In this document: positions 1 through 64,000 of the stretch, piece by piece
How positions within the stretch are numbered: the stretch's first letter is position 1
Layout: each line of letters opens with the position of its first letter
Source of the DNA: Jiella marina
GTDB lineage: Bacteria; Pseudomonadota; Alphaproteobacteria; Rhizobiales; Rhizobiaceae
Assembly (NCBI RefSeq): GCF_024359545.1
Contig: NZ_JAKQZG010000007.1
Span: 62,001-126,000, forward strand
Direction of reading: 5' to 3'
DNA length: 64,000 nt
The notes under the pieces: model-generated
What the model was told of the DNA's origin: nothing
Database searches by the model: none
The model's input: only the letters and a program-made list of their open reading frames with translations
Translations under genes and position numbers: made by a program

Positions 1-90
1 GACGGTCAGGCCGAAACAGGCGGCAAGCCTGAGGATGGTGCCGGTGTTGCCAGCGATGTCGGGCTGGTATAGCGCCAAGGATACAACCAT
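1..90 (-). CDS. trmL: tRNA (cytidine(34)-2'-O)-methyltransferase TrmL, 5' end only
   Basis: Only the first 30 codons lie in the window; the gene continues past base 1. The translation begins MVVSLALYQPDIAGNTGTIL, which matches the N-terminus of the SpoU/TrmL family (ALYQPDIPxNTGTILR in known members). TrmL 2'-O-methylates the wobble nucleotide of tRNA-Leu isoacceptors. The ATG is the complement of cat at 88-90. Its product would be about 150 residues if complete. It is transcribed away from the next gene, so 91-247 is a divergent intergenic region. Confidence 0.85.
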   Translation of the reverse strand, partial: MVVSLALYQPDIAGNTGTILRLAACFGLTV

Positions 91-247
91 GGTTAAACCG
101 CGTCCTAGCTTCCTGCAGCAAAGTCAGCTGCCGATACCCAATTTTGACACATGCCGGACCATAATCTTGGCATTTACCTGAGGACTTAGGATCGCGGGAG
201 CTGTTCCGCCGGTCATGGTCTGCCGAGGATCGGCACGAGACTTCTGA

Positions 248-1489
248 GTGCCGACATCTGAGCGCTATCGAGCCATCGCCTTGAGAGCAACGATTCGAGA
301 CTTCTGGAGGCGTTACAAGCCCGTTGGGCGGTTCCTGACGCGCGCGCGATCCGGAATGTTCTCGGTGCTGCGCGCCGTCGCGGGTTCGGCGCGGTCGACC
401 GCTCTCGCACTTCTGGCACGGTCTGCGCGGCTGGCGGGTAAATTTGCTGCGCTCTGGAAGGCCAGCGTCGAAACGTTGCAAAAGCTGCCGCGCGCATGGC
501 GCTCGCGACGGTCGCACTCTGGCTCGGGTGACGATCGGGCGCCCGTAACCAGGACCTCGTCACTCCAGCCTTCGCCAGGTGCGAAGGATCGACAGAACGA
601 AGGTCGCTGGGGCCTTGATGCCGAGGTCGTGGGGGCCGTTGCACGCTTGAGCGTGGTCGCCGTGCTCGTCGCCGGCGGATTGATCGCGATCTTCCTCAAT
701 ACGGATACGAGCGAGACGACTTCCTGGCGGATCGTGCGTGCCGAACGAACCGGGATCGAGGTCGGTGGGGCCTCCGAGAATGGAACGGCGGCGACAGATG
801 CAAGCGCGGGGGGGCGTGATGGTCACGAGCACGGCGACTATCCCGACCTGCCCGTCGGGGCGAGGGTGCCGATCCCTTCGGCGCAATTGCTGTTGCCTGC
901 CGCAAGCCGGGGGACGGGGGGATTCGTCCGTCTGCCTCTGACCGATCCAGCCGAATTGTGCGATGCGATCGACCCGGGCGCGGAAGGAATGGCCTGGCGT
1001 GAAAGCCCGCTCTTTGCCGGCCGCTGGGAATGCCAGGCGATGGCGACCGTGGATGGCGAGCCGATCCAGCCGGAGCAGGTGGATGCCGTCAGCGAGGACG
1101 ATGGTACCGGCGAGCCGCCTGCCACGCCAGATCTTCCAAAGGAAACGCGAATCTTCGCCATGGCGCGAGGCGTCGAGGAGGAAGCGCTGAACCTCGTCCG
1201 GTTCAAGCTCGTGGCGGCAAACGAGAGGGCGGCCCGACAGGGCGGGGTGCGTCTCGCCGAACTCATGCAGAACCTCTTCCAGAAGCTCCGTTGGGAGATG
1301 CCGAGCGAGGTGAGCCGCAATTTGCTCGAGTTGGATGCCTTCGACATCAATCAATCGGGAACGCGGTTGCGCTTTTTTCGCGAATACGGCGACGGCTCGC
1401 TCTACAATCTGATCGTGACATTCCCCGATTCCCGGGAGTTTCAGGAAGCCGAGGCCTTTCATACGCTGTCGCCGGTCGGCAAAAGATAG
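248..1489 (+). CDS. Membrane-anchored protein of unknown function
   Basis: I do not recognise this 413-residue protein with certainty; it vaguely recalls uncharacterised DUF families restricted to Rhizobiales. The first ~120 residues are very basic (many Arg/Lys, Ser-rich). A single hydrophobic segment follows at about 130-150 (VVAVLVAGGLIAIFL), and then a soluble C-terminal part rich in acidic residues that ends in a compact domain (FREYGDGSLYNLIVTFPD). This suggests an N-in, C-out single-pass topology. The start used is GTG at 248; later starts cannot be excluded because the N-terminal region is low in complexity. The gene stands alone, 249 bases before the lipid module. Confidence 0.6.
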   Translation: MPTSERYRAIALRATIRDFWRRYKPVGRFLTRARSGMFSVLRAVAGSARSTALALLARSARLAGKFAALWKASVETLQKLPRAWRSRRSHSGSGDDRAPVTRTSSLQPSPGAKDRQNEGRWGLDAEVVGAVARLSVVAVLVAGGLIAIFLNTDTSETTSWRIVRAERTGIEVGGASENGTAATDASAGGRDGHEHGDYPDLPVGARVPIPSAQLLLPAASRGTGGFVRLPLTDPAELCDAIDPGAEGMAWRESPLFAGRWECQAMATVDGEPIQPEQVDAVSEDDGTGEPPATPDLPKETRIFAMARGVEEEALNLVRFKLVAANERAARQGGVRLAELMQNLFQKLRWEMPSEVSRNLLELDAFDINQSGTRLRFFREYGDGSLYNLIVTFPDSREFQEAEAFHTLSPVGKR

Positions 1490-1738
1490 GCGCTGCCACT
1501 GGAGGTATCGACGCATCCCGGTTCGCCAGCATCGATGTATTTCCAGAACAACAGCTTGTGTTCGCAAGGAGAATCAATCTTGTTGAGCGGATTTCATCCT
1601 GTGGTCGCAGAATTCACGATTCTCTGATGCTTGTTCCCTGGCGCGAATCGTCTACGAAAATTTCACGGGTGCTCGGTGCAATGACGAGCGCGACGCGTTA
1701 GGACCGGGCAGGGCGGGCAGGTTGGAGATCGGAAAAGA

Positions 1739-2434
1739 ATGGATGCCAAGGTGGCTGGGGAACATGCTGAGACCATGATGCGCCGGCCGCTGAAATCGCG
1801 CAGCACGGGCTGGGCCTCCTGGCTGCTTCGGCTCTTGTTGAAGACGCGGCTATCGGCAAACCAGATATCCGCAGTCGGGATCCTGTTCGCGGCCTGCGGC
1901 GCTGCGGCCATGATCTGGGCTTCACAGTCGCCGATCCTGTGGTGGGTCGCGGCCGTCTTCGTTCAATTGCGGCTCGTCGCCAATCTGATGGATGGCCTCG
2001 TGGCCGTCGAGGGCGGGAGGGGTGGTCCGACCGGGGCGATCTGGAACGAGGCGCCCGATCGGCTGGAGGACAGTCTGCTTCTGGTGGCGGCCGGCTATGC
2101 AGTCGATGTCGCGTGGCTCGGCTGGCTCGCGGCGCTGATGGCCGCGTTCACCGCCTATGTCCGGCTGCTCGGCGCGACCTTCGATCTGGGGCAGGATTTT
2201 CGAGGACCGATGGCCAAGCCCCACCGCATGGCGGTGCTGACGGCGGGTGCAATCCTCGCCCCATTGGAGGCCTGGGTTTTCGGCAGCCTCTGGGCCCCGA
2301 CGATCGCACTTGGGGTGGTCGTCGTGGGGGCTGCGCTGACGCTCCTGCGTCGGATCGGTCGCCAGGGCGTGCTGCTGTCTCGCCGCGGCGCGGATGACGA
2401 GGGTGTATTCGGGCGCGAGGGCGGTCTCGATTGA
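1739..2434 (+). CDS. CDP-alcohol phosphatidyltransferase family protein (YnbA-like)
   Basis: A polytopic membrane protein of 231 residues. The CDP-alcohol phosphotransferase motif D-x2-D-G-x2-A-R-x8-G-x3-D-x3-D is present with exact spacing but altered: N82-x2-D85-G86-x2-A89-V90-x8-G99-x3-N103-x3-D107, followed by D111. The first and third Asp are Asn, a pattern I recall from E. coli YnbA. The enzyme class transfers a phosphatidyl group from CDP-diacylglycerol to an alcohol; here the acceptor is unknown. The ATG follows GGAG/GGAAAAG. The gene overlaps the following acyltransferase by 4 bases, so the two are probably translationally coupled. Confidence 0.85.
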   Translation: MDAKVAGEHAETMMRRPLKSRSTGWASWLLRLLLKTRLSANQISAVGILFAACGAAAMIWASQSPILWWVAAVFVQLRLVANLMDGLVAVEGGRGGPTGAIWNEAPDRLEDSLLLVAAGYAVDVAWLGWLAALMAAFTAYVRLLGATFDLGQDFRGPMAKPHRMAVLTAGAILAPLEAWVFGSLWAPTIALGVVVVGAALTLLRRIGRQGVLLSRRGADDEGVFGREGGLD

Positions 2435-3042
2435 GCCAGGCGTTCAAATTGCTGCTGCTGGCGCTGACGCGGTTCATCGTTGGCGGCCACGGTCGCTGGC
2501 TGGGCTCACAGCCGTCCCTGGCCCAGCGCATCTATTTCGCCAATCACGGCAGCCATCTCGACACGATCGTTCTATGGGCGGCGCTGCCGGAAGGGCTTCG
2601 CCGGCGCACGAGCCCCGTCGCAGCTGCCGACTACTGGGGCGGGACGCCGCTTCGTCGGTTCGTCGCCCTCGATGTTCTGAACTGCGTGCTGATCGACAGA
2701 CTGCGCGGCGAGGCCGATCCGCTGGCGCCGGTCCGCGAGGCCTTGGCCGAGGGCCGCTCCCTGATCCTGTTTCCCGAGGGGACGCGCGGCCATGAGGCGT
2801 TGCCGGGGCCGTTCAAGTCCGGCCTCTACAATCTCGCCACCAGCTTTCCCGATGTGGAACTTGTGCCCGTCTTCCTCGACAATCTCTCCCGCGCCTTTCC
2901 CAAAGGCGCTTACCTTCCCGCCCCGATCAGCTGCACGGCCCGCTTCGGCGCGCCGATCCGAATAGGCGCCGACGAAGAGCGAGCCGCCTTTCTGGAGCGC
3001 GCCCGTGACGCCGTGATCGACCTCGCCGGGCCGCCCCAATGA
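2431..3042 (+). CDS. 1-acyl-sn-glycerol-3-phosphate acyltransferase family protein
   Basis: A 203-residue PlsC-type lysophospholipid acyltransferase. The catalytic HX4D motif is seen as NHGSHLD (about residues 33-39) and the phosphate-binding motif as FPEGTRG. Such enzymes transfer an acyl chain to the sn-2 position of lysophosphatidic acid or related lipids at the cytoplasmic membrane. It starts at TTG inside the stop of the upstream gene (TTGA overlap) and its own stop overlaps the next ATG (ATGA). It is therefore the middle gene of a tightly coupled trio with a CDP-alcohol transferase and a CDP-diglyceride synthase. This acyltransferase is probably a specialised paralog rather than the housekeeping PlsC. 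Confidence 0.9.
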   Translation: MSQAFKLLLLALTRFIVGGHGRWLGSQPSLAQRIYFANHGSHLDTIVLWAALPEGLRRRTSPVAAADYWGGTPLRRFVALDVLNCVLIDRLRGEADPLAPVREALAEGRSLILFPEGTRGHEALPGPFKSGLYNLATSFPDVELVPVFLDNLSRAFPKGAYLPAPISCTARFGAPIRIGADEERAAFLERARDAVIDLAGPPQ

Positions 3043-3986
3043 CCGGAATCGATCCCCGTTTTCTTCTGCTGTTCAGCGGTGTCGTCGCGATCCTTCTCGC
3101 GGGCTCCGTGGCCGGTTTCTTTCTCTCGCGGCGCCTTGCCGGAACGGGAAGCGAAGCGACGGTCCGCAACCTGAACGACCGGGTGAAGGCCTGGTGGGTC
3201 ATGGTCGCGATCTTTGCCGTCGCCTTCCTGGCGGGCGAGGCGATCACGCTGGTCCTGTTCGCCCTGACCTCCTTTTACTGCCTCAGGGAGTTCATCACCC
3301 TGACGCCGACGCGGCCGGCTGATCACCGGGCCGTGGCGACGGCGTTCTACATCTTCATCCCGCTGCAATACTGGCTGATCTGGATCGACTGGCTGAGCGT
3401 CTTCACCATCGCAATCCCGGTCTACGCTTTTCTCCTGCTGCCGGTTCTCGCGGTGCTCGCCGGCGAGACCGACCACTTCCTGCAGCGCACGGCCAAGATC
3501 CAGTGGGGCCTGATGCTGACCGTCTATTGCATCAGCCACGCCCCGGCATTGTTGATCCTGGAAATCCCCGGCCATGAAGGCGAGAACGCGCTCTGGCTGT
3601 TCTTTCTGATCACCGTCGTCCAGCTTTCGGACGTGATGCAGTATGTCTTCGGAAAGCTCTTCGGCCGGCGCAAGGTGGCGCCGAAGGTCTCGCCGGCCAA
3701 GACCTGGGAGGGATTGATCGGCGGCGGCGCTTCCGCGGCGCTGATCGGCGCCGGCCTCTACTGGATCACGCCCTTCTCGCCGCTTCAGGCTGCGGCGATG
3801 GCGCTCGTCATCGTCGCCGCGGGCTTCTGCGGCGGGCTCGTCCTATCCGCGATCAAACGCTCGCTCGGAGCCAAGGATTGGGGCACGATGATCGAGGGCC
3901 ATGGCGGTGCACTGGATCGCATGGACTCCGTCACCTTCGCCGCGCCGCTGTTCTTCCACCTGACGAATTACTTCTTCGTCCCGTAA
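3039..3986 (+). CDS. Phosphatidate cytidylyltransferase (CdsA/YnbB-like)
   Basis: A 315-residue polytopic membrane protein. It makes CDP-diacylglycerol from phosphatidic acid and CTP. The CdsA signature is clear near the C-terminus: S-A-I-K-R-S-x3-K-D-W-x4-E-G-H-G-G-A-L-D-R-M-D (about residues 271-296), with SPAKTWEG further upstream. The hydrophobicity suggests around eight membrane segments. Being coupled to the two preceding genes, it would supply the CDP-lipid that the YnbA-like transferase uses. The set therefore forms a self-contained lipid head-group module, likely a paralog of the essential cdsA. Confidence 0.92.
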   Translation: MTGIDPRFLLLFSGVVAILLAGSVAGFFLSRRLAGTGSEATVRNLNDRVKAWWVMVAIFAVAFLAGEAITLVLFALTSFYCLREFITLTPTRPADHRAVATAFYIFIPLQYWLIWIDWLSVFTIAIPVYAFLLLPVLAVLAGETDHFLQRTAKIQWGLMLTVYCISHAPALLILEIPGHEGENALWLFFLITVVQLSDVMQYVFGKLFGRRKVAPKVSPAKTWEGLIGGGASAALIGAGLYWITPFSPLQAAAMALVIVAAGFCGGLVLSAIKRSLGAKDWGTMIEGHGGALDRMDSVTFAAPLFFHLTNYFFVP

Positions 3987-4000
3987 CCCGGGAACGCTCG

Positions 4001-5017
4001 TCACGTCTCCTGTCGCGCGTAGAGCGCCGGCTTGTCCGCAAGGCTGATCACCGTGCGGCCTCCGCTCTTCAGCGCCGTAACGCCCGCCTCCGCCACCGCC
4101 GTCGCGCAATAGCCATCCCAGGCGTTGGCGGAGATCGCCGGAAACTCGCCGGTGCGGGCGAAATGGACGAAGGCCTTGTTCTGGAGCCGATAGGCTTCGG
4201 CAAAGCGGGGCCGCCAGTCGCGGGCATAGTCTTCGCTCGCCTTGAGGGCGAGATTGGTGCGCGCATGGATCGGGCCGCTCAGCGACACCGAGCCCTTCTC
4301 GCCGACGAGTTCGCCGCGCACGTCGTAGCCATAGGCGGCGTTGTTGTTGATCTCGACATTGACGATCTGGCCCGTGACCGTTTCCAGCACCATGAAAACC
4401 GGCGCGACCAGATCGCCCGGGCGAGCCGGCTGGAAGGCGGTGATCGCAGCGTAATCGGCCTCCAGAACGAAGCGGGCGGCGTCGAATTCGTGGGGCGCGG
4501 AATTGGTGATCGCCATGGCGCCGGTGAAACAGGGCCCGGGGCTTTCGACGTTGCGGTGAAAATTGTGCATCATCAACGGCTGGCCCAGCTCGCCGCTGTC
4601 GAGCGTCGCCTTCATCGCCGCATATGAGGGATCGTAGCGGCGCATGAAGCCCACCTGCACCCATTGGCGGCCGCTCGCCACTTCCGCTTCGATCACGTCG
4701 AGACATTGCTGCGAACTCTGGGACAGCGGCTTTTCGCAAAGGACCGGTTTGCTGGCTTCGATCGCGGCGAGGCACAGCGGGGCGTGGGTCTCGTCGGGGC
4801 TCGCGACGATCACCGCGTCGATGTCATCGCGGGTGATGACGGCGAAGGGATCGGTCGAGGTCTCTGCTCCGCCATACGCATCAGCCACCGCCTTCGCCCG
4901 CTCTGGCGAAGCGTCGCAGACGAGGGCGAGACTTGCCCCCGGCACATCCTCCGCGATGATGCGCGCGTGATCGGCGCCCATGACGCCCGCCCCGATGACC
5001 GCAATCTGGATCGCCAT
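4001..5017 (-). CDS. Gfo/Idh/MocA family NAD(P)-dependent oxidoreductase (inositol 2-dehydrogenase-like)
   Basis: A 338-residue cytoplasmic dehydrogenase. The N-terminal Rossmann fold shows VIGAGVMGADHARI; the family motif CEKPLS (Glu-Lys-Pro) follows at about residues 94-99, and the C-terminal half is the usual alpha/beta substrate domain. Closest in feel to myo-inositol or scyllo-inositol 2-dehydrogenases (NFHRNVE, HEFDAARFVL). No other inositol genes are nearby, so the substrate is unproven. The ATG at 5017 was chosen over an upstream in-frame start because GGGGAGAAG sits just before it. It is convergent with the lipid module. Confidence 0.88.
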   Translation of the reverse strand: MAIQIAVIGAGVMGADHARIIAEDVPGASLALVCDASPERAKAVADAYGGAETSTDPFAVITRDDIDAVIVASPDETHAPLCLAAIEASKPVLCEKPLSQSSQQCLDVIEAEVASGRQWVQVGFMRRYDPSYAAMKATLDSGELGQPLMMHNFHRNVESPGPCFTGAMAITNSAPHEFDAARFVLEADYAAITAFQPARPGDLVAPVFMVLETVTGQIVNVEINNNAAYGYDVRGELVGEKGSVSLSGPIHARTNLALKASEDYARDWRPRFAEAYRLQNKAFVHFARTGEFPAISANAWDGYCATAVAEAGVTALKSGGRTVISLADKPALYARQET

Positions 5018-5108
5018 GTCGACTTCTCCCCCTGCTTGGCAACGTCGCAAGCTATCGACCTTCGATCTGGCGTCGGCAAGGCCCTCGCGCCTACTGCAGG
5101 GATCGAGC

Positions 5109-6125
5109 CTAGCTCCGGTACCGCTCGACGGCGGTCAGCCATTGGACCAGCGGATCGCAGTCTCGGCGGTAGATTTCTTCGGCGAGGAAGCGGCACTCGG
5201 CCTGGTATGCGTCTTCGTCGACCTCGGTCCACCAGCTCTTCGGGCGGCCGTCATTGCCGTCGTTCCAGCGATAGCCCCGAGCCTTGAGCGTGTCCTTGAG
5301 TTCGAACGGGCTGCCGATCGCGAATATGCGGCAGCGTCGGCGCTCGGCCGAGGCGACGAGCCGGGGAAAGGCGCTGCCGCCGGCTTCGCGTTCGAGGGCG
5401 AGGACTTCCAGGAGCGCATGGCAGTCGTCCACCGCCCGGTGGCCGTTGTGGAAGAGCCCGCACTGGCCGACGAGATAGGTCAGCTTCGAGCCTTCGAAGC
5501 CGAGCCCGGCCCAGTCGACTTCCGCGACCGAACAGGCCCAGGCCTTCACATCGAAGCCCGGCGCGAAGCGCTCGCAGAATGGCCGGTCGAACTTGGCGTT
5601 ATGGGCGATGACGAGGTCGGCAGGTGCGATGAATTCCGCGACTTCGGCCGGGTCGATCGACCGGCCGGCCACCATCTCGTCGGTGATGCCGGTAATCCGG
5701 GTGATCTCGGGGCGGATCGACGCTTTCGGCTCGCGCAATTGGCTGAAGACCTTCACGACGTCCCGGATGCCGTCCGTGCCATAGGTGAACATCACCATGC
5801 CGAGTTCGATGATCTCCTCGCTCTCGGCGTCGAGACCGGTGGTCTCGGTGTCGAGGATGATGCCGATCTTCTCGTCCTCGCGTCGCATGTCCGGCGTCCA
5901 GCCCTCGATGACCGGACGCGGCTCCAGCCGGCGCAAGACGCGATACGCTCCGCTCGCTTCGAGATGGCGCGCCATGGCTTCGGGATCGGCGGGGACGGGC
6001 GTCCGTATCGGCGACGGCACGGCCTTGCGCGCGGCCGGGGATTTGGTCCGGGCCGATCGCTCTGCGCCTGCCGCCGGCGCCGCCCCAGCGAAGAGATCGA
6101 ATTGTCGCGTCTGTGCCGCCGTCAT
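5109..6125 (-). CDS. DEDDh-family 3'-5' exonuclease (DNA polymerase III epsilon-like) with clamp-binding motif
   Basis: A 338-residue protein. The exonuclease core has ExoI LDTETTG (D92, E94), ExoII HNAKFD and ExoIII HRAVDDCHALL with the His-x4-Asp arrangement of the DEDDh class. The C-terminal part is additional sequence typical of Rhizobiales members. Residues 8-12 read QFDLF, close to the beta-clamp binding pentapeptide QL(S/D)LF, followed by a Pro/Ala-rich linker. The start at 6125 is favoured because it puts this motif at the extreme N-terminus; the upstream in-frame extension has no recognisable content. It could act in proofreading, repair or recombination; it is not the main DnaQ with certainty. 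Confidence 0.88.
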   Translation of the reverse strand: MTAAQTRQFDLFAGAAPAAGAERSARTKSPAARKAVPSPIRTPVPADPEAMARHLEASGAYRVLRRLEPRPVIEGWTPDMRREDEKIGIILDTETTGLDAESEEIIELGMVMFTYGTDGIRDVVKVFSQLREPKASIRPEITRITGITDEMVAGRSIDPAEVAEFIAPADLVIAHNAKFDRPFCERFAPGFDVKAWACSVAEVDWAGLGFEGSKLTYLVGQCGLFHNGHRAVDDCHALLEVLALEREAGGSAFPRLVASAERRRCRIFAIGSPFELKDTLKARGYRWNDGNDGRPKSWWTEVDEDAYQAECRFLAEEIYRRDCDPLVQWLTAVERYRS

Positions 6126-6426
6126 TCTCGCATCTCTACTCCAAGCCGGTTTCCTCGCGAACCGCTTCGGTCCGCCGATATGTCCAATTGTCCAGACTAT
6201 CCACGGCTTTCGAGCAACTGGATTGACGGCGAAGGGCGTGTCTCCCGCGCCGGGGTGCGCGACGCGGTGCCATGCACCGCGCGGATAGCAAGCTTGCGAC
6301 AGCACGATTGGATTCTGGCCGAAAGCTTGATATGGACGCGCAATCGTTCAGGCGCCATGTCGCCCGTTTATCGGGACCAGCCCTTGCGCATTCGCCTGGG
6401 CTCTCCCGCCCGTCTAGGACACCCCC
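6126..6426. other. Divergent intergenic region between exonuclease and helicase genes
   Basis: About 300 bases without a convincing gene. It must hold the promoters of the two divergent genes. I see a direct repeat TGTCCAATTGTCCA at about 6180-6193 but no clear -35/-10 pair and no terminator-like structure. Confidence 0.5.
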
Positions 6427-8178
6427 ATGCCCCTTTCCACGACGAGCGCGCCGCTCGCCGCAGCCCTTTCCGATCGCGGCTATGCCGAGCTGACCGACGT
6501 GCAGTCCGCCGTCCTGAAGCCCGAAGCGGCCGGTCGTGACCTCCTCGTCTCCGCCCAGACCGGCTCCGGCAAGACCGTCGCCTATGGCCTTGCCCTCGCA
6601 CCGACGCTTCTCGGCGACGCCGACACGCTGCCCGAGGCGGGCGATCCGATGGCGCTCATCGTTGCCCCGACGCGCGAACTCGCCATGCAGGTGACCAACG
6701 AACTCACCTGGCTCTACGCTAAGACCGGCGCGAAGCTCGCGACCCTTGTCGGCGGCATGGACCCGCGCGCCGAGCGCCGCCGGCTGGCCCAAGGGGTCCA
6801 CATCGTCGTCGGTACGCCGGGACGCCTGCGCGATCACCTGACGCGCGGGGCGCTGCAGATCGGCAACCTCACGGCGCTTGTCCTGGATGAAGCCGACGAG
6901 ATGCTCAATCTCGGCTTTCGCGAGGATCTGGAATTCCTGCTCCAGGCGACGCCTGCTTCCCGCCGCACGCTCCTGTTCTCGGCGACCTTGCCGAAACCCA
7001 TCATCCAGATGACCAAGCGCTATCAGCAGAACGCGCTTCGCATCGAGGTCGCGCGCGGCGAGACCGGCCATGCCGACATCGAATACCGTGCGGTGCGGAT
7101 CGCGCCGAACGAGGTCGAGCACGCCGTCACCAACATTCTGCGCCAGGCGGAAGCCCCGAGTGCCATCGTCTTCTGCAACACCCGCGAGACGGTGCGGCAG
7201 TTGTCCTCCGGCCTCATCGAACGGGGCTTTGCTGCGGTCACGCTGTCGGGCGAACTCGGCCAGTCCGAGCGCAACCAGGCAATCCAGGCCCTGCGCGACG
7301 GCCGCGCGCGGGTGTGTGTCGCGACCGACGTCGCGGCGCGCGGTCTCGACCTGCCGAGCCTCGGCCTCGTCGTTCATGCCGATCTGCCGAGCGATGCCGA
7401 GACGCTGCAGCACCGCTCCGGCCGCACCGGCCGGGCCGGGCGCAAGGGCGTCTCCGTGTTGCTCGTCCCGATCTCCCGTCGGCGCAAGGCCGAGCGGCTT
7501 CTTGCCGAGGCCCGGATCAATGCGAACTGGGGCGCGGCGCCCTCGGCCGAGGAGATCCGTGCGGCCGACGACGCGCGTCTTCTCGCCGATCCCGCCTTTG
7601 CGCAGGAGCCGAGCGAGGAGGACGTGGCGACTGCCTCCCGGCTGCTCGCCGCCCATTCGCCGGAAGTCCTCGCGGCGACGCTCGTGCGCCAGTGGCGGGC
7701 CCGCCTCCCGTCCCCGGAAGACGTCTTCGATCCGAATTTCGGCCCTGATCCTAAGGCTGGAAGGCCCGGCCGCGATCGCGACGAGCGGGGCCCTGCCAAA
7801 CACCAGCGGGGCGGGCCGTCGGTCTGGTTCCGCATGGATGTCGGCCGGCGCAACAATGCCGATCCGAAATGGCTGCTGCCGCTTCTGTGCCGACGCGGCA
7901 AGATCACGCGCCAGGAGATCGGCGCGATCAAGATCTTCGACCGGGAAACCAAGTTCGAGATTTCCGAGAGCGTCGCCAAGCGTTTCGCAGCCAGTGCCGA
8001 GCACAGCGACGGCGACGATATCACGATCTCCTATGCCGACGGTCCTGGCGGCGGGGGCAGCGCCCCTGGCGGGGCGCGCAAGGGGTTCAAGACGAAAGGG
8101 AAACGGGCCCAAGGGGCCGGATCTGCCTTCCGCGACAAGCCGAGACGCGAGAAGCCGAGGGCTGCCCGGGCCTCCTGA
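6427..8178 (+). CDS. DEAD-box ATP-dependent RNA helicase with DbpA-type RNA-binding domain
   Basis: A 583-residue helicase. Motifs in order: Walker A AQTGSGKT, Ia PTRELAMQ, Ib TPGRLRDH, II DEAD within VLDEADEML, III SAT, V ATDVAARGLD and VI HRSGRTGRAG. After residue ~465 comes a DbpA-like RNA-binding fold (WFRMDVGRRN...LCRRGKITRQEIGAIKIF), and the tail is Gly/Lys/Arg-rich and probably disordered. This layout matches DeaD/CsdA-type helicases that act in ribosome assembly, cold adaptation and RNA turnover. The gene stands alone, preceded by a weak AGGA and followed by a strong hairpin at 8194-8221. Confidence 0.93.
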   Translation: MPLSTTSAPLAAALSDRGYAELTDVQSAVLKPEAAGRDLLVSAQTGSGKTVAYGLALAPTLLGDADTLPEAGDPMALIVAPTRELAMQVTNELTWLYAKTGAKLATLVGGMDPRAERRRLAQGVHIVVGTPGRLRDHLTRGALQIGNLTALVLDEADEMLNLGFREDLEFLLQATPASRRTLLFSATLPKPIIQMTKRYQQNALRIEVARGETGHADIEYRAVRIAPNEVEHAVTNILRQAEAPSAIVFCNTRETVRQLSSGLIERGFAAVTLSGELGQSERNQAIQALRDGRARVCVATDVAARGLDLPSLGLVVHADLPSDAETLQHRSGRTGRAGRKGVSVLLVPISRRRKAERLLAEARINANWGAAPSAEEIRAADDARLLADPAFAQEPSEEDVATASRLLAAHSPEVLAATLVRQWRARLPSPEDVFDPNFGPDPKAGRPGRDRDERGPAKHQRGGPSVWFRMDVGRRNNADPKWLLPLLCRRGKITRQEIGAIKIFDRETKFEISESVAKRFAASAEHSDGDDITISYADGPGGGGSAPGGARKGFKTKGKRAQGAGSAFRDKPRREKPRAARAS

Positions 8179-8193
8179 GCGAAGCCGATGGGA

Positions 8194-8221
8194 TCGCCGC
8201 CGGCCATTGGCCTGGCGGCGA
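8194..8221 (+). terminator. Stem-loop after the helicase gene
   Basis: The arms TCGCCGCC and GGCGGCGA (8194-8201 with 8214-8221) pair fully; inside them GGCC/GGCC pair around ATT. The outer GGG (8190-8192) and CCC (8222-8224) could extend it. No T-run follows, so it may be a weak or Rho-assisted terminator or a 3' stabiliser. Confidence 0.6.
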
Positions 8222-8268
8222 CCCGTTCGGCAGAGAAATGCCCGAAGGGGAATTCTGGCAAAGGCCCC

Positions 8269-8304
8269 TTGTCAGTTTCAGTTCTGAAACTTATTCGGTA
8301 GAGC
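8269..8304 (+). promoter_or_regulatory. rpiR promoter with perfect palindrome (probable autoregulatory operator)
   Basis: AGTTTCAG-TT-CTGAAACT at 8274-8291 is a perfect 8-base inverted repeat. It lies between a candidate -35 (TTGTCA, 8269-8274) and a candidate -10 (TTATTC or TATTCG, 8291-8297), the classic place for a repressor site. The GTTTC/GAAAC halves recur upstream of the peptide importer operon at 9237-9267. If this promoter is right, transcription would begin within a few bases of the ATG at 8305, and no good ribosome binding site is seen, so the mRNA may be leaderless. Confidence 0.6.
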
Positions 8305-9153
8305 ATGAAAACTCTATCGCAGCGCATTCTCGATGTGATCGATGACCTGACCCGGAGCGAGCGCCGCCTGGCGGAGCTTCTTCTTCAGGACCCCGATATG
8401 CTGGTCCTTCTCACCGCGTCGGAATTGTCGACCAAGGCCAATGTCTCCAAGGCGACGACCGCCCGCTTCTTCCGGCGGCTCGGCTATCCGAGTTCGAAGA
8501 CGGCGCAGAAGGAGGCGCGCGAGGCGATCGAGTCGCCTGAGCGCAGCCACCTGTCCCTGAGCGACCGGCGTTTCGTCGCGACGAACATCAGTCAGCACCT
8601 TGCCGTCGAGATGCAGAACCTGGTGCGTTCGGTCGAGCAGATGCGCTCGGATCATCTCAATGCTGCGACGAGTTTGCTTGCACGGGCCGAGAAGCTCTGG
8701 GTCGTCGGCTTCGGCGACAATTATCCGCTCGCCCATTTCGCCCGTTCGCTGCTCATCCGCGTCAAGGCGGATATTCGCATGATCCCGATCGGTGGCTTCT
8801 CCGTGCCGGAGGAGTTTGCCTCCATCCGCGAGACCGACGTCGTTGTCGCGCTGGGAGTCGGCCGCAAGTCGCGTGGGCTGCGCTCGATCATGCGGTCGGC
8901 GCGGGCGGCAGGGGCGGGGGTCGTCCTCATCACCGATCAGGCGACACCGGCCGCCAACGACACCGCCAACATCACCCTGCGGTGCCGTACGCAGGGGGCA
9001 AGCGTCTTCGACAGCGTTGTGGCGCCAGTCTCCCTTCTGACCTTTTTGTGCTCATCGCTCGCTCTGCGGATCGGTCAAGACGCGATCGAGCGTCTCCATT
9101 TCATTGATCGCATCCATGAGGACTGGGGTGAGGTGCTGACCGAAGATCTTTGA
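8305..9153 (+). CDS. MurR/RpiR family transcriptional regulator
   Basis: A 282-residue regulator. The N-terminal ~75 residues form the RpiR helix-turn-helix (LSTKANVSKATTARFFRRLGY), and residues ~110-250 a SIS (sugar isomerase) ligand-binding domain (LWVVGFGDNYPLAHF, VVALGVGRKSRGL, VVLITDQ). SIS-containing RpiR proteins sense phosphosugars or related small molecules. The gene is directly upstream of the Dpp-type importer operon, and shared palindromic half-sites GTTTC/GAAAC occur before both. It is therefore likely to control that operon and itself. The start is fixed by the canonical MKTLSQRILDVIDDLT opening. Confidence 0.92.
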   Translation: MKTLSQRILDVIDDLTRSERRLAELLLQDPDMLVLLTASELSTKANVSKATTARFFRRLGYPSSKTAQKEAREAIESPERSHLSLSDRRFVATNISQHLAVEMQNLVRSVEQMRSDHLNAATSLLARAEKLWVVGFGDNYPLAHFARSLLIRVKADIRMIPIGGFSVPEEFASIRETDVVVALGVGRKSRGLRSIMRSARAAGAGVVLITDQATPAANDTANITLRCRTQGASVFDSVVAPVSLLTFLCSSLALRIGQDAIERLHFIDRIHEDWGEVLTEDL

Positions 9154-9233
9154 TCGGGTTGCTGATCTGCGGGTCGTCTTGGTCGGCGCTTTGAAAAATG
9201 ACTCCTTTGGCGGGAATGATTCTGAATAAAGTA

Positions 9234-9299
9234 TCAGAAACGAAAATAAATACGTCGTTTCTGAAACTTTCTTGACCCCCATCGGCCGATCGATACTAT
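9234..9299 (+). promoter_or_regulatory. Promoter and RpiR-type operator of the peptide importer operon
   Basis: TCAGAAACGA (9234-9243) and TCGTTTCTGA (9255-9264) form a perfect 10-base inverted repeat with an 11-base spacer. A second short palindrome, GTTTCTGAAAC (9257-9267), overlaps the right arm. Next to it is a sigma70-like promoter: TTGACC (9272-9277), 16 bases, then TACTAT (9294-9299). This leaves a leader of roughly 170 bases before the ATG at 9479. The half-sites are the same as those in the rpiR promoter palindrome. Confidence 0.65.
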
Positions 9300-9478
9300 C
9301 CCCGTCAGACAGAGCGCCCAGAGCCTTGGCGGCTCCGGTGAGTATCTTCCGGTGACGCGGTTCTCCCGAACTTCTGTCCGATCTTGTCAGCGCTGCCGAA
9401 GCAGGCGTGCCGTTTTCGGTCGTGCGTCTGCCATGCCCGTTCTTCCGCCTTCCTGCCTTCGAGAGGAGACGACGACCC

Positions 9479-11038
9479 ATGTCCATGCGAACGCGCCTTA
9501 CTTCAGCATTGCTCGCTCTTGCTGCGAGCACCGCCATCCCCGCTACGGCTTCGGCGGGCGATATCGTCTGGGCCCGCTACGGCGATATCGATTCCCTCGA
9601 CCCTCACCGGGCGACCAGCACCCTTTCACTCCAGGTCTGGAGCCTGATCTACGATACGCTGCTCGCGACGGACAAAGACGGCAAGCCGGTTCCCAATCTT
9701 GCCAAGTCCTGGGAGTCCAACGAAGAGGGCACGGAGTACACCTTCATGCTCCATGAAGGAGCCGTCTGCCACGACGGGACGCCCCTCGACGCCAACGATG
9801 TGAAATACACCGTCGATCAGGCCTTCGACGAGGAGAATCCGAGCGTCACCAAGGCGAGCTGGGGCCCGATCAGCGCAGTCGAGGTGGTCGATCCGACGAC
9901 CGTGAAGTTCACCCTCGAAAAGCCCTTCGTCGCGCTGATCCCCTTCCTCGCCGACAGCTTCTCCTCGATCATCTGCGATTCCAACGAGGGCAAGGACGGA
10001 TTCGGCACGAGCGTCGCCATCGGCTCAGGCCCCTGGAAGTTCGACAGCTGGACCAAGGGCGACCAGATCGTTCTGGAAAAGAACCCGGACTACGAGAACT
10101 ACGGCAAGCTCGCCGACAATCCCGGGGCGCCCTACGAAGATCGCCTGTTGATCACCACCGTGCCCGAGCCGCAGGCGCGCCTCGCCGGCCTCAAGACCGG
10201 CGCCATCGACGTGGCCGAGCCGCCGCTGGACGACGTGGCGATGCTGAAGGAGTCCGGCGATCTCGACATCGTCACGGCCGAAAACACCGGCCAGAACGTC
10301 TTCTTCGAATTCGCCGTGCACCGGCCGCCCTTCGACGATGAAAGGGCCCGCAAGGCCGTCGCTCACGCCACCGACCCGGAAGCGGCGATCAGCTTGATCT
10401 ACGGCGATCTGTCCATGCCGGAACAGTGCCCGATCTCGCGCGGCGTCTTCGGCAACGACCAGGAATTCTGTGCCGAGCACCGGCCGCGATACGATCCCGA
10501 AAAGGCCACCGAACTGCTCGGCGAGCTGGGCTACGGCCCGGACAACCCGCTGGAGGTCAACCTCCTGGTCTGGACCGGCGGCAAGCGCGACAAGCTCGCC
10601 GAAGTCTTCCAGGCGCAGCTGATGCAGGTGGGCATTACGGCCGACATCCAGATGATGGACATCGGCACGATGAACGCCCGCGTGCGCCAGGAGAACGAGA
10701 ATCCCGAGGGCAAGGGCTCGATGGATATGATGACCTGGTCCTGGTACGACCCGGACATCCTCTATGCCCTTTGGCATTCGCCCGGCGCCTATCGCGGCTA
10801 CACCTCGCCGGAACTCGACGCGATGCTGGAAGAGACCCGCGTCCTGACCGACCCGGACGAGCGCCGGAAGGCCGTTGAGGAGGTGATGGCCTATCTCCTG
10901 GAAAAGGCGATCCACGTGCCGCTCTACACCCCCGGCTGGGAATGGGTCTTCGCCGTCCGGCCCGAGGTCGAGGGCTTCAAGGTCGCCCCCTTCGTCTACC
11001 CGATCTTCAGCGACGTGAAGATCGCCGACGAGGGCTGA
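9479..11038 (+). CDS. ABC transporter substrate-binding protein, peptide/opine/nickel family (DppA-like)
   Basis: A 519-residue periplasmic binding protein of SBP family 5. The N-terminal Sec signal (MSMRTRLTSALLALAAS...) probably ends at ASA-GD. The family opening DIDSLDPHRATST, the lipid-like SLxxxxWSLIYDTLLATD and the C-terminal HVPLYTPGW are typical. It would capture oligopeptides or similar solutes for the permeases encoded next. ATG 9479 is chosen because GAGAGGAG lies 10 bases upstream and the signal peptide starts there. A strong stem-loop follows the stop, before the permease genes, so the binding protein is likely expressed above the rest. Confidence 0.92.
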   Translation: MSMRTRLTSALLALAASTAIPATASAGDIVWARYGDIDSLDPHRATSTLSLQVWSLIYDTLLATDKDGKPVPNLAKSWESNEEGTEYTFMLHEGAVCHDGTPLDANDVKYTVDQAFDEENPSVTKASWGPISAVEVVDPTTVKFTLEKPFVALIPFLADSFSSIICDSNEGKDGFGTSVAIGSGPWKFDSWTKGDQIVLEKNPDYENYGKLADNPGAPYEDRLLITTVPEPQARLAGLKTGAIDVAEPPLDDVAMLKESGDLDIVTAENTGQNVFFEFAVHRPPFDDERARKAVAHATDPEAAISLIYGDLSMPEQCPISRGVFGNDQEFCAEHRPRYDPEKATELLGELGYGPDNPLEVNLLVWTGGKRDKLAEVFQAQLMQVGITADIQMMDIGTMNARVRQENENPEGKGSMDMMTWSWYDPDILYALWHSPGAYRGYTSPELDAMLEETRVLTDPDERRKAVEEVMAYLLEKAIHVPLYTPGWEWVFAVRPEVEGFKVAPFVYPIFSDVKIADEG

Positions 11039-11062
11039 TCCCGCCTATCCGTCAGCGACAGG

Positions 11063-11084
11063 CCGGGGCGGCTATCCGCCCCGG
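11063..11084 (+). terminator. Intercistronic stem-loop after the SBP gene
   Basis: CCGGGGCGG-CTAT-CCGCCCCGG is a perfect 9-base-pair hairpin 25 bases after the SBP stop and 28 bases before the first permease ATG. It has no T-run, so partial termination or protection of the upstream mRNA is more likely than a full stop. Confidence 0.7.
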
Positions 11085-11111
11085 TCCAAGGTTCAGGAAG
11101 AGGCACGGGCG

Positions 11112-12035
11112 ATGCTGCGGTTTCTCGGTCAAAGGGCGGCGATGGGGCTTCTGACGATCTTCGTCACCACCATCGCCGTCACGCTTCTGATCCATCTCGT
11201 GCCCGGCGACCCGGTCGAGATCATGTATGCCCAGAGCCAGGGCACGACGCCCGAGCAGCTCGAAGCGATGCGCTCGAAGCTCGGCCTCGACCAGCCGATC
11301 CCGGTCCAGTACGTCCAATACATCGGGCGGCTTCTCGAGGGTGATCTCGGCGTCACGATCCGCGGTCAGCAGCCCGTCGCCCAGCTTCTGATGCAGCGTC
11401 TGCCCAACACGCTGGCACTCGCCGCCCTCGCAATGCTGATCGCGACGCTGATCGGCGTGCCACTCGGCTTCCTCGCCGCCTACAAGCGGGGCACGGTCCT
11501 CGACGGCCTTCTGATGGTGACGGCGATCGCGGGGATCTCGATTCCGCATTTCTGGCTCGGCCTGCTTCTCCTCTTCTGGCTGGCCGTCGATCTCGGCCTC
11601 CTGCCCGTGGCCGGCAGTGGACCCCTCAACATCGTTCTGCCGGCCCTGACCCTCGGCTTGTCGAATGCGGCGATCGTCGCGCGGATGACGCGCTCGGCGA
11701 TGATCGACGTGATGAGCCAGGACTTCATCCGCACCGCCCATGCCAAGGGTCTGTCCAAGGGCAAGGTCCTGCGCCGCCACGTCCTGCGGGCGGGACTCGT
11801 GCCGGTGGTCACGGTCATGGGGCTGCAGTTCACCTTCATGATGGGCGGCGCGATCGTGGTGGAGAACATCTTTGCCTGGAACGGCATCGGCCGGCTCGCC
11901 CTGGAAGCGATTTTCCAGCGCGACTACCCGGTGATTCAGGGCTTCATTCTGGTCTTCGCCACAACCGTCGTGGTCGTCATGCTCGCGCTCGATGCCGTCT
12001 ACGCCCTTCTCGATCCGCGCATCAGGAGGAGTTGA
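11112..12035 (+). CDS. ABC transporter permease, DppB-like
   Basis: A 307-residue inner-membrane permease. It opens MLRFLGQRAAMGLLTIFVTT and carries the family features IHLVPGDPVEIMYAQ near the N-terminus, the GQQPVAQLLMQRLPNTL segment and the EAA loop (DFIRTAHAKGLSKGKVLRRHVLR). It should form the translocation channel with the following DppC-like protein. AGGAAGAGG lies before the ATG. Only 3 bases separate it from the next gene. Six membrane segments are expected for the family. Confidence 0.93.
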   Translation: MLRFLGQRAAMGLLTIFVTTIAVTLLIHLVPGDPVEIMYAQSQGTTPEQLEAMRSKLGLDQPIPVQYVQYIGRLLEGDLGVTIRGQQPVAQLLMQRLPNTLALAALAMLIATLIGVPLGFLAAYKRGTVLDGLLMVTAIAGISIPHFWLGLLLLFWLAVDLGLLPVAGSGPLNIVLPALTLGLSNAAIVARMTRSAMIDVMSQDFIRTAHAKGLSKGKVLRRHVLRAGLVPVVTVMGLQFTFMMGGAIVVENIFAWNGIGRLALEAIFQRDYPVIQGFILVFATTVVVVMLALDAVYALLDPRIRRS

Positions 12036-12038
12036 GCG

Positions 12039-12929
12039 ATGACGGACGCAACCGAAACGCAGGTCGCGGCAGATGGCGATACGCGCCAGGGCCGAGCCCC
12101 CTTCTTCCTGCGGCTCGTGCGCCAGCCTTCCGGGGCGATCGGGCTCCTTATCGTGGCCGTCCTCGTGGTGATGGCGATCTTTGCCGATCAGATCGCGCCC
12201 TATTCGCCGATCAAGATGGCCGCCGGAAAACCGCTCACCGGACCCTCCGCCGACCATCTGCTCGGCACGGACGAATTCGGCCGGGACATGTTCTCGCGCA
12301 TCGTCTACGGCTCGCGGCTGACGATGCAGATCGGTCTCATCGCCGTCGGTATCTCGCTCAGCATCGGGACCTTGATCGGGCTCGTGGCGGCCTATGCCGG
12401 CGGCTTCATCGAAAAGCTCCTGATGCGCTCGACCGACGTCGTCTTCTCCTTCACCGAGACGCTGATCGCGCTCGCCTTCGTCGCGGTTCTTGGGCCGAGC
12501 CTTGAAAACGCGATGATCGCGGTGGGGATTGCTGGCGTGCCGTTCTACGCCCGCACCTGCTATGCCAGCGCGCTCGGCGAGGAGGGCAAGCCCTATTTCG
12601 AGGCCTCGATTGCCGCCGGTGCGGGGCATGGGCGCCTGCTCTTCCTGCATCTCTTGCCCAATGTCGTGCCGACGATGATCGTCATCGCGACGCTTGGGCT
12701 CTCCAATGCGATCCTTGCGGCCGCGGCCCTGAGCTTTCTCGGCCTCGGCGCCCAGCCGCCGACGCCCGAATGGGGCGCCATGCTCTCGGCCGGCCGCGAC
12801 TTCTTCAACCGCGCCCCCTGGCTGATGCTCTATCCGGGGCTCGCCATCGCGCTGACGGTGCTCGCCTTCAACATTCTGGGCGATGCCCTGCGCGAGGCCC
12901 TCGATCCCAAATCGCGGGAGCGAAGCTGA
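12039..12929 (+). CDS. ABC transporter permease, DppC-like
   Basis: A 296-residue partner permease. Typical DppC features are visible: an N-terminal cytoplasmic tail, a first membrane helix (GAIGLLIVAVLVVMAIFADQI), then PYSPIKM..GPSADHLLGTDEFGRDMFSRI, and the EAA loop (KPYFEASIAAGAGHGRLLFLHLLPN). AALSFLGLGAQPPTPEWGAML near the C-terminus is also a family hallmark. Its stop overlaps the ATG of the ATPase gene (TGATG). Confidence 0.93.
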   Translation: MTDATETQVAADGDTRQGRAPFFLRLVRQPSGAIGLLIVAVLVVMAIFADQIAPYSPIKMAAGKPLTGPSADHLLGTDEFGRDMFSRIVYGSRLTMQIGLIAVGISLSIGTLIGLVAAYAGGFIEKLLMRSTDVVFSFTETLIALAFVAVLGPSLENAMIAVGIAGVPFYARTCYASALGEEGKPYFEASIAAGAGHGRLLFLHLLPNVVPTMIVIATLGLSNAILAAAALSFLGLGAQPPTPEWGAMLSAGRDFFNRAPWLMLYPGLAIALTVLAFNILGDALREALDPKSRERS

Positions 12930-14635
12930 TGGCGCTCGTCGATATTTCGGATCTGACGATCGGTTTCGGCGCCGACGAGACGAAGCCGCCGGTGGTGGAC
13001 GGCGTCGATATCTCAATCGGCAAGGGCGAGATCGTCGCCCTCGTCGGCGAAAGCGGGTCGGGAAAGAGCATGACCGCGCTGTCCATCGTCGGCCTGTTGC
13101 CCGAACGCGGCCGCGTGCGCGCGGGGCGCGTCCTGTTCGAGGGCGAGGATCTGCTCGCCTTTGACGAAGCGGGCCTGCGTTCGGTCCGCGGCGCGCGCAT
13201 CGGGATGATCTTCCAAGAGCCGATGACGTCGCTCAATCCGGTGCTGACCGTCGGCGAACAGCTCGTCGAGGCCTTGATCGTCCATGAAGGTCTGTCGAAG
13301 GCGGAGAGCCGGAAGCGGGCGGTCGCCATGCTCGAGCGGACCGGCATCGACCATGCCGAGAGGCGGCTGCGCCAGTATCCCCATGAATTCTCGGGCGGCA
13401 TGCGACAGCGGGTGATGATCGCCATGATGATGGCGCTGAAACCGGCGCTGCTGATCGCCGACGAACCGACGACTGCGCTCGACGTGACCATTCAGGCGCA
13501 GATCCTCGACCTTCTGCGCGAGATGGTGCGTGATCTCGACACCAGCCTTCTCCTGATCACCCACGACATGGGCGTCGTCGCCGAGATGGCCGACCGGGTC
13601 GTGGTGATGCGCAACGGCCAGGTGGTCGAGCACGGCGAATGCAGGTCGATCTTCGCCGCGCCGCAAGCCGAATATACCCGCAAGCTCCTCGCCGCCGTAC
13701 CGACGCTGGACGACCCGACTCGCACGACGACCGCGGCGTCCTTTGGTTCGGAAGTCCTCCGCCTCGCCGATGTCAGTCGCAGCTTCGGCGGCGGCGGCTT
13801 GTTTTCACGGCAGGCACCGCTGAAGGCCGTGGATGGCGTGACCCTCTCGGTTCAGGCGGGCGAGACCCTGGCGCTCGTCGGCGAGAGCGGTTCGGGGAAA
13901 TCCACCCTCGGGCGCCTGGCGATGCGTCTCGAAACGCCGGACCACGGCTGGGTGATGGTTTCCGGCAAGGACATCACGCGTCTGTCGGGTCGGGGGCTTC
14001 GCCGGATGCGCCGAGCGATCCAGATGATCTTCCAGGATCCCTATGCCTCGCTCGATCCGCGCTTTTCGATCGGCCGGACGATCGCCGAGCCCATGATCCT
14101 CGAGGGGAGTGTTCCGCGAAGCGTGGTTCGCGAGCGCGTGGGGGCCCTGCTCGAACGGGCGGGACTGTCGGCCGCGATGGCCGCCCGCATGCCGCATGAA
14201 CTCTCCGGCGGCCAGCGTCAGAGGGTGGCGATCGCCCGGGCGCTCGCAGTCAATCCGCAGATCATCGTCGCCGACGAACCGACCTCGGCCCTGGACGTCT
14301 CGGTTCAGGCAAAGATCCTCGACCTGATGATCGAATTGCAGGAGGCCGACTCGCTCGCCTATCTCTTCATCACCCATGATCTTGCAGTGGTGCGCCGGAT
14401 CGCCCATCGCGTCGCGGTCATGCGCAAGGGGCGCATCGTCGAACTCGGCGCCGCCGCCGACGTTCTGGAGCGCCCGATTCACCCCTATACGCGTGCGCTG
14501 ATCGCAGCCGCCCCAGTGCCGGACCCGGCACGGCGCCGCGAGCGGCGACACGGCATGCCGGAGACCGAGGGGGCGGCCGCAGGCCACCCCGGGGAATGGC
14601 GCGCCGTTGGCGACCAGCATTGGGTCCTGGCGTGA
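12929..14635 (+). CDS. Dual ABC ATPase (DppD-DppF fusion)
   Basis: A 568-residue protein with two complete ABC ATPase domains. Domain 1 (about residues 5-255) has Walker A GESGSGKS, signature FSGGMRQ and Walker B LLIADEPTTALD. Domain 2 (about 275-540) has GESGSGKS, LSGGQRQ and IIVADEPTSALD. Each half ends in the oligopeptide-type C-terminal extension (Y-T-R-K/A-L-L). It replaces the usual separate DppD and DppF ATPases and energises the permeases encoded before it. ATG at 12929 overlaps the preceding stop; the last 4 bases overlap the GTG of the next gene. Confidence 0.93.
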   Translation: MALVDISDLTIGFGADETKPPVVDGVDISIGKGEIVALVGESGSGKSMTALSIVGLLPERGRVRAGRVLFEGEDLLAFDEAGLRSVRGARIGMIFQEPMTSLNPVLTVGEQLVEALIVHEGLSKAESRKRAVAMLERTGIDHAERRLRQYPHEFSGGMRQRVMIAMMMALKPALLIADEPTTALDVTIQAQILDLLREMVRDLDTSLLLITHDMGVVAEMADRVVVMRNGQVVEHGECRSIFAAPQAEYTRKLLAAVPTLDDPTRTTTAASFGSEVLRLADVSRSFGGGGLFSRQAPLKAVDGVTLSVQAGETLALVGESGSGKSTLGRLAMRLETPDHGWVMVSGKDITRLSGRGLRRMRRAIQMIFQDPYASLDPRFSIGRTIAEPMILEGSVPRSVVRERVGALLERAGLSAAMAARMPHELSGGQRQRVAIARALAVNPQIIVADEPTSALDVSVQAKILDLMIELQEADSLAYLFITHDLAVVRRIAHRVAVMRKGRIVELGAAADVLERPIHPYTRALIAAAPVPDPARRRERRHGMPETEGAAAGHPGEWRAVGDQHWVLA

Positions 14636-15564
14636 CAATAGGGATTGCAGCGCATGGGCCGGGGGCGGGTCGCGCCATCCTGACCTCCCTCGGCTCAATC
14701 GAAGCGTTCGCCACCGGAGCGATCGGCGGTTTCGTCAGCGTCGCAGGTCTCGGCTATGACGGGAGCATCCATCGCGCCGAAATCCAGAACGGGGGCGGGC
14801 GTGCACTCCTCGACCAAGGACGTGTCTCGGAACTTCTCCTGTCGGCGCGGTCGGTCGTCCTGATGTCCAGCGGCCCCAACCGGCCCGAACCGCTGTCGCA
14901 GTTCACGCCGGCTTTGGCAGGAGTGGGCCTTGTGACCGGACACCGCTTTCCGAACAATCGCGGCCTGGACGGCCGATCGCTTGCCGAATCCGTATTGGCG
15001 GCGATGACGCGCGGAGAAACGCCGCAGGATGCCGTACAAGCCGTGGTGCGGAGCAACCCCAACGCCGATGCCGGACTGATTGCCCTGTCGGCTGATGGCG
15101 AGATCTTTGCCGCCGACACATCTTTCATTGCGCGCTTCGGCGATCGTGGCGGAGCGTTCCGAGAGAGCGTCGACGGAAGGTCCCGAGTGGCGATCCTGCA
15201 CAACGGGATCGAACCGAGCGAGAACCTGGGGAGCCTGCTTGCCGAACTGATCGTCAAGGCGATGACGCCGTCCCCCCTGGTGGTCGGCACAGTCGAGCTT
15301 TGCGCCGGCATGCCCGTGTCGCTGGGAGATGAGGCGGGACTTGTTCTTTCCGAGACGGGCGAACTCAAGACGATGCGGTTGGTCGACAATGCAGGCGCAA
15401 GGGGCGTCTGGTCCTGCGGGATCGGCTATCTGGCGCCGGTATGGCGATCAGGACGTCAGATCGGCCATTGCCTGGATGAGCCGTTTCTCGTGAGTGACGC
15501 CGAGAAGCTCATCTCGGTAAACGGCCGCACCCGCGGGCTCGTGCGGTGGACGAGCGTGGAGTGA
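14632..15564 (+). CDS. Conserved protein of unknown function coupled to the peptide importer
   Basis: I do not recognise this 310-residue protein. It begins at GTG in a 4-base GTGA overlap with the ATPase gene, so it belongs to the operon. It has no signal peptide or membrane helix. It is rich in short beta-type segments (GGFVSVAGLGYDGS, AGLIALSADGEIFAADT) reminiscent of Ntn-hydrolase-like folds such as DUF1028 or asparaginase-type enzymes, but no N-terminal Thr/Ser/Cys nucleophile can be identified. A role in processing the imported peptide or amide is an inference from position only. A single Cys lies in VELCAGMP and another in GVWSCGIGY. Confidence 0.7.
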   Translation: MTIGIAAHGPGAGRAILTSLGSIEAFATGAIGGFVSVAGLGYDGSIHRAEIQNGGGRALLDQGRVSELLLSARSVVLMSSGPNRPEPLSQFTPALAGVGLVTGHRFPNNRGLDGRSLAESVLAAMTRGETPQDAVQAVVRSNPNADAGLIALSADGEIFAADTSFIARFGDRGGAFRESVDGRSRVAILHNGIEPSENLGSLLAELIVKAMTPSPLVVGTVELCAGMPVSLGDEAGLVLSETGELKTMRLVDNAGARGVWSCGIGYLAPVWRSGRQIGHCLDEPFLVSDAEKLISVNGRTRGLVRWTSVE

Positions 15565-15608
15565 CAAGGGAAGCCGGAAACCAACGTCGATCGATGGCTG
15601 GCCGGGAG

Positions 15609-16538
15609 TCAGGAGACGAGTTCGCCGCGGGTCTTCGCCTTTGGCGGCAGCGCTGCAGTCAAGGCAGCGGGACCGGACGAGGTGGGGTCGAGATAGTATT
15701 TCAGGTACTGGTGCAGGGCATGGGCGGCGGGGGACAGCGCCACCGGCGATTTGTAGAGCAGCATTTCGACCTTGGGCAGAAGCGGAAATTGCGGCGACGG
15801 TTCGAGTTCCCGCATACCGGGGACGAGCGCCTTGCGGCCGAGCACCGCGACCGCCATCCCCGAAAAGACCGCGGCCTGTAGCCCCGAGATGCTTTCGCTG
15901 ATGCAGGCGATCCGCCAGGGACGGTCGGCCTGCTCGAGCGCGGCGATGGCATGGTCGCGAAAGATGTTGCCCGGTGGGAGCAGAGCCAGAGGAACGGGGA
16001 CCTCCTCATGGGCGCTCGAGCGCTCGCCCGTCACCCAGATGAGTTGCTGGCGCTGCACCACCTGTCCGCCGGTGAAGTCGTTCATGCGCGTGACCAGCGC
16101 GACATCGATCTCGCCGCGATGGACGAGGCGAACGAGCGGCGTCGACAGGGAGCATTGGAGCTGCACCTGGACCTTCGGAAACTCCTTGCGGAAATGCGAC
16201 AGGACGTCCGGCAGCACGTAGGGCGCGTAGAGGTCCGGCGTGCCGAGCACTACCTGGCCCTCGATCTCGTCCGAGGCGAGCTTGGTGATCAGTTCGTCAT
16301 GGGAGCGCAGGATCGACTTGGCATAGGTGAGGATCATCTGGCCGTCGGTGGTCAGCACCATGCGCCGTCCTTCCTGCCGGAACAGGCTTCGACCGCTGAG
16401 ATCCTCCAGGCGCTTGAGCTGCAAGGTAATCGCCGGCTGCGTGCGTCCCAGCCGGCGGGCCGTTTCGGTGACGCTGCCGGTCTCCGCGATCGAAAGGAGC
16501 GAGCGGAGAATGCGAATGTCGAAGGTCAGCGAACTCAT
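15609..16538 (-). CDS. LysR family transcriptional regulator
   Basis: A 309-residue LTTR. The N-terminal winged helix-turn-helix is clear (LSIAETGSVTETARRLGRTQPAITLQLKRLEDLSGRSLF), followed by the periplasmic-binding-like effector domain (GQVVLGTPDLYAPYVLPDVL, IDVALVTR). ATG 16538 is chosen over TTG 16547 because GGAG lies 5-8 bases upstream. It is downstream of, and on the same strand as, the amidase and Pot-Cox operon, with a 252-base gap, and is convergent with the peptide importer operon. The targets are unknown; the neighbouring Pot-Cox-amidase operon is the obvious candidate. Confidence 0.92.
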   Translation of the reverse strand: MSSLTFDIRILRSLLSIAETGSVTETARRLGRTQPAITLQLKRLEDLSGRSLFRQEGRRMVLTTDGQMILTYAKSILRSHDELITKLASDEIEGQVVLGTPDLYAPYVLPDVLSHFRKEFPKVQVQLQCSLSTPLVRLVHRGEIDVALVTRMNDFTGGQVVQRQQLIWVTGERSSAHEEVPVPLALLPPGNIFRDHAIAALEQADRPWRIACISESISGLQAAVFSGMAVAVLGRKALVPGMRELEPSPQFPLLPKVEMLLYKSPVALSPAAHALHQYLKYYLDPTSSGPAALTAALPPKAKTRGELVS

Positions 16539-16790
16539 GGGCTCCAAGCTCTAAGTTGACGCGCCGCCTACAGGGAAGAAGCAACTCCCGCGCCAAGAAG
16601 CGGGCAATCGCGGAAACAGTCGCAACAGCCCCCATGATTTGGGCAATATGGATGCCCATGCCGGCTCGGATCGACATCGACGAAAGGGCCGTCCCCACGG
16701 CCGAAGTGCCCGAATAGCAGGCAGCAACGTCCCTCCATTGCCGTGTTGGCCGGCAAGATGGGACAGGCGGCGATCATCGAAGTGGGATAA

Positions 16791-18254
16791 TCAGGCCAGG
16801 GTGAGTTCTGGCCAATGCTGGGCCCAGGGGCGTGCGGCCTCGAAAGCGGCGGCGACTTTGAAGAGCCGGTTCTCCTCGAGCCAGGGGGCGACCAATTGCA
16901 GCCCGATCGGCAGCCCCGCCTGGTCGAAACCGCAGGGGACGGTGGCCGCCGGAAGGCCGGTCAGATTGATCGGCCAGGTGAAGGGAGACCAGCCGAGATG
17001 CCGGTCGACGGTCCGGCCGGCAATGCTGTCGGCGCCGAGTTCGCCGGCGGCGAAGGCCGTGATGGCAACGGTTGGGCTCGCCAGCATGTCGATGCCGGAG
17101 AAGAGGTCGAGGAAACGAGCCCGGAGCTTCGACCGCCGATGCGTCGCTTCCACATAGTCGACCCCGCTATAGGTCCGGCCCTTCGCGAGGACGTCGCGGA
17201 AGTCGGGATCGGATTGTGCAAAGGCGCTCTCGTCCCGGTCTCCCATCGAGCCGGCCTGTTCGCTGAGCGCGATCGGTTTGAGGATGCTCTCGAGGATATC
17301 GGCCGGCACGAGCGCATCGAGATGCACCGTCTTCGCGCCGAGTTCGGTGAGCGCGGCCACGGCGGCTTCGAACGCCGCTGCGACATCAGGCTCCACCGGC
17401 GCGTAGCCGAAATCGGGCGAGACGCCAATGGTCATGCCTTCAAGGCTGCCTGGCTGTGGATTGGGATAGCGCGTCTCGGTGCGCAGCGACGCTGCATCGC
17501 GCGCATCGTGCCCCGCGATCACGTCGAGCATGAGGGCGGCATCTGCGACGGTGCGGGTGATCGGACCGGTATGGGCGAGGCTGCCCCATGAGGGCGGGAA
17601 GAAGCCCGGAGCACGGGAGACGAGGCCGAAGGTCGGCTTGATGCCGAAGACGCCGCAAAAGGAGGAAGGCACCCGGATCGAGCCGACACCGTCCGTCCCG
17701 ATGGCGATTGGTCCGCCCCCGCCGGCGACCGCGGCAGCGGCCCCGCCGCTCGATCCGCCGCTCGTACGGTCCTGGGACCAGGGATTGCGCGTGATGCCGG
17801 TCACGGGATTGTCGGCGGTGAGCTTGTAGCCGGATTCGCAGGTGGTGGTCTTGCAGGTGACGATCGCGCCGGCGGCCTTCAGGCGTTCCACCACGAAGGC
17901 GTCCGTCGTCGCGACGAAATCCTTGAGCGATGGTGCGCCGCCCTTGGCTGCGACGTCCTTGACGAAGACTAGGTCCTTGATCGTCACCGGCACGCCGGCG
18001 AGCGGGCCGAGGGCGTCGCCGCTGCGATAGGCGGCCGTCGCGGCCTCGGCGGCGGCGTGCGCGCCGTCGTAGAGGTCGGTGACGACGACATTGCAGGCGC
18101 CGTCGACGATTGCGAGCTGGGACAGGATCTGATCGACCGCCTCGCTCGGCGTGAACGCGCCGCTTCGGTATCCGGCAAGGAGATCGGTCGCCGAACGGCG
18201 CGCAAGTTCTCCCGGGGCAGCCGCCGTGGCGGCACCCATCTCGACGTCCTGCAT
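16791..18254 (-). CDS. Amidase, amidase-signature family
   Basis: A 487-residue serine amidohydrolase. The Ser-cisSer-Lys triad is visible: Lys in GVPVTIKDL, cis-Ser in TSGGSSGGAA and the nucleophile Ser in GTDGVGSIRVPSSF. The family hydrolyses amides to acid and ammonia. The ATG at 18254 is preceded by GAGGAGA. It is the last gene of the minus-strand run Pot importer-molybdenum hydroxylase-amidase, separated from the hydroxylase FAD subunit by 128 bases. A reasonable guess is that it acts on the product of the hydroxylase, but the substrate cannot be read from sequence. Confidence 0.92.
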   Translation of the reverse strand: MQDVEMGAATAAAPGELARRSATDLLAGYRSGAFTPSEAVDQILSQLAIVDGACNVVVTDLYDGAHAAAEAATAAYRSGDALGPLAGVPVTIKDLVFVKDVAAKGGAPSLKDFVATTDAFVVERLKAAGAIVTCKTTTCESGYKLTADNPVTGITRNPWSQDRTSGGSSGGAAAAVAGGGGPIAIGTDGVGSIRVPSSFCGVFGIKPTFGLVSRAPGFFPPSWGSLAHTGPITRTVADAALMLDVIAGHDARDAASLRTETRYPNPQPGSLEGMTIGVSPDFGYAPVEPDVAAAFEAAVAALTELGAKTVHLDALVPADILESILKPIALSEQAGSMGDRDESAFAQSDPDFRDVLAKGRTYSGVDYVEATHRRSKLRARFLDLFSGIDMLASPTVAITAFAAGELGADSIAGRTVDRHLGWSPFTWPINLTGLPAATVPCGFDQAGLPIGLQLVAPWLEENRLFKVAAAFEAARPWAQHWPELTLA

Positions 18255-18382
18255 CTGTCGTGTCTCCTCGCCTCAGGCGCCAGGGGGGCGGAAGACCGCC
18301 GCCACTTCGAGTCTGATGTCGGTTTCGTTCTTGTCCGCGAAAGACGGGGCCGGCCGGCTGGGGCGACCCCGGAAACGCCGCG

Positions 18383-19183
18383 CTAATGGCCGGCAATTGC
18401 CGCCGCGACGGCGCGTTTGGTGAGCACCATGATCATATGGGCTCGATAGTCGGCATCGGCGTGAAGATCGGAATTGAGCTCGCTCGCGTCGATCGAGATG
18501 CGGTCGAGAGCGGACGGCTCGAAGGCGCTCGCAAGGGCCTCCTCGATATCGGCGGAGCGGAAGACGCACGGACCCGCACCGGTAACCGCCACCCGGACGC
18601 CATCCGCAAAGCGCGCGACGAAGACCCCGACGAGGGCGTAGCGCGAAGCCGGGCTCCTCAGCTTTTCGTAGGACGCCGCAAGGGGAATGGGAAACCGGAC
18701 TGCCGTGACGATCTCGTCGGTCTCGAGGGCAGTCTCGAAGGTGCCGAGAAAGAAATCGTCGGCCGCGATTTCCCGCCGATCGGTGACGACCGTCGCATCG
18801 AGGGCGAGGAGCGCTGCCGGGTAGTCTGCCGCCGGGTCGTTATTGGCGATCGAGCCGCCGATCGTGCCGCGATAGCGCACCTGCGGGTCACCGATCCGGC
18901 CTGCCAGCGCCGCCAGGGCGGGGACGGCGGCTTTCACGACTTCTGAGCCCGCCACATCCGCGTGGCGGGTGAGGGCACCGATCACGAGGCCGTCGCCGGT
19001 CCGCTCGATCATCGCAAGGCCAGGCAGCGACGACAGGTCGACCAGATCACTCGGATCCGCCAGGCGCTGACGCATGGTGGGCAAAAGCGTCATGCCGCCG
19101 GCGAGGAATTTGCCGTCCTCGGCGCCGGCAAGGAGCTTGGCGGCATCCGCGATGGAGGAAGGGCGATGGAAGGCGAGGGTCAT
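18383..19183 (-). CDS. Molybdenum hydroxylase FAD-binding (medium) subunit, CoxM-like
   Basis: A 266-residue FAD subunit of the xanthine dehydrogenase family. FAD-binding motifs AGGMTLLP (AGG-T-L) and the conserved TIGGSIANNDPAADY are present. It passes electrons from the iron-sulfur subunit to an acceptor. ATG 19183 follows GAGGAGGAAG. It is encoded directly after the large subunit (13 bases), so the order within the operon is small, large, medium. The subunit is somewhat shorter than CoxM of Oligotropha, but the core appears intact. Confidence 0.92.
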   Translation of the reverse strand: MTLAFHRPSSIADAAKLLAGAEDGKFLAGGMTLLPTMRQRLADPSDLVDLSSLPGLAMIERTGDGLVIGALTRHADVAGSEVVKAAVPALAALAGRIGDPQVRYRGTIGGSIANNDPAADYPAALLALDATVVTDRREIAADDFFLGTFETALETDEIVTAVRFPIPLAASYEKLRSPASRYALVGVFVARFADGVRVAVTGAGPCVFRSADIEEALASAFEPSALDRISIDASELNSDLHADADYRAHMIMVLTKRAVAAAIAGH

Positions 19184-19196
19184 GGGAACTTCCTCC

Positions 19197-21584
<2,388 letters not shown>

Positions 21585-21598
21585 GACGGTGTTCTCCT

Positions 21599-22072
<474 letters not shown>

Positions 22073-22082
22073 GGCGTTTCTC

Positions 22083-23213
22083 CTATGGCTCGATCATCAG
22101 ATGGGCGTGCTCGACGTCCCAAGCCGCGTAGACGACTTCGCCCACCTTCATCGGATCCTGGAAGAAGCGGCGTTCGGGTACGAAGGCGATGAAGGCGACG
22201 TCGTCGGTGGCGTCCAGCATGACCTTGACGAAATTGCCCTGGTATTCGATGCCGACGATCCGGCTCGACACGGCGGCCTTGCCGGCGGGAACCTTGCCCT
22301 TTTCCGGCCGGAGCAGCTCGATGTCGTCGCGGCGCACCGCGATTTCGATCGTTTCGTCCTTTTCGAGACGGTGCCTGCCGTCGAACGCGACTTCGATCGG
22401 CTCCTCGCCGCGGCCGACCATGGTGGCACGTACGCCGTTGATCGTGCGGACCTTGCCGCGCAGCACGTTCTGGCCACCCATGAACTCGGCCACATAGCGG
22501 TCGCGCGGGGCGATGTAGACTTCGCGGGCAGGGCCGGCCTGCTTGATCTTTCCCCGTTCCATCACGACGACGAGGTCGGCAAGCGCGATTGCCTCCATCT
22601 GGGTGTGGGTGACGTGAACGAAGGTGATGCCGAGATTCTTCTGCATGGTGGCGAGTTCGGTGCGCATCTGGATGCGCAGATGCTCGTCGAGCGCCGAGAG
22701 CGGTTCGTCGAGGAGCAGAACCCGCGGCTCGGTGATTGCGGCGCGGGCGAGGGCGACGCGCTGCTGCTGGCCGCCGGAGAGCTGGCCCGGCAGGCGTTCG
22801 GCAAACTCGCCGAGCTGCACGGTCGCCATCATCTCTTCGGCACGGCGGTAGCGCTCGGACCGGCTCATGCCCCTGACCCTGAGGGCATAGGCGATGTTGT
22901 CGCGCACGTTGAGATGCGGAAACAGGGCGTAGGACTGAAACATCATCGCCGTGCGACGCTTGACCGGCGGCAGGCCGACGACGTTCTCGCCGCCGATCAG
23001 GATTTCGCCATGGGTCGGGTCCTCGTGACCGGCGATCATCCTGAGAATGGTCGACTTGCCGCAGCCGGACGGGCCAAGCACGCAGCAATAGGCCCCGTCG
23101 GGGATCTTCAGATTGATGCCGTCGACGGCCGTGGTCTCTCCGCCGTCGTAGGATTTCACGACGCCGGCGAGCTCGATGGCGCCGCGGCCGGACGAGGTCG
23201 TTTGCATCGTCAT
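22083..23213 (-). CDS. ABC transporter ATP-binding protein, PotA-like
   Basis: A 376-residue ATPase of the spermidine/putrescine and iron family. Walker A GPSGCGKS, signature LSGGQQQ, Walker [12 protein letters not shown] and a C-terminal TOBE domain (about 290-370) are seen. The stop of the upstream permease is one base before its ATG. Together with two permeases and a Tat-exported binding protein it forms a complete importer. Energy coupling at the inner membrane is its role; the substrate is set by the binding protein. Confidence 0.93.
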
Positions 23214-23214
23214 G

Positions 23215-24075
23215 TCAGGCCTCGTTCTTGATGCGCTGGGCCCGACGCCGCTGGATCATGACGATCGATCCGAGCGCAAGGCCGATGGTGACAAAGGAGA
23301 CGATCGTGGTGACGGTGCCGAGCGCGTAGAGCGCCGGCGAGGTCACGTTGAGCGTCATCGACCAGATTTCGAGGGGAAGCGTGTTGAGCGTCCCGGCGGT
23401 CTGGAGCGTGCGGGCGAACTCGTCATAGGAAAGCGTGAAGCCGAAGAGGGCCACGGCGACGAGACCCGGCAGCAGGATTGGCAGGATCACCAGCCAGACG
23501 GTCTGGAGCGGAGAGGCACCGAGGTCGCGCGAGGCCTCTTCCCAGGCCGTGTTGAACCGCGACATCACGGCGAACATGATCAGGACGCCGAAGGGCAGGG
23601 TACAGGAGAGCTGCGCGCCGAGCGCCGACGTATACCAACTCGGGCGCATCCCGAGGAAATTGAACGTCAGTCCGATGCCGAGACCGAGCACCAGGCCGGG
23701 CACGACGAGGCTGCCGATCATCAGATAGAACACGGCCGTGTCGCCGAAGTAGCGGCGGCGGAAGGCCATGCCGGCGAGGAACGAGATCACCACAGTTAAC
23801 ACCGTGACGAGGACCGCCAGCCGGATCGAGCGATCGAACGAGCCTTTCACGTCGCCGGTGCGCACCTGGGTGAAGAGATCGACGAACCAGTGCAGCGACA
23901 GGCCCTTCATCGGGAAGACGAGACCGCCGCGCACATCCTGGAAGGACAGGATGTAGATCGAGATCATAGGAGCGTAGAGCCCGATCACATAGAGGATGAA
24001 GACGGCGAGGAGGACGTAGAAGGTCCAGGGCCGGCCGCCCGAGCGCGGCGTTCCGGCGGTGGCGGAGCGGCTCAT
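23215..24075 (-). CDS. ABC transporter permease, PotC-like
   Basis: A 286-residue permease of the BPD type. Hydrophobic helices include FYVLLAVFILYVIGLYAPMISIYILSF near the N-terminus. The EAA-type loop is EEASRDLGASPLQTVWLVILPILLPG. It starts inside the stop of the preceding permease (ATGA overlap). With its partner it forms the channel of the Pot-type importer. Confidence 0.92.
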   Translation of the reverse strand: MSRSATAGTPRSGGRPWTFYVLLAVFILYVIGLYAPMISIYILSFQDVRGGLVFPMKGLSLHWFVDLFTQVRTGDVKGSFDRSIRLAVLVTVLTVVISFLAGMAFRRRYFGDTAVFYLMIGSLVVPGLVLGLGIGLTFNFLGMRPSWYTSALGAQLSCTLPFGVLIMFAVMSRFNTAWEEASRDLGASPLQTVWLVILPILLPGLVAVALFGFTLSYDEFARTLQTAGTLNTLPLEIWSMTLNVTSPALYALGTVTTIVSFVTIGLALGSIVMIQRRRAQRIKNEA

Positions 24076-24935
24076 CGGGCAATCTCCCGGCGAATGTCGA
24101 CGACGCGCAGGATCGAGAAGACGACCGCCACCACAATGAGGGTGAGGATGACGGCGCTGGCTGCGGCGGAGGGATATTGCAGGACGCCCACATCTTCGTA
24201 GAGCGCGCCGACGACCGAGGCCGAGCCGCCGCCGGACATCACCTTCACCACGAAGAAGTCACCCATCACGATCGACAGCACGAAGATCGAGCCGAGTGCG
24301 ATGCCGCTCTTGGCCATGGGCAGGACGATGTACCGCAGGATGTCGAAGCGGCTCGAACCGGCGTCCAGCGCCGCCTCGATCAGCGACTTGTCGATCTTCG
24401 ACAGGGAATTGAAGATCGGCACGATCATGAAGATCGTCAGCTGATGGACATAGGCGACGATCACCGCGAAGTTCGAAAACAGCAGGAAGGCGAGCGGCTG
24501 GTCGATGATGCCGGCTCCCATCAGGCCCTGATTGATGAGGCCTTCCTTGCCCAGGAGCGGGATCCAGGAAATCATCCGGATGATGTTCGACGTCCAGAAC
24601 GGGACCGTGCAGAGCAGGAACAGGCCGATCGCCAGAAGCTGGTTCTTCACGTGGAAGACCAGGAAATAGGAGACCCAGAAGCCGATGACGGTGGCGAACG
24701 CCCAAGTGATGACGGCGAACTTTGCGGTCTCGTAATAAAGGTCGAAGGTCAGCCGCGAGCGGAACACGCCGATGTAATTGTCCAGCGTGAAGGTCTGGAT
24801 CATCCCGCCGAAGCCGTCCGATTCCATGAAGCTCGCCGCCAGGATCACCAGGAACGGCACGACGAAGAACGGGATCAGCACGAGCAGGAGCGGCGAGACC
24901 GCGAGCCAGCCGAACAGGTCTGAGCGCTTGACCAT
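24072..24935 (-). CDS. ABC transporter permease, PotB-like
   Basis: A 287-residue permease. The chosen start is ATG 24935 (MVKRSDLFGWLAVSPLL), with GGAG 9-12 bases before it. The frame stays open further upstream but that part overlaps the binding-protein gene and lacks membrane character. The EAA loop is EAALDAGSSRFDILRYIVLPMAKSG. The gap to the upstream SBP gene holds a strong stem-loop. Confidence 0.92.
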   Translation of the reverse strand: MVKRSDLFGWLAVSPLLLVLIPFFVVPFLVILAASFMESDGFGGMIQTFTLDNYIGVFRSRLTFDLYYETAKFAVITWAFATVIGFWVSYFLVFHVKNQLLAIGLFLLCTVPFWTSNIIRMISWIPLLGKEGLINQGLMGAGIIDQPLAFLLFSNFAVIVAYVHQLTIFMIVPIFNSLSKIDKSLIEAALDAGSSRFDILRYIVLPMAKSGIALGSIFVLSIVMGDFFVVKVMSGGGSASVVGALYEDVGVLQYPSAAASAVILTLIVVAVVFSILRVVDIRREIAR

Positions 24936-24963
24936 CAATCGGACTCCGTGGGGAGGATGGGCG

Positions 24964-24993
24964 ATCGGGACGGCCGCTTGCGGCCGGCCCGAT
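24964..24993 (-). terminator. Intercistronic stem-loop after the Pot-type SBP gene
   Basis: ATCGGG and CCCGAT (24964-24969, 24988-24993) enclose CGGCCGC-TT-GCGGCCG with one A/G mismatch. It lies 26 bases downstream of the SBP stop and before the first permease. No T-run is seen, which suggests mRNA processing or attenuation. Confidence 0.65.
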
Positions 24994-25018
24994 GTCTTGT
25001 GGGGTTCACGCGCTCGGC

Positions 25019-26347
25019 TCAGGCGACCTTGAACTCGTTCCAGCGCTTGTTCATGTACGCCGCCTCGTCCATCAGCGTGTTCCAGCACGAGATGTTGGTG
25101 ACGCGTTCGATGAAGGAGCCGCCATCGCGCTTGGCGCCTTCCGGCTCCATCGGCACGCCGTAAGGGTCCATGATCGGCTCGGGGGCGGGCTTGCCTTCGT
25201 ACCAGTAGGCCCACTCGGCTGGCGACAACTGCTCCTTCGCCGTGCTGGGGACGGGCGAATAATAGCCGTAGCGGGCGACGAAGGCGCCCTGCCAGCCGGA
25301 CAGGTACCAGTTCAGATATTCATAGGCCGCATCGAGCTTCTTGCCTTCCAGATGCCCCATCAGGGCCATGCCGTTGCACCAGCCGCGATAGCCTTCCTTG
25401 CCGTTCTTCTTGTTGACCGGCGCGTAGACGCAGGGGACTTCCTTGACCCGAACGGCGGCGACCGCCGGCGACCACATGGACTGGATGATCACCTCTCCAG
25501 CGGCCATCAGGTTGACCGACTGGTCGAAAGTGGTCCAGGTGGCGCGGAAATGGCCGGCGCGCTTGAGCTCGATCAGCTTGTCGATCGTCTGGTCGATCTC
25601 CTCGCGGGTCATGTTGCCCTTGTTGCCGTAGCTGATGAGCCCGGCGCTCTCGAAGCAGAGCGCGGCGTCCATGATGCCGATGGCGGGAACGTCGAGGATC
25701 GCCGCCTTGCCGGCGAATTTCGGATCGATCAGCTCCTTCCACTCGGTCACCTCGTGCCCGACGAGGTCGGGCCGGTAGCCGATGGAGTCGGCGTTGTAGA
25801 CCTGGGGCAGGAAGGTCATCCAGTCGGTGACGCCTTCGTGCAGCTCGGTCGCGTCCTTTTCCTCGATATACATCGCCTCATAGGGGGAGATGCCTTCGCG
25901 GGGGATCTCGTGGCCCTCGATTTCGCCGCGGGTGAAGATCGGCAGGATGTTGTCGAACTGCTTGATCCGGGCACGTTCGATCCCCTGCAGGACGCCGCGC
26001 CTTGTGGCGAGCTTGGCCTGCCAGCCTTCGACATCGGCGATGTCGACGGAATTGGGCTGGGTGATGAAGCGGTTGATCGCGGCCGACGTGTCGAGGTTCT
26101 GCATCGTGACCTTGAAGCCGAGATCCTTCGAGGCCTGGTCGCCGATCGCCTTCACCACCGAGTAGGAGACGCCCACATGGGTGAGCTCGATGTCCTTGAT
26201 CTCCTGCGCCCAGATGGTCGGGAAACCGGTGATCGCGCCGGAACCCGCCGCAGCGCCGGCGGCCGCCGCCGCGCCCTTGAGGACCGTACGCCGCGACAGC
26301 GCGCCGGCCGGCTTCGAGCCCCTGCTTTGATCATCATTCTTGGTCAT
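25019..26347 (-). CDS. ABC transporter substrate-binding protein, PotD/PotF-like, Tat-exported
   Basis: A 442-residue extracellular binding protein of SBP family 1/8. The N-terminus holds a twin-arginine signal (SRRTVLKGAAAAAG) followed by an Ala-rich hydrophobic core. The body has the features of polyamine-type binding proteins (SIGYRPDLVG, YLNWYLSGWQGAFVARYGYYSPV). ATG 26347 is chosen because AGGAAAGG is well spaced from it; a GTG 6 bases upstream is possible. It is the first gene of the Pot-Cox-amidase operon. The ligand is likely a cationic or N-containing compound, which is an inference. Confidence 0.9.
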   Translation of the reverse strand: MTKNDDQSRGSKPAGALSRRTVLKGAAAAAGAAAGSGAITGFPTIWAQEIKDIELTHVGVSYSVVKAIGDQASKDLGFKVTMQNLDTSAAINRFITQPNSVDIADVEGWQAKLATRRGVLQGIERARIKQFDNILPIFTRGEIEGHEIPREGISPYEAMYIEEKDATELHEGVTDWMTFLPQVYNADSIGYRPDLVGHEVTEWKELIDPKFAGKAAILDVPAIGIMDAALCFESAGLISYGNKGNMTREEIDQTIDKLIELKRAGHFRATWTTFDQSVNLMAAGEVIIQSMWSPAVAAVRVKEVPCVYAPVNKKNGKEGYRGWCNGMALMGHLEGKKLDAAYEYLNWYLSGWQGAFVARYGYYSPVPSTAKEQLSPAEWAYWYEGKPAPEPIMDPYGVPMEPEGAKRDGGSFIERVTNISCWNTLMDEAAYMNKRWNEFKVA

Positions 26348-26827
26348 GGTCACACCTTTCCTGATGAGCGGCTCCCCATGGAACCGACCCCAAGTCGTCG
26401 AACAGTCTCGTTGATCGCTGGCTTCAGTGCTTCGACGCTAGATGCAGTGCGGTATGAACGTCCAATTTAATCGCCAAATGCCGAGTATTTGTCGCTTTTA
26501 TAGAAATGAATTGACCTTTAATTGCGCAGAGACAGGTAAAATAATGTGCAGAATGATGAAGATATTTTCGTTTATTGCAGAATTCGCGGCTTTCCCTGAT
26601 GTGTTGCATCGACAGAGCCCGCGGTTCGCCAACGCAGGGAGGTGCTTTGCGGTTCGGCGGGCGGGGCGCGAATCCGTCAAACCGGCGACGGGCCAACCAT
26701 CAGACACGGAGCTTCTTTCAGTCCGTCCGGACTCCTCGGCCGATCTTCGCTGACCCGGCCGCTCTCGTATTTCACGACGACCGTTAAGCGCGCGCCGGGC
26801 CGGAACAGCTTACGAGAGGTCTGATCC
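26348..26827. other. AT-rich intergenic region upstream of the Pot-Cox operon
   Basis: Some 480 bases between two minus-strand genes. The stretch 26460-26590 is clearly richer in A/T than the surroundings. No convincing gene is present. It should contain the promoter of the Pot-Cox-amidase operon and the 3' end signals of nothing obvious, since sdaA ends at 26828 reading toward it. Short open frames here have no recognisable content. Confidence 0.5.
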
Positions 26828-28243
26828 TCAGCACTCCGGCAGGTTGACCGCGATGCCGCCGGTCGAGGTTTCCTTGTACTTGACGTTCATGTCGCGGCCG
26901 GTCTCGAGCATCACCTTGATGCAATTGTCGAGCGGCATGAAATGCTCGCCATCGCCGCGTAGCGCGAGAGCGGCGGCCGACACGGCCTTGATGGCGCCGA
27001 GCGCATTGCGCTCGATGCAGGGCACCTGAACGAGGCCGCCGGCCGGGTCGCAGGTCATGCCGAGGTGATGTTCCAGCGCGATTTCTGCCGCGTTCTCGAT
27101 CTGCGCATTGGTGCCGCCGAAAGCCGCGCAGAGGCCGGCAGCGGCCATGGCCGCAGCGCTCCCCACCTCGCCCTGGCAGCCGACCTCGGCACCCGAAATC
27201 GAGGCATTGGCCTTGATGATCCCGCCGACCGCCGCGGCCGTCAGCAGGAAGTCACGCCGCAGCTTGTCGGAGCGACCGCCGCAATGTTCCTGCCAATAGC
27301 GAAGCACCGCTGGCACCGTGCCGGCCGCGCCATTGGTCGGCGCGGTCACCACCTTGCCGCCGGCGGCGTTCTCCTCGTTGACGGCCATGGCGTAGAGGCT
27401 CAACCATTCATTGCCGATATGCGGCGTCTGCAGATTGGTGAAGCGCTCGGCTTCGAGCTTCTCGTGGAGGTCGCGCGCCCGCCGGCGTACCTTCAGCCCA
27501 CCCGGAAGAATGCCGGAGCCCTCGAGGCCGCGGTCGATGCATTCGTTCATCGCATCGGAGATCTCGTCGAGCCGGTCGTCGAGATCGTCACCGCGTCCGC
27601 GCGCCTCTTCGTTTGCCCGCTTCATCTCGGCGATGGTGAGGCCGGAAGCGCGTCCCATGTCGAGCATCTCCTGCGAGGAGGTGAAGGGGTAGGGCACCCC
27701 GATCAGCTCTTCGGAGGTCTTGGCGCTGCCCGAACCGCCGTCGTTCTGGGCGACGAGTTCTTCCTCGCTCATCACGAAGCCGCCGCCGACCGAATAATAA
27801 GTGGTGGTCAGCGTCGGGTTTCCCCGTCCGTCGAAGGCGCGAAAGATCATGCCATTGGCATGAAGCGGCAAGGGCGGCCCGTAGTCGAAGATCAGATCCT
27901 TGTCCGGATCGAACGCCATCGCGGGCAGGTCGGGCAGATCCAGTTTCCGGGACTCTCGAAGATCGTCGATCATTTCGTCGGCGGCCTCGATGTCGAGCGT
28001 CTCGGGCAACTGTCCCAGGAGGCCAAGAAGAACAGCCCGGTCGGTGGCGTGGCCCTTGCCGGTGAAAGCGAGCGATCCGTGCAGCGAGACCCGGATCGAG
28101 GCAGGCGCTCCGCCGCCCGGAATGCGCTCCGCGCCGCCGCGCAGATCGTCGAGAAAGCGCGCGGCGGCCACCATCGGACCCATCGTGTGGGAGGAGGACG
28201 GCCCGACGCCCCGCTTGAAGATCTCGAAGACGGAGATGAACAT
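26828..28243 (-). CDS. sdaA: L-serine ammonia-lyase (L-serine dehydratase)
   Basis: A 471-residue single-chain, iron-sulfur-type enzyme converting L-serine to pyruvate and ammonia. The N-terminal beta domain opens [21 protein letters not shown] and the C-terminal alpha domain carries the cluster cysteines in [37 protein letters not shown] and the [18 protein letters not shown] loop. ATG 28243 is preceded by CAGGAG; an open frame continues upstream but is not conserved. It ends with NLPEC, as in typical single-chain SdaA. The gene appears to stand alone. Confidence 0.95.
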
Positions 28244-28410
28244 GAATCGCTCCTGTGGATCCATAGACGGGATCGCGACCCCCACGATCCGCCTTTGGCT
28301 CAGATGATTGAAGCACGCAATATCCCATCGGCCAACTCGCGGTTTCGTCAGACCGATTTCGTTCAGCGTGCGACCAGCCTGCGGCGGGCGGGGCGGTCGA
28401 ATTCGCCGCG

Positions 28411-28885
28411 CAATGGGATCGCCATCCTCTGCGGCATTGAATCCGCGCTCTGGCCGAAGACGCTGCGCGCCATGCGCGGCGTCAACATCGCCGCCTTCGC
28501 CATTCCACCGATCGCGCTTGCGACGATCCTCAATCCTGCAGGGCCTAAGCCTCGTGCCGCGCGCCGCCCTCGAACTTCCCAAGGCGTATGGGGCATGATG
28601 CTTCAGGAATTGCGGCTGGTCTCCGTGCCGGCATCGCTGCCCTATGTCTTCGCGGCGACGCGGCTGACGGTGCCGCGGGCGATCCTCGGCGTCATGATCG
28701 CCGAATGGCTCGCCACGGGAACCGGCCTCGGCAACCTCCTCAACCAGTCGCGCGGCTTTCTCGACTACGGCATGATCTGGACCGTCGCAGCGGTCTCGGT
28801 GATCCTGTCCGTCGTCCGCTATCAGATCGTAGTCTTCACCGAACGGCGGGTGCTCGCTGCCCGGGGAATGACGACGGTCGAGTGA
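28411..28885 (+). pseudogene. Remnant of an ABC transporter permease (SsuC/ThiX-like)
   Basis: The last ~95 codons (from 28597) read like a real BPD permease C-terminus: QELRLVSVPASLPYVFAATR, VMIAEWLATGTGLGNLL, YGMIWTVAAVSVILSVV. Upstream fragments of the same family lie in shifting frames: WPKTLRAMRGVNIAAFAIPPI at about 28450-28515 in the same frame as the C-terminus, then QGLSLVPRAALELPKAYGA at about 28537-28593 in another frame, ending at a stop. No N-terminal part or start was found. Two frameshifts or small deletions plus a missing 5' end mark it as decayed. No partner ATPase or binding protein remains beside it. Confidence 0.75.
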
Positions 28886-28904
28886 GTGAGGCATCTTCTC
28901 ATGT

Positions 28905-31900
28905 TCACGTCGCCACTTCGGCTTCCTGCCCGGTCGTATCGGCTTTCTCACGCCTCTCTTCCCGGGCATCGGACTGGAAGATGTCGTAGAGAACCGGCGT
29001 CAGGAACAGGGTCAGGATCGAAGCCACGAGATAACCGCCGATGATGACGAGGCCGATCGAGAACCGGCTTTCGGCGCCGGCGCCCGAGGACAGGATCAGC
29101 GGAACGGCGCCGAGAACGGTCGAGAGCACCGTCATCAGGATCGGGCGCAGGCGGATAGTGGCGGCTTCGGTCACGGCCTCGCGCACCGACTGACCCTGTT
29201 CGCGGAGCTGGTTGGCGAATTCGACGATCAGGATGCCGTTCTTGGCCATCAGTCCGATCAGCATCACCATGCCGACCTGGGAATAGACGTTGATCGCTTC
29301 GCCCAGCGCGAACAGCGTGGCGAGCGCGCCGGCGACGGCCAGGGGGACTGAGAGCAGAATGACGACCGGCTGGATGAAACTCTCGAACTGCGCCGCGAGC
29401 ACGAGATAGACGACGACCAGAGCGAGGCCGAAGGTCATGAGGAGGCCGCCGGACGTCTCCTGAAACTGCTTGGCCTGACCGGTCCAGGAAAGCCCCATCT
29501 GGGACGGCAGCTCCGCAACGATCCCTTCCGTGATCGCGATCGCCGCTCCAAGATCGGTTCCCTCGGCAAGCCCGGCGGAAATCTCGACGGAGGGCTGGCG
29601 GTCGTAGCGGTTGAAGGCGCGCACGGAGGCGCGGCGCTCGACCTCGACCAGCCCGTCGAGAGGGATCAGATCACCCGACGCGGTCCGCACGTTCAGGCCG
29701 CGCAGGTCCGCCGGACTGCGCCGGCGCTCCTCCGGGGCCTGCAGGATCACCGGATAGCGCCGGTCGCGCTCGATATATTCGGTAACCTCGGCGGAGGCGA
29801 AGAAGGTGCGCACCGTGTCGGCCACCGTGCGGGCGGCGATGCCGACCTCGCGCGCCCGTTCGCGATCGACCTCGATGTCGAAGCCCGGCGTGTTCACCTC
29901 ATAGTCGCGGCGCACGTCGACGATTTCCGGCCGCTCCCGCAACCGGCTCTCGAGCTCCTCGGAGTAGCGGGCGGCCAGATCGAAGCTCGGGGCCGTCACC
30001 ACGGCTTCGAGCGGGGTTCCGCCGCCGCCCGCCCCGAGGCCGGAGGGCGCAAAGGCTCGGACGCTGGCCAGTGTGATCTTCGAAAAGGCCGGCCGCAGTT
30101 CCGAGACGATCTCCCGCGGCGCCTGGGTTCTCTCCTCCCATGGCGCCATGACGGCGACGACGAAGGCGCGTCCCGTCTCGCCATACCGCCCGACGATCGA
30201 GATGACCTCCTCGACGGCGCCGCTGTCGCGATAGGGTTGAAGCAGATCTTCGATGCGTTCGACGACGACGTCGGTGAAGCCGAGACCGGCGCCCGCCGGC
30301 CCGTCGACGCTGACGAAGAAGACGCCCCGGTCCTCCTGCGGCGTGAGCTGCGACGGCAGATTCTGGTAGAAGGTCCAGGACATGCCGCTGAACAAGGCCG
30401 CCACCGCGAGAACGACGATCGGCACCTTGAGAGCGAGCCGCAGCAGGCGGCGGTAGCCGGATGACAGGCGGCGCGTCGTCCAGTCGACGGTTCGGGCAAG
30501 CGCGTTTCGGCCTTCGCCCTTCTTGAGGATTTTCGAGGCAAGGACGGGACAGAGCGTGAGGGCGACGAAGGTCGACACGGCGACGGCGATCGCGAGGGTG
30601 ATGCCGAATTCGGTGAACAACCGTCCGATCTCGCCCTGCAGGAAGGAGAGCGGGAGAAAGACCGCAATCAGCGTGGCCGAGGTGGAGACGACGGCGAAGA
30701 AGACCTCCTTCGCGCCGGCGGAGGCCGCTTCGCGTGGTTCGTCGCCATTCTCGACCCGTCGCTCGATATTCTCCAGAACCACGATCGCGTCGTCGACCAC
30801 GAGGCCGATGGCGAGGATCAGGGCGAAGAGCGTGAGGATGTTGATCGAAAAGCCGGCGAAGGCGATTCCGGCGCAGGCGCCCATCAGGGCGATCGGAATG
30901 GTGACGGCGGGAACCAGGGTGGCACGGATCGAGGCGATGAAGACGAAGATCACCGACACGACCACCGCGATCGCGATGCCGAGCGTCTGCAAGACGCCAT
31001 AGATCGAGCTGCGGATGAACTCGGCATCGTCGCTGGTGATGCGGATCGTCGTGCCGGCCGGCAATTCGTCCTCGATATCGGAGACGAACTCTTCGACCGC
31101 ACGCGAAATCGCCAGCGTGTTGGAACTCGACTGGCGCAGGACGCCGAGGCCGATGGCCGTCTGACCATTGGTGCGGAACAGGGTGTCGTCGGATTCCACC
31201 CCCAGTTCGACGTCGGCCAGCGTGCCGAGCCGGATCGGGAAGCCCTCGCGGCGAAGCACGATGAGTTCCTCGAACTCCTCGACCGATGCGAGTCGCGTTT
31301 CGGTGCGCAGCAGGTAGTTTCGCGAGGCGGACTCGATCTGGCCGGCTGGCAGTTCGATATTGTTTTCCCGAAGCGCCGAGGCGATGTCGTCGACCGTCAC
31401 CCCGCGCGAGGCCATGGCGTCCGGATCGAGCCAGATGCGCATGGCGTAGAGCCGCTCGCCGGAGAGCTGCACCGTCGCCACCCCGGAAATCGTTTCCAGC
31501 CGCGCGGTGACGAAGCGTTCGGCGTAGTCGGTCAGCTCGCTCGCCGACAGGGTGTCGCTGACCAGTGCCAGCCGCACGACCGGATCGCCCTCGGTGTCGT
31601 TTTTCTCGACCGAGGGCTGGTCGACCGGTTCGGGCAGTTCGGGCGCGACCGCCTGGACCGCGGCCCTAACATCCGCCGTCGCCTCGTCGATGTCGCGGCT
31701 GGGCTCGAAGGTGATCACCGTTCGCGAGCCGCCGAGTTCGGCTTCCGTGGTGAAGGAATCGACGCCCGCGACCGTCGAGATCGCGCCTTCGATCACCGTC
31801 GACACCTCCGCATCGACGACGCCGGGCCCGGCGCCCGTATAGGCGACGCTGACCGTCACCTCTGCCGCGTCGACATCGGGCAGTTCCCGGATCGGCATGC

Positions 31901-31988
31901 GCGACAGGCCGGCAATGCCCAGAATCACGATCAGGATCGAGACGACCGAGGCGAGAACGGGACGGCGGAGGCTGAGCTCGGACAACAT
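28905..31988 (-). CDS. Efflux RND transporter permease subunit (AcrB family)
   Basis: A 1027-residue proton-driven inner-membrane pump of usual family length. It opens MLSELSLRRPVLASVVSILIV and has the conserved PIRELPDVD. The TM4 proton-relay pair is seen in AIGLVVDDAIVVLENIERR; the two large periplasmic loops and FxxxFxxLTLCPVLA-type helices are in place. Its ATG overlaps the stop of the adaptor gene by one base. No TolC-type outer-membrane gene is adjacent. It would export drugs, lipids or other hydrophobic compounds; the substrate is unknown. Confidence 0.95.
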   Translation of the reverse strand: MLSELSLRRPVLASVVSILIVILGIAGLSRMPIRELPDVDAAEVTVSVAYTGAGPGVVDAEVSTVIEGAISTVAGVDSFTTEAELGGSRTVITFEPSRDIDEATADVRAAVQAVAPELPEPVDQPSVEKNDTEGDPVVRLALVSDTLSASELTDYAERFVTARLETISGVATVQLSGERLYAMRIWLDPDAMASRGVTVDDIASALRENNIELPAGQIESASRNYLLRTETRLASVEEFEELIVLRREGFPIRLGTLADVELGVESDDTLFRTNGQTAIGLGVLRQSSSNTLAISRAVEEFVSDIEDELPAGTTIRITSDDAEFIRSSIYGVLQTLGIAIAVVVSVIFVFIASIRATLVPAVTIPIALMGACAGIAFAGFSINILTLFALILAIGLVVDDAIVVLENIERRVENGDEPREAASAGAKEVFFAVVSTSATLIAVFLPLSFLQGEIGRLFTEFGITLAIAVAVSTFVALTLCPVLASKILKKGEGRNALARTVDWTTRRLSSGYRRLLRLALKVPIVVLAVAALFSGMSWTFYQNLPSQLTPQEDRGVFFVSVDGPAGAGLGFTDVVVERIEDLLQPYRDSGAVEEVISIVGRYGETGRAFVVAVMAPWEERTQAPREIVSELRPAFSKITLASVRAFAPSGLGAGGGGTPLEAVVTAPSFDLAARYSEELESRLRERPEIVDVRRDYEVNTPGFDIEVDRERAREVGIAARTVADTVRTFFASAEVTEYIERDRRYPVILQAPEERRRSPADLRGLNVRTASGDLIPLDGLVEVERRASVRAFNRYDRQPSVEISAGLAEGTDLGAAIAITEGIVAELPSQMGLSWTGQAKQFQETSGGLLMTFGLALVVVYLVLAAQFESFIQPVVILLSVPLAVAGALATLFALGEAINVYSQVGMVMLIGLMAKNGILIVEFANQLREQGQSVREAVTEAATIRLRPILMTVLSTVLGAVPLILSSGAGAESRFSIGLVIIGGYLVASILTLFLTPVLYDIFQSDAREERREKADTTGQEAEVAT

Positions 31989-33073
31989 CAGTCGAGCGCC
32001 TCGTCGCGGTTTTCCGCCTCGACGATCTCGACCGGCGACCCGTCGGACAGGGTGTCCCAGCCGGTGACCACGACGCGCGAGGCAGGATCGAGGCCCTGTT
32101 CGATCTCGATGCGGCCTTCGCGGCTTGCCCCCAGTGCGACGTCAGTCCGCCTCGCCGTCCCGTCCGCGACCGTGAAGACGTAAGTGGCGGAGCCCTCGCT
32201 GATGACGGCATCGTCCGGAACGGTCAGTGCCTCGTAGGTCTCGAAGACGAGTTCAGTTGAGACGAACATGCCGCTGGCAAGGGCGCGGTCCTCGTTGTCG
32301 ACGAGAACCCGAACGTTGAAACTGCGCGAGCCGGGATCGATGCCCGGGGCGATGAAGTCGACCTCGCCGGTGAAGACGCGTTCGGGATAGGGGCGCGCCT
32401 GCAGCCGTACCGTCTGACCCTTTCGGGCGCGAGCAAAATAGCGTTCGGGGAGGGCAAACTCCGCTTCGACCGCGCTCAGATCCTCGAAGGTGGAGACGAC
32501 CGTCGCGGGCTCGACATATTCGCCCGCGTCGAGGTCGAACGCGCCTAGCACGCCCTCGAAAGGGGCGACGAGCCTGCGATCTTCGAGATTCGCATTGGCC
32601 AGCCGCAGGGCGGCCTCGGCACGGCGAAACACCGCGCGTGCCGTCTCGATCCGCGCCTCGGAGGACACGTTGCGATCCTGCAATTCCTCGAAGCGCCGGA
32701 GTTCCTGCCGCGCCTCCTCGTATGTGGCCCGCGCGTCTGCCAATTCGGCGCGCGCAGCGCGGCTGTCGAGTTCGAAGATGAGATCGCCTTCAGCGAGGCG
32801 ATCTCCGGAGTTGACCGGTGCGCGGACCACCCGACCGGCCGCCAGCGGGCGCAACTCGATCGAGCGCAGCGGCAGGAGCGTTCCGACAGCCGAATAGCGA
32901 TCTTCCAGTTCGCGCAATTCGGGGCTTTCGGTGGAGACGCGCGTAGCGCTGGGCTCCTCGGTCGAAGCCGCGGCCTGTTCGCTGCGCGTCAGATAGTCGG
33001 CGCCCCAGATGCCCGCGGCCGCACATGCCACGACAATGACGAGACCCGCCAACCATTTGATCGCCCGACCCAA
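31988..33073 (-). CDS. Efflux RND transporter periplasmic adaptor subunit
   Basis: A 361-residue membrane-fusion protein. It has an N-terminal anchor (WLAGLVIVVACAAAGIWGADYL), a biotinyl-lipoyl half-motif (IELRPLAAGRVVRAPVNSGD), an alpha-hairpin (about 105-165, rich in Ala/Glu/Arg) and then beta-barrel domains. The start is TTG at 33073, supported by GGAGAG 6 bases upstream; no ATG is available near the anchor. It joins the RND pump, encoded immediately after, to an outer-membrane channel encoded elsewhere. Confidence 0.92.
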   Translation of the reverse strand: MGRAIKWLAGLVIVVACAAAGIWGADYLTRSEQAAASTEEPSATRVSTESPELRELEDRYSAVGTLLPLRSIELRPLAAGRVVRAPVNSGDRLAEGDLIFELDSRAARAELADARATYEEARQELRRFEELQDRNVSSEARIETARAVFRRAEAALRLANANLEDRRLVAPFEGVLGAFDLDAGEYVEPATVVSTFEDLSAVEAEFALPERYFARARKGQTVRLQARPYPERVFTGEVDFIAPGIDPGSRSFNVRVLVDNEDRALASGMFVSTELVFETYEALTVPDDAVISEGSATYVFTVADGTARRTDVALGASREGRIEIEQGLDPASRVVVTGWDTLSDGSPVEIVEAENRDEALD

Positions 33074-33252
33074 TCGGCTCTCCGCTTGCGTTTCTTTGGT
33101 TCGACAAGTGCTTCACGGGCACAGCTCGTCAAAGGAAACGCTGCGATATGACGCATGATTGAACGCGTCGTCAGAATGCTCGAGGGCTGTCGCGCGCCTG
33201 CTTTCCGATCGCAGGCTCCCATGGGGTCAACGCAATGCGCGTGAGGGCTTGG

Positions 33253-34512
33253 TCACCCCCCGCCGAGGATGAACTGAGCGATCTGCGCGACGAGCGCGGC
33301 GCCGGCGGCGAACACGCCGACATAAGGCACGACCACCGGGATATTGGGCACATCCTCGGGCTGTGTTCTGCGCTTCATACGGATGAGCGACAGGTTGACC
33401 CCGACGAAGACGATCAGGATCGCAAAGCTCGTGACCTCGGCCAGCGATTTCAGAGGCACCAGGAGAGCCAGCACCAGCACGGTGACGGAGATGAGGAGCG
33501 TCGCCGGGATCGGCGTGGCGGTGCTCTCGTTGACTTTGGCAAAGAGACGCGGCGCTCCGCGGCCGTCCCGGGCGATATCGAGCAGCAACCGGGCGGCCGC
33601 GATGATCTGCGTCAGCGCGCCATTCACGATCACGAAGAGGCTGGCGATCGCGATCGGAAGTCCCGGCCAGCCGACGAGTTCGACCGCTTTGACGAGGGGC
33701 GCGGAGGCTTCCGCGATGGCGGAGAGTTCGCCGGTGCCCACCAGGGCGAGTGCGATCAGGATGTAGAAGACGAAGACGATCGCGAGCGAGATCATCATCG
33801 CGCGAGGCAAGGTGCGCTTCACGTCGCGGACTTCTTCGGCCGTTTGCGCCAGATCACCAAAGCCGATGAAGGCGTACACCGCGAGAATGGCGCCGGCGAA
33901 GAGCCCGCCGAAGCCGCCGCCCACCGACCCTTCGCCGCCATCCGCGCTGGCGTCGAGCCCGGTCAGCACTTCGGCGGGCGCAGCCAGGATCGAATCGCGA
34001 AGGGCCCAGAGCACGGCGATGAGCGTGCCGATCCCGATGAGAGTCGTCACGCTCATCAGCCATGCACTTTCCTTCATCCCGGCAATGGCGATTCCACCGA
34101 GAACGAGGACGAGAGCTGTGGTCGCAAGCCATCCCGGGACGGTCGCGAAGCTGTCCAGATAGGCCACGAAACCCGTGACGATGGTCGCCGCCGACACGGT
34201 GTTCGCGACCATAAGCACCCAGCCCGCGCCGGATCCGAGAGCAGGTGCGTGGAAGGCCTGCTCCAGATAGTCGATGGGCCCGCCTGCGGTAGGAATGCGC
34301 GCGCCCATTTCGGCGAATGAAAGGGCCGAGGTGATCGCCACAATGGCTGCGAGCGCGTAGGCGAGCGGCGTCAGGGTGCCGGCTTCACCGACCACTTTCC
34401 CGACGACGACGAAGATGCCGGCGCCCAGGATGGTTCCCGAGCCATAGAACACCAGTTGCCATAGTCCGACGGAACGCTCGAGTTCGGATTGGTGCTGGGT
34501 CGTTTCATTCAT
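33253..34512 (-). CDS. APC family amino acid permease
   Basis: A 419-residue secondary transporter with about 12 membrane segments. The APC opening is clear: ERSVGLWQLVFYGSGTILGAGIFVVVGKV, holding the GxGxIxGxGIF-type substrate-binding loop. PAVFIGFGDLAQTAEEV-like sequence (YAFIGFGDLAQTAEEV) is the family's helix 6 motif. ATG 34512 is chosen as the conserved N-terminus; CGGGGA is just upstream. The gene is divergent from the aldo/keto reductase. It probably imports an amino acid or related amine, not identifiable from sequence. Confidence 0.9.
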   Translation of the reverse strand: MNETTQHQSELERSVGLWQLVFYGSGTILGAGIFVVVGKVVGEAGTLTPLAYALAAIVAITSALSFAEMGARIPTAGGPIDYLEQAFHAPALGSGAGWVLMVANTVSAATIVTGFVAYLDSFATVPGWLATTALVLVLGGIAIAGMKESAWLMSVTTLIGIGTLIAVLWALRDSILAAPAEVLTGLDASADGGEGSVGGGFGGLFAGAILAVYAFIGFGDLAQTAEEVRDVKRTLPRAMMISLAIVFVFYILIALALVGTGELSAIAEASAPLVKAVELVGWPGLPIAIASLFVIVNGALTQIIAAARLLLDIARDGRGAPRLFAKVNESTATPIPATLLISVTVLVLALLVPLKSLAEVTSFAILIVFVGVNLSLIRMKRRTQPEDVPNIPVVVPYVGVFAAGAALVAQIAQFILGGG

Positions 34513-34837
34513 GGTCCCCGGAACAGCGCGTCGGCATGATGGTTCCGGCGCCATCGCAGGAACACGTGGAGGGGACCAACGAACTGCACGGCTCGTTCGC
34601 ACGGGGATAACTCCAAGCGGATTGATGCTTGTCGTTCATAAGTGCCTTCACATTCGCCCCCATAATCAGCCCCGGGTGGCTGCACCACATCTGGGATGGA
34701 CGGATGGGCTATCGCCGGCCAGGCGCGACGGAAGAGTTGAAGCCTGCTTTGCTGGCTTCAGGCGCGACAAGGCGGGCGGTCAGGCCTGATCCGCAACGAT
34801 ATGAGGCTCGACAGCCTTTTCGCGAAAGGAGCAGACC

Positions 34838-35698
34838 ATGATCCTGCAAGAAACCTATACCCTGCCGAACGACGTGAAGATCCCGAAGCTCGGGCTCGGG
34901 ACCTGGATGATCGACGACAACAAGGTCGCCGATGCGGTGCGCGCCGCCGTGGCCATGGGCTACCGTCACATCGACACGGCTCAGGCCTATGGAAACGAGC
35001 GCGGCGTCGGCGAAGCTATCCGCGACTGCGGCGAACCGCGCGACGAACTGTTCGTGACAACCAAGCTGGACGCCTCCCACAAGGACTATGCCGGCGCCAA
35101 GGCGGCGATCGAGGGCTCGCTTCAGACTCTCGGGCTGGACACGATCGACCTGATGATCATCCACAGCCCGCAGCCCTGGGGCCAGTTCGGCGGTGCGGAT
35201 CGCTTCTTTGCCGGCAATGTCGACGCCTGGCGGGCGTTGGAAGAGGCCTATGAGGCGGGCAAGATCCGCGCGATCGGCGTGTCGAACTTCCAGAAGGAGG
35301 ATCTCGACAATCTGCTCGAGAACGCCTCCGTCAAGCCGATGGTCAACCAGATCCTCGCCCATGTCAGCAACACGCCGTTCGATCTGATCGACTACTGCAA
35401 GAAGAACGGGCTGCTAGTCGAAGCCTACTCGCCCATGGGGCACGGCAAGATCCTCGACAATGCCGAGATCGGCGCGATGGCCGAGAAGTACGGCGTCAGC
35501 GTTCCGCAGCTGAGCATTCGCTACACGCTTCAGCTCGGACTGCTGCCGCTCCCCAAGACGGCCAATCCGGACCACATGAAGAACAATGCCGACGTCGATT
35601 TCGAGATATCCGATGCGGACATGGAGACGCTCAAGAATGCCGAGCCCATCAAGGACTACGGCGATGCGAACGTCTTCCCGGTCTATGCCGGCAAGTGA
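34838..35698 (+). CDS. Aldo/keto reductase (2,5-diketo-D-gluconate reductase-like)
   Basis: A 286-residue NAD(P)H-dependent TIM-barrel reductase. The catalytic tetrad is visible: Asp in YRHIDTAQAYGNE, Tyr in the same segment, Lys in FVTTKLD and His in MIIHSPQ. The family motif GVSNFQKEDLDNL follows. AAAGGAG lies 8-9 bases before the ATG. It stands alone between a divergent permease gene and a strong bidirectional hairpin at 35767-35794. The physiological carbonyl substrate is not known. Confidence 0.93.
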   Translation: MILQETYTLPNDVKIPKLGLGTWMIDDNKVADAVRAAVAMGYRHIDTAQAYGNERGVGEAIRDCGEPRDELFVTTKLDASHKDYAGAKAAIEGSLQTLGLDTIDLMIIHSPQPWGQFGGADRFFAGNVDAWRALEEAYEAGKIRAIGVSNFQKEDLDNLLENASVKPMVNQILAHVSNTPFDLIDYCKKNGLLVEAYSPMGHGKILDNAEIGAMAEKYGVSVPQLSIRYTLQLGLLPLPKTANPDHMKNNADVDFEISDADMETLKNAEPIKDYGDANVFPVYAGK

Positions 35699-35766
35699 CG
35701 TCCGACTGTCCTGATCCGGTGCATGACCTCGAAGGAGCGTGGGGCCGAGCCTCGGCGCCATGACAG

Positions 35767-35794
35767 ACGACGCGGGAGATGTTTCCCGCGTCGT
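35767..35794 (+). terminator. Bidirectional hairpin between the reductase and the amidase
   Basis: ACGACGCGGGA (35767-35777) and TCCCGCGTCGT (35784-35794) pair perfectly around GATGTT, giving 11 base pairs. TCGCGTTTTC follows on the plus strand. It lies between two convergent genes and may serve both as a terminator. Confidence 0.8.
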
Positions 35795-35869
35795 TCGCGT
35801 TTTCGGCTGGCGCCTTTGCCTGAACGCTTGTTTCAGATCGATCTTCGGGGTCGGCCTCCTCGGAGGGAT

Positions 35870-37255
35870 CTACATGCCGGGTCGACGCGTATGCCAGTCA
35901 GTCTGGGTCTGGAAGGCGTGGGCGGCTTTCGCCAGACGGGCTTCCGAGAGCGCCGGCCCGGCAAGTTGCATCGAGAGCGGCAGGCCGGCGCTGTCGAACC
36001 CGCTCGGCAGGGTGATCGTCGGCGTGCCGGAAAAATCGAAGGGTGCCGTGAAGCGCAGGAGTCTGACGAGAACGGAGGGGTCCGCGCCGAAGGATGCCAG
36101 CTCGGCAAGGCTCGGCAGGCGCATCGGCATGGTCGGAATGAGGAAGGCGTCCACCTCCTCGAACATCGCCGAAAGGCCGCCGTTGAAGGCGAGCCGCTCG
36201 TGCATGATGTCGCAGAGATCAAGCCCGCCGAGGTCACGGCCTTCCTCGATGAGACCGGCGAGTTCCGGCCCGTAATCCGCCTTTCGCGCCGGATAGGTCC
36301 CGCGATGGGCGACGGCCGTCTCCACCGCGCACATGGGGATCCAGAGGCTGACCAGTCTTTCATGCGGCGGAAACCGCACTTCCTTGATCCTGGCACCCAG
36401 CGAGCGGAAGACCTCCTCGGCGGCCGACAGCGCGGCCGCGGCTTCGGGATCGACGCCGTCGAAGGCGTAGGCGCGGTCGATGCCGATCGTCATGTCCCGG
36501 ATGCTTTGGCCGATGGCGGCAAGATAGTCCGGCACTTCGGCACGAAGGCTCGTGGGATCCTTGTCGTCGGCGCCGGCGATGACGCCGAGGATCGCCGCGG
36601 CATCGCCCGCCGACCGGGCCATCGGGCCGACGTGATCGAGGGAATCGGCCAGCGCAAAGACGCCGTGGCGAGAGACCCGGCCCCAGGTCGGCTTGATGCC
36701 GGTGAGCGCATTGGCCGCCGAGGGAAAGCGGATCGACCCGCCCGTGTCGGAGCCGAGCGAACCATAGGCAAGACCTGTTGCCGGCGCGACGCCGGAACCG
36801 CTCGATGAGGAGCCGGCCCAATGCTCCGGCGCCCAGGGGTTGAGCGGCGGATCGACATCGGGATGGTGAGTGGTGTAGGCGCCCTCGGTCATCTTGAGCT
36901 TGCCGAGGATGATCGCGCCCGCCGCCTCCAGCCGATCGACAACGGTGGCGTTGTAGCCGGGCACGAAGTCGCGATGGATACGGGTGCCGGCAGTGGTGGG
37001 TGCGAAGGTCGTGTAGCAGAGGTCCTTGACCGCGATCGGCACGCCATGGAGCGGGCCGCGCCAGATGCCTTTGCCGATCTCCTCCTCCGCCGCCTTCGCC
37101 TTGTCCATGGCGCGCTCGGCGAGAACGGTCTGATAGCTGCGGTGTTGGCGGTCCAGACGGTCGATGCGCTCCAGCATCGTCTTCGTGACCTCGACGGGCA
37201 AGACCGCACGGCGCTTGAGCGCATCGGAAATCTGGAGAAGGGTCTGGAATTCCAT
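35870..37255 (-). CDS. Amidase, amidase-signature family
   Basis: A 461-residue amidohydrolase. Triad residues: Lys in GVPIAVKDLCYT, cis-Ser in WAGSSSSGSGVAP and Ser in SDTGGSIRFPSAAN. ATG 37255 is used; GTG 37267 is an alternative with no better ribosome binding site. It is the last minus-strand gene of the left amide operon region, 210 bases after the small monooxygenase-like gene, so it may be read through from that operon or have its own promoter. It differs from the other two amidases in the window and is not a recent duplicate of them. Confidence 0.92.
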   Translation of the reverse strand: MEFQTLLQISDALKRRAVLPVEVTKTMLERIDRLDRQHRSYQTVLAERAMDKAKAAEEEIGKGIWRGPLHGVPIAVKDLCYTTFAPTTAGTRIHRDFVPGYNATVVDRLEAAGAIILGKLKMTEGAYTTHHPDVDPPLNPWAPEHWAGSSSSGSGVAPATGLAYGSLGSDTGGSIRFPSAANALTGIKPTWGRVSRHGVFALADSLDHVGPMARSAGDAAAILGVIAGADDKDPTSLRAEVPDYLAAIGQSIRDMTIGIDRAYAFDGVDPEAAAALSAAEEVFRSLGARIKEVRFPPHERLVSLWIPMCAVETAVAHRGTYPARKADYGPELAGLIEEGRDLGGLDLCDIMHERLAFNGGLSAMFEEVDAFLIPTMPMRLPSLAELASFGADPSVLVRLLRFTAPFDFSGTPTITLPSGFDSAGLPLSMQLAGPALSEARLAKAAHAFQTQTDWHTRRPGM

Positions 37256-37465
37256 GGGCTCGGTCACCTTGGTTGAACGCGGGCGTCAGGAGGACATGCC
37301 AATCGAGTGGGCACACCGAACGCCGTTGCTGTGCACTCGGCGATTATGATCGTGGTGCTTCGACCAGAGCACGTTCCGGCTGGGGTCGGCTGACCGGCGG
37401 TTCGCCTGAATGCACCACCCCTACCGGCACTGGAAATAATCATGTCGACCATTGCGATGGGTTCG

Positions 37466-37765
37466 TCAGGTCTTCCTGGAAAATTCCTCCGCCGTCACCA
37501 GCACGACCTCGCCGTCGAGAATCGGCTTGGCGATGGCGAAAAATTTCGCCACCGCTTCCGAGCCGTTGTGCCGATCCATCGCGGCCGTATCGGCGAAGCG
37601 CTCATAGGTCGTGAAACGGCACGGGTCTTCGGCATCCTGGGAGAGGAAGAAGTCGAGCGTCTCCGGCTCGCTCGCCTGGACATGGGCGGCGACGTCGAGG
37701 AGGGCGGCCTTCATGACCGCCTCCTCGCCCGCCTTCACGCGAATGACCGCGGTTATGGTCGGCAT
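37466..37765 (-). CDS. Small ABM/YgiN-like monooxygenase-fold protein
   Basis: A 99-residue protein with the antibiotic-biosynthesis-monooxygenase dimeric alpha/beta fold. The family-type segments are TAVIRVKAGEEAVMKAALLDV, SEPETLDFFLSQD and ERFADTAAMDRHNGSEAVAKFF. Members act as cofactor-free quinol monooxygenases or have no known activity. Its ATG overlaps the stop of the upstream amidase gene by one base, so it is part of that operon. What it does in amide metabolism is unclear. Confidence 0.82.
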   Translation of the reverse strand: MPTITAVIRVKAGEEAVMKAALLDVAAHVQASEPETLDFFLSQDAEDPCRFTTYERFADTAAMDRHNGSEAVAKFFAIAKPILDGEVVLVTAEEFSRKT

Positions 37766-39279
37766 CAGAGCGCTTTCCAGTCGACGCCGGACTCGAAGGC
37801 GGCAGCGGCCTGATAGATCGTCGCTTCCGCGTAGTCCTTGCCCACCAGCATCATCCCGACGGGCAGGCCGTCGACGAGGCCGCAGGGGATCGACATGGCC
37901 GGATGGCCGGTCACGTCGAACGGGCAGGTGGCGGCGACCATCTCGAAGGCGCGCGTGACGATCTCTTCCAGCGGTGCGTCCTTGCCGGGCAGCTTGCTCG
38001 CGACCATGGGCAGGGTCGGCATCACCAGGAGGTCGTAGCGGGAGAAGGTCTCGTCATAGGCGGCCTTCATCTTGCGCGACAGGTTCTGGGCCTTGGCATA
38101 GTATCGACCGCGATAATGGCTGAGGCCCCACTGGCCGACGAGCATCGAGATCTTGAGGGTCTTCGACAATTCGTCCGCCCGCGACGTCCAGGCGGAATGG
38201 GCGTCGAGAAGGGCGACGTCGTACTGGCCCTTCCAGTTGAAGCCCATGCCGTTGCCGATCATCATCTGGGCGGTCAGGCCTTCCAGCGCGATCGGCTGCC
38301 ATACGGCAGCGGTGAGGCTGTGTTCGGGAAGCGAGACCTCCTCGACCACGGCCCCCATGCCGCCAAGCTTGGCGACGGCGTCCTTCACCTTGTCGGCGAC
38401 CGCTTCCTGCATGTTGGGCAGGGTGAAGCCCTCGGTCAGGATGCCGATCTTCAGGCCGTCCACGCCCTTGCCGAGCGCTGCCGTATAGGCCTCCACTTTC
38501 GGGGCGTACTGGCGCGGGTCGAGCCCGTCGGCGCCCGCCAGGACTTCCAGCAGAAGCGCATTGTCGGCGACATTCGCCGTCATCGGGCCGGTGTGGTCGA
38601 TCGTGGTCTCGATCGGCATCACGCCGGTATAGGGCACGAGGCCGTGGGTCGCCTTCATGCCGTAGATGCCGCAATAGGCGGCGGGAATGCGGATCGAACC
38701 GCCCTGATCCCCGCCGATCGCCATGTCGACTTCGCCCGCGGCGACCAGCGCGCCGCTGCCCGAGGACGAGCCACCGGCCGAATAGCCCATCTTGTGGGGG
38801 TTGTGCACCGGACCCGGATCGGAGGTGTGACTGCCGCCGGACAGGCAGAAATGCTCGCAGACCGCCTTGCCCTTGATGGTCGCGCCGGCATCCAGCATGC
38901 GCGTGACGATGGTGGCGTCGATCGTCGGGACGAAGCCTTCCAGCGTCGCCGCACCGTTCATCATCGGGACGCCGGCAAGCGCCACATTGTCCTTCAGAAC
39001 GACCGTCTTGCCGTCGAGCTTGCCGCCGGGCTTGCCCTTGATCTCGCTCTTGTAGGTCCAGGCATTGTACTTGTTCTCCTCGCCGACCGGCCGATAGCCG
39101 GGAACGCGGGGATAGGTCACCGGCGCGACGTAGTCGGGCAAGGCGTCGACCAGATCATAGGCGTCGAAATTCGCGCCCATGAGGGCGAGATAATCGGCCG
39201 CTTCCTCGATCGTGAACGTCATGCCGAGATCGGCGGCCATGGCCTGGACCTGTTCGACATTCGGACGGGTGATGGGCAT
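37765..39279 (-). CDS. Amidase, amidase-signature family
   Basis: A 504-residue amidohydrolase. Lys is in [17 protein letters not shown], cis-Ser in [13 protein letters not shown] and Ser in [16 protein letters not shown]. The GGDQGGSIR wording and the length are those of the amidase subgroup found beside urea/amide ABC importers. AGGGAGAAA precedes the ATG. It is 154 bases after the last ATPase gene of the left Urt-like importer, which points to the imported amide as its substrate. Ammonia and a carboxylate would be the products. Confidence 0.93.
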
Positions 39280-39433
39280 GAAGTTTCTCCCTTTCGTTGG
39301 ATGCGTTCAATGAAGACCGGGACGCCAATGCCTTGCGGCGACGCGTCTGCAAGTTTCAGGGCCGGAGCCCCTCGGCGTTTCGTTTCACGGTCGGGTGTCA
39401 AACCCGGACCGGCTTCGGCGCGCTCGCCCGAGT

Positions 39434-40135
39434 TCAGGCGACTTCCATGCCGACATTTCCGGACAGCAGCGCTTCACGGTCGATCTCACCGGTGATCCGG
39501 CCCTTCTGGATGTTGAGGACGCGGTCCGACAGCGAGGTAATGAAATCGAGATTCTGCTCGACGATGATCATCGAGAGCGACCAGCGTTCGCGCAGGATCT
39601 TCAGCGTCTCGATCATCTCCTCGATGATCGAGGGCTGAATGCCTTCGGTCGGTTCGTCGAGCAGGATGAGCTTGGGTCTTGCGCACAGGCAGCGGGCGAG
39701 GGCCAGAAGCTGCTGCTCGCCGCCCGACAGCGCGCCGCCGCGCCGGTCGAGAAGGCGCACGAGGCGGGGGAAGTCTTCGAGCACGCCGTCGATCACACCG
39801 CGGTCCTCGCGCTTGGCCGCGGCGAGGCCCATTCGCAGATTCTCCATGACCGTCAGCGCGGGGAAGATCTCCCGGCCCTGGGGCACGAGACCGAGGCCGA
39901 GACGCGAGCGCTGATGGGCCGCCATCCTGGTGACGTCGGTGCCGCCGAAGTGCACGGTCCCACCGCTCGCCGGAAGCGAGCCCATGATGGTGCGCATCAG
40001 GGTCGTCTTGCCCATGCCGTTATGGCCGAGAATGCCGAGGAACTCGCCTTCGGCCATGGCGAAGTTGACGCCGGACAGGATCGGCACGCGTCCATAGCCG
40101 GCGCGCAGATCGGTGGTTTCAAGAAGCGTGCTCAT
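39434..40135 (-). CDS. ABC transporter ATP-binding protein, UrtE/LivF-like (left operon)
   Basis: A 233-residue ATPase. Walker A GHNGMGKT, signature LSGGEQQ, Walker B LILLDEPTEGIQP. The EGIQP ending is typical of UrtE. ATG 40135 overlaps the stop of the UrtD-like gene (ATGA). It pairs with that ATPase to drive the two permeases encoded upstream. Confidence 0.92.
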   Translation of the reverse strand: MSTLLETTDLRAGYGRVPILSGVNFAMAEGEFLGILGHNGMGKTTLMRTIMGSLPASGGTVHFGGTDVTRMAAHQRSRLGLGLVPQGREIFPALTVMENLRMGLAAAKREDRGVIDGVLEDFPRLVRLLDRRGGALSGGEQQLLALARCLCARPKLILLDEPTEGIQPSIIEEMIETLKILRERWSLSMIIVEQNLDFITSLSDRVLNIQKGRITGEIDREALLSGNVGMEVA

Positions 40136-40860
40136 GCCGCCACCTTCTTGCCGAGATAGACGTCGCGCACCCGGCTGTCGGCGAGCACCGCCTCGACGCT
40201 CTCCTCGATCAGGATGCGTCCCTGGTGGAAGACCGTCACCGTCCTGGCGATCATCTTGATGAACTCCATGTCGTGCTCGACGACGATCAGCGCGCGGGTC
40301 TTGTTGATCTCGCGGATGATTTCGGCGGTGCGGACGGTCTCTTCGTCGGTCATACCGGCGGCCGGTTCGTCGAGAAGGATCAGCTCCGGCTCGGCGGCGA
40401 GCACCGTGCCGATCTCCACCCATTGGCGCTGGCCATGGGAGAGCTGGCCGACGATCGCATGGGCGAGATCGGTGAGCTGGATGCGTTCGAGCACCTCCTC
40501 GACGATCTTGCGGGTGGCCTGGCGCGTGGCAGTGCGCTGGGCGGCGAGCCAGATGTTTTCTCGCACGGACAGGCCGTTGAAGACGTTGGGGATCTGCGTC
40601 TTGATGCCGATCCCGAGCCGGGCGATCTCGTGGGAGGCATGACCGGCGATCGGATGCTCGCGAAAGCGGATCGTGCCTTCGCTCGGGGTGAGCTGGCCCG
40701 TCAGCATCTTGAAGAAGGTGCTCTTGCCGGCGCCGTTCGGGCCGATGAGACAGCGCAGCTCCATTTCGTCGAGGGTGAAATTGACGTCGTCATTGGCGAC
40801 CACCCCGCCGAAGCGCATGGTCAGATTGCGGGTTTCGAGAAGGGGAGGGATGGTCGACAT
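40132..40860 (-). CDS. ABC transporter ATP-binding protein, UrtD/LivG-like (left operon)
   Basis: A 242-residue ATPase. Walker A GPNGAGKS, the UrtD-type signature LSHGQRQW and Walker B LILLDEPAAGM are seen. ATG 40860 has GGAG 8 bases before it and is preferred to GTG 40869, although the latter would overlap the upstream stop. The C-terminal extension VFHQGRILIEESVEAVL...VRDVYLG is as in LivG/UrtD. Confidence 0.92.
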   Translation of the reverse strand: MSTIPPLLETRNLTMRFGGVVANDDVNFTLDEMELRCLIGPNGAGKSTFFKMLTGQLTPSEGTIRFREHPIAGHASHEIARLGIGIKTQIPNVFNGLSVRENIWLAAQRTATRQATRKIVEEVLERIQLTDLAHAIVGQLSHGQRQWVEIGTVLAAEPELILLDEPAAGMTDEETVRTAEIIREINKTRALIVVEHDMEFIKMIARTVTVFHQGRILIEESVEAVLADSRVRDVYLGKKVAA

Positions 40861-40865
40861 GGCGC

Positions 40866-41930
40866 TCACTCCGCTCCCACGGGCTGTCCCGCGGCCAGAT
40901 CGTTGCGCTTCGCCTCGGCGCCCTTGCGGCGGGCATCACCGACAAGGTGCCAGCCGGACAGGATCAGATTGCGAAGCGTCGGGACCAAGCCTTTGGGCAG
41001 GAGGACGACGAAGACGACCAGGATGGCGCCGAGGATGAGGTTGGAATTGAAGCTCTGCTGGGAGCCGATCTGGGAGACCAGATACTGGATCAGGAAGCAG
41101 CCCACGACCGGCCCGATCAGCGTGCCGAGACCGCCGATGCAGATCCAGATAATGATCTCGGCCGACAGCGACAGGGCGAAGATCGTCGGTCCGACGAAGG
41201 CGCCCCAATTGACGTAGAGCGCGCCGGCGAGCCCGGCGATGGCGCCGCCGAGGACGAAGACCCAGAGCTTCACCACGCGCGGATCGTAGCCCAGAAGCGC
41301 CGCTCGCGTCTCGTTCTCGCGCACGGCGACGGCGACCCGGCCGAAGCGGCTGCGCAGGAGAAGGCGCAGCCCGACATAGACCGCGATCAGCACGCCGCCG
41401 GTGACATACCAGGAGTGCTCGGGAAACAGGATTCCCGAAGGGTCGAACGGCATGTTGAAGGTCGGCACCGCCGGCATGCCGTTGAAGCCGCCCAGCCGGG
41501 CCACGCCGATCGTGTATTCGTCGCCCGCCGTCGAGTTGAAGACGTTGAACAGGATCAGCGTCACGGTGAGGGTGATGACGCCGAGATAGACGTCGCTGAT
41601 CCGGCCATAGAAGACGAAATAGCCGAGCGCGAGCGCGAACAGGCTCGGCACGATGATGGCCATCAGGATCGCCGGTGTGGAATCGCCGAAATTGATTGCC
41701 GCGACGGCATAGGCGTAGGCGCCGAGGCCGAAGAACGCCGTCTGGCCGAAGCACAGGATGCCGCCGAAGCCCCAGATGAAGCCGAGGCTGAGTGCGAGCA
41801 CCGCCATGGAGGCGAACAGGGTGAACTGCATCAGCTGAAACAGGTCGACATAGCCCGGCATGAGGGCGACGGCGATGCAGGCCACGAGGACGGCGGCGAT
41901 CTGGACGGAGAGCTTGGCGGTGTCGGACAT
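40866..41930 (-). CDS. Branched-chain/urea-type ABC permease, UrtC/LivM-like (left operon)
   Basis: A 354-residue membrane protein. Family segments: LSLGFIWGFGGILCFGQTAFFGLGAYAY, the long cytoplasmic loop RFGRVAVAVRENETRAALLGYD and LGGAIAGLAGALYVNWG. Some 9-10 helices are expected. It is the second permease of the importer, and its 5' end is 3 bases after the stop of the UrtB-like gene. Confidence 0.93.
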   Translation of the reverse strand: MSDTAKLSVQIAAVLVACIAVALMPGYVDLFQLMQFTLFASMAVLALSLGFIWGFGGILCFGQTAFFGLGAYAYAVAAINFGDSTPAILMAIIVPSLFALALGYFVFYGRISDVYLGVITLTVTLILFNVFNSTAGDEYTIGVARLGGFNGMPAVPTFNMPFDPSGILFPEHSWYVTGGVLIAVYVGLRLLLRSRFGRVAVAVRENETRAALLGYDPRVVKLWVFVLGGAIAGLAGALYVNWGAFVGPTIFALSLSAEIIIWICIGGLGTLIGPVVGCFLIQYLVSQIGSQQSFNSNLILGAILVVFVVLLPKGLVPTLRNLILSGWHLVGDARRKGAEAKRNDLAAGQPVGAE

Positions 41931-41933
41931 GGC

Positions 41934-42800
41934 TCAGACGGTCCCCTTGAAGAAGCGGCCGGAAATGCCCTGGGGCAGGAGCCGGATCAGCACGATGGCG
42001 GAGAGGAAGAGGATCACCTCGCCATAGACGGGCGTGGTGAAATAGGCGCCGAGCTGGTTGACGAAGCCGAAGAGACCCGAGGCTGAGAGCGTGCCGGAAA
42101 TGATCGCGGCCCCGCCGCCGACGACGGTGATGAAGGCCTTGGCGACATAGGCGCCGCCCATCACCGGCGTGATGCCGGAGACCGGCGCGAGCACGCCGCC
42201 GGCCAGCCCCGTGACCGCCGCGCCCAGGCTGAAGGTCGCCATGTAGACATGGGTCGGATTGACCCCGAGAACCGCCGCCATGTCAGGGTTCTGCATCACC
42301 GCCCGGGCGATCAGCCCGTAGCGCGTGTAGCGCAGGACGGCATAGACGATCGCCATCATCACGATCGCGACGGCGAGCAGGAACAGCGTGTACCAGGAGG
42401 TCCGGTAGTCTCCGATCGAGAAGCCGCCGAGCGGCGTCGGGACACCCTGCATGGTGTTGCCGAAGATCGTCGTGACGATCCCGATGATCAGAAGGCTGAG
42501 TCCCCAGGTCGCCAGCATGGAATCCACCAGCCGTCCATACAGGAAGCGGACCAGGCAACGCTCGACTAGCAGCCCGACCAGGCCGACGAAGAGCGGCGCG
42601 ACGACCAGCATCGCGATCCAGATGTTCACCCCGGCATTGGCGGAAAGCACGGCCGCATAGGCGCCGAGCATGACGAACTCGCCGTGAGCGAGATTGATGA
42701 TCCGCATCATCCCGAAGATGATCGCAAGGCCCAGGCACAGCAGAAACAGGGATGCGGCGCCGTTGATGACGTTGAGCGCCAGGAGGGCGGCAAGGTCCAT
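41934..42800 (-). CDS. Branched-chain/urea-type ABC permease, UrtB/LivH-like (left operon)
   Basis: A 288-residue membrane protein. Motifs: FGMMRIINLAHGEFVMLGAY, WGLSLLIIGIVTTIFG and the GLAGGVLAPVSGITPVMG loop. ATG 42800 is used; GTG 42809 is an alternative and neither has a strong ribosome binding site. A hairpin separates it from the binding-protein gene, so its expression may be lower than that of the binding protein. Confidence 0.92.
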   Translation of the reverse strand: MDLAALLALNVINGAASLFLLCLGLAIIFGMMRIINLAHGEFVMLGAYAAVLSANAGVNIWIAMLVVAPLFVGLVGLLVERCLVRFLYGRLVDSMLATWGLSLLIIGIVTTIFGNTMQGVPTPLGGFSIGDYRTSWYTLFLLAVAIVMMAIVYAVLRYTRYGLIARAVMQNPDMAAVLGVNPTHVYMATFSLGAAVTGLAGGVLAPVSGITPVMGGAYVAKAFITVVGGGAAIISGTLSASGLFGFVNQLGAYFTTPVYGEVILFLSAIVLIRLLPQGISGRFFKGTV

Positions 42801-42903
42801 GTCGGTCACGTCCGATCGAAAGAGGAAGCCGGGGCGGCTGGCACGCCGGTCGAAGAGGCAAACCCGCCTATCCGACCGAACCGCGCCTTGCTCTGGTGAT
42901 CGA

Positions 42904-42958
42904 CAGGGTGGGACGATGCTGGCGTGTCGCCCCGGTCCGCCAGCCCGCCGCCACCCTG
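42904..42958 (-). terminator. Intercistronic stem-loop after the left Urt-like SBP gene
   Basis: The outer arms CAGGGTGG (42904-42911) and CCACCCTG (42951-42958) pair fully, and the inner arms GCTGGCG (42918-42924) and CGCCAGC (42938-42944) pair fully. The structure sits 12 bases past the SBP stop, ahead of the first permease gene. Confidence 0.7.
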
Positions 42959-42969
42959 CGCGGTGATCG

Positions 42970-44211
42970 TCAGCTATCGATGTCGATCACATATTGCTGG
43001 TTGTCGTTCGGATTCTCGGCCAGATTGCAGACCATGGCGGTGTCGGACGGCTGAACGTCCTGGAACGTCTCGAGCACGTTCCACTTCCGGTCCTGAACCT
43101 GTGCGAGATAGGCGTTGCGGACGGTGTGATGGGTCGGCCCGTCGAGGGTGACCTCGCCACTGGGACCCTTGTAGGAAATGCCGCTTTCCAGCGCCTCGAT
43201 CACCTTCATCCGGTCGAGCGTGCCGGCCTTCTTGACGCCTTCGGCCCAGAGATAGACGCCCTCATAGGTCGTGGCCGTGAGTTCGCTGATGTAGGGGATC
43301 TCGGCCCAGCGGGACTTCAGCTTGTCGACGAAAGCCGTGCTTTCGGGCGTCTCCAGCTCCTCGTAATAGCCGTAGCAGCCATAGATGTCCTTGCTCACCG
43401 AGGCATCGACCGTCGAGGGCTCGTTGACGAGACCGAAAGTGGTGGAGGCGATCGGGATCTGGCCCTTCATGCCGGCGGATTCCCACTGGCGGTAGAAGGA
43501 GACGTGGTTGCCGCCGACGAGGGCCGAGAGGATCAGGTCGGGCTTGGCGGCCTGGATCTTGGAGATGGTCGGGCCGAAATTGGTGACGTCCAGCGGGAAG
43601 AAGTCGACGGAGAGGATCTCGCCGCCATTGTCGCGCATGTATTTCGTCATCCACTTGGCGGTGATCTGGCCGTAATTGTAGTCGGCCGCCAGGATGTAGG
43701 CCTTCTTGCCGCTGTTCTTCATGGCGAAGGGAACGAGCTTCTCGACCGTCTGGGCCGGCGTCGTTCCGGTGCAGAAGACGTTCCGGTCGCATACGCCGCC
43801 CTCATAGAGCACGTTGTAGAAATAGAGCACCTGGAAGCGGTCGAAGGTCGGCCGGATCGCTTCGCGCGACGCCGAGGTGATGCCGCCGTGAACCACGTCC
43901 ACCCGGTCCTTCAAGGCCAGTTGCTGGGCGTATTGCGAATAGAGCTGGATGTTCGACTGGGTGTCGTACTGGATGAGCTCCAGCGGCCGGCCGAGCAGGC
44001 CGCCGGCTTCGTTGATTTCGTCGATCGCAAGCTGGATCGCCGCGACCATGGTGACGCCCGATGACGCGATCGCGCCGGACTGGTCGAGCAGGCTGCCGAC
44101 CCTGATCGGATCGTCGGCGCCGAAAGCATAGCGCGTCGAAATCGCCGGGCTCGCCAGGACCGCGGAGGCGGCCATCGTGGAGTGCAGGAACTTGCGGCGC
44201 GAAATTGTCAT
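42970..44211 (-). CDS. Urea/short-chain amide-type ABC substrate-binding protein, Tat-exported (left operon)
   Basis: A 413-residue SBP family 5-like (Peripla_BP_5) protein of the UrtA/FmdD/AmiC group. The twin-arginine leader MTISRRKFLHS is followed by a hydrophobic Ala-rich core. Group-specific segments include VGSLLDQSGAIASSG, YEGGVCDRNVFCTGTTPAQ and AADYNYGQITAKWM. ATG 44211 is chosen for the leader and a GAAGGGAAA ribosome binding site. Ligand is probably a small amide or urea, based on the neighbouring amidases and AmiC-type sensors. The right-operon SBP is its paralog but has a Sec leader. Confidence 0.92.
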   Translation of the reverse strand: MTISRRKFLHSTMAASAVLASPAISTRYAFGADDPIRVGSLLDQSGAIASSGVTMVAAIQLAIDEINEAGGLLGRPLELIQYDTQSNIQLYSQYAQQLALKDRVDVVHGGITSASREAIRPTFDRFQVLYFYNVLYEGGVCDRNVFCTGTTPAQTVEKLVPFAMKNSGKKAYILAADYNYGQITAKWMTKYMRDNGGEILSVDFFPLDVTNFGPTISKIQAAKPDLILSALVGGNHVSFYRQWESAGMKGQIPIASTTFGLVNEPSTVDASVSKDIYGCYGYYEELETPESTAFVDKLKSRWAEIPYISELTATTYEGVYLWAEGVKKAGTLDRMKVIEALESGISYKGPSGEVTLDGPTHHTVRNAYLAQVQDRKWNVLETFQDVQPSDTAMVCNLAENPNDNQQYVIDIDS

Positions 44212-44272
44212 CGTGGAATTTCCCTTCGTGACCCGGAACGGCAACGGACAGGAATATTTGAAAACACAAATT

Positions 44273-44284
44273 TTGAAATTGCAA
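44273..44284. promoter_or_regulatory. Imperfect palindrome in the leader of the left SBP gene (MarR-type operator candidate)
   Basis: TTGAAATTGCAA is an imperfect palindrome (5 of 6 pairs). The 12 bases TTTTGAAATTGC (44271-44282) recur exactly at 45603-45614, upstream of the MarR gene. The whole leader 44212-44316 is AT-rich around this point. Confidence 0.4.
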
Positions 44285-44316
44285 ATGTTTTTTGCGCTGC
44301 GAAAGCGTTCTTGAGC

Positions 44317-45408
44317 TCAGCGGATCATGCGGAGTTCCAGCCCGTCGACCGCGGCGAGATGGATCTGCTGGCGCTGGCCGGCGATATTGGGGGCGTCGGA
44401 GCCGCGCGCGGTCTTCCGCTGACAGGTTTGGCCCAGCCGGTCGACGACCGCCGGAACGGCCAGATCCCCTGCGGCTTCCGCCAGAGCGAGCAGGCAGTAG
44501 ATGCCCTCGTAGCAGGATTGACCGAAGGCGTTTGCGGGCGGCGGCGTCTCGCCGAACCGCGAATGGTAGCGCTCGAGAAACCCCTGATTGTTGCGGGAAT
44601 CGAGTGAGCCGAAATAGCCCGAAGACAAATACAAATTCTCTGTCGCGTCGGGCCCGATGCCGTAGAGCACCGTTTCGTCGATCGCGGAGGAAAAGCGCAG
44701 GGTCGTCGCCGCCAGACCGGTCTCGGCGAAGGCCCGGTTGAACAACACCGCCTCGGCGCCGAGGAAATAGGGCACGACCACCTCGGCCCGGCTCGCGCGG
44801 ATCTCAGTGAAGATCGAGTCGTAATCCTCGAAGCCGAAGGGGCATATTCTTTCGCCGACGATCTCACCGCCGCGTGCGGCGATGATGCGCCGTGCCGTCG
44901 CCAGGGTCTGGCGCGGCCAGACATAGTCGTTGCCGCAGAGATAGTAGCGCGTCGCCCGCTTCTGTTCGAACAGCCAGTCGATGCCGGGCTCCAGCAGTTC
45001 GTGGGAGGTTTCGCCCACCGTGACGATCGCCCGGTCGCGTTCGCGCCCCTCGAATTGCGGCGTATAGATGAAGGGCACGCGTCCCGCGATCGCCCTGGAA
45101 ATGGAGGCGCGCTGGTAACTCGGCACCATGCCGACAACGGCGTCGATCTCGTCGAACTCGATCGGCAGATCGATCGCTTCGGCCGCACTCGCCGGACTTT
45201 GCCCCGCGTCGATGACCGTGAGCTCGACTTCATTTCCGAGGAGGCCGTAATAGGCGTTGATCTCCTCGACGGCGAGCCTGGCACAGGCTTCCGACGATGG
45301 CGCCCAGATTCCCGATGCGCCGCTCTGGGCTATCAAGAGTCCGATCCGGATCAATCGCTGCTCCCGCTGCCGGAGGGTGGTGCAGGGACGCATGGCAGTC
45401 GGGCGCAT
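44317..45408 (-). CDS. AmiC-like cytoplasmic amide sensor (left operon)
   Basis: A 363-residue periplasmic-binding-fold protein without a signal peptide. It starts MRPTAMRPCTTLRQREQRLI and moves directly into RIGLLIAQSGASGIWAPSSEACARLAVEEIN, so it should stay in the cytoplasm like Pseudomonas AmiC. Other group features: GMVPSYQRASISRAI, CGNDYVWPRQ and FSSAIDETVL. AmiC proteins bind amides and hold the antiterminator AmiR inactive. No AmiR-like gene follows this copy; the next gene is the SBP. It may share the AmiR encoded at 54064-54720, or act in another way. Its ATG abuts a hairpin. Confidence 0.8.
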   Translation of the reverse strand: MRPTAMRPCTTLRQREQRLIRIGLLIAQSGASGIWAPSSEACARLAVEEINAYYGLLGNEVELTVIDAGQSPASAAEAIDLPIEFDEIDAVVGMVPSYQRASISRAIAGRVPFIYTPQFEGRERDRAIVTVGETSHELLEPGIDWLFEQKRATRYYLCGNDYVWPRQTLATARRIIAARGGEIVGERICPFGFEDYDSIFTEIRASRAEVVVPYFLGAEAVLFNRAFAETGLAATTLRFSSAIDETVLYGIGPDATENLYLSSGYFGSLDSRNNQGFLERYHSRFGETPPPANAFGQSCYEGIYCLLALAEAAGDLAVPAVVDRLGQTCQRKTARGSDAPNIAGQRQQIHLAAVDGLELRMIR

Positions 45409-45444
45409 GCGACCCTGACGAGTCGCTTGGCATGTTTCGTGCCA
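45409..45444 (-). promoter_or_regulatory. Tandem hairpins abutting the left amiC start
   Basis: Read on the minus strand: TGGCA-CGAAACA-TGCCA (45444-45428), one base, then GCGAC-TCGTCAGG-GTCGC (45426-45409), directly followed by the ATG. The only Shine-Dalgarno-like sequence (CAGGG) lies inside the second hairpin. This could be a translation or antitermination control element. Confidence 0.45.
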
Positions 45445-45602
45445 TCGCGAGCCGAACGGAGGAGCCCCGCAGGACCGGGGGTCTCACCCGGCGATCCGTA
45501 TGTTTTCTCGACAGAAAAGCTTGTCGGTTAGGCAAGTTGCGCGAATTGGCGGCATGGCGGTCATGGCAGCGCTCTGGTCTGCGGCCGGGCCGAAAACGTC
45601 GC

Positions 45603-45654
45603 TTTTGAAATTGCCTCTGGTGACGCCTCCGAATATATGAAAATTCCAGTATAT
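45603..45654 (+). promoter_or_regulatory. Candidate operator/promoter region of the MarR gene
   Basis: TTTTGAAATTGC (45603-45614) is shared with the left SBP leader. The dyad ATATA...TATAT with 12 bases between (45633-45654) overlaps the likely core promoter. GGAG follows just before the ATG at 45668. MarR proteins commonly bind AT-rich dyads in their own promoters. Confidence 0.4.
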
Positions 45655-45667
45655 CGGAGAATCTGTC

Positions 45668-46093
45668 ATGAATGGCGCGCCTGAGGCCGGCCCGATCGAC
45701 CTGTCTGACCTGATTGCCGGGGTCAATCGGCGTCTCGAAACCGCCGTGGAGACGCGACTGAAGCCCGCTGGCGTTCGGATCGAGCAATATCGGGTGATGG
45801 TGGCGCTCGATCGCCGGGACGGACAGTCGATGGGCGAACTCGCGCCCTCCGTCTTCGTCGATCTGCCGACCTTGACCAAGATCGTCGATCGCATGGTCTC
45901 GAACGGGCTGGTCTATCGCGCCCCGGATCCGAAGGATCGGCGCCGGGTGCTGGTCTTTCTTGCCGACAAGGGACGGCGGGAGTTTCGCGACCTCGTGCCT
46001 GTCGTGGAGACGCAGCGCCGCGAGATCATCGACTCGCTCAGCCCCGGCGAAGCCGACCGGCTGAGCGAATTGCTGCGGGGAATCCTGTCTTAA
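45668..46093 (+). CDS. MarR family transcriptional regulator
   Basis: A 141-residue winged helix-turn-helix regulator. The DNA-binding core is RIEQYRVMVALDRRDGQSMGELAPSVFVDLPTLTKIVDRMVSNGLVYR, and the wing is APDPKDRRRVLVFLADKG; dimerisation helices flank it. GGAG lies about 9 bases before the ATG. It is divergent from the left amiC operon and convergent with the nitrilase gene of the right operon, so it sits exactly between the two amide operons and could regulate either. Confidence 0.92.
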   Translation: MNGAPEAGPIDLSDLIAGVNRRLETAVETRLKPAGVRIEQYRVMVALDRRDGQSMGELAPSVFVDLPTLTKIVDRMVSNGLVYRAPDPKDRRRVLVFLADKGRREFRDLVPVVETQRREIIDSLSPGEADRLSELLRGILS

Positions 46094-46116
46094 GGGGCTC
46101 CGCATCGGCCGTATCG

Positions 46117-47844
46117 CTAGATGACGAGCGGGACATAGTGCTGGGGCAGGCGCATGAGGACGAGATCCTTGCGCCGGAGCGCGCTGGTCGGATAGGCGCC
46201 GCCGAGGGAGCCGGTGTCGATCTCCGCGACAGCGATGGCGCGATTGCCGGAAACCACCGCCTCCTGTCTCGGAAAGAGAAAGGTGTCCGGCCCGAAGATG
46301 CCGGAATGGGCCGCCTGGCCGTTCTCGGGCGAGCGGGCATTTGCGAAAGCGAAATGGCAGTTGTTCTCGCCGCCGCGGACGCGAAACTGGTGCCAATGCA
46401 GGGGATCGGGACCGGTCGGGATTGGATCGGGCTGAGTGACGTCCGTGCCTTCATGGGCCGAGACAAAGCGACCTGTCACCGCCGCCGGACAGGCGATGAC
46501 GTCGCAACCTCGGATGGCGAGGACCCGGCCCGCCTCGGGGAAGTTGGCGTCATGGCCGATGAGAAGGCCGAGCCGGGCGAAGGGTAGGTCAAACACCGCC
46601 CAATCGTCTCCGGCGCTTGCCCATTCATGGTCTTGGCTCGAAAGATGCGTCTGCCGATATCGGCCAACGACGCCCTCGGGCCCGACGAGGACCGCGCTGT
46701 TCCAGACGGCGTCTTCAGAGCGCTCGGCGAAACCTGCGACGATGAAGAGCTTTGCCTTTGCTGCGATCTCGGCGAGCCGGGCGATCGCCAGATGATCGAG
46801 CCCGATCGCGCTGGCCGCCGGATTCTCGAGACCCGTGAGTGCCCGCTCCGGCAGGACCAGGAGTTCGGCGCCTTCGCTCGCTGCGTCCTCGGCGATCCGG
46901 GCGATCTCCTGCAAATTCGCCTCGCCGTCTTCACCTGGTGCGAACTCGCCGACCGCGATCTTCGCCTTTCGGCCCTGCGGCAGCGGCTCATGGCCGTAGA
47001 GCGAAAAGAAATCCGACGGATTCCAGGAAAACGTGTTGGTCATCAGTTCCTTGTAGAGCTCCGGCCGGCGCTGGCTGAGCACCGGCTCGCCGCGCATCGC
47101 GCGCTCTCGGGCAAGGGCGGGATCGATCGTTGCGGTGATGACGCCGTCGCCGCCGTCGATCACGGCGAGCATTTCGGCGTCGGGTCCGATGATGCAGCTG
47201 CCGCCGGAAAACTGCACGCCGCGCTCCAACCCCCAGCGATTGCTCTCGATCAGATAGCAGCCATTCTCGAAGGCGCGGTTGATCCAGTAGGGGGCGGGCG
47301 TGCGTTCGGCGAGCCAGTTGGAGATGTGGCAGATGACGTCGGCGCCGCCGAGGGCGGAGAGGCGCGCCGTCTCGATGAAATGGATGTCCATGCAGATCAG
47401 GAGGGCGATGCGGCCAATCTCGGTGTCGAACACCTGATGGCCGAGATCGCCGCTCGCGGCCCATTTCGGCTCGGAAATGTAGGGGTGGGTCTTGCGATGG
47501 ACGCCGACGACGCCCTCGGGCCCGATCAGGACGGCGGAGTTGTAATAGAGATCGGTCGCGGGATCGATTTCGGGCATGCCGATGACGATGAAGACACCCC
47601 TCCGCTTCGCGATCGCGGCAAAGCGAGCCGTCGTCGGCCCGGGCACCGGTTCGACGAACGGGGCGACCTCCTTGCGGTCGTACCAGCAATAGCCGGTGGT
47701 CCCCATCTCCGGCGTCACGATCAGCCGGGCGCCTTGGTCGGCGGCTTCCTCCACGAGCCGGCCGAGCGCTTCGATGTTGCGCTCCTTGTCGCCCATGGCG
47801 GGCTCGAACTGGACGGCGGCAGCCTGGAAAGGGGGAGGGGTCAT
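46117..47844 (-). CDS. Tandem carbon-nitrogen hydrolase (nitrilase superfamily), second domain inactive
   Basis: A 575-residue protein with two nitrilase-superfamily domains, about residues 5-275 and 295-570. Domain 1 keeps the catalytic Glu46 (PEMG), Lys118 (HRKTH) and Cys151 (ICMD). Domain 2 keeps Glu333 (PERALTG) but has Gln398 (YRQTH) where Lys is expected and Gly430 (IGHDANFPE) where the Cys nucleophile is expected. So domain 1 is likely the active amidase and domain 2 a structural or regulatory partner. ATG 47844 is chosen; the frame stays open upstream without conserved content. It lies 390 bases downstream of the formamidase gene, past a repeat pair. Confidence 0.88.
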   Translation of the reverse strand: MTPPPFQAAAVQFEPAMGDKERNIEALGRLVEEAADQGARLIVTPEMGTTGYCWYDRKEVAPFVEPVPGPTTARFAAIAKRRGVFIVIGMPEIDPATDLYYNSAVLIGPEGVVGVHRKTHPYISEPKWAASGDLGHQVFDTEIGRIALLICMDIHFIETARLSALGGADVICHISNWLAERTPAPYWINRAFENGCYLIESNRWGLERGVQFSGGSCIIGPDAEMLAVIDGGDGVITATIDPALARERAMRGEPVLSQRRPELYKELMTNTFSWNPSDFFSLYGHEPLPQGRKAKIAVGEFAPGEDGEANLQEIARIAEDAASEGAELLVLPERALTGLENPAASAIGLDHLAIARLAEIAAKAKLFIVAGFAERSEDAVWNSAVLVGPEGVVGRYRQTHLSSQDHEWASAGDDWAVFDLPFARLGLLIGHDANFPEAGRVLAIRGCDVIACPAAVTGRFVSAHEGTDVTQPDPIPTGPDPLHWHQFRVRGGENNCHFAFANARSPENGQAAHSGIFGPDTFLFPRQEAVVSGNRAIAVAEIDTGSLGGAYPTSALRRKDLVLMRLPQHYVPLVI

Positions 47845-48234
47845 CGCTTGGTGCCTTGGGTTGGAGGGGAATAGGTTCCTCGCCCGCGCGTCCGGATGGT
47901 TGCGCGGAGAAGGCGTTCGCGTGTGGGATGAGGCGTCGCGCATGGTGGGAGCCGAGGGTGGCTCTCGGCTCGATGCCTCGGGCCTATGGATGCGCCCGAT
48001 TGCGGCGCACTCTTGGATCTGCAAACCAGTCCGGGTCGGCAGGTGAACGCCCTCGCCCTTCGACAAGCTCAGGGTGAGGGCTTCGGCAGATGCGGTGCAT
48101 CGACTGCGGTTTTCAGCCTTATGCTCTTATCCTCGGGGCCAGTCCTCCAACACCCTCATGGTGAGCCTGTCGAACCATAGGGATCCAGAGCGCACCAAGA
48201 GAGGCGGAGCGACGCTGGCCCATAGCCAAACGCC
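47845..48234. other. Intergenic region between nitrilase and formamidase genes
   Basis: About 390 bases with no credible gene. It contains the repeat pair described at 48056-48180. Open frames that cross it are extensions of the nitrilase frame or chance frames. Confidence 0.55.
48056..48180. repeat. REP-like inverted repeat pair
   Basis: CCCTTCGACAAGCTCAGGGT (about 48057-48076) and, inverted, ctcatggtgagcctgtcgaac (about 48156-48176; complement GTTCGACAGGCTCACCATG) match each other with a few mismatches. Sequences of the form (C)TTCGACAGGCTCA are widespread intergenic repeats in alphaproteobacteria. The pair encloses about 80 bases with no gene. Confidence 0.7.
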
Positions 48235-49233
48235 TCAGGCAGCGATCCCCGAAATCGACTTCAGAACCGACGCCCCGATCGTGTATTTCGGGTCGACCAT
48301 GTTGCCCAGCCGGATGCGGCCGCATTGGGTGAGGAGCATGTAGGCGTCGATCTCGTCGAAGCCGAAATCGGATGCCATCCAGCGGATCAACTCGCGATAG
48401 GCGCCGCGCGCGGCGTCCTCCATCGGACGCGACGAGCCGATCGTCATGTAGAATTTCTCGTTTTCCAGCCGCGGCGTCTTGATCGTCCAGCCCTTGATCA
48501 GGTCGACGCGCAGGGTCGTGACGGTCGGATGCTCGATGGCGACGCCGCAAAGCTCGCCGTCGCCCTGGGCGGCGTGGCAATCGCCGACGTAGAGATAGGC
48601 GCCCTTGGTGTTGACCGGCAGATAGATCACGGCGCCGGGGGCGACGTCCGGCAGGTCCATATTGCCGCCGTAATAGTCCGGGACGAGGGAGGAGATCGCC
48701 TCGATCTCCGGCGCGGTGCCGATGGTGCCGATGAAGGGCTCGTAGGGCAGCGTGATCCGGTCGTTCCAGACCGTGCCCTTTTCCTCGGTGATTTCCAGCT
48801 TCCTGACCCGCTCCGGCAGGGCAGGGGTGATCATCGCCGTGTCGCCGGTCGGAACGAGGCCGCCGAATTCCGGCATGATCACGGTCGTGCCCCGTGGCTG
48901 CGGCCCGCGCGGGACGACGCTTTCGATATAGACGGCGAGGCAGTCGCCCTTCTCGGCGCCATTGACGTAGATCGGGCCGTTCTGCGGATTGAGATAGGGA
49001 AAGTTGAGAATCTCGCTCGGCTTGTCGGTCTCAGACTGGATCGCACCCTCGAAAGCGTCGTGGGTCTCGGCCGAGACGACCGCGCCGGGGTCGATGGTCA
49101 GGACCGGCTCGACGAAGGCGCCGTAGACATAGTGATACTTGCCCTGGCTCGCCTCGGTGATGGAATGGCTCGTGAGGGCCTTGCCCTTTGCAACGGCCTT
49201 GCGGGCCATGATGGAATCGTCGAACCAGCTCAT
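48235..49233 (-). CDS. Acetamidase/formamidase family protein
   Basis: A 332-residue FmdA/AmdA-type hydrolase, converting short amides such as formamide or acetamide to acid and ammonia. Family features: HYVYGAFVEPVLTIDPGAVVSAETHDAFEG, NGPIYVNGAEKGDCLAVYIE, NMDLPDVAPGAVIYLPVNTKGAYLYVGDCHAAQGDGE. These carry the conserved metal-site-like His, Asp and Glu residues (ETHDAF, GDCHAAQGDGE). ATG 49233 follows GAGAGGAAAG. It is 56 bases after the last ATPase gene of the right Urt-like importer, so importer and enzyme are probably co-expressed. Confidence 0.93.
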   Translation of the reverse strand: MSWFDDSIMARKAVAKGKALTSHSITEASQGKYHYVYGAFVEPVLTIDPGAVVSAETHDAFEGAIQSETDKPSEILNFPYLNPQNGPIYVNGAEKGDCLAVYIESVVPRGPQPRGTTVIMPEFGGLVPTGDTAMITPALPERVRKLEITEEKGTVWNDRITLPYEPFIGTIGTAPEIEAISSLVPDYYGGNMDLPDVAPGAVIYLPVNTKGAYLYVGDCHAAQGDGELCGVAIEHPTVTTLRVDLIKGWTIKTPRLENEKFYMTIGSSRPMEDAARGAYRELIRWMASDFGFDEIDAYMLLTQCGRIRLGNMVDPKYTIGASVLKSISGIAA

Positions 49234-49289
49234 GGATCTTTCCTCTCTTGACGTCGAAGTTTGATTGACGGCTCGTTTCATGCGAGATG

Positions 49290-50012
49290 CTAGACCGCCA
49301 GATGCCGCCGGACTGTCTCCCGATCTTCCAGCGCTTCCCGGCCGATCTCGGCGGTGAAGACGCCCTTGTCCATGACATAGCACCGCCCCGCCATCGCGCG
49401 GATCATGTCGAGATTCTGCTCGACGAAGACGACGGTGATGCCGGTGTCACGGTTCAGTTCGACCATGATGCGCGCGATGTCCTGGACGATGTTCGGCTGA
49501 ATGCCTTCCGAAGGCTCGTCGAGCAGGATCAGGTCCGGCCCACCCATCAGCACGCGGCCGATGGCAAGCTGCTGCTGCTGACCGCCCGACAGCGTGCCGG
49601 CGCGCTGATTGCGCCGCTCTTCGAGGATCGGGAAGTAGCCGTAGATCGTCTCGATGCGGGCCTGTGCTTCCTTGTCGCCCGAGCCGTCGATCGACTGTCC
49701 AACGAGGAGGTTTTCGTAGACACTCATGCGCGGAAACACGTCGCGTCCCTGTGGCACGTAACCGATGCCGAGCCGCGCCCGGCGGTGGGCGGAAAGTCCG
49801 TTGACCTCCGCGCCTTCGAACAACACGCTCCCCTGCTGCGGCGGCAGGAGACCGATCAGGCTCTTCATCAGCGTCGACTTGCCGACGCCATTGCGCCCGA
49901 TCACCGCGACGATCTCGCCTTGGCGGACCGACAGATCGACCCCCTGCAGCACCGGCTTGCCGCCATAGCCGGCCCAAAGGCCCATGGTTTCGAGGAGAAC
50001 TTCCTTACGCAT
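49290..50012 (-). CDS. ABC transporter ATP-binding protein, UrtE/LivF-like (right operon)
   Basis: A 240-residue ATPase. Walker A GRNGVGKS, signature LSGGQQQ and Walker B LILLDEPSEGIQP, like its left-operon counterpart. ATG 50012 lies inside the end of the UrtD-like gene, with an 8-base overlap. The last gene of the importer set, before the formamidase. Confidence 0.92.
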   Translation of the reverse strand: MRKEVLLETMGLWAGYGGKPVLQGVDLSVRQGEIVAVIGRNGVGKSTLMKSLIGLLPPQQGSVLFEGAEVNGLSAHRRARLGIGYVPQGRDVFPRMSVYENLLVGQSIDGSGDKEAQARIETIYGYFPILEERRNQRAGTLSGGQQQQLAIGRVLMGGPDLILLDEPSEGIQPNIVQDIARIMVELNRDTGITVVFVEQNLDMIRAMAGRCYVMDKGVFTAEIGREALEDRETVRRHLAV

Positions 50013-50721
50013 CGACTTCGCCCAGATAGATCGCCGCCACGCGCTCGTCGGCGACGATCTCGTCGATCGTGCCCTGCGCGAAGATCTTGCCGAAATGCAG
50101 AACCGTGACCTTCTGGGCGATCTGGCGCACAAAGGCCATGTCGTGCTCGACCGCGAGAACGCTGACACCCTCGGCGTTCAGCGCCTTCACCATCTCGCCG
50201 GTGGCATGGGTCTCGTCCGGTGTCATGCCGGCGGTCGGTTCGTCGAGGAGGAGGAGCTTCGGTTTCAGCGCGATCGCCATGCCGATCTCCAGCCATTGCT
50301 TCTGACCATGGCTGAGCGAGCCTGCAAGCTGCTTCTCGGCGTCCTTCAGTTTGAGGAACTCCAGGAGCCGGTCGATCTCCTCATTCAGGCCGGCGCCTTC
50401 GAGATGATGCTGCAGGGCGATCTGAAGGTTCTGGCGCACGCGCAGTGCCTGGAAGATGCCCGGCACCTGGAACTTCACGGAAATGCCGCGGCGGACCCGT
50501 TCGAAGGGTTTCGCCCTGGTGATCTCCTCGCCGTCATAGAGGATCGTGCCGCCGGACGGCGTGTGCTCGCCCAGCACCAGCTTGAAGAAGGTGCTCTTGC
50601 CGGCGCCGTTCGGGCCGATCAGGCAGTGGACCTCGCCCTTTTCCAGGGCGAAATCGACATTGTCGGTGACGTGCAGGCCGCCGAACCACTTGTCGAGCTT
50701 GCGGGTTTCGAGGATCGCCAT
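50005..50721 (-). CDS. ABC transporter ATP-binding protein, UrtD/LivG-like (right operon)
   Basis: A 238-residue ATPase. Walker A GPNGAGKS, UrtD-type signature LSHGQKQW and Walker B LLLLDEPTAGM. ATG 50721 shares one base with the stop of the UrtC-like gene (TGATG). The open frame continues upstream inside the permease gene, but that part is a shadow. Confidence 0.92.
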   Translation of the reverse strand: MAILETRKLDKWFGGLHVTDNVDFALEKGEVHCLIGPNGAGKSTFFKLVLGEHTPSGGTILYDGEEITRAKPFERVRRGISVKFQVPGIFQALRVRQNLQIALQHHLEGAGLNEEIDRLLEFLKLKDAEKQLAGSLSHGQKQWLEIGMAIALKPKLLLLDEPTAGMTPDETHATGEMVKALNAEGVSVLAVEHDMAFVRQIAQKVTVLHFGKIFAQGTIDEIVADERVAAIYLGEVDA

Positions 50722-51797
50722 CACGCGCGCTCCCTCGCCAGGCGTCGCCGCAGGCCCTTGGAAAACAGGGAGCCGACGGTGATGAAGATGCCGCTCGGCG
50801 CAAGCAGGATGGTGACGACGAGCAGGAAGCCCATCATCACAAGCGCATACTGACTTCCGTAGATCGTCAGATACTGGAAGCCCGCGAGCACCAGCAGCGT
50901 GCCGAAGAGCGTCGTCGTCAGGTCGCTGCGTCCGCCGACCGCGACCCAGACGACAGGGAGGGCGGCCGCCGACATGCCCATGGAGGACGGCGTGATGTAG
51001 TTGCCCCAGGCGGTGTAGAGAACGCCCGAAAGGCCCGCCAATCCGGAACCGATGACGAAGGCGCCGAGCTGATAGCGGCGGATGTCGTAGCCAAGCATCT
51101 CGGCGCGCTGCGGGTTCTCGCGGATCGCCACCAGCACGTTGCCCATGCGCGAGTTCACCAGCATCCGAAGCGCGAGATAGGCGATCACCAGAAGCGCCAG
51201 CGTCATGTAGTAGAGCGTCACGTCGGGATAGAGCACGATGTCGCCGCCCGGCCATGGAATGGTGAGCGAGGGCATGCCGCCCATACCGTTGAAGCCGTTG
51301 AGGCGGGCCGAGCCGATCGCCCATTCCGGCCCCGCCGTCTGGGACATGAAGCGTTCCAGTACCAGCGTCACCGACAGGGTGACGATGCCGAGGAAGACGC
51401 CGCTGATCCTGCCGAAGAACAGGAAGTAGCCCAGCACGGCCGCAAACAGCGCCGAGATTCCGACAGCGGCGAGAAGCGAGAAGAAGGTCAGCCCGTAGGC
51501 GTCGCCGAGATTGATGGTCAACACGCCATAGGCATAGCCGGCGACGCCGAAGAAGGCGGTCTGGCCGAAAGAGAGCGCGCCGCCATAGCCCCAGATCAGG
51601 CTGAGGCCCAGCGCCATGAAGGTCCAGTTGAAGAAGTAGACATTGTTGCCGACGTCATAGCCATCGGCAAACATCGGATAGATGCAGGCGAGGATCAGGA
51701 CTACGGCGAAGGCGGACCAGAAACCGGGCCCCTTGCCGAGGGTCTGCGGGCCTTCGAGAAGCCTGAAGGTCGAGATGATGGAGTTACGCGAAGACAC
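50721..51797 (-). CDS. Branched-chain/urea-type ABC permease, UrtC/LivM-like (right operon)
   Basis: A 358-residue permease. Segments MALGLSLIWGYGGALSFGQTAFFG, NSRMGNVLVAIRENPQRAEMLGYDIRRY and GSGLAGLSGVLYTAWG mark the family. It starts at GTG 51797, with AAGGG 7 bases before it and only one base after the UrtB-like stop. Confidence 0.92.
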   Translation of the reverse strand: MSSRNSIISTFRLLEGPQTLGKGPGFWSAFAVVLILACIYPMFADGYDVGNNVYFFNWTFMALGLSLIWGYGGALSFGQTAFFGVAGYAYGVLTINLGDAYGLTFFSLLAAVGISALFAAVLGYFLFFGRISGVFLGIVTLSVTLVLERFMSQTAGPEWAIGSARLNGFNGMGGMPSLTIPWPGGDIVLYPDVTLYYMTLALLVIAYLALRMLVNSRMGNVLVAIRENPQRAEMLGYDIRRYQLGAFVIGSGLAGLSGVLYTAWGNYITPSSMGMSAAALPVVWVAVGGRSDLTTTLFGTLLVLAGFQYLTIYGSQYALVMMGFLLVVTILLAPSGIFITVGSLFSKGLRRRLARERA

Positions 51798-51798
51798 G

Positions 51799-52671
51799 TC
51801 AGGCCCTTTCCCGCAGGATGAAGCCGGTCAGGCCCCGCGGCAGAATGCGAATGACGATAATGACGGCGACGAGGAGGCCGATCTGCCCGGCAAGCTGCCC
51901 CTGCCAGGAGGTCAGCCCCGCCTTCACCACCGCGAGGATCGCGGCAGCCGGCGCCGTGCCGAGAAAGATGTCGGCGCCGCCGACGACGACCGTGACGAAG
52001 GCCTCCACCACAAAGGCCGCGCCCATGGTGGGGACGAGGGTCATGGTCGGCGCGTAGAGGCCGCCGGCGAGCCCGGCCAGAGCCGCCCCGAGGCCGAAGG
52101 TCAGGCTGTAGATCATCGGCGTGTTGACGCCCAGCGCCTCGGCGATGTGCGGCACCTGGATCGTCGCCCGGGCGAGGATGCCGAAGCGGGTGCGCGTGAA
52201 GATCAGCCAGAGGACGGCGAGCGTCGCGACGGCCGCCGCCATCAGGACGAGGCGGTAGATGGAATAGGAATAGGCGCCGACGGCGAAGCTGCCGAAGGGC
52301 GTGCCCGTGCCCGGCATGGTCGAGCCGAGAATGATCAGCGTCCCCTGAGTCGCGATCATCGAGATGCCCCAGGTCACGACGATGGAATCGAGCGGCCGGT
52401 TATAGAGATGGCGGATGATCGCCCGCTCCAGCAGCATGCCGACGAGGCCGGCGACGACTGCCCCGAGGAGAATCGCGAAGGGCAGCGGCAGGCCCATCCG
52501 CGCGGCACTCGCGGAGACATAGGCGCCGCACAGGATGAACTCGCCATGGGCGAGATTGATGATGCCCATCATGCCGAAGATCACCGCGAGGCCGCAGGCG
52601 GAGAGAACGAGAAAGGCGAAGGCGTCGCCGGTCTGGTAGATAAAGGAGAAGAGGCCGGACAGAAAATCCAT
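51799..52671 (-). CDS. Branched-chain/urea-type ABC permease, UrtB/LivH-like (right operon)
   Basis: A 290-residue permease. Segments FGMMGIINLAHGEFILCGAYV, WGISMIATQGTLIILGS and ALAGLAGGLYAPTMTLVPTMG are typical. The first permease gene of the operon, separated by 133 bases and a hairpin from the binding-protein gene. Confidence 0.93.
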   Translation of the reverse strand: MDFLSGLFSFIYQTGDAFAFLVLSACGLAVIFGMMGIINLAHGEFILCGAYVSASAARMGLPLPFAILLGAVVAGLVGMLLERAIIRHLYNRPLDSIVVTWGISMIATQGTLIILGSTMPGTGTPFGSFAVGAYSYSIYRLVLMAAAVATLAVLWLIFTRTRFGILARATIQVPHIAEALGVNTPMIYSLTFGLGAALAGLAGGLYAPTMTLVPTMGAAFVVEAFVTVVVGGADIFLGTAPAAAILAVVKAGLTSWQGQLAGQIGLLVAVIIVIRILPRGLTGFILRERA

Positions 52672-52766
52672 GGACGGTCCTTCGAGGAAAGGGCGCCGAA
52701 GGCCAGGCGGGGCGTGGAGAAGCGTCCGCGCAGTGGCCAGGGAACCGACGCATTCGCGCCGGGGGT

Positions 52767-52792
52767 GGGAGGGCGCCGATGGCGCTCCTCCC
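52767..52792 (-). terminator. Intercistronic stem-loop after the right Urt-like SBP gene
   Basis: GGGAGGGCGCC-GAT-GGCGCTCCTCCC forms a long GC stem with one bulge, 13 bases after the SBP stop. It matches in position the hairpins found after the other three SBP genes of the window. Confidence 0.7.
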
Positions 52793-52804
52793 TTGTCGGG
52801 TCGA

Positions 52805-54043
52805 TTACTCGGAAGCCGGCGGCGGGTTCGACGGCGTGTACTGGGCTTCCGGGTTGCTCTTGGTCAGATCGCAGCCGGCTTCGCCCAGCCAGTAGGGCTT
52901 GATGTCCTCCCAGACCTTCGGGAAGGTGATCGAGTGATCTTCCTCGACCCGGGCGAGGTAGATCGTGTGGGACATGTGCTGGCTCTTCGGGTCGATGCAG
53001 ACATTCCCTTCCGGCGCGTCCATGCAGACGTCGCCCTCGGCGATCACGTCGCGGATCGCGTCATGATCCGTGGTGCCGGCCCGCTCGACCATCTGCTTGT
53101 AGAGATAGACGGCGAGGTAGGAATTCTCGGCTTCCTGATTGATGTAGGGCTCGTCCGGGAACTTCGCGCGCCACTTCTCGACGAAGGCCTTGCTCTCCGG
53201 ATTGTCGATTTCCTCGATCCAGTTCGTCGTCACATACATGTTGGCGAGCGAGGGCGGCTGGAAGCGCTTGTGCTCGTAGCCCTGGCCGACATTGACCGAG
53301 GACGCCATCGGCAGGTCGACATTCGCCGAAGCGGCCTGCTCGTAATAGGAGGCCTGGGCCGTGCCGACGAGGAGCGTGACCAGGAAGTCGGCATCCGCCT
53401 GCTGGATGTTCTGGATCGTCTGGGAGAACTGCGAGACGCCCAGCGGGATGAACTCCTCGCCGACCATTTCGCCGCCGTTTTCCGCGACGATGTTGCGAAC
53501 CCATTCGGCCGAGATCTGGCCGAAATTGTAGTCGGCGGCGATCGTGTAGACCTTCTTGCCGTACTTCTCCATCATGTAGGGGATCAGCGTCGAGAACTGC
53601 TGTTCGGGCACGGCGCCGGTGACGATCATGTTGGCGTCGCAGACGCCGCCCTCATACTGGTTGTTGTAGAAGGCGAGTCCGTCGAACTGGTCGACGATCG
53701 GCCGGTAGGCTTCGCGCGAGGCCGATGAGAAGCCGGCGAAGACCACGTCCACCTTGTCGCGCTGCAGGACGCGGCGCATGAATTCCTGATAGCGACGATT
53801 GTCCGACTGGGTGTCGTAGATCACCAGTTCGAGCGGGCGCCCGTTGATGCCGCCGCTTTCGTTGATTTCCTCGGCCGCGAGCTGGATTCCATGCACCTTG
53901 CCGATGGTCGCGACGGCGAAGTCGCCGGACTGGTCTTCCAGGACACCCATCTTGATCGGCTCGCCATCCTGGGCGAAGGCCGCCGACGACAAGGCAAAAA
54001 GGGTCCCTAGCGCCGCAAGGACGCCCGTTGATCGCTTTTTCAT
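52805..54043 (-). CDS. Urea/short-chain amide-type ABC substrate-binding protein, Sec-exported (right operon)
   Basis: A 412-residue UrtA/FmdD-group binding protein. Sec signal MKKRSTGVLAALGTLFALSS ends near AFA-QDG. Then MGVLEDQSGDFAVATIGKVHGIQLAAEEIN, YEGGVCDANMIVTGAVPEQQ and AADYNFGQISAEWVRN, paralleling the left SBP. Near the C-terminus are two Cys (GDVCMDAPEGNVC) possibly forming a disulfide. GGAGTG precedes the ATG. It follows amiR after only 20 bases, so sensor, antiterminator and transporter share a transcript. Confidence 0.93.
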   Translation of the reverse strand: MKKRSTGVLAALGTLFALSSAAFAQDGEPIKMGVLEDQSGDFAVATIGKVHGIQLAAEEINESGGINGRPLELVIYDTQSDNRRYQEFMRRVLQRDKVDVVFAGFSSASREAYRPIVDQFDGLAFYNNQYEGGVCDANMIVTGAVPEQQFSTLIPYMMEKYGKKVYTIAADYNFGQISAEWVRNIVAENGGEMVGEEFIPLGVSQFSQTIQNIQQADADFLVTLLVGTAQASYYEQAASANVDLPMASSVNVGQGYEHKRFQPPSLANMYVTTNWIEEIDNPESKAFVEKWRAKFPDEPYINQEAENSYLAVYLYKQMVERAGTTDHDAIRDVIAEGDVCMDAPEGNVCIDPKSQHMSHTIYLARVEEDHSITFPKVWEDIKPYWLGEAGCDLTKSNPEAQYTPSNPPPASE

Positions 54044-54063
54044 GTGTCACTCCGTGTGGGGGA

Positions 54064-54720
54064 TTATTCGGCGGATCTGAGCTTCAGGCTTGAATCCGAT
54101 CCGCACTCGTCGCTCGCCGCACTTCGTTGGACGACGAATTGGCAGTAAGTTTCCACGCTGACGCGTGCGTGCATGCTTTGATTTCGCAGGTAAGCGAAGG
54201 CGGCATCATCATTGCAGCCGCGCTCTTTCATCACCTTGAGCACCGCCTTGATGACGAAGCGGCGCAGGCGGCGGCGCTGCTCGTGGGCCTCCAGCGCATC
54301 CATCATGTTGGCCTTGCGGGCATGTTCGTTGACCGCGAGATAAAGCGCCGAATAGACCGAGCCGCCATGGATCGGCTTCGACAGGAAAGCCGTCGCACCG
54401 AACTGCATCAGCGTCTTCAGCCGGCTCGGCGCCTCCACGCCGACGAGGCCGACCACCGGGGCAAGCGGGATCAGGTCGTTAGTGGCGAGGCGTGGTACCG
54501 GCGGCATGCGCGGCAGGTCGCCGTCGAGGATGAGGACGTCGCTTGCCGGATCGAGATCGATCGGCGCCAACTCTCCGTCGGTCTCCGTCGTTTCGCGCTG
54601 CGACATGGTGAGGCCGAGCCGCGTCAGGATCGGCGACAGGGCTGCTCCAACGCGCCGGTCATCGCTGACAAGGATCGCGTGTCGGCGACTGAAATTCTGG
54701 ATGTATCTCGGCACGGCCAT
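54064..54720 (-). CDS. amiR: AmiR-type ANTAR-domain RNA-binding antiterminator
   Basis: A 218-residue protein. The N-terminal half is a degenerate receiver-like domain (AILVSDDRRVGAALSPIL, LILDGDLPRMP, FGATAFLSKPI) linked by a helix to a C-terminal ANTAR domain (about 150-205: RRLRRFVIKAVLKVMKERG, AFAYLRNQSM). AmiR binds leader RNA to prevent termination when AmiC releases it on amide binding. ATG 54720 overlaps the amiC stop by one base. The overlap and the next gene 20 bases away place it in the right amide operon. It is the only ANTAR protein in the window. Confidence 0.93.
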   Translation of the reverse strand: MAVPRYIQNFSRRHAILVSDDRRVGAALSPILTRLGLTMSQRETTETDGELAPIDLDPASDVLILDGDLPRMPPVPRLATNDLIPLAPVVGLVGVEAPSRLKTLMQFGATAFLSKPIHGGSVYSALYLAVNEHARKANMMDALEAHEQRRRLRRFVIKAVLKVMKERGCNDDAAFAYLRNQSMHARVSVETYCQFVVQRSAASDECGSDSSLKLRSAE

Positions 54721-55934
54721 CAGATCACCCTCAGTTGCGGGCGGCGTGAGACGGTCTCCAGCGAGGGGGCCGCTCTCACGAGATAAGGGTCGGGGCGGAC
54801 GGGGCATGCGGCTTCGACGAGGATGTCGAACTGAAAGTCCTTGCGGGAACGCCCGATGCGCGGCGTGAGGAAACTGTGCATGGTTTCCGGGTCGATGGTG
54901 ACCCGGCCCTGCGGGGCGTCGATCGACTGGCCGCGCGTGGCGGCGAGCACCGCACGCGCCTCCTCCGTGCCGGCCTTCTTCAGACCCAGCGCCAGGAAGC
55001 GCACCGCGAGATAGGCCGATTCCGCTTCGGCCGAAACCGCAGGGCCTTCGGGATAAGACGCGTTGTAGGTCTCGACGAAGGCCCGGTTCATCGGCGTGTC
55101 GATCGAGGCGAAATAGACCGAGGAGCTGATGTGCCCGTCCACGGCCTCCGCTCCGATCTCGTGAAGCTCGGGTTCCGAGAGATTGCAGCTGGCGACCGGG
55201 AAGCGGGTTTTCTGGTCGATGCCGCGCTCCTCGCACGCGGCGCGAAACTGCCGGAAGAAGGCATAGGAGGAGACGCCGATCAGGGCATTGAACACGAAGT
55301 CCGGCCGGGTCTCGAAGATCGCCTCGATGATGGCGGAAAAATCCGTGTCGCCGACCGGCAGAAAGCGCTCGGAGAGGACCTGGCCGCCGCGCTGGGTCAG
55401 GTCCTCGCGCAGGACGCGGTTGCTCTCCCAGCCCCAGATGTAGTTCGAGCCGACGCAGAAGGCGCGCCTGCCGTAATTCGAGACCAGATGGTCGATCATC
55501 GGCGCCATGTGATGGTTCGGCGCCGTGCCGGTGTAGACGACGTTGGCCGAACTCTCGAAGCCTTCGTAATGGGTCGGATACCAAAGAAGCGCGTCCCGCT
55601 TTTCAAAGAGCGGGATCACTTCCTTGCGGCTCGACGAGGTGTAGCAGCCGACGACGTGGCGGATGCCCTGATCGAGCATCGCCTTGGCCTTGTCGGCATA
55701 GTCGACAAGCTGGCTGGCGGGATCGGCGATCGTCGGTTCGAGGATGACGCCCGAACCGGGATCCTCGTTCACCTCCCGGCAGGCCATGAGCGCCCCGTGC
55801 AGCATTGTCCGCCCGACCGTGCCGTAGGAGCCAGTGGTCGAGAACAGAATGCCGATCGGGTAGCTCGTCTTCGTCAAACTCGGATCCCCAACGCGAAAAA
55901 GCCCGTCAGCACGAGGGTGCTGTCCGGGCGACAT
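54720..55934 (-). CDS. amiC: AmiC-type amide sensor, negative regulator of AmiR (right operon)
   Basis: A 404-residue periplasmic-binding-fold protein lacking a signal peptide. It resembles Pseudomonas AmiC closely in places: IGILFSTTGSYGTVGRTMLHG, VVGCYTSSSRKEVIP, DALLWYPTHYEGFE, VYTGTAPNHHMAPMIDH and PQGRVTIDPETMH. In Pseudomonas, AmiC binds amides and controls AmiR; the same pairing is expected here because amiR overlaps its stop. ATG 55934 is used; the extra ~20 N-terminal residues before TSYPIGILF are not conserved. Tandem hairpins lie in its leader. Confidence 0.92.
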   Translation of the reverse strand: MSPGQHPRADGLFRVGDPSLTKTSYPIGILFSTTGSYGTVGRTMLHGALMACREVNEDPGSGVILEPTIADPASQLVDYADKAKAMLDQGIRHVVGCYTSSSRKEVIPLFEKRDALLWYPTHYEGFESSANVVYTGTAPNHHMAPMIDHLVSNYGRRAFCVGSNYIWGWESNRVLREDLTQRGGQVLSERFLPVGDTDFSAIIEAIFETRPDFVFNALIGVSSYAFFRQFRAACEERGIDQKTRFPVASCNLSEPELHEIGAEAVDGHISSSVYFASIDTPMNRAFVETYNASYPEGPAVSAEAESAYLAVRFLALGLKKAGTEEARAVLAATRGQSIDAPQGRVTIDPETMHSFLTPRIGRSRKDFQFDILVEAACPVRPDPYLVRAAPSLETVSRRPQLRVI

Positions 55935-55951
55935 TGCCTATTATGTTCGAG

Positions 55952-55987
55952 AAATGCCTTGCGGCGCATTTTTGAGCAACGCTGCTC
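55952..55987 (-). promoter_or_regulatory. Tandem hairpins in the amiC leader (ANTAR target candidate)
   Basis: Minus strand: GAGC-AGCGTT-GCTC (55987-55974), two bases, then AAATGC-GCCGCAAG-GCATTT (55971-55952), about 18 bases before the amiC ATG. The first can be drawn as a hexaloop with A at position 1 and G at position 4, as in ANTAR target RNAs; the second has an 8-base loop and does not fit that rule. TTGACA (56030-56025) upstream may be a -35 element, without a clear -10. Confidence 0.4.
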
Positions 55988-56166
55988 TGCGCATAGGATT
56001 TAGGCTGACCGGTTTCCCGGAGCTTGTCAAGCGGCGGATATTTGCCGTCTCAAACTTTTTCTGGTCCCTTGCCAAGAAGGAGAAATCCTGCCCCGCTATA
56101 CGCGTACGAGCGTGCGATGCACTGCTCATCCCTTTCGAAAATATTGGCACGGATAGAGGTGGGAGC

Positions 56167-56928
56167 ATGGATCTCAAGTTGCAGGGCCGGAAGGCCATCG
56201 TGACCGGCGGAACGAAGGGAATCGGCCGGTCGATCGTGCGGGGTCTCGTCGCGGAAGGGGCGGCCGTCGCCTTCTGCGCACGCAGCAAGGACGGGGTCGA
56301 CGCGGAGGTCTCCGCACTGAAGGCGGAGGGCGCGACGGTGTATGGCGAAGCGGTCGACGTCAGCGACAAGGCCGCGCTGGAGACATTCGTCGCCAACGCC
56401 GCACAAGCCCTTGGCGGCATTGACATTGTCGTTGCCAATGTGAGTGCCCTGGCCGTCGGCGGCGACGAGGAAAGCTGGAAGGCCGGCTTCGAGACCGACA
56501 TGATGGGAACGGTGCGCCTCGTCGACGCCGCGATGCCCTATTTGGCGAAAAGCGACGCGGCTTCGATCGTCACCATCTCGAGCGTCTCCGGTCGCGAGAT
56601 CGACTTCGCTGCCGGTCCCTATGGCGCGTTCAAGGCGGCGATCATTCACTACACGCAAGGGTTGGCATTCCGGCTTGCCGGGCAGAACATCCGCGCGAAC
56701 ACCGTCTCGCCCGGCAATACCTATTTCGAAGGTGGCGTATGGAACCAGATCGAGACCGGAAATCCTGATCTCTACGCCGACTCCCTCGCCCTCAATCCGA
56801 CCGGCCGCATGGCGACGCCAGATGAGATCGCCAACGGCGTCGTGTTCCTCGCAAGCCCGGCGGCGAGTTTCATCACCGGCACCAATCTCGTGATCGACGG
56901 GGCATTGACCCGTGGAGTGCAGTTCTGA
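56167..56928 (+). CDS. SDR family NAD(P)-dependent oxidoreductase
   Basis: A 253-residue classical short-chain dehydrogenase. The cofactor motif is TGGTKGIGRS (about residues 13-22), the NNAG position is replaced by VANVSA, and the catalytic Ser (TISSVSG), Tyr and Lys (YGAFKAA) are present. The C-terminus with FLASPAASFITGTNLVIDGALTRGVQF is typical. AGGTGGGAG lies before the ATG. It is divergent from amiC and precedes the hydrogenase operon by 436 bases. The substrate is unknown. Confidence 0.93.
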   Translation: MDLKLQGRKAIVTGGTKGIGRSIVRGLVAEGAAVAFCARSKDGVDAEVSALKAEGATVYGEAVDVSDKAALETFVANAAQALGGIDIVVANVSALAVGGDEESWKAGFETDMMGTVRLVDAAMPYLAKSDAASIVTISSVSGREIDFAAGPYGAFKAAIIHYTQGLAFRLAGQNIRANTVSPGNTYFEGGVWNQIETGNPDLYADSLALNPTGRMATPDEIANGVVFLASPAASFITGTNLVIDGALTRGVQF

Positions 56929-57005
56929 CTGCCTATCAGCAGGTTGCGTAGTGGGCGTGCCCGCCGGTCCCCGACGGGCTGGCGTCTGATCTGAGACGGC
57001 AATCC

Positions 57006-57034
57006 GGCGATGGGGCGCTTTTCACCCCGTCGCC
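57006..57034 (+). terminator. Stem-loop downstream of the SDR gene
   Basis: GGCGATGGGG (57006-57015) pairs with CCCCGTCGCC (57025-57034) over 10 pairs including one G-U. A second, weaker one (GCCCG...CGGGC) lies at about 56959-56979. No T-run. Confidence 0.6.
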
Positions 57035-57085
57035 GTTAGCGCTTGTGGGAACGCTGATCCAATCGCTGAAATCGCAGCACAGCGC

Positions 57086-57114
57086 TTGACCGCAAAACGC
57101 CCGATCAGTTTTAC
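57086..57114 (+). promoter_or_regulatory. Candidate promoter of the hydrogenase operon
   Basis: TTGACC (57086-57091), a 17-base spacer and TTTTAC (57109-57114) form a plausible sigma70 promoter. It would give a leader of about 245 bases before hoxF. The assignment is by eye only. Confidence 0.4.
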
Positions 57115-57364
57115 TTACGGCGATGATCGCGTGGATGCGTCGGGGATTTCTAACGCGGATCTGGCGCTCGCCCGGCCGCCGTGCCGGATCGCAAAGGTCG
57201 AGCGCTTGCAAGGCATTGGTCCGTGTCGCAGGGTCGGGGGGGCAATCGGAAGAGCGTTGGCCGATACGCCGGGTCGTGCTTGAAAGCACTCAAGGGGAAG
57301 GTGTTCGCGAACCGCCCGACCGGAGCGAATGAGAGGGCATTTGTGGGCCGTGGAGGATTGACCG

Positions 57365-59221
57365 ATGGATGAGGGTCTGCCGGCCTGTGAGGTGCCCCTG
57401 GTGTCGGACGCCGAAATCATGGCGGTCTGCGAGGGGTATGGCAATGATCCGCACCGGATGCTGGACATCCTCCGCGATCTGCAGGATCGCTTTCGCTGCA
57501 TCTCGCCGCAGATCCTGACCGTCGTTGCGAAGCAGACCGGGTCGACGCGTGTGGCCGTCGAAGGCGTCGCGACCTTCTATTCCTTCCTCTCGCTGACGCC
57601 GAAGGGCCGCGTCACCATTCGTCTCTGCGACGATATCGTCGACCGCTTTTCGGGTCTTGCCGAGGTGACGGAGGCCTTCGAGACGGAACTCGGCATCAAA
57701 CTCGGGCACACGTCGCGCGACGGCGCCTTTTCGCTGGACTACACGCCCTGCATCGGCCTTTGCGACCAGGCGCCGGCGGCGATGATCAACGATATCGTCG
57801 TCACCAATCTGACCGTCGAAAAGGTGCGCGGCATCATGGCGGCGCTGAAATCCGGCAAGTCGCCGGAAGCCCTGATCAGCGAGCGCTTTGGCGAGCTGAA
57901 ACCGCATGAGCGCGCAACTCGGATGGTCGACAACAATATCCGCCATGCCGGCCCCGTACTGCTCGGCCCGGTGCCGGAGGATGCCGGCCTGCGCAAGGCG
58001 CTCGATCTGGCGCCCGCCGACATCGTCGATGCGGTCGAGGCGAGCGGGCTGCGCGGCTGCGGCGGAGCCGGTTTCGTGACCGGCCGGAAATGGCGGTTCG
58101 CGGCCCAGGAACCGGCCGAACGGCGCTTCATCTTCTGCAATGCCGACGAGGGCGAACCGGGCACGTTCAAGGACCGCGTCCTCCTCACTGAGCGTCCGCA
58201 TCTTTTGATCGAGGGAATGACGATCGCTGCGAAGGCGGTCGGCGCGAAGGAAGGCGTCCTCTATCTGCGCGGCGAATACGTCTATCTGCGCGAGCTCCTC
58301 CAATCTGTCATCGAGGAGCGTCGCGAACGGGGCCTTCTGGGTCCCGCGATCCTGGGCGTCGAGGGCTTCGACTTCGATCTGCGCATCCAGATGGGGGCCG
58401 GGGCCTACATCTGCGGCGAGGAAGGCGCGCTGATCAGCTCCTGCGAAGGCCTGCCCGGCGAGCCGAAGACGCGCCCGCCCTTCCCGGTGACCAAGGGCTA
58501 TCTCGGCTTTCCGACCGTGGTCAACAATGTCGAGACCTTCTGCAACGTGGCGCGCATCCTCGACAGGGGCGCCGAATGGTTTCACGCTCTGGGCGCCGGC
58601 GGCAGCCACGGCACCAAGCTCTTCAGCGTTTCCGGCGACTGCCTCAATCCCGGAGTCTACGAACTCGCCTATGGGATGACCATGCGCGATTTCCTGAGCC
58701 TGGTGGGCGGCGAGGAGGCCGCCGCCGTCCAGGTCGGCGGTCCGAGCGGGACGATGATCGCTCGCGACAGCTTCCACCGGCGGCTCTCCTTCGACGATCT
58801 GACGACCGGCGGCGCGATCACCATTTTCGGCCCTGAGCGCAACATCCTCGAGATCGTCGAATATTACATCTCCTTCTTCGTCCATGAGAGCTGTGGCTAC
58901 TGCACGCCCTGCCGGGTCGGCAACGTCTTCCTGCAACGGGCGATCGGCAAGTTCCGCAAGGGTTTGGCGAATCCGAAGGACATCGAATATCTGAAGGATC
59001 TCTCCGCCACGATCATCGAGACCAGCCGTTGCGGGCTCGGCACGACCTCGCCGCGCCCGATCCTGGAGACGATGGAGAATTTCCCGCTGGTCTATTCGGC
59101 GCTCGCCAAGCCTTCGAAGGACCGCATCCGCGCGACGTTCGACATCCAGGCGGCAATCGACGACGCGCGCAAGCTCGCCAAACGCCGGTCATACATCTTC
59201 GACAGGGATTTCGGCCAATGA
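57365..59221 (+). CDS. hoxF: NAD-reducing [NiFe] hydrogenase diaphorase subunit HoxF (NuoE-NuoF fusion)
   Basis: A 618-residue flavoprotein. Residues ~15-165 are NuoE-like, with a thioredoxin-fold [2Fe-2S] site (FRCISPQ..., LCDD, CIGLCDQAP). Residues ~190-610 are NuoF-like: the RGCGGAGFVTGRKW glycine-rich NADH/FMN site, GEEGALISSCEG and the [4Fe-4S] motif ESCGYCTPCRVG plus a later Cys (SRCGLG). It passes electrons between FMN and NAD+/NADH. GGAGG lies 9-10 bases before the ATG. First gene of hoxFUYH; its stop overlaps hoxU (ATGA). The fusion is the usual state in group 3d hydrogenases. Confidence 0.95.
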   Translation: MDEGLPACEVPLVSDAEIMAVCEGYGNDPHRMLDILRDLQDRFRCISPQILTVVAKQTGSTRVAVEGVATFYSFLSLTPKGRVTIRLCDDIVDRFSGLAEVTEAFETELGIKLGHTSRDGAFSLDYTPCIGLCDQAPAAMINDIVVTNLTVEKVRGIMAALKSGKSPEALISERFGELKPHERATRMVDNNIRHAGPVLLGPVPEDAGLRKALDLAPADIVDAVEASGLRGCGGAGFVTGRKWRFAAQEPAERRFIFCNADEGEPGTFKDRVLLTERPHLLIEGMTIAAKAVGAKEGVLYLRGEYVYLRELLQSVIEERRERGLLGPAILGVEGFDFDLRIQMGAGAYICGEEGALISSCEGLPGEPKTRPPFPVTKGYLGFPTVVNNVETFCNVARILDRGAEWFHALGAGGSHGTKLFSVSGDCLNPGVYELAYGMTMRDFLSLVGGEEAAAVQVGGPSGTMIARDSFHRRLSFDDLTTGGAITIFGPERNILEIVEYYISFFVHESCGYCTPCRVGNVFLQRAIGKFRKGLANPKDIEYLKDLSATIIETSRCGLGTTSPRPILETMENFPLVYSALAKPSKDRIRATFDIQAAIDDARKLAKRRSYIFDRDFGQ

Positions 59222-59937
59222 GCGGATCAGACTTCACCTTCGAGATCGACGGGGTGGAAATCACCGCCAGGTCCGGCCAGACCATCATGGAGGCGGCGGA
59301 CGAGGCGGGTGTCTACATCCCCCGGCTTTGCGATCACGAAGGCCTGCGCCATCAGGGCAGTTGCCGGGTCTGCACGGTGAAGGCCGGTGGCCGTTCGGTC
59401 GCCGCCTGCACGCAGCCGGCGGCGCCCGGCCTCAAGGTCGAGAACGAGACGCCCCACATCACCAAGCTCCGGCGAGATCTCGTGGAAATGCTCTTCCACG
59501 AGGGCAACCATCTCTGCCCGATCTGCGAAGCGAGCGGCAATTGCGAGCTGCAGGCGATGGCCTACCGCCTCGACATGACCGGGCCGACCCGCTTTCCCTA
59601 TCTCGAACCCTCGCGCGGGGTCGACGCCTCGCATCCCGACATCGCGCTCGATACGAACCGCTGCATCAGCTGCGGGCGCTGCATCCGGGCGTCCCAAGAC
59701 GTCGATCACAAGGGCGTCTTCGGCTATGTCGGCCGCGGCATCCACCGCCGCCTCGCAGTCAACGGATCCGATCTCGCCCATACCGACGCCGCGATCACCG
59801 ACGATGCCATTTCGAAGGACGTCTGTCCGGTCGGCTGCATCATCCGCAAGGGCGTCGGCTTCACCACGCCGATCGGGGAACGGGAATTCGACAAGGGGCT
59901 GATCGGCCATGAGATCGAGGGCAAGCGCGATGAGTGA
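59218..59937 (+). CDS. hoxU: NAD-reducing hydrogenase diaphorase subunit HoxU
   Basis: A 239-residue iron-sulfur protein equal to the NuoG N-terminus. Cluster motifs in order: [2Fe-2S] RLCDHEGLRHQGSCRVCTVK...AAC, His-Cys3 [4Fe-4S] EGNHLCPICEASGNCELQ, and CISCGRCIRASQD with CPVGCI. It carries electrons between HoxF and the hydrogenase module. ATG 59218 overlaps the hoxF stop, and its end overlaps hoxY by 8 bases. Confidence 0.95.
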   Translation: MSGSDFTFEIDGVEITARSGQTIMEAADEAGVYIPRLCDHEGLRHQGSCRVCTVKAGGRSVAACTQPAAPGLKVENETPHITKLRRDLVEMLFHEGNHLCPICEASGNCELQAMAYRLDMTGPTRFPYLEPSRGVDASHPDIALDTNRCISCGRCIRASQDVDHKGVFGYVGRGIHRRLAVNGSDLAHTDAAITDDAISKDVCPVGCIIRKGVGFTTPIGEREFDKGLIGHEIEGKRDE

Positions 59938-60499
59938 CCTGCCCAAGGCGCGGATCGCCACCGCCTCGCTCGCCGGCTGCTTCGGCTGCCACATGGCGAT
60001 CCTCGACATCGACGAGCGGCTGATCGAGCTGATGAAGCTGGTGGAGGTCGACCGTTCTCCGCTGACCGACATCAAGCGTTTCACGAAGCGCTGCGACATC
60101 GGCATCATCGAGGGCGGCTGCTGCAACGAGGAAAACGTCCACGTCCTGCGCGATTTCCGCCGCCATTGCGACGTGCTGATCGCCATCGGTCAATGCGCGA
60201 TCATGGGCGGCCTCCCGGCCATGCGCAACGCCATCATGCATTCCGACGACCCGTTGAGGGAATGCCTGGAAGAGGCCTATATCTCGGGCAAGTACATTCG
60301 CAACACGACCCACAGCATCCCCAACGATCCGGCCCTGCCGCTGCTTCTGGACGAGGTCTATCCCTGCTCGGAAGTGGTCGAGATCGACTACAACATTCCC
60401 GGCTGCGCGCCCACGGGCGACGTCATCTACGATACGCTGAGCGGCCTCCTCACCGGCAGGTTCCACGGCTTCGAGCGCGAAGAAATCCGGTTCGATTGA
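59930..60499 (+). CDS. hoxY: NAD-reducing hydrogenase small subunit HoxY
   Basis: A 189-residue [NiFe]-hydrogenase small subunit, without a Tat leader, so cytoplasmic. The proximal [4Fe-4S] ligands are in SLAGCFGCHMAILDID, EGGCCNEEN, IGQCAIMGG and PGCAPTGD. It has the short form with one cluster, as in group 3d. It partners HoxH, whose ATG is 16 bases past its stop. Confidence 0.95.
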   Translation: MSDLPKARIATASLAGCFGCHMAILDIDERLIELMKLVEVDRSPLTDIKRFTKRCDIGIIEGGCCNEENVHVLRDFRRHCDVLIAIGQCAIMGGLPAMRNAIMHSDDPLRECLEEAYISGKYIRNTTHSIPNDPALPLLLDEVYPCSEVVEIDYNIPGCAPTGDVIYDTLSGLLTGRFHGFEREEIRFD

Positions 60500-60515
60500 G
60501 AGGCGACGAAGCACG

Positions 60516-61958
60516 ATGGCCCAATCGCGTTTGATCGAGATTTCGCCTGTCACCCGTGTCGAAGGGCATGGCAAGGTGACGATCCATCTCAACGAGAAGA
60601 ACGAGGTCGACGAGGCGCGGCTGCATATCGTCGAATTCCGCGGCTTCGAGCGCTTCATCAGAGGCCGGCTGCTCTGGGAGGTGCCGGTCATCGTCCAGCG
60701 GCTTTGCGGCATCTGCCCTGTGAGCCATCATATCGCCGCCGCCAAGGCCATGGACATGATCTGCGGCGTCGATCAATTGCCGCCGACGGCGGAGAAAATG
60801 CGTCGCCTGATGCATTACGGCCAGGTGATGCAGAGCCATGTCCTGCACTTCTTCCACCTCGCTGCCCCCGATCTCCTCTTCGGCTTCGGCGCGCCCGCCG
60901 AAAAGCGGAACATTTTCGAAGTTCTGAAGGAGCAGCCCGAGCTCGGTCGGCGGGCCATCCTGATGCGCAAATTCGGCCAGGAGATCATCGAGGCGACGGC
61001 CGGCAAGAAAATCCACGGCACCGGCGCCATTCCGGGCGGCATCAACCGCAATCTGCCGATCGAAACGCGGGATCGGTTTCTCGCCCAGATCGACGACATG
61101 CTGGAATGGAGCCAGGAGGCGCTGGCCCTTGCGAAGAACTACACGGTCGAGAACGCGGAACTGGTCGACGCCTTCGCGTCCTTTCCGTCGAACTACATGT
61201 CGATCGTGCGGGAGGAAGACGGCGCCCTCGATCTCTATCACGGCGCGTTCCGGGCTTTGAAACCGAATGGCGAGGCGATCTTCGACAGGCTCGACTATTC
61301 GAAATACTACGACGTCTTGATCGAGGACGTGCGCTCCTGGTCCTACATGAAGTTCCCGTTCATTCGGGAGATGGGTCCCGATACCGGCTGGTATCGGGTC
61401 GGGCCGCTGGCGCGCATGAATACGGCCAGCTTCATCGACACGCCGCTCGCCAATGCCGCGCGGGACGAGTTGATGGCGGTGACCCAGGGTCGCCCGAACA
61501 ATTCGATCCTCGCCAATCATTGGGCCCGCATGATCGAAGTCGTGCATTGCGTGGAGACGATCCGCGACCTGTTGCACGATCCGGATCTGCAGGGCACCGA
61601 TCTGAAGGCGACCGGCGAGCGCCGGGAAGAGGGGATCGGCGTCATCGAGGCGCCGCGCGGCAATCTCATCCACCATTACAAGGTCGATGAGAACGATCAG
61701 GTCACCTATTGCAACCTGATCGTTTCGACGACCCACAACAATGAGGGCATGAACCGCGCGGTGAAGGACGTGGCGGTGAAGCATCTTTCCGGGCACGTGG
61801 ACATCACCGAGGGGATGCTGAACCATATCGAGGTGGCGGTGCGCGCCTACGATCCGTGCCTGTCCTGCGCCACCCACGCGCTCGGCCAGATGCCGCTTCA
61901 GGTCGAGCTTTTCGATGCGGAGAACCGGCTTGTCGCCAGCCGCAGTCAGTCCGCCTGA
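60516..61958 (+). CDS. hoxH: NAD-reducing hydrogenase large (NiFe) subunit HoxH
   Basis: A 480-residue catalytic subunit. Ni-Fe ligands are the two CxxC motifs: RLCGICPVSHH near the N-terminus and DPCLSCATHA near the C-terminus. RGF and FRGFERF around residues 38-45 fit the L0-type motif. After ATH there is a 25-residue tail (ALGQMPLQVELFDAENRL...) that maturation proteases remove after Ni insertion, cutting after the His. The matching protease gene follows. Oxidises H2 or produces it with NADH. Confidence 0.96.
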   Translation: MAQSRLIEISPVTRVEGHGKVTIHLNEKNEVDEARLHIVEFRGFERFIRGRLLWEVPVIVQRLCGICPVSHHIAAAKAMDMICGVDQLPPTAEKMRRLMHYGQVMQSHVLHFFHLAAPDLLFGFGAPAEKRNIFEVLKEQPELGRRAILMRKFGQEIIEATAGKKIHGTGAIPGGINRNLPIETRDRFLAQIDDMLEWSQEALALAKNYTVENAELVDAFASFPSNYMSIVREEDGALDLYHGAFRALKPNGEAIFDRLDYSKYYDVLIEDVRSWSYMKFPFIREMGPDTGWYRVGPLARMNTASFIDTPLANAARDELMAVTQGRPNNSILANHWARMIEVVHCVETIRDLLHDPDLQGTDLKATGERREEGIGVIEAPRGNLIHHYKVDENDQVTYCNLIVSTTHNNEGMNRAVKDVAVKHLSGHVDITEGMLNHIEVAVRAYDPCLSCATHALGQMPLQVELFDAENRLVASRSQSA

Positions 61959-61970
61959 CGGGGCGTCTCG

Positions 61971-62435
61971 TTGCTCCTGATCGGATATGGCAATCAGGGA
62001 CGGGGCGATGACGGGCTGGGGCCCGCCTTCGCCGCCCGGATCGAGGCGCGGCGCCTGGCCGGCCTGAGTGTCGATGCCGACTATCAGTTGACGGTGGAAC
62101 ATGCTCTGGCGGTCGCGGAGGCGGACGGCGTGGTCTTCGTGGATGCTTCGCTGGAGAGGAGTGAGCCCTTCTTCTTCGCTCCGGTAAAGCCCGCCGAGAC
62201 CGCGAGTATCGCCAGTCACAGCCTCAGCCCGGCAGCTGTTCTCTCCCTTGCCGGGACCCTTTACGGTCGCGCACCCGAAGCCTTTGTGCTCGGCATTTCC
62301 GGATCCGTCTTCGGCGACGTCCGAGAGGGGCTGAGCGAAGAGGCACGGCACAACATCGATAGCGCCGAGGCGTTCTTCTGTCAGTGGTATTCCGAGTTTT
62401 GCAGCGAACAGGACGGTGGCTCGGGATCAGGGTAG
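61971..62435 (+). CDS. hoxW: Hydrogenase maturation protease (HoxW-like)
   Basis: A 154-residue endopeptidase of the HyaD/HycI family. The opening LLIGYGNQGRGDDGLGPAFAARIE has the conserved GxGNxxRxDDGxG with the Ni-sensing Asp/Glu; VVFVDASLERSEPFFF and HSLSPAAVLSLA follow. It removes the HoxH C-terminal tail. The start is TTG 61971, 12 bases after hoxH, with no ATG available in front of the conserved opening. It ends convergent with hypC, 43 bases away. Confidence 0.92.
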   Translation: MLLIGYGNQGRGDDGLGPAFAARIEARRLAGLSVDADYQLTVEHALAVAEADGVVFVDASLERSEPFFFAPVKPAETASIASHSLSPAAVLSLAGTLYGRAPEAFVLGISGSVFGDVREGLSEEARHNIDSAEAFFCQWYSEFCSEQDGGSGSG

Positions 62436-62478
62436 GGCGACCGCTCCGATCATGGCATGGTCAGCGGCATTCGCCGGG

Positions 62479-62730
62479 TCATGGCGCGCCTTCGGCTGTG
62501 TCTCCGGGCGCTCCCAGCATCCCGGCCTCCGCCATCAGCGCGAGCGTCCGCCCGGCCTCCTCTGCGCTGAGCTTTTCCAGCGCGTAGCCGGCATGGACCA
62601 GGAGGTGGTCGCCGACCGCGACGTCATCGAGCAGCGCCGTGGAAACCGGCTTGGCAACGCCCTCGATCGAGACAATGGCGACCGCATTGTCTTCAAGCCT
62701 TTCCACCCGGGCCGGGATGGCGACACACAT
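62479..62730 (-). CDS. hypC: Hydrogenase maturation chaperone HypC
   Basis: An 83-residue HypC/HupF/HoxL-family protein. The conserved Met-Cys-Val-Ala-Ile-Pro start holds the essential Cys2, and VGDHLLVHAGYALEKLSAEEA is the family's C-terminal part. HypC helps deliver the Fe(CN)2CO unit from HypD to HoxH. AGGAG lies before the ATG. It is 40 bases after hypA on the minus strand, opposite hoxFUYHW. HypB, D, E and F are not in the window. Confidence 0.95.
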   Translation of the reverse strand: MCVAIPARVERLEDNAVAIVSIEGVAKPVSTALLDDVAVGDHLLVHAGYALEKLSAEEAGRTLALMAEAGMLGAPGDTAEGAP

Positions 62731-62770
62731 GGCTGCGCTCCTGTTTCTCCTCGACCTTTGACCCGGACCG

Positions 62771-63112
62771 TCAATCGACCTCCAGGTCGCGGATCCGCAG
62801 TTCGGTCCCTCCGGTGACCTGCAACTGATGCGATCCGCAGACCGGACAGAGATCATACCGGTTTTCGAGCGGCACCGTCTGGCTGCAGCTCATGCACCAG
62901 GCGGCGCCCGGCGGTTCGAAGATCTCGAGCACGGCGCCTTCGGCAACCGAAGACCGGGTGACGACATCGAAGCCGAACCGCAGCGCCTCGATCTCGACAC
63001 CCGAAAAGGGGCCAACCTCCAGCCGGACACGTCTGACGCGGGAAAAAGCCTGCTCTTTCGCCTGATCCTCGATGATCGACAGGATTCCTTCGCAGATCGA
63101 CAGTTCATGCAT
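62771..63112 (-). CDS. hypA: Hydrogenase maturation nickel metallochaperone HypA
   Basis: A 113-residue HypA. MHELSICEGIL gives the Ni-ligand His2; the zinc site is two CxxC motifs, WCMSCSQ and LCPVCGS. It hands nickel to HoxH with HypB. ATG 63112 is fixed by the MHELS start. The start overlaps the stop of a small upstream frame (ATGCATGA). Length is normal for the family. Confidence 0.95.
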   Translation of the reverse strand: MHELSICEGILSIIEDQAKEQAFSRVRRVRLEVGPFSGVEIEALRFGFDVVTRSSVAEGAVLEIFEPPGAAWCMSCSQTVPLENRYDLCPVCGSHQLQVTGGTELRIRDLEVD

Positions 63113-63296
63113 CGCCGTCCCCGTCGCTGTTGGAAACACTGCAGGTTTCGGACAGCTCGGACAAGGCCATCTTCGTTTCAACCCTTCCGACGCTTGAACG
63201 AAGGCATTCTCCCGCGAGGAGGATCGGGATGACCGAAAGGAGTCCGGACACAGGCTCTGCTCGCCCGAACGGCTCGAATACTCCCGGATCGAACAT
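63105..63296 (-). CDS. Small hypothetical protein upstream of hypA
   Basis: A 63-codon frame starting at ATG 63296 (or TTG 63341) whose stop overlaps the hypA start. It fills the gap between the AraC gene and hypA and is followed by a run of D-G-D-G-D-A before the stop. It has no family resemblance I can name. It may be a real small gene coupled to hypA or a chance frame. Confidence 0.3.
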   Translation of the reverse strand: MFDPGVFEPFGRAEPVSGLLSVIPILLAGECLRSSVGRVETKMALSELSETCSVSNSDGDGDA

Positions 63297-63313
63297 CTCG
63301 ATCCGCTGACAGA

Positions 63314-64000
63314 TCAACCTTTTTCCGTGCTTCGCAGCCAATCCAGAAAGGTGAAATCCTTGGTGGAAGGCACAACGCCATGCTGGGCCGCCGCGCGGGC
63401 TTCGCTGGGGTTACACCCGTACCGAGCGGAAAACTGGCGGTAGAACGAGCTGAGGTTCGTAAAGCCATACTCGTAGGCCACGACGCCGATAGGCTTCGTG
63501 TTCGCCTGCTGTGACAATGCATCGTAACAGGCTGCAAGTCGACGATTGCGGATATAGGTGGCGACGCCGCCCTGCTGCTCGAAGAGATAGTAGAGCTGGC
63601 GTCTCGAGACTCCGATGCTCGCGCAGATCCTATCGGGCACGAGTTCGGGCGATTTCAGATTGGCATTGATGTACCGACGGGCGCGATCGAACTGAACCGC
63701 GTCGACCGGCGCCTTCGCCGCTTCCTGCGCCGTTGGCGTATGCGCGATCATCGCTCGCAGCAGATGCCCGAACGCCTCGCTGACGGAGCGCGCGTCCTCC
63801 GTTGTCAGACCCTCGGCCCGATGGGCAAGGGAAACCACGAAGTCCCTGACGATCTGGGACATCGGTCCCTGGACCAGTCGGTGCGCCGCGCTGTCGAGGT
63901 GATCCGCAATATCCCAGAAATCGTCCCGGCTGAAGAAGATGCCGCTGTAATTGGTCTTGTCCATCAAGCCGGAAAACGGGCTGGCATAGGAATGGAGCAT
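63314..64000 (-). CDS. AraC family transcriptional regulator, 5' end outside the window
   Basis: The last 228 residues of a regulator whose start lies beyond base 64000. The C-terminal two helix-turn-helix units are clear: FDRARRYINANLKSPELVPDRIC...GVSRRQLYYLFEQQGG and PIGVVAYEYGFTNLSSFYRQFSARYGCNPSEAR. The part before looks like the AraC-type N-terminal binding domain (cupin-like, AraC_binding_2 subgroup). It precedes the small frame and hypAC on the same strand, so it may control hydrogenase expression; this is by position only. Confidence 0.9.
   Translation of the reverse strand: MLHSYASPFSGLMDKTNYSGIFFSRDDFWDIADHLDSAAHRLVQGPMSQIVRDFVVSLAHRAEGLTTEDARSVSEAFGHLLRAMIAHTPTAQEAAKAPVDAVQFDRARRYINANLKSPELVPDRICASIGVSRRQLYYLFEQQGGVATYIRNRRLAACYDALSQQANTKPIGVVAYEYGFTNLSSFYRQFSARYGCNPSEARAAAQHGVVPSTKDFTFLDWLRSTEKG

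Follow-up and report, generated by a model that had tools for sequence, protein, structure and literature searches.

Two amide-utilisation operons, each with its own importer and its own sensor, stand next to each other in the genome of Jiella marina, which raises the question of how each is controlled and how the pair arose. The DNA studied, here called the window, is a stretch of 64,000 nt (assembly GCF_024359545.1, contig NZ_JAKQZG010000007.1, positions 62,001–126,000 of the forward strand). Operon 1 (approximately 56,030–46,117) and operon 2 (approximately 45,444–35,870) both lie on the minus strand with a divergent marR gene between them, and each encodes a cytoplasmic AmiC-like sensor, a five-gene Urt-like importer and amide hydrolases (Table 1). 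These are probably two amide-scavenging operons in which related ABC importers are joined to two different sensor–output modules: operon 1 appears to be turned on through its RNA and operon 2 through a DNA-binding regulator, each with an internal sensor of its own. The locus is a case of ordinary amide catabolism; what makes it interesting is a regulatory contrast that can be tested. Nature here sets two control logics built on one protein fold side by side, and the analysis predicts which bases and which partner matter for control.

Layout of the locus

Pfam and PDB matches place two five-gene Urt-like importers and two AmiC-like proteins where a preliminary description, made from the letters alone, had put them, along with its set of hydrolases (two amidase-signature enzymes, one FmdA/AmdA-family enzyme and a tandem CN_hydrolase protein) and the MarR gene between the operons. 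The operons run head to tail, not back to back as had been described, and the start given there for the first sensor, 55,934, falls within the terminator; the likely start is the TTG at 55,877. Missed in that description were an ANTAR gene (amiR) directly after the first sensor, absent after the second, and an RNA leader ahead of the first sensor; this leader has two hexaloop hairpins, and a terminator overlaps the second of them.

Table 1. Features of operon 1, operon 2 and the region between them, in window coordinates
Feature	Position	Strand	Basis
TTGACA, candidate -35-like hexamer of operon 1 promoter	56025..56030	-	found in 6/7 leaders L003-L009
P1 hairpin GAGC-AGCGTT-GCTC, hexaloop, first half of predicted ANTAR target	55974..55987	-	leader comparison
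P2 hairpin GGC-AATGTC-GCC, hexaloop, second half of predicted ANTAR target	55927..55938	-	3' arm overlaps terminator
Intrinsic terminator before amiC1, GCCCG..CAGCAC / GTGCTG..CGGGC + T run	55896..55929	-	terminator search, leader alignment
amiC1, cytoplasmic AmiC-like sensor, TTG start	54720..55877	-	PF13433; PDB 1pea AmiC E 1.7e-70
amiR, predicted ANTAR antiterminator	54064..54720	-	PF03861 37.7 bits, cut-off 27.3
SBP1, predicted exported substrate-binding protein	52805..54043	-	PF13458; TIGR03669 629 bits, cut-off 494.8
Permease A1	51799..52671	-	PF02653
Permease B1	50721..51797	-	PF02653
ATPase A1	50005..50721	-	PF00005
ATPase B1	49290..50012	-	PF00005
FmdA/AmdA-family amidase	48235..49233	-	PF03069; PDB 5ubu E 3.1e-129
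Tandem nitrilase-family protein	46117..47844	-	two CN_hydrolase halves
marR, divergent, conserved neighbour of amiC2	45668..46093	+	PF01047
Candidate MarR operator, an AT-rich imperfect palindrome directly upstream of marR	45631..45655	-	core kept in 6/6 aligned Jiella loci
Sigma-54-like -24/-12 element TGGCACGAAACATGC of operon 2	45429..45444	-	TGGCAY-N7-GC pattern
amiC2, cytoplasmic AmiC-like sensor, MarR-linked clade	44317..45354	-	PF13458; PDB 1pea E 1.6e-14; tree
SBP2	42970..44211	-	PF13458; twin-arginine-type N-terminal signal by eye
Permease A2	41934..42809	-	PF02653
Permease B2	40866..41930	-	PF02653
ATPase A2	40132..40869	-	PF00005
ATPase B2	39434..40135	-	PF00005
Amidase A, PRK07235 family	37765..39279	-	NF005565 837.1 bits, cut-off 545; nearest solved structure PDB 3a1k E 2.9e-140
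ABM-domain small protein, 99 aa, between the two amidases	37466..37765	-	PF03992
Amidase B, amidase signature	35870..37267	-	PF01425

A predicted antitermination leader in operon 1

The ANTAR protein that adjoins the AmiC-fold sensor in operon 1 also matches AmiR_N weakly (20.4 bits, under the cut-off of 27), and no signal peptide was seen by eye at the AmiC1 N terminus. The leader ahead of these genes was compared across 31 orthologues; 62 AmiC1-type loci, the window included, were considered, and the 31 lacking an in-locus SBP1 orthologue (>40% identity) were excluded. P1 with A1, G4 and complementary arms is present in 27/31 leaders, with arm variants GAGC/GCTC, GGGC/GCCC, AGGC/GCCT and CCTC/GAGG; the rule is failed by four (L201, L204, L207 and L209). 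The first loop position of P2 is A in 22 and G in 8 of the 31, and P2 of the described form is absent from leader L196. In an alignment of 15 leaders, pairing holds in 100% of cells for P2 and in 93.3% for the 11-pair terminator helix, which shares the GCC arm of P2; the three P2 pairs are invariant, so covariation neither supports nor opposes P2.

The window leader (L003) has both hexaloop hairpins with A1 and G4, the second overlapping the terminator. A strict layout, its P2 pattern picked after the sequences had been seen, is passed by 22/31 orthologous leaders including the window's and by none in 200 shuffle rounds. The published rule alone is passed by 18/31, again with the window's (shuffled mean 0.37, maximum 2, 100 rounds). 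A leader model built on the 15 aligned sequences, from which we left out L009, L217 and L218 (P1 misplaced by the aligner), L196 and 12 longer leaders (L197–L202 and L204–L209), matches 16/16 orthologous leaders outside its building set, the weakest at E 0.048. Its best place in the genome is the operon 1 leader (E 5.6e-21) and the next has E 0.63; 150 of 4405 first-look candidates were scored, which leaves room for an overlooked second target of low score. Weak matches at window position 21,337 (E 0.45) and in L102 (0.31) and L095 (0.66) were taken as chance.

A generic sigma-70 scan found no site at the operon 1 promoter, so the -35-like hexamer stands as a candidate. Plain folding against shuffles gave z values of -1.58 for the operon 1 leader and -0.01 for the other leader, neither clearly better, and an Rfam search of the window returned no match, a result of little weight since the library may lack an ANTAR leader family. 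A perfect-stem terminator search misses the conserved terminator in L003–L010; a second heuristic chose wrong stems in several leaders, and the rule and alignment tests took the place of both. A 20-base repeat-like motif matches the window once, at 48,156.

By analogy with Pseudomonas AmiC/AmiR, we infer that without inducer AmiC1 keeps AmiR inactive, and transcription would end at the terminator ahead of amiC1. Binding of a small amide by AmiC1 would release AmiR, which could then bind the P1 and P2 hexaloops and lock P2; since the 3' arm is common to both structures, the terminator would be prevented, and readthrough would allow the sensor, regulator, importer and hydrolases of operon 1 to be made.

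The P. aeruginosa AmiC/AmiR system resembles operon 1 in combining a periplasmic-binding-fold sensor with an ANTAR antiterminator. Unlike the P. aeruginosa arrangement, operon 1 has its leader ahead of the sensor's own gene, and from its position the leader would govern a five-gene importer and FmdA- and nitrilase-family enzymes. According to PMC3369931, the target of P. aeruginosa AmiR is the amiE leader, which likewise carries a pair of hexaloop hairpins overlapped by a terminator, and the ANTAR mechanism set out there agrees with the operon 1 leader. Two further relatives are described in PMC13209695: a Klebsiella plasmid amiC-amiR-ABC acetamidase operon, which like operon 1 keeps AmiC, AmiR and importer together, and a Pseudomonas veronii urt-fmdA cluster, which like operon 1 has urt-like genes with fmdA. 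The enzymes differ from those of operon 1, and the P. veronii cluster, unlike operon 1, is without amiC and amiR.

A MarR-linked sensor in operon 2

AmiC2, whose start is probably the TTG at 45,354, has no ANTAR partner. Within 4 kb, 74/80 of its relatives (best 80 of 594) have a MarR neighbour and 0/80 an ANTAR gene, one sensor clade thus standing next to one MarR subfamily; AmiC1-type loci, with flanks of 1.5 kb as against 4 kb, have ANTAR in 30/30 and MarR in 0/30. With five loci set aside because their MarR almost equals one of the training sequences, the count is 69/75, and 36 of the 80 relatives are named Bradyrhizobium. MarR is absent from four relatives with upstream DNA (L118, L119, L121 and L186) and from beside the AmiC2-type sensor of plasmid locus L228. 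The MarR gene is no incidental element: its place beside the second sensor is conserved. The sensor tree, drawn from 48 of the 85 AmiC2 loci that are named or lie on plasmids and from 36 of the 61 AmiC1 loci outside the window, places the ANTAR-linked sensors in a 100/100 group and the MarR-linked ones beyond a 100/100 branch. From the AmiC2 protein alignment L104 (1 of 15) was dropped, with a stop upstream of its likely start.

The intergenic study covered 15 of 21 operon 2 or amiC2 loci (the window and 14 of 20 relatives), leaving out L098–L101, L105 and L106, among which L099, L105 and L106 carry a more distant importer form. The TGGCAY-N7-GC (GG-N10-GC) pattern occurs in the window and in 8 of the 10 importer-type loci compared, against a mean of 0.26 and a maximum of 2 in shuffles, and also at nine other places in the window; rpoN is present in the genome. 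No sigma-54 activator was found among the operon 2 genes, and a candidate between amiC2 and SBP2 in L099, L105 and L106 was rejected as looking, by eye, like a flotillin-type membrane protein. The candidate MarR site adjoins marR, ~190 bp from the operon 2 promoter, so that MarR may mainly control its own gene. In operon 2, then, a cytoplasmic AmiC2 of a separate clade would act with the divergent MarR; amide-bound AmiC2 would relieve (or change) MarR action, and the sigma-54-type promoter would couple expression to nitrogen status.

The Rhodococcus nitrile hydratase regulators NhhC/NhhD and NhlC/NhlD are presumably AmiC-like/MarR pairs of this type; there amide acts on the MarR regulator through the sensor. 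On plasmid p1 of Rhodococcus sp. M8, as in operon 2, an AmiC-like protein lies beside a MarR gene, adjoining nthBA. That sensor falls in the AmiC2 clade (35% identity to AmiC2) and the MarR matches its profile at E 3.1e-24; unlike operon 2, the plasmid has no such importer annotated in the 11 kb examined, and the sigma-54-like promoter further distinguishes operon 2 from the Rhodococcus system. The mycobacterial acetamidase operon encodes AmiA, AmiC and AmiS. A Mycolicibacterium plasmid, like operon 2, carries MarR and sensor, together with an AmiS/UreI transporter and an aliphatic amidase; uptake of the mycobacterial type is by an AmiS/UreI-family transporter, whereas operon 2 has an ABC importer.

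Alternatively, AmiC2 could be a scavenging or storage protein while MarR senses another ligand, their proximity reflecting a shared pathway and not contact. MarR proteins frequently bind ligands of their own, and the AmiC2–MarR contact is something we ourselves infer. The pair nevertheless persists across Pseudomonadota, Actinomycetota and one Chloroflexota bin, and on annotated plasmids it lies near nitrile hydratase or amidase genes, with different surrounding catabolic genes in the four annotated cases, which makes this alternative unlikely.

Substrates and hydrolases

With TIGR03669, a 'urea ABC transporter' model (cut-off 494.8), SBP1 scores 629.0 and SBP2 360.9, though such scores are no test of the substrate. 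NCBIfam would accordingly name SBP1 a urea-transport protein, and operon 1, perhaps operon 2 as well, might import urea or a urea-like compound while the hydrolases act on amides arriving otherwise. We consider this improbable: operon 1 has an AmiC/AmiR switch along with enzymes of the FmdA and nitrilase families, searches found no urease-model match among its genes, and two other binding proteins of the genome (L044 and L046) pass the UrtA model TIGR03407 (cut-off 492.75), which SBP1 (248.4) and SBP2 (265.1) do not reach, so that urea transport seems already served. UrtABCDE urea importers share the five-gene architecture and binding-protein family of both operons, but SBP1 and SBP2 fall outside the group containing the genome's two UrtA-model proteins, in a tree for which unlike letter make-up was flagged for most binding-protein rows. 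The study PMC13209695 suggests that urt-like genes adjoining a formamidase perhaps carry formamide, which also speaks against urea.

Automatic names such as urea transporter and formamidase may mislead for such operons. The FmdA/AmdA-family enzyme satisfies Pfam FmdA_AmdA and scores 68.4 bits with the formamidase FmdA model NF045496, under its cut-off of 500; for amidase B, no NCBIfam model lies above cut-off among the matches listed (25 of 26). The first half of the tandem nitrilase (46,981–47,844) keeps Glu-Lys-Cys, and in the second (46,117–46,980) Gly replaces the catalytic Cys. That position is Gly in 23/23 rows (22 proteins, window counted twice), with Lys retained in 15/23 and Glu in 22/23. 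Judged by these residues, the second half is a conserved inactive pseudoenzyme.

Origin of the two modules

That the importers are alike and the hydrolases differ had been taken as a sign of specialisation for different amides or urea-like compounds after duplication of the importer module. The hydrolases do differ and the importers are related, with identical gene order, but their identities are 40–44%. Phylogeny bore out the relationship in part: SBP1 and SBP2 are sister clades (100/99) and the A permeases are sisters with weaker support (87/82), whereas in the ATPase A tree the operon 2 protein joins the three further Urt-like ATPases that the genome encodes (95/89, long branches). Orthologues of each importer type occur separately in several other families. 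The low identity, the discordant ATPase tree and these separate orthologues argue against local duplication, and the sensors, 26.5% identical and not sisters in the trees, did not duplicate along with the importer. Recent duplication of one sensor–importer module in this lineage followed by specialisation is therefore very unlikely; substrate specialisation of the two operons is plausible. Nor, though the genome has two ANTAR genes, of which the amiR of neighbouring operon 1 is one, is it credible to more than a slight degree that AmiC2 is untied to MarR and uses the operon 1 AmiR, both sensors feeding the same antiterminator: a shared target in operon 2 was rejected because the leader model finds no second good match in the genome (150 of 4405 first-look candidates scored), nor one within operon 2, and the published rule is passed by 2/15 operon 2 regions, not the window's (shuffled mean 0.5); none of the 80 AmiC2 relatives (best 80 of 594) has ANTAR within 4 kb.

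We regard it as an even question whether cytoplasmic amide sensors arose twice from binding proteins of the transporter type, with one lineage turning to ANTAR antitermination and the other to MarR, both joined to related amide importers that now stand side by side and set two independent thresholds for related substrates. Operon 2 is absent from six other operon-1 regions, read at 16–40 kb. Among seven Jiella genomes holding the operon 1 sensor and the operon 2 amidase A, the operons are on different contigs in four, ~50 kb apart in Jiella G122, and adjacent in just two, the window genome and that of J. pacifica.

Two amide operons under probably different modes of control

The Jiella genome holding the window measures 5.08 Mb, and the window itself covers positions 62,001–126,000 of its contig. 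The preliminary description had recognized twin amide operons here, and that observation stands. Our main result is that two separate sensor clades are attached to related importers, one probably acting at the RNA level and the other at the DNA level. By eye, signal sequences are present in the substrate-binding proteins SBP1 and SBP2 and absent from both sensors, AmiC1 and AmiC2.

Positions and content of the features discussed
Feature	Position	Strand	Content
Operon 1	about 56,030–46,117	minus	amiC1, amiR, SBP1, two permeases, two ATPases, FmdA/AmdA-family enzyme, tandem nitrilase-family protein
ORF-finder ATG of amiC1	55,934	minus	
Likely TTG start of amiC1	55,877	minus	
fmdA–nitrilase gap	47,845–48,234		390 bp
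Second half of tandem nitrilase	46,117–46,980	minus	
marR	between operons 1 and 2	plus	
Operon 2	about 45,444–35,870	minus	amiC2, SBP2, two permeases, two ATPases, amidase A, ABM-domain protein, amidase B
Hydrogenase region	57,365–61,958, just past operon 1		NAD-linked nickel hydrogenase-type genes (NuoE/F-like diaphorase, NiFe large-subunit-like)
Pump region	28,905–33,073		AcrB-type pump gene and HlyD-type partner

The operon 1 leader

The terminator ahead of amiC1 has a stem extending to the ATG called by the ORF finder; because that codon is covered, a TTG is the likely start. Upstream, two hairpins with six-base loops, P1 and P2, can be read in the sequence. Ramesh and colleagues describe ANTAR proteins as binding two hexaloops with A in loop position 1 (A1) and G in position 4 (G4), and the second hairpin as excluding a terminator, the same being noted for the AmiR target (PMC3369931). 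Among 62 AmiC1-type loci, 31 were retained for having an SBP1 orthologue. P1, with A1, G4 and complementary arms, is found in 27 of these orthologous leaders (L201, L204, L207 and L209 break the rule), and P2 takes the form GGC-RNNGNN-GCC in 30 (22 with A1 and 8 with G1); L196 has none of this form. The full strict layout is present in 22/31 leaders and in none across 200 rounds of shuffling, which ignore relatedness. Because the P2 stem had been picked after inspection of the sequences, the published rule alone was re-applied: 18 of the 31 leaders follow it, the window's included, against a shuffled mean of 0.37 and a maximum of 2 (100 rounds, relatedness again ignored).

Aligning 15 of the leaders shows 98.8% pairing across the helices of P1, P2 and the upper terminator. 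Four pairs change on both sides, three of them belonging to the upper terminator stem and the fourth to P1; the three P2 pairs are invariant, so their pairing gets no covariation test. The alternative terminator helix that shares the 3' arm of P2 is 93.3% paired in the same sequences and also carries four both-sided changes. A covariance model of the leader gave one good match in the genome (E 5.6e-21, next best 0.63; 150 of 4405 first-look candidates scored) and matched 16/16 orthologous leaders outside the training set, the weakest being L217 (E 0.048). A second, weak match (E 0.0088) lies farther down one of the loci, at L202:3261-3347.

The operon 2 sensor and its MarR neighbour

Operon 2 lacks an ANTAR gene, and no match to the leader model was found there. 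A MarR gene adjoins amiC2 in all 20 first-fetched loci (13 picked via amiC2 and 7 via amidase A), in 17 of them divergent and upstream of amiC2, and in three downstream on the same strand (L098, L100 and L101). The pairing also occurs at loci where no importer of the operon 2 kind was seen alongside. In a scan of named genomes for AmiC2 relatives, the best 80 of 594, 36 of them from named Bradyrhizobium, were kept with 4-kb flanks; a MarR of the marR type accompanies 74/80 and an ANTAR gene 0/80. Among the six without MarR, L156 and L181 are truncated by a contig end, and L118, L119, L121 and L186 are true exceptions. Removing five relatives whose MarR shares 97% or more identity with one of the training sequences leaves 69/75. 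At AmiC1-type loci, window included, ANTAR is found in 30/30 and MarR in 0/30, within 1.5-kb flanks, shorter than the 4 kb used for AmiC2.

Of the 10 importer-type loci examined, 8 carry a sigma-54-like element upstream of operon 2, where shuffled sequences gave a mean of 0.26 and at most 2; GA replaces GC in L094 and L095. None of the five other loci examined has the element. The genome contains rpoN. Elsewhere in the window this loose sigma-54 pattern occurs at nine places, one being the same near-palindromic site on the opposite strand. Ahead of marR, an AT-rich imperfect palindrome is kept in 6/6 aligned Jiella loci. By eye, a gene for a flotillin-like membrane protein separates amiC2 and SBP2 in L099, L105 and L106.

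Nitrile hydratase clusters of Rhodococcus are controlled by a pair of AmiC-like sensor and MarR, and mycobacterial acetamidase has a similar control pair. On annotated plasmids, the sensor–MarR pair adjoins nitrile hydratase genes in Rhodococcus sp. M8 and Agrobacterium vitis, and accompanies AmiS/UreI and aliphatic amidase genes in Mycolicibacterium; pAU20c of Aureimonas AU20 carries the sensor without MarR. The pesticide-residue plasmid pBAM1 of Aminobacter MSH1 (L224) has a MarR/AmiC2-type pair near an amidase gene, of which the pair is possibly the regulator; PMC8460812 places the amidase BbdA on this plasmid.

Enzymes and substrates

Amidase A scores above the PRK07235 cut-off, and its nearest solved structure is the amidase 3a1k. 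The FmdA-family enzyme scores 68.4, short of the 500 set as cut-off for the FmdA equivalog, and its nearest solved structure is 5ubu. The tandem nitrilase was compared over 23 rows (22 proteins, the window counted twice): Glu, Lys and Cys are all retained by the first half in 23/23 rows, and in the second half Gly replaces the catalytic Cys in 23/23 rows (22/22 proteins). Judged from these residues, the second half is a conserved pseudoenzyme domain. A narrow literature search on tandem or inactive nitrilases and on AmiC-like sensors found nothing related and is little guide to the wider literature. The gap preceding the nitrilase gene is only about 80–90 bp in the compared genome G122; by eye, the longer gap of the window seemingly holds two halves of a common palindromic repeat, and a repeat search within it found none. 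Because SBP1 passes the urea model TIGR03669, scoring above its cut-off, it may have a urea role; the UrtA model, however, is passed by two other substrate-binding proteins of the genome.

History of the importers and sensors

The proposal that the importer module was duplicated and then specialized proves only partly right. The importers are related: SBP1 and SBP2 form sister clades (support 100/99), as do, less firmly, the permease A clades (87/82). Against a simple duplication, importer proteins of the two operons share 40–44% identity, and the ATPase A tree conflicts, operon 2 ATPases joining the three other Urt-like ATPases of the genome (95/89; long branches). Nor are the two sensors sisters: ANTAR-linked sensors group with Urt-like substrate-binding proteins (97/87, 99/95), and the MarR-linked clade is set apart from them (100/100). 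The unrooted tree favours, without proving, a history in which cytoplasmic sensing would have arisen twice. Operon 2 proteins from several families within the order cluster together, and orthologues of operon 1 also come from several families. The two operons adjoin one another in the window and in Jiella pacifica. In G122 some 50 kb separates them, and in four further genomes (G444, G445, G447 and G448) they lie on separate contigs, with operon 2 of G447 seen as amidase A only.
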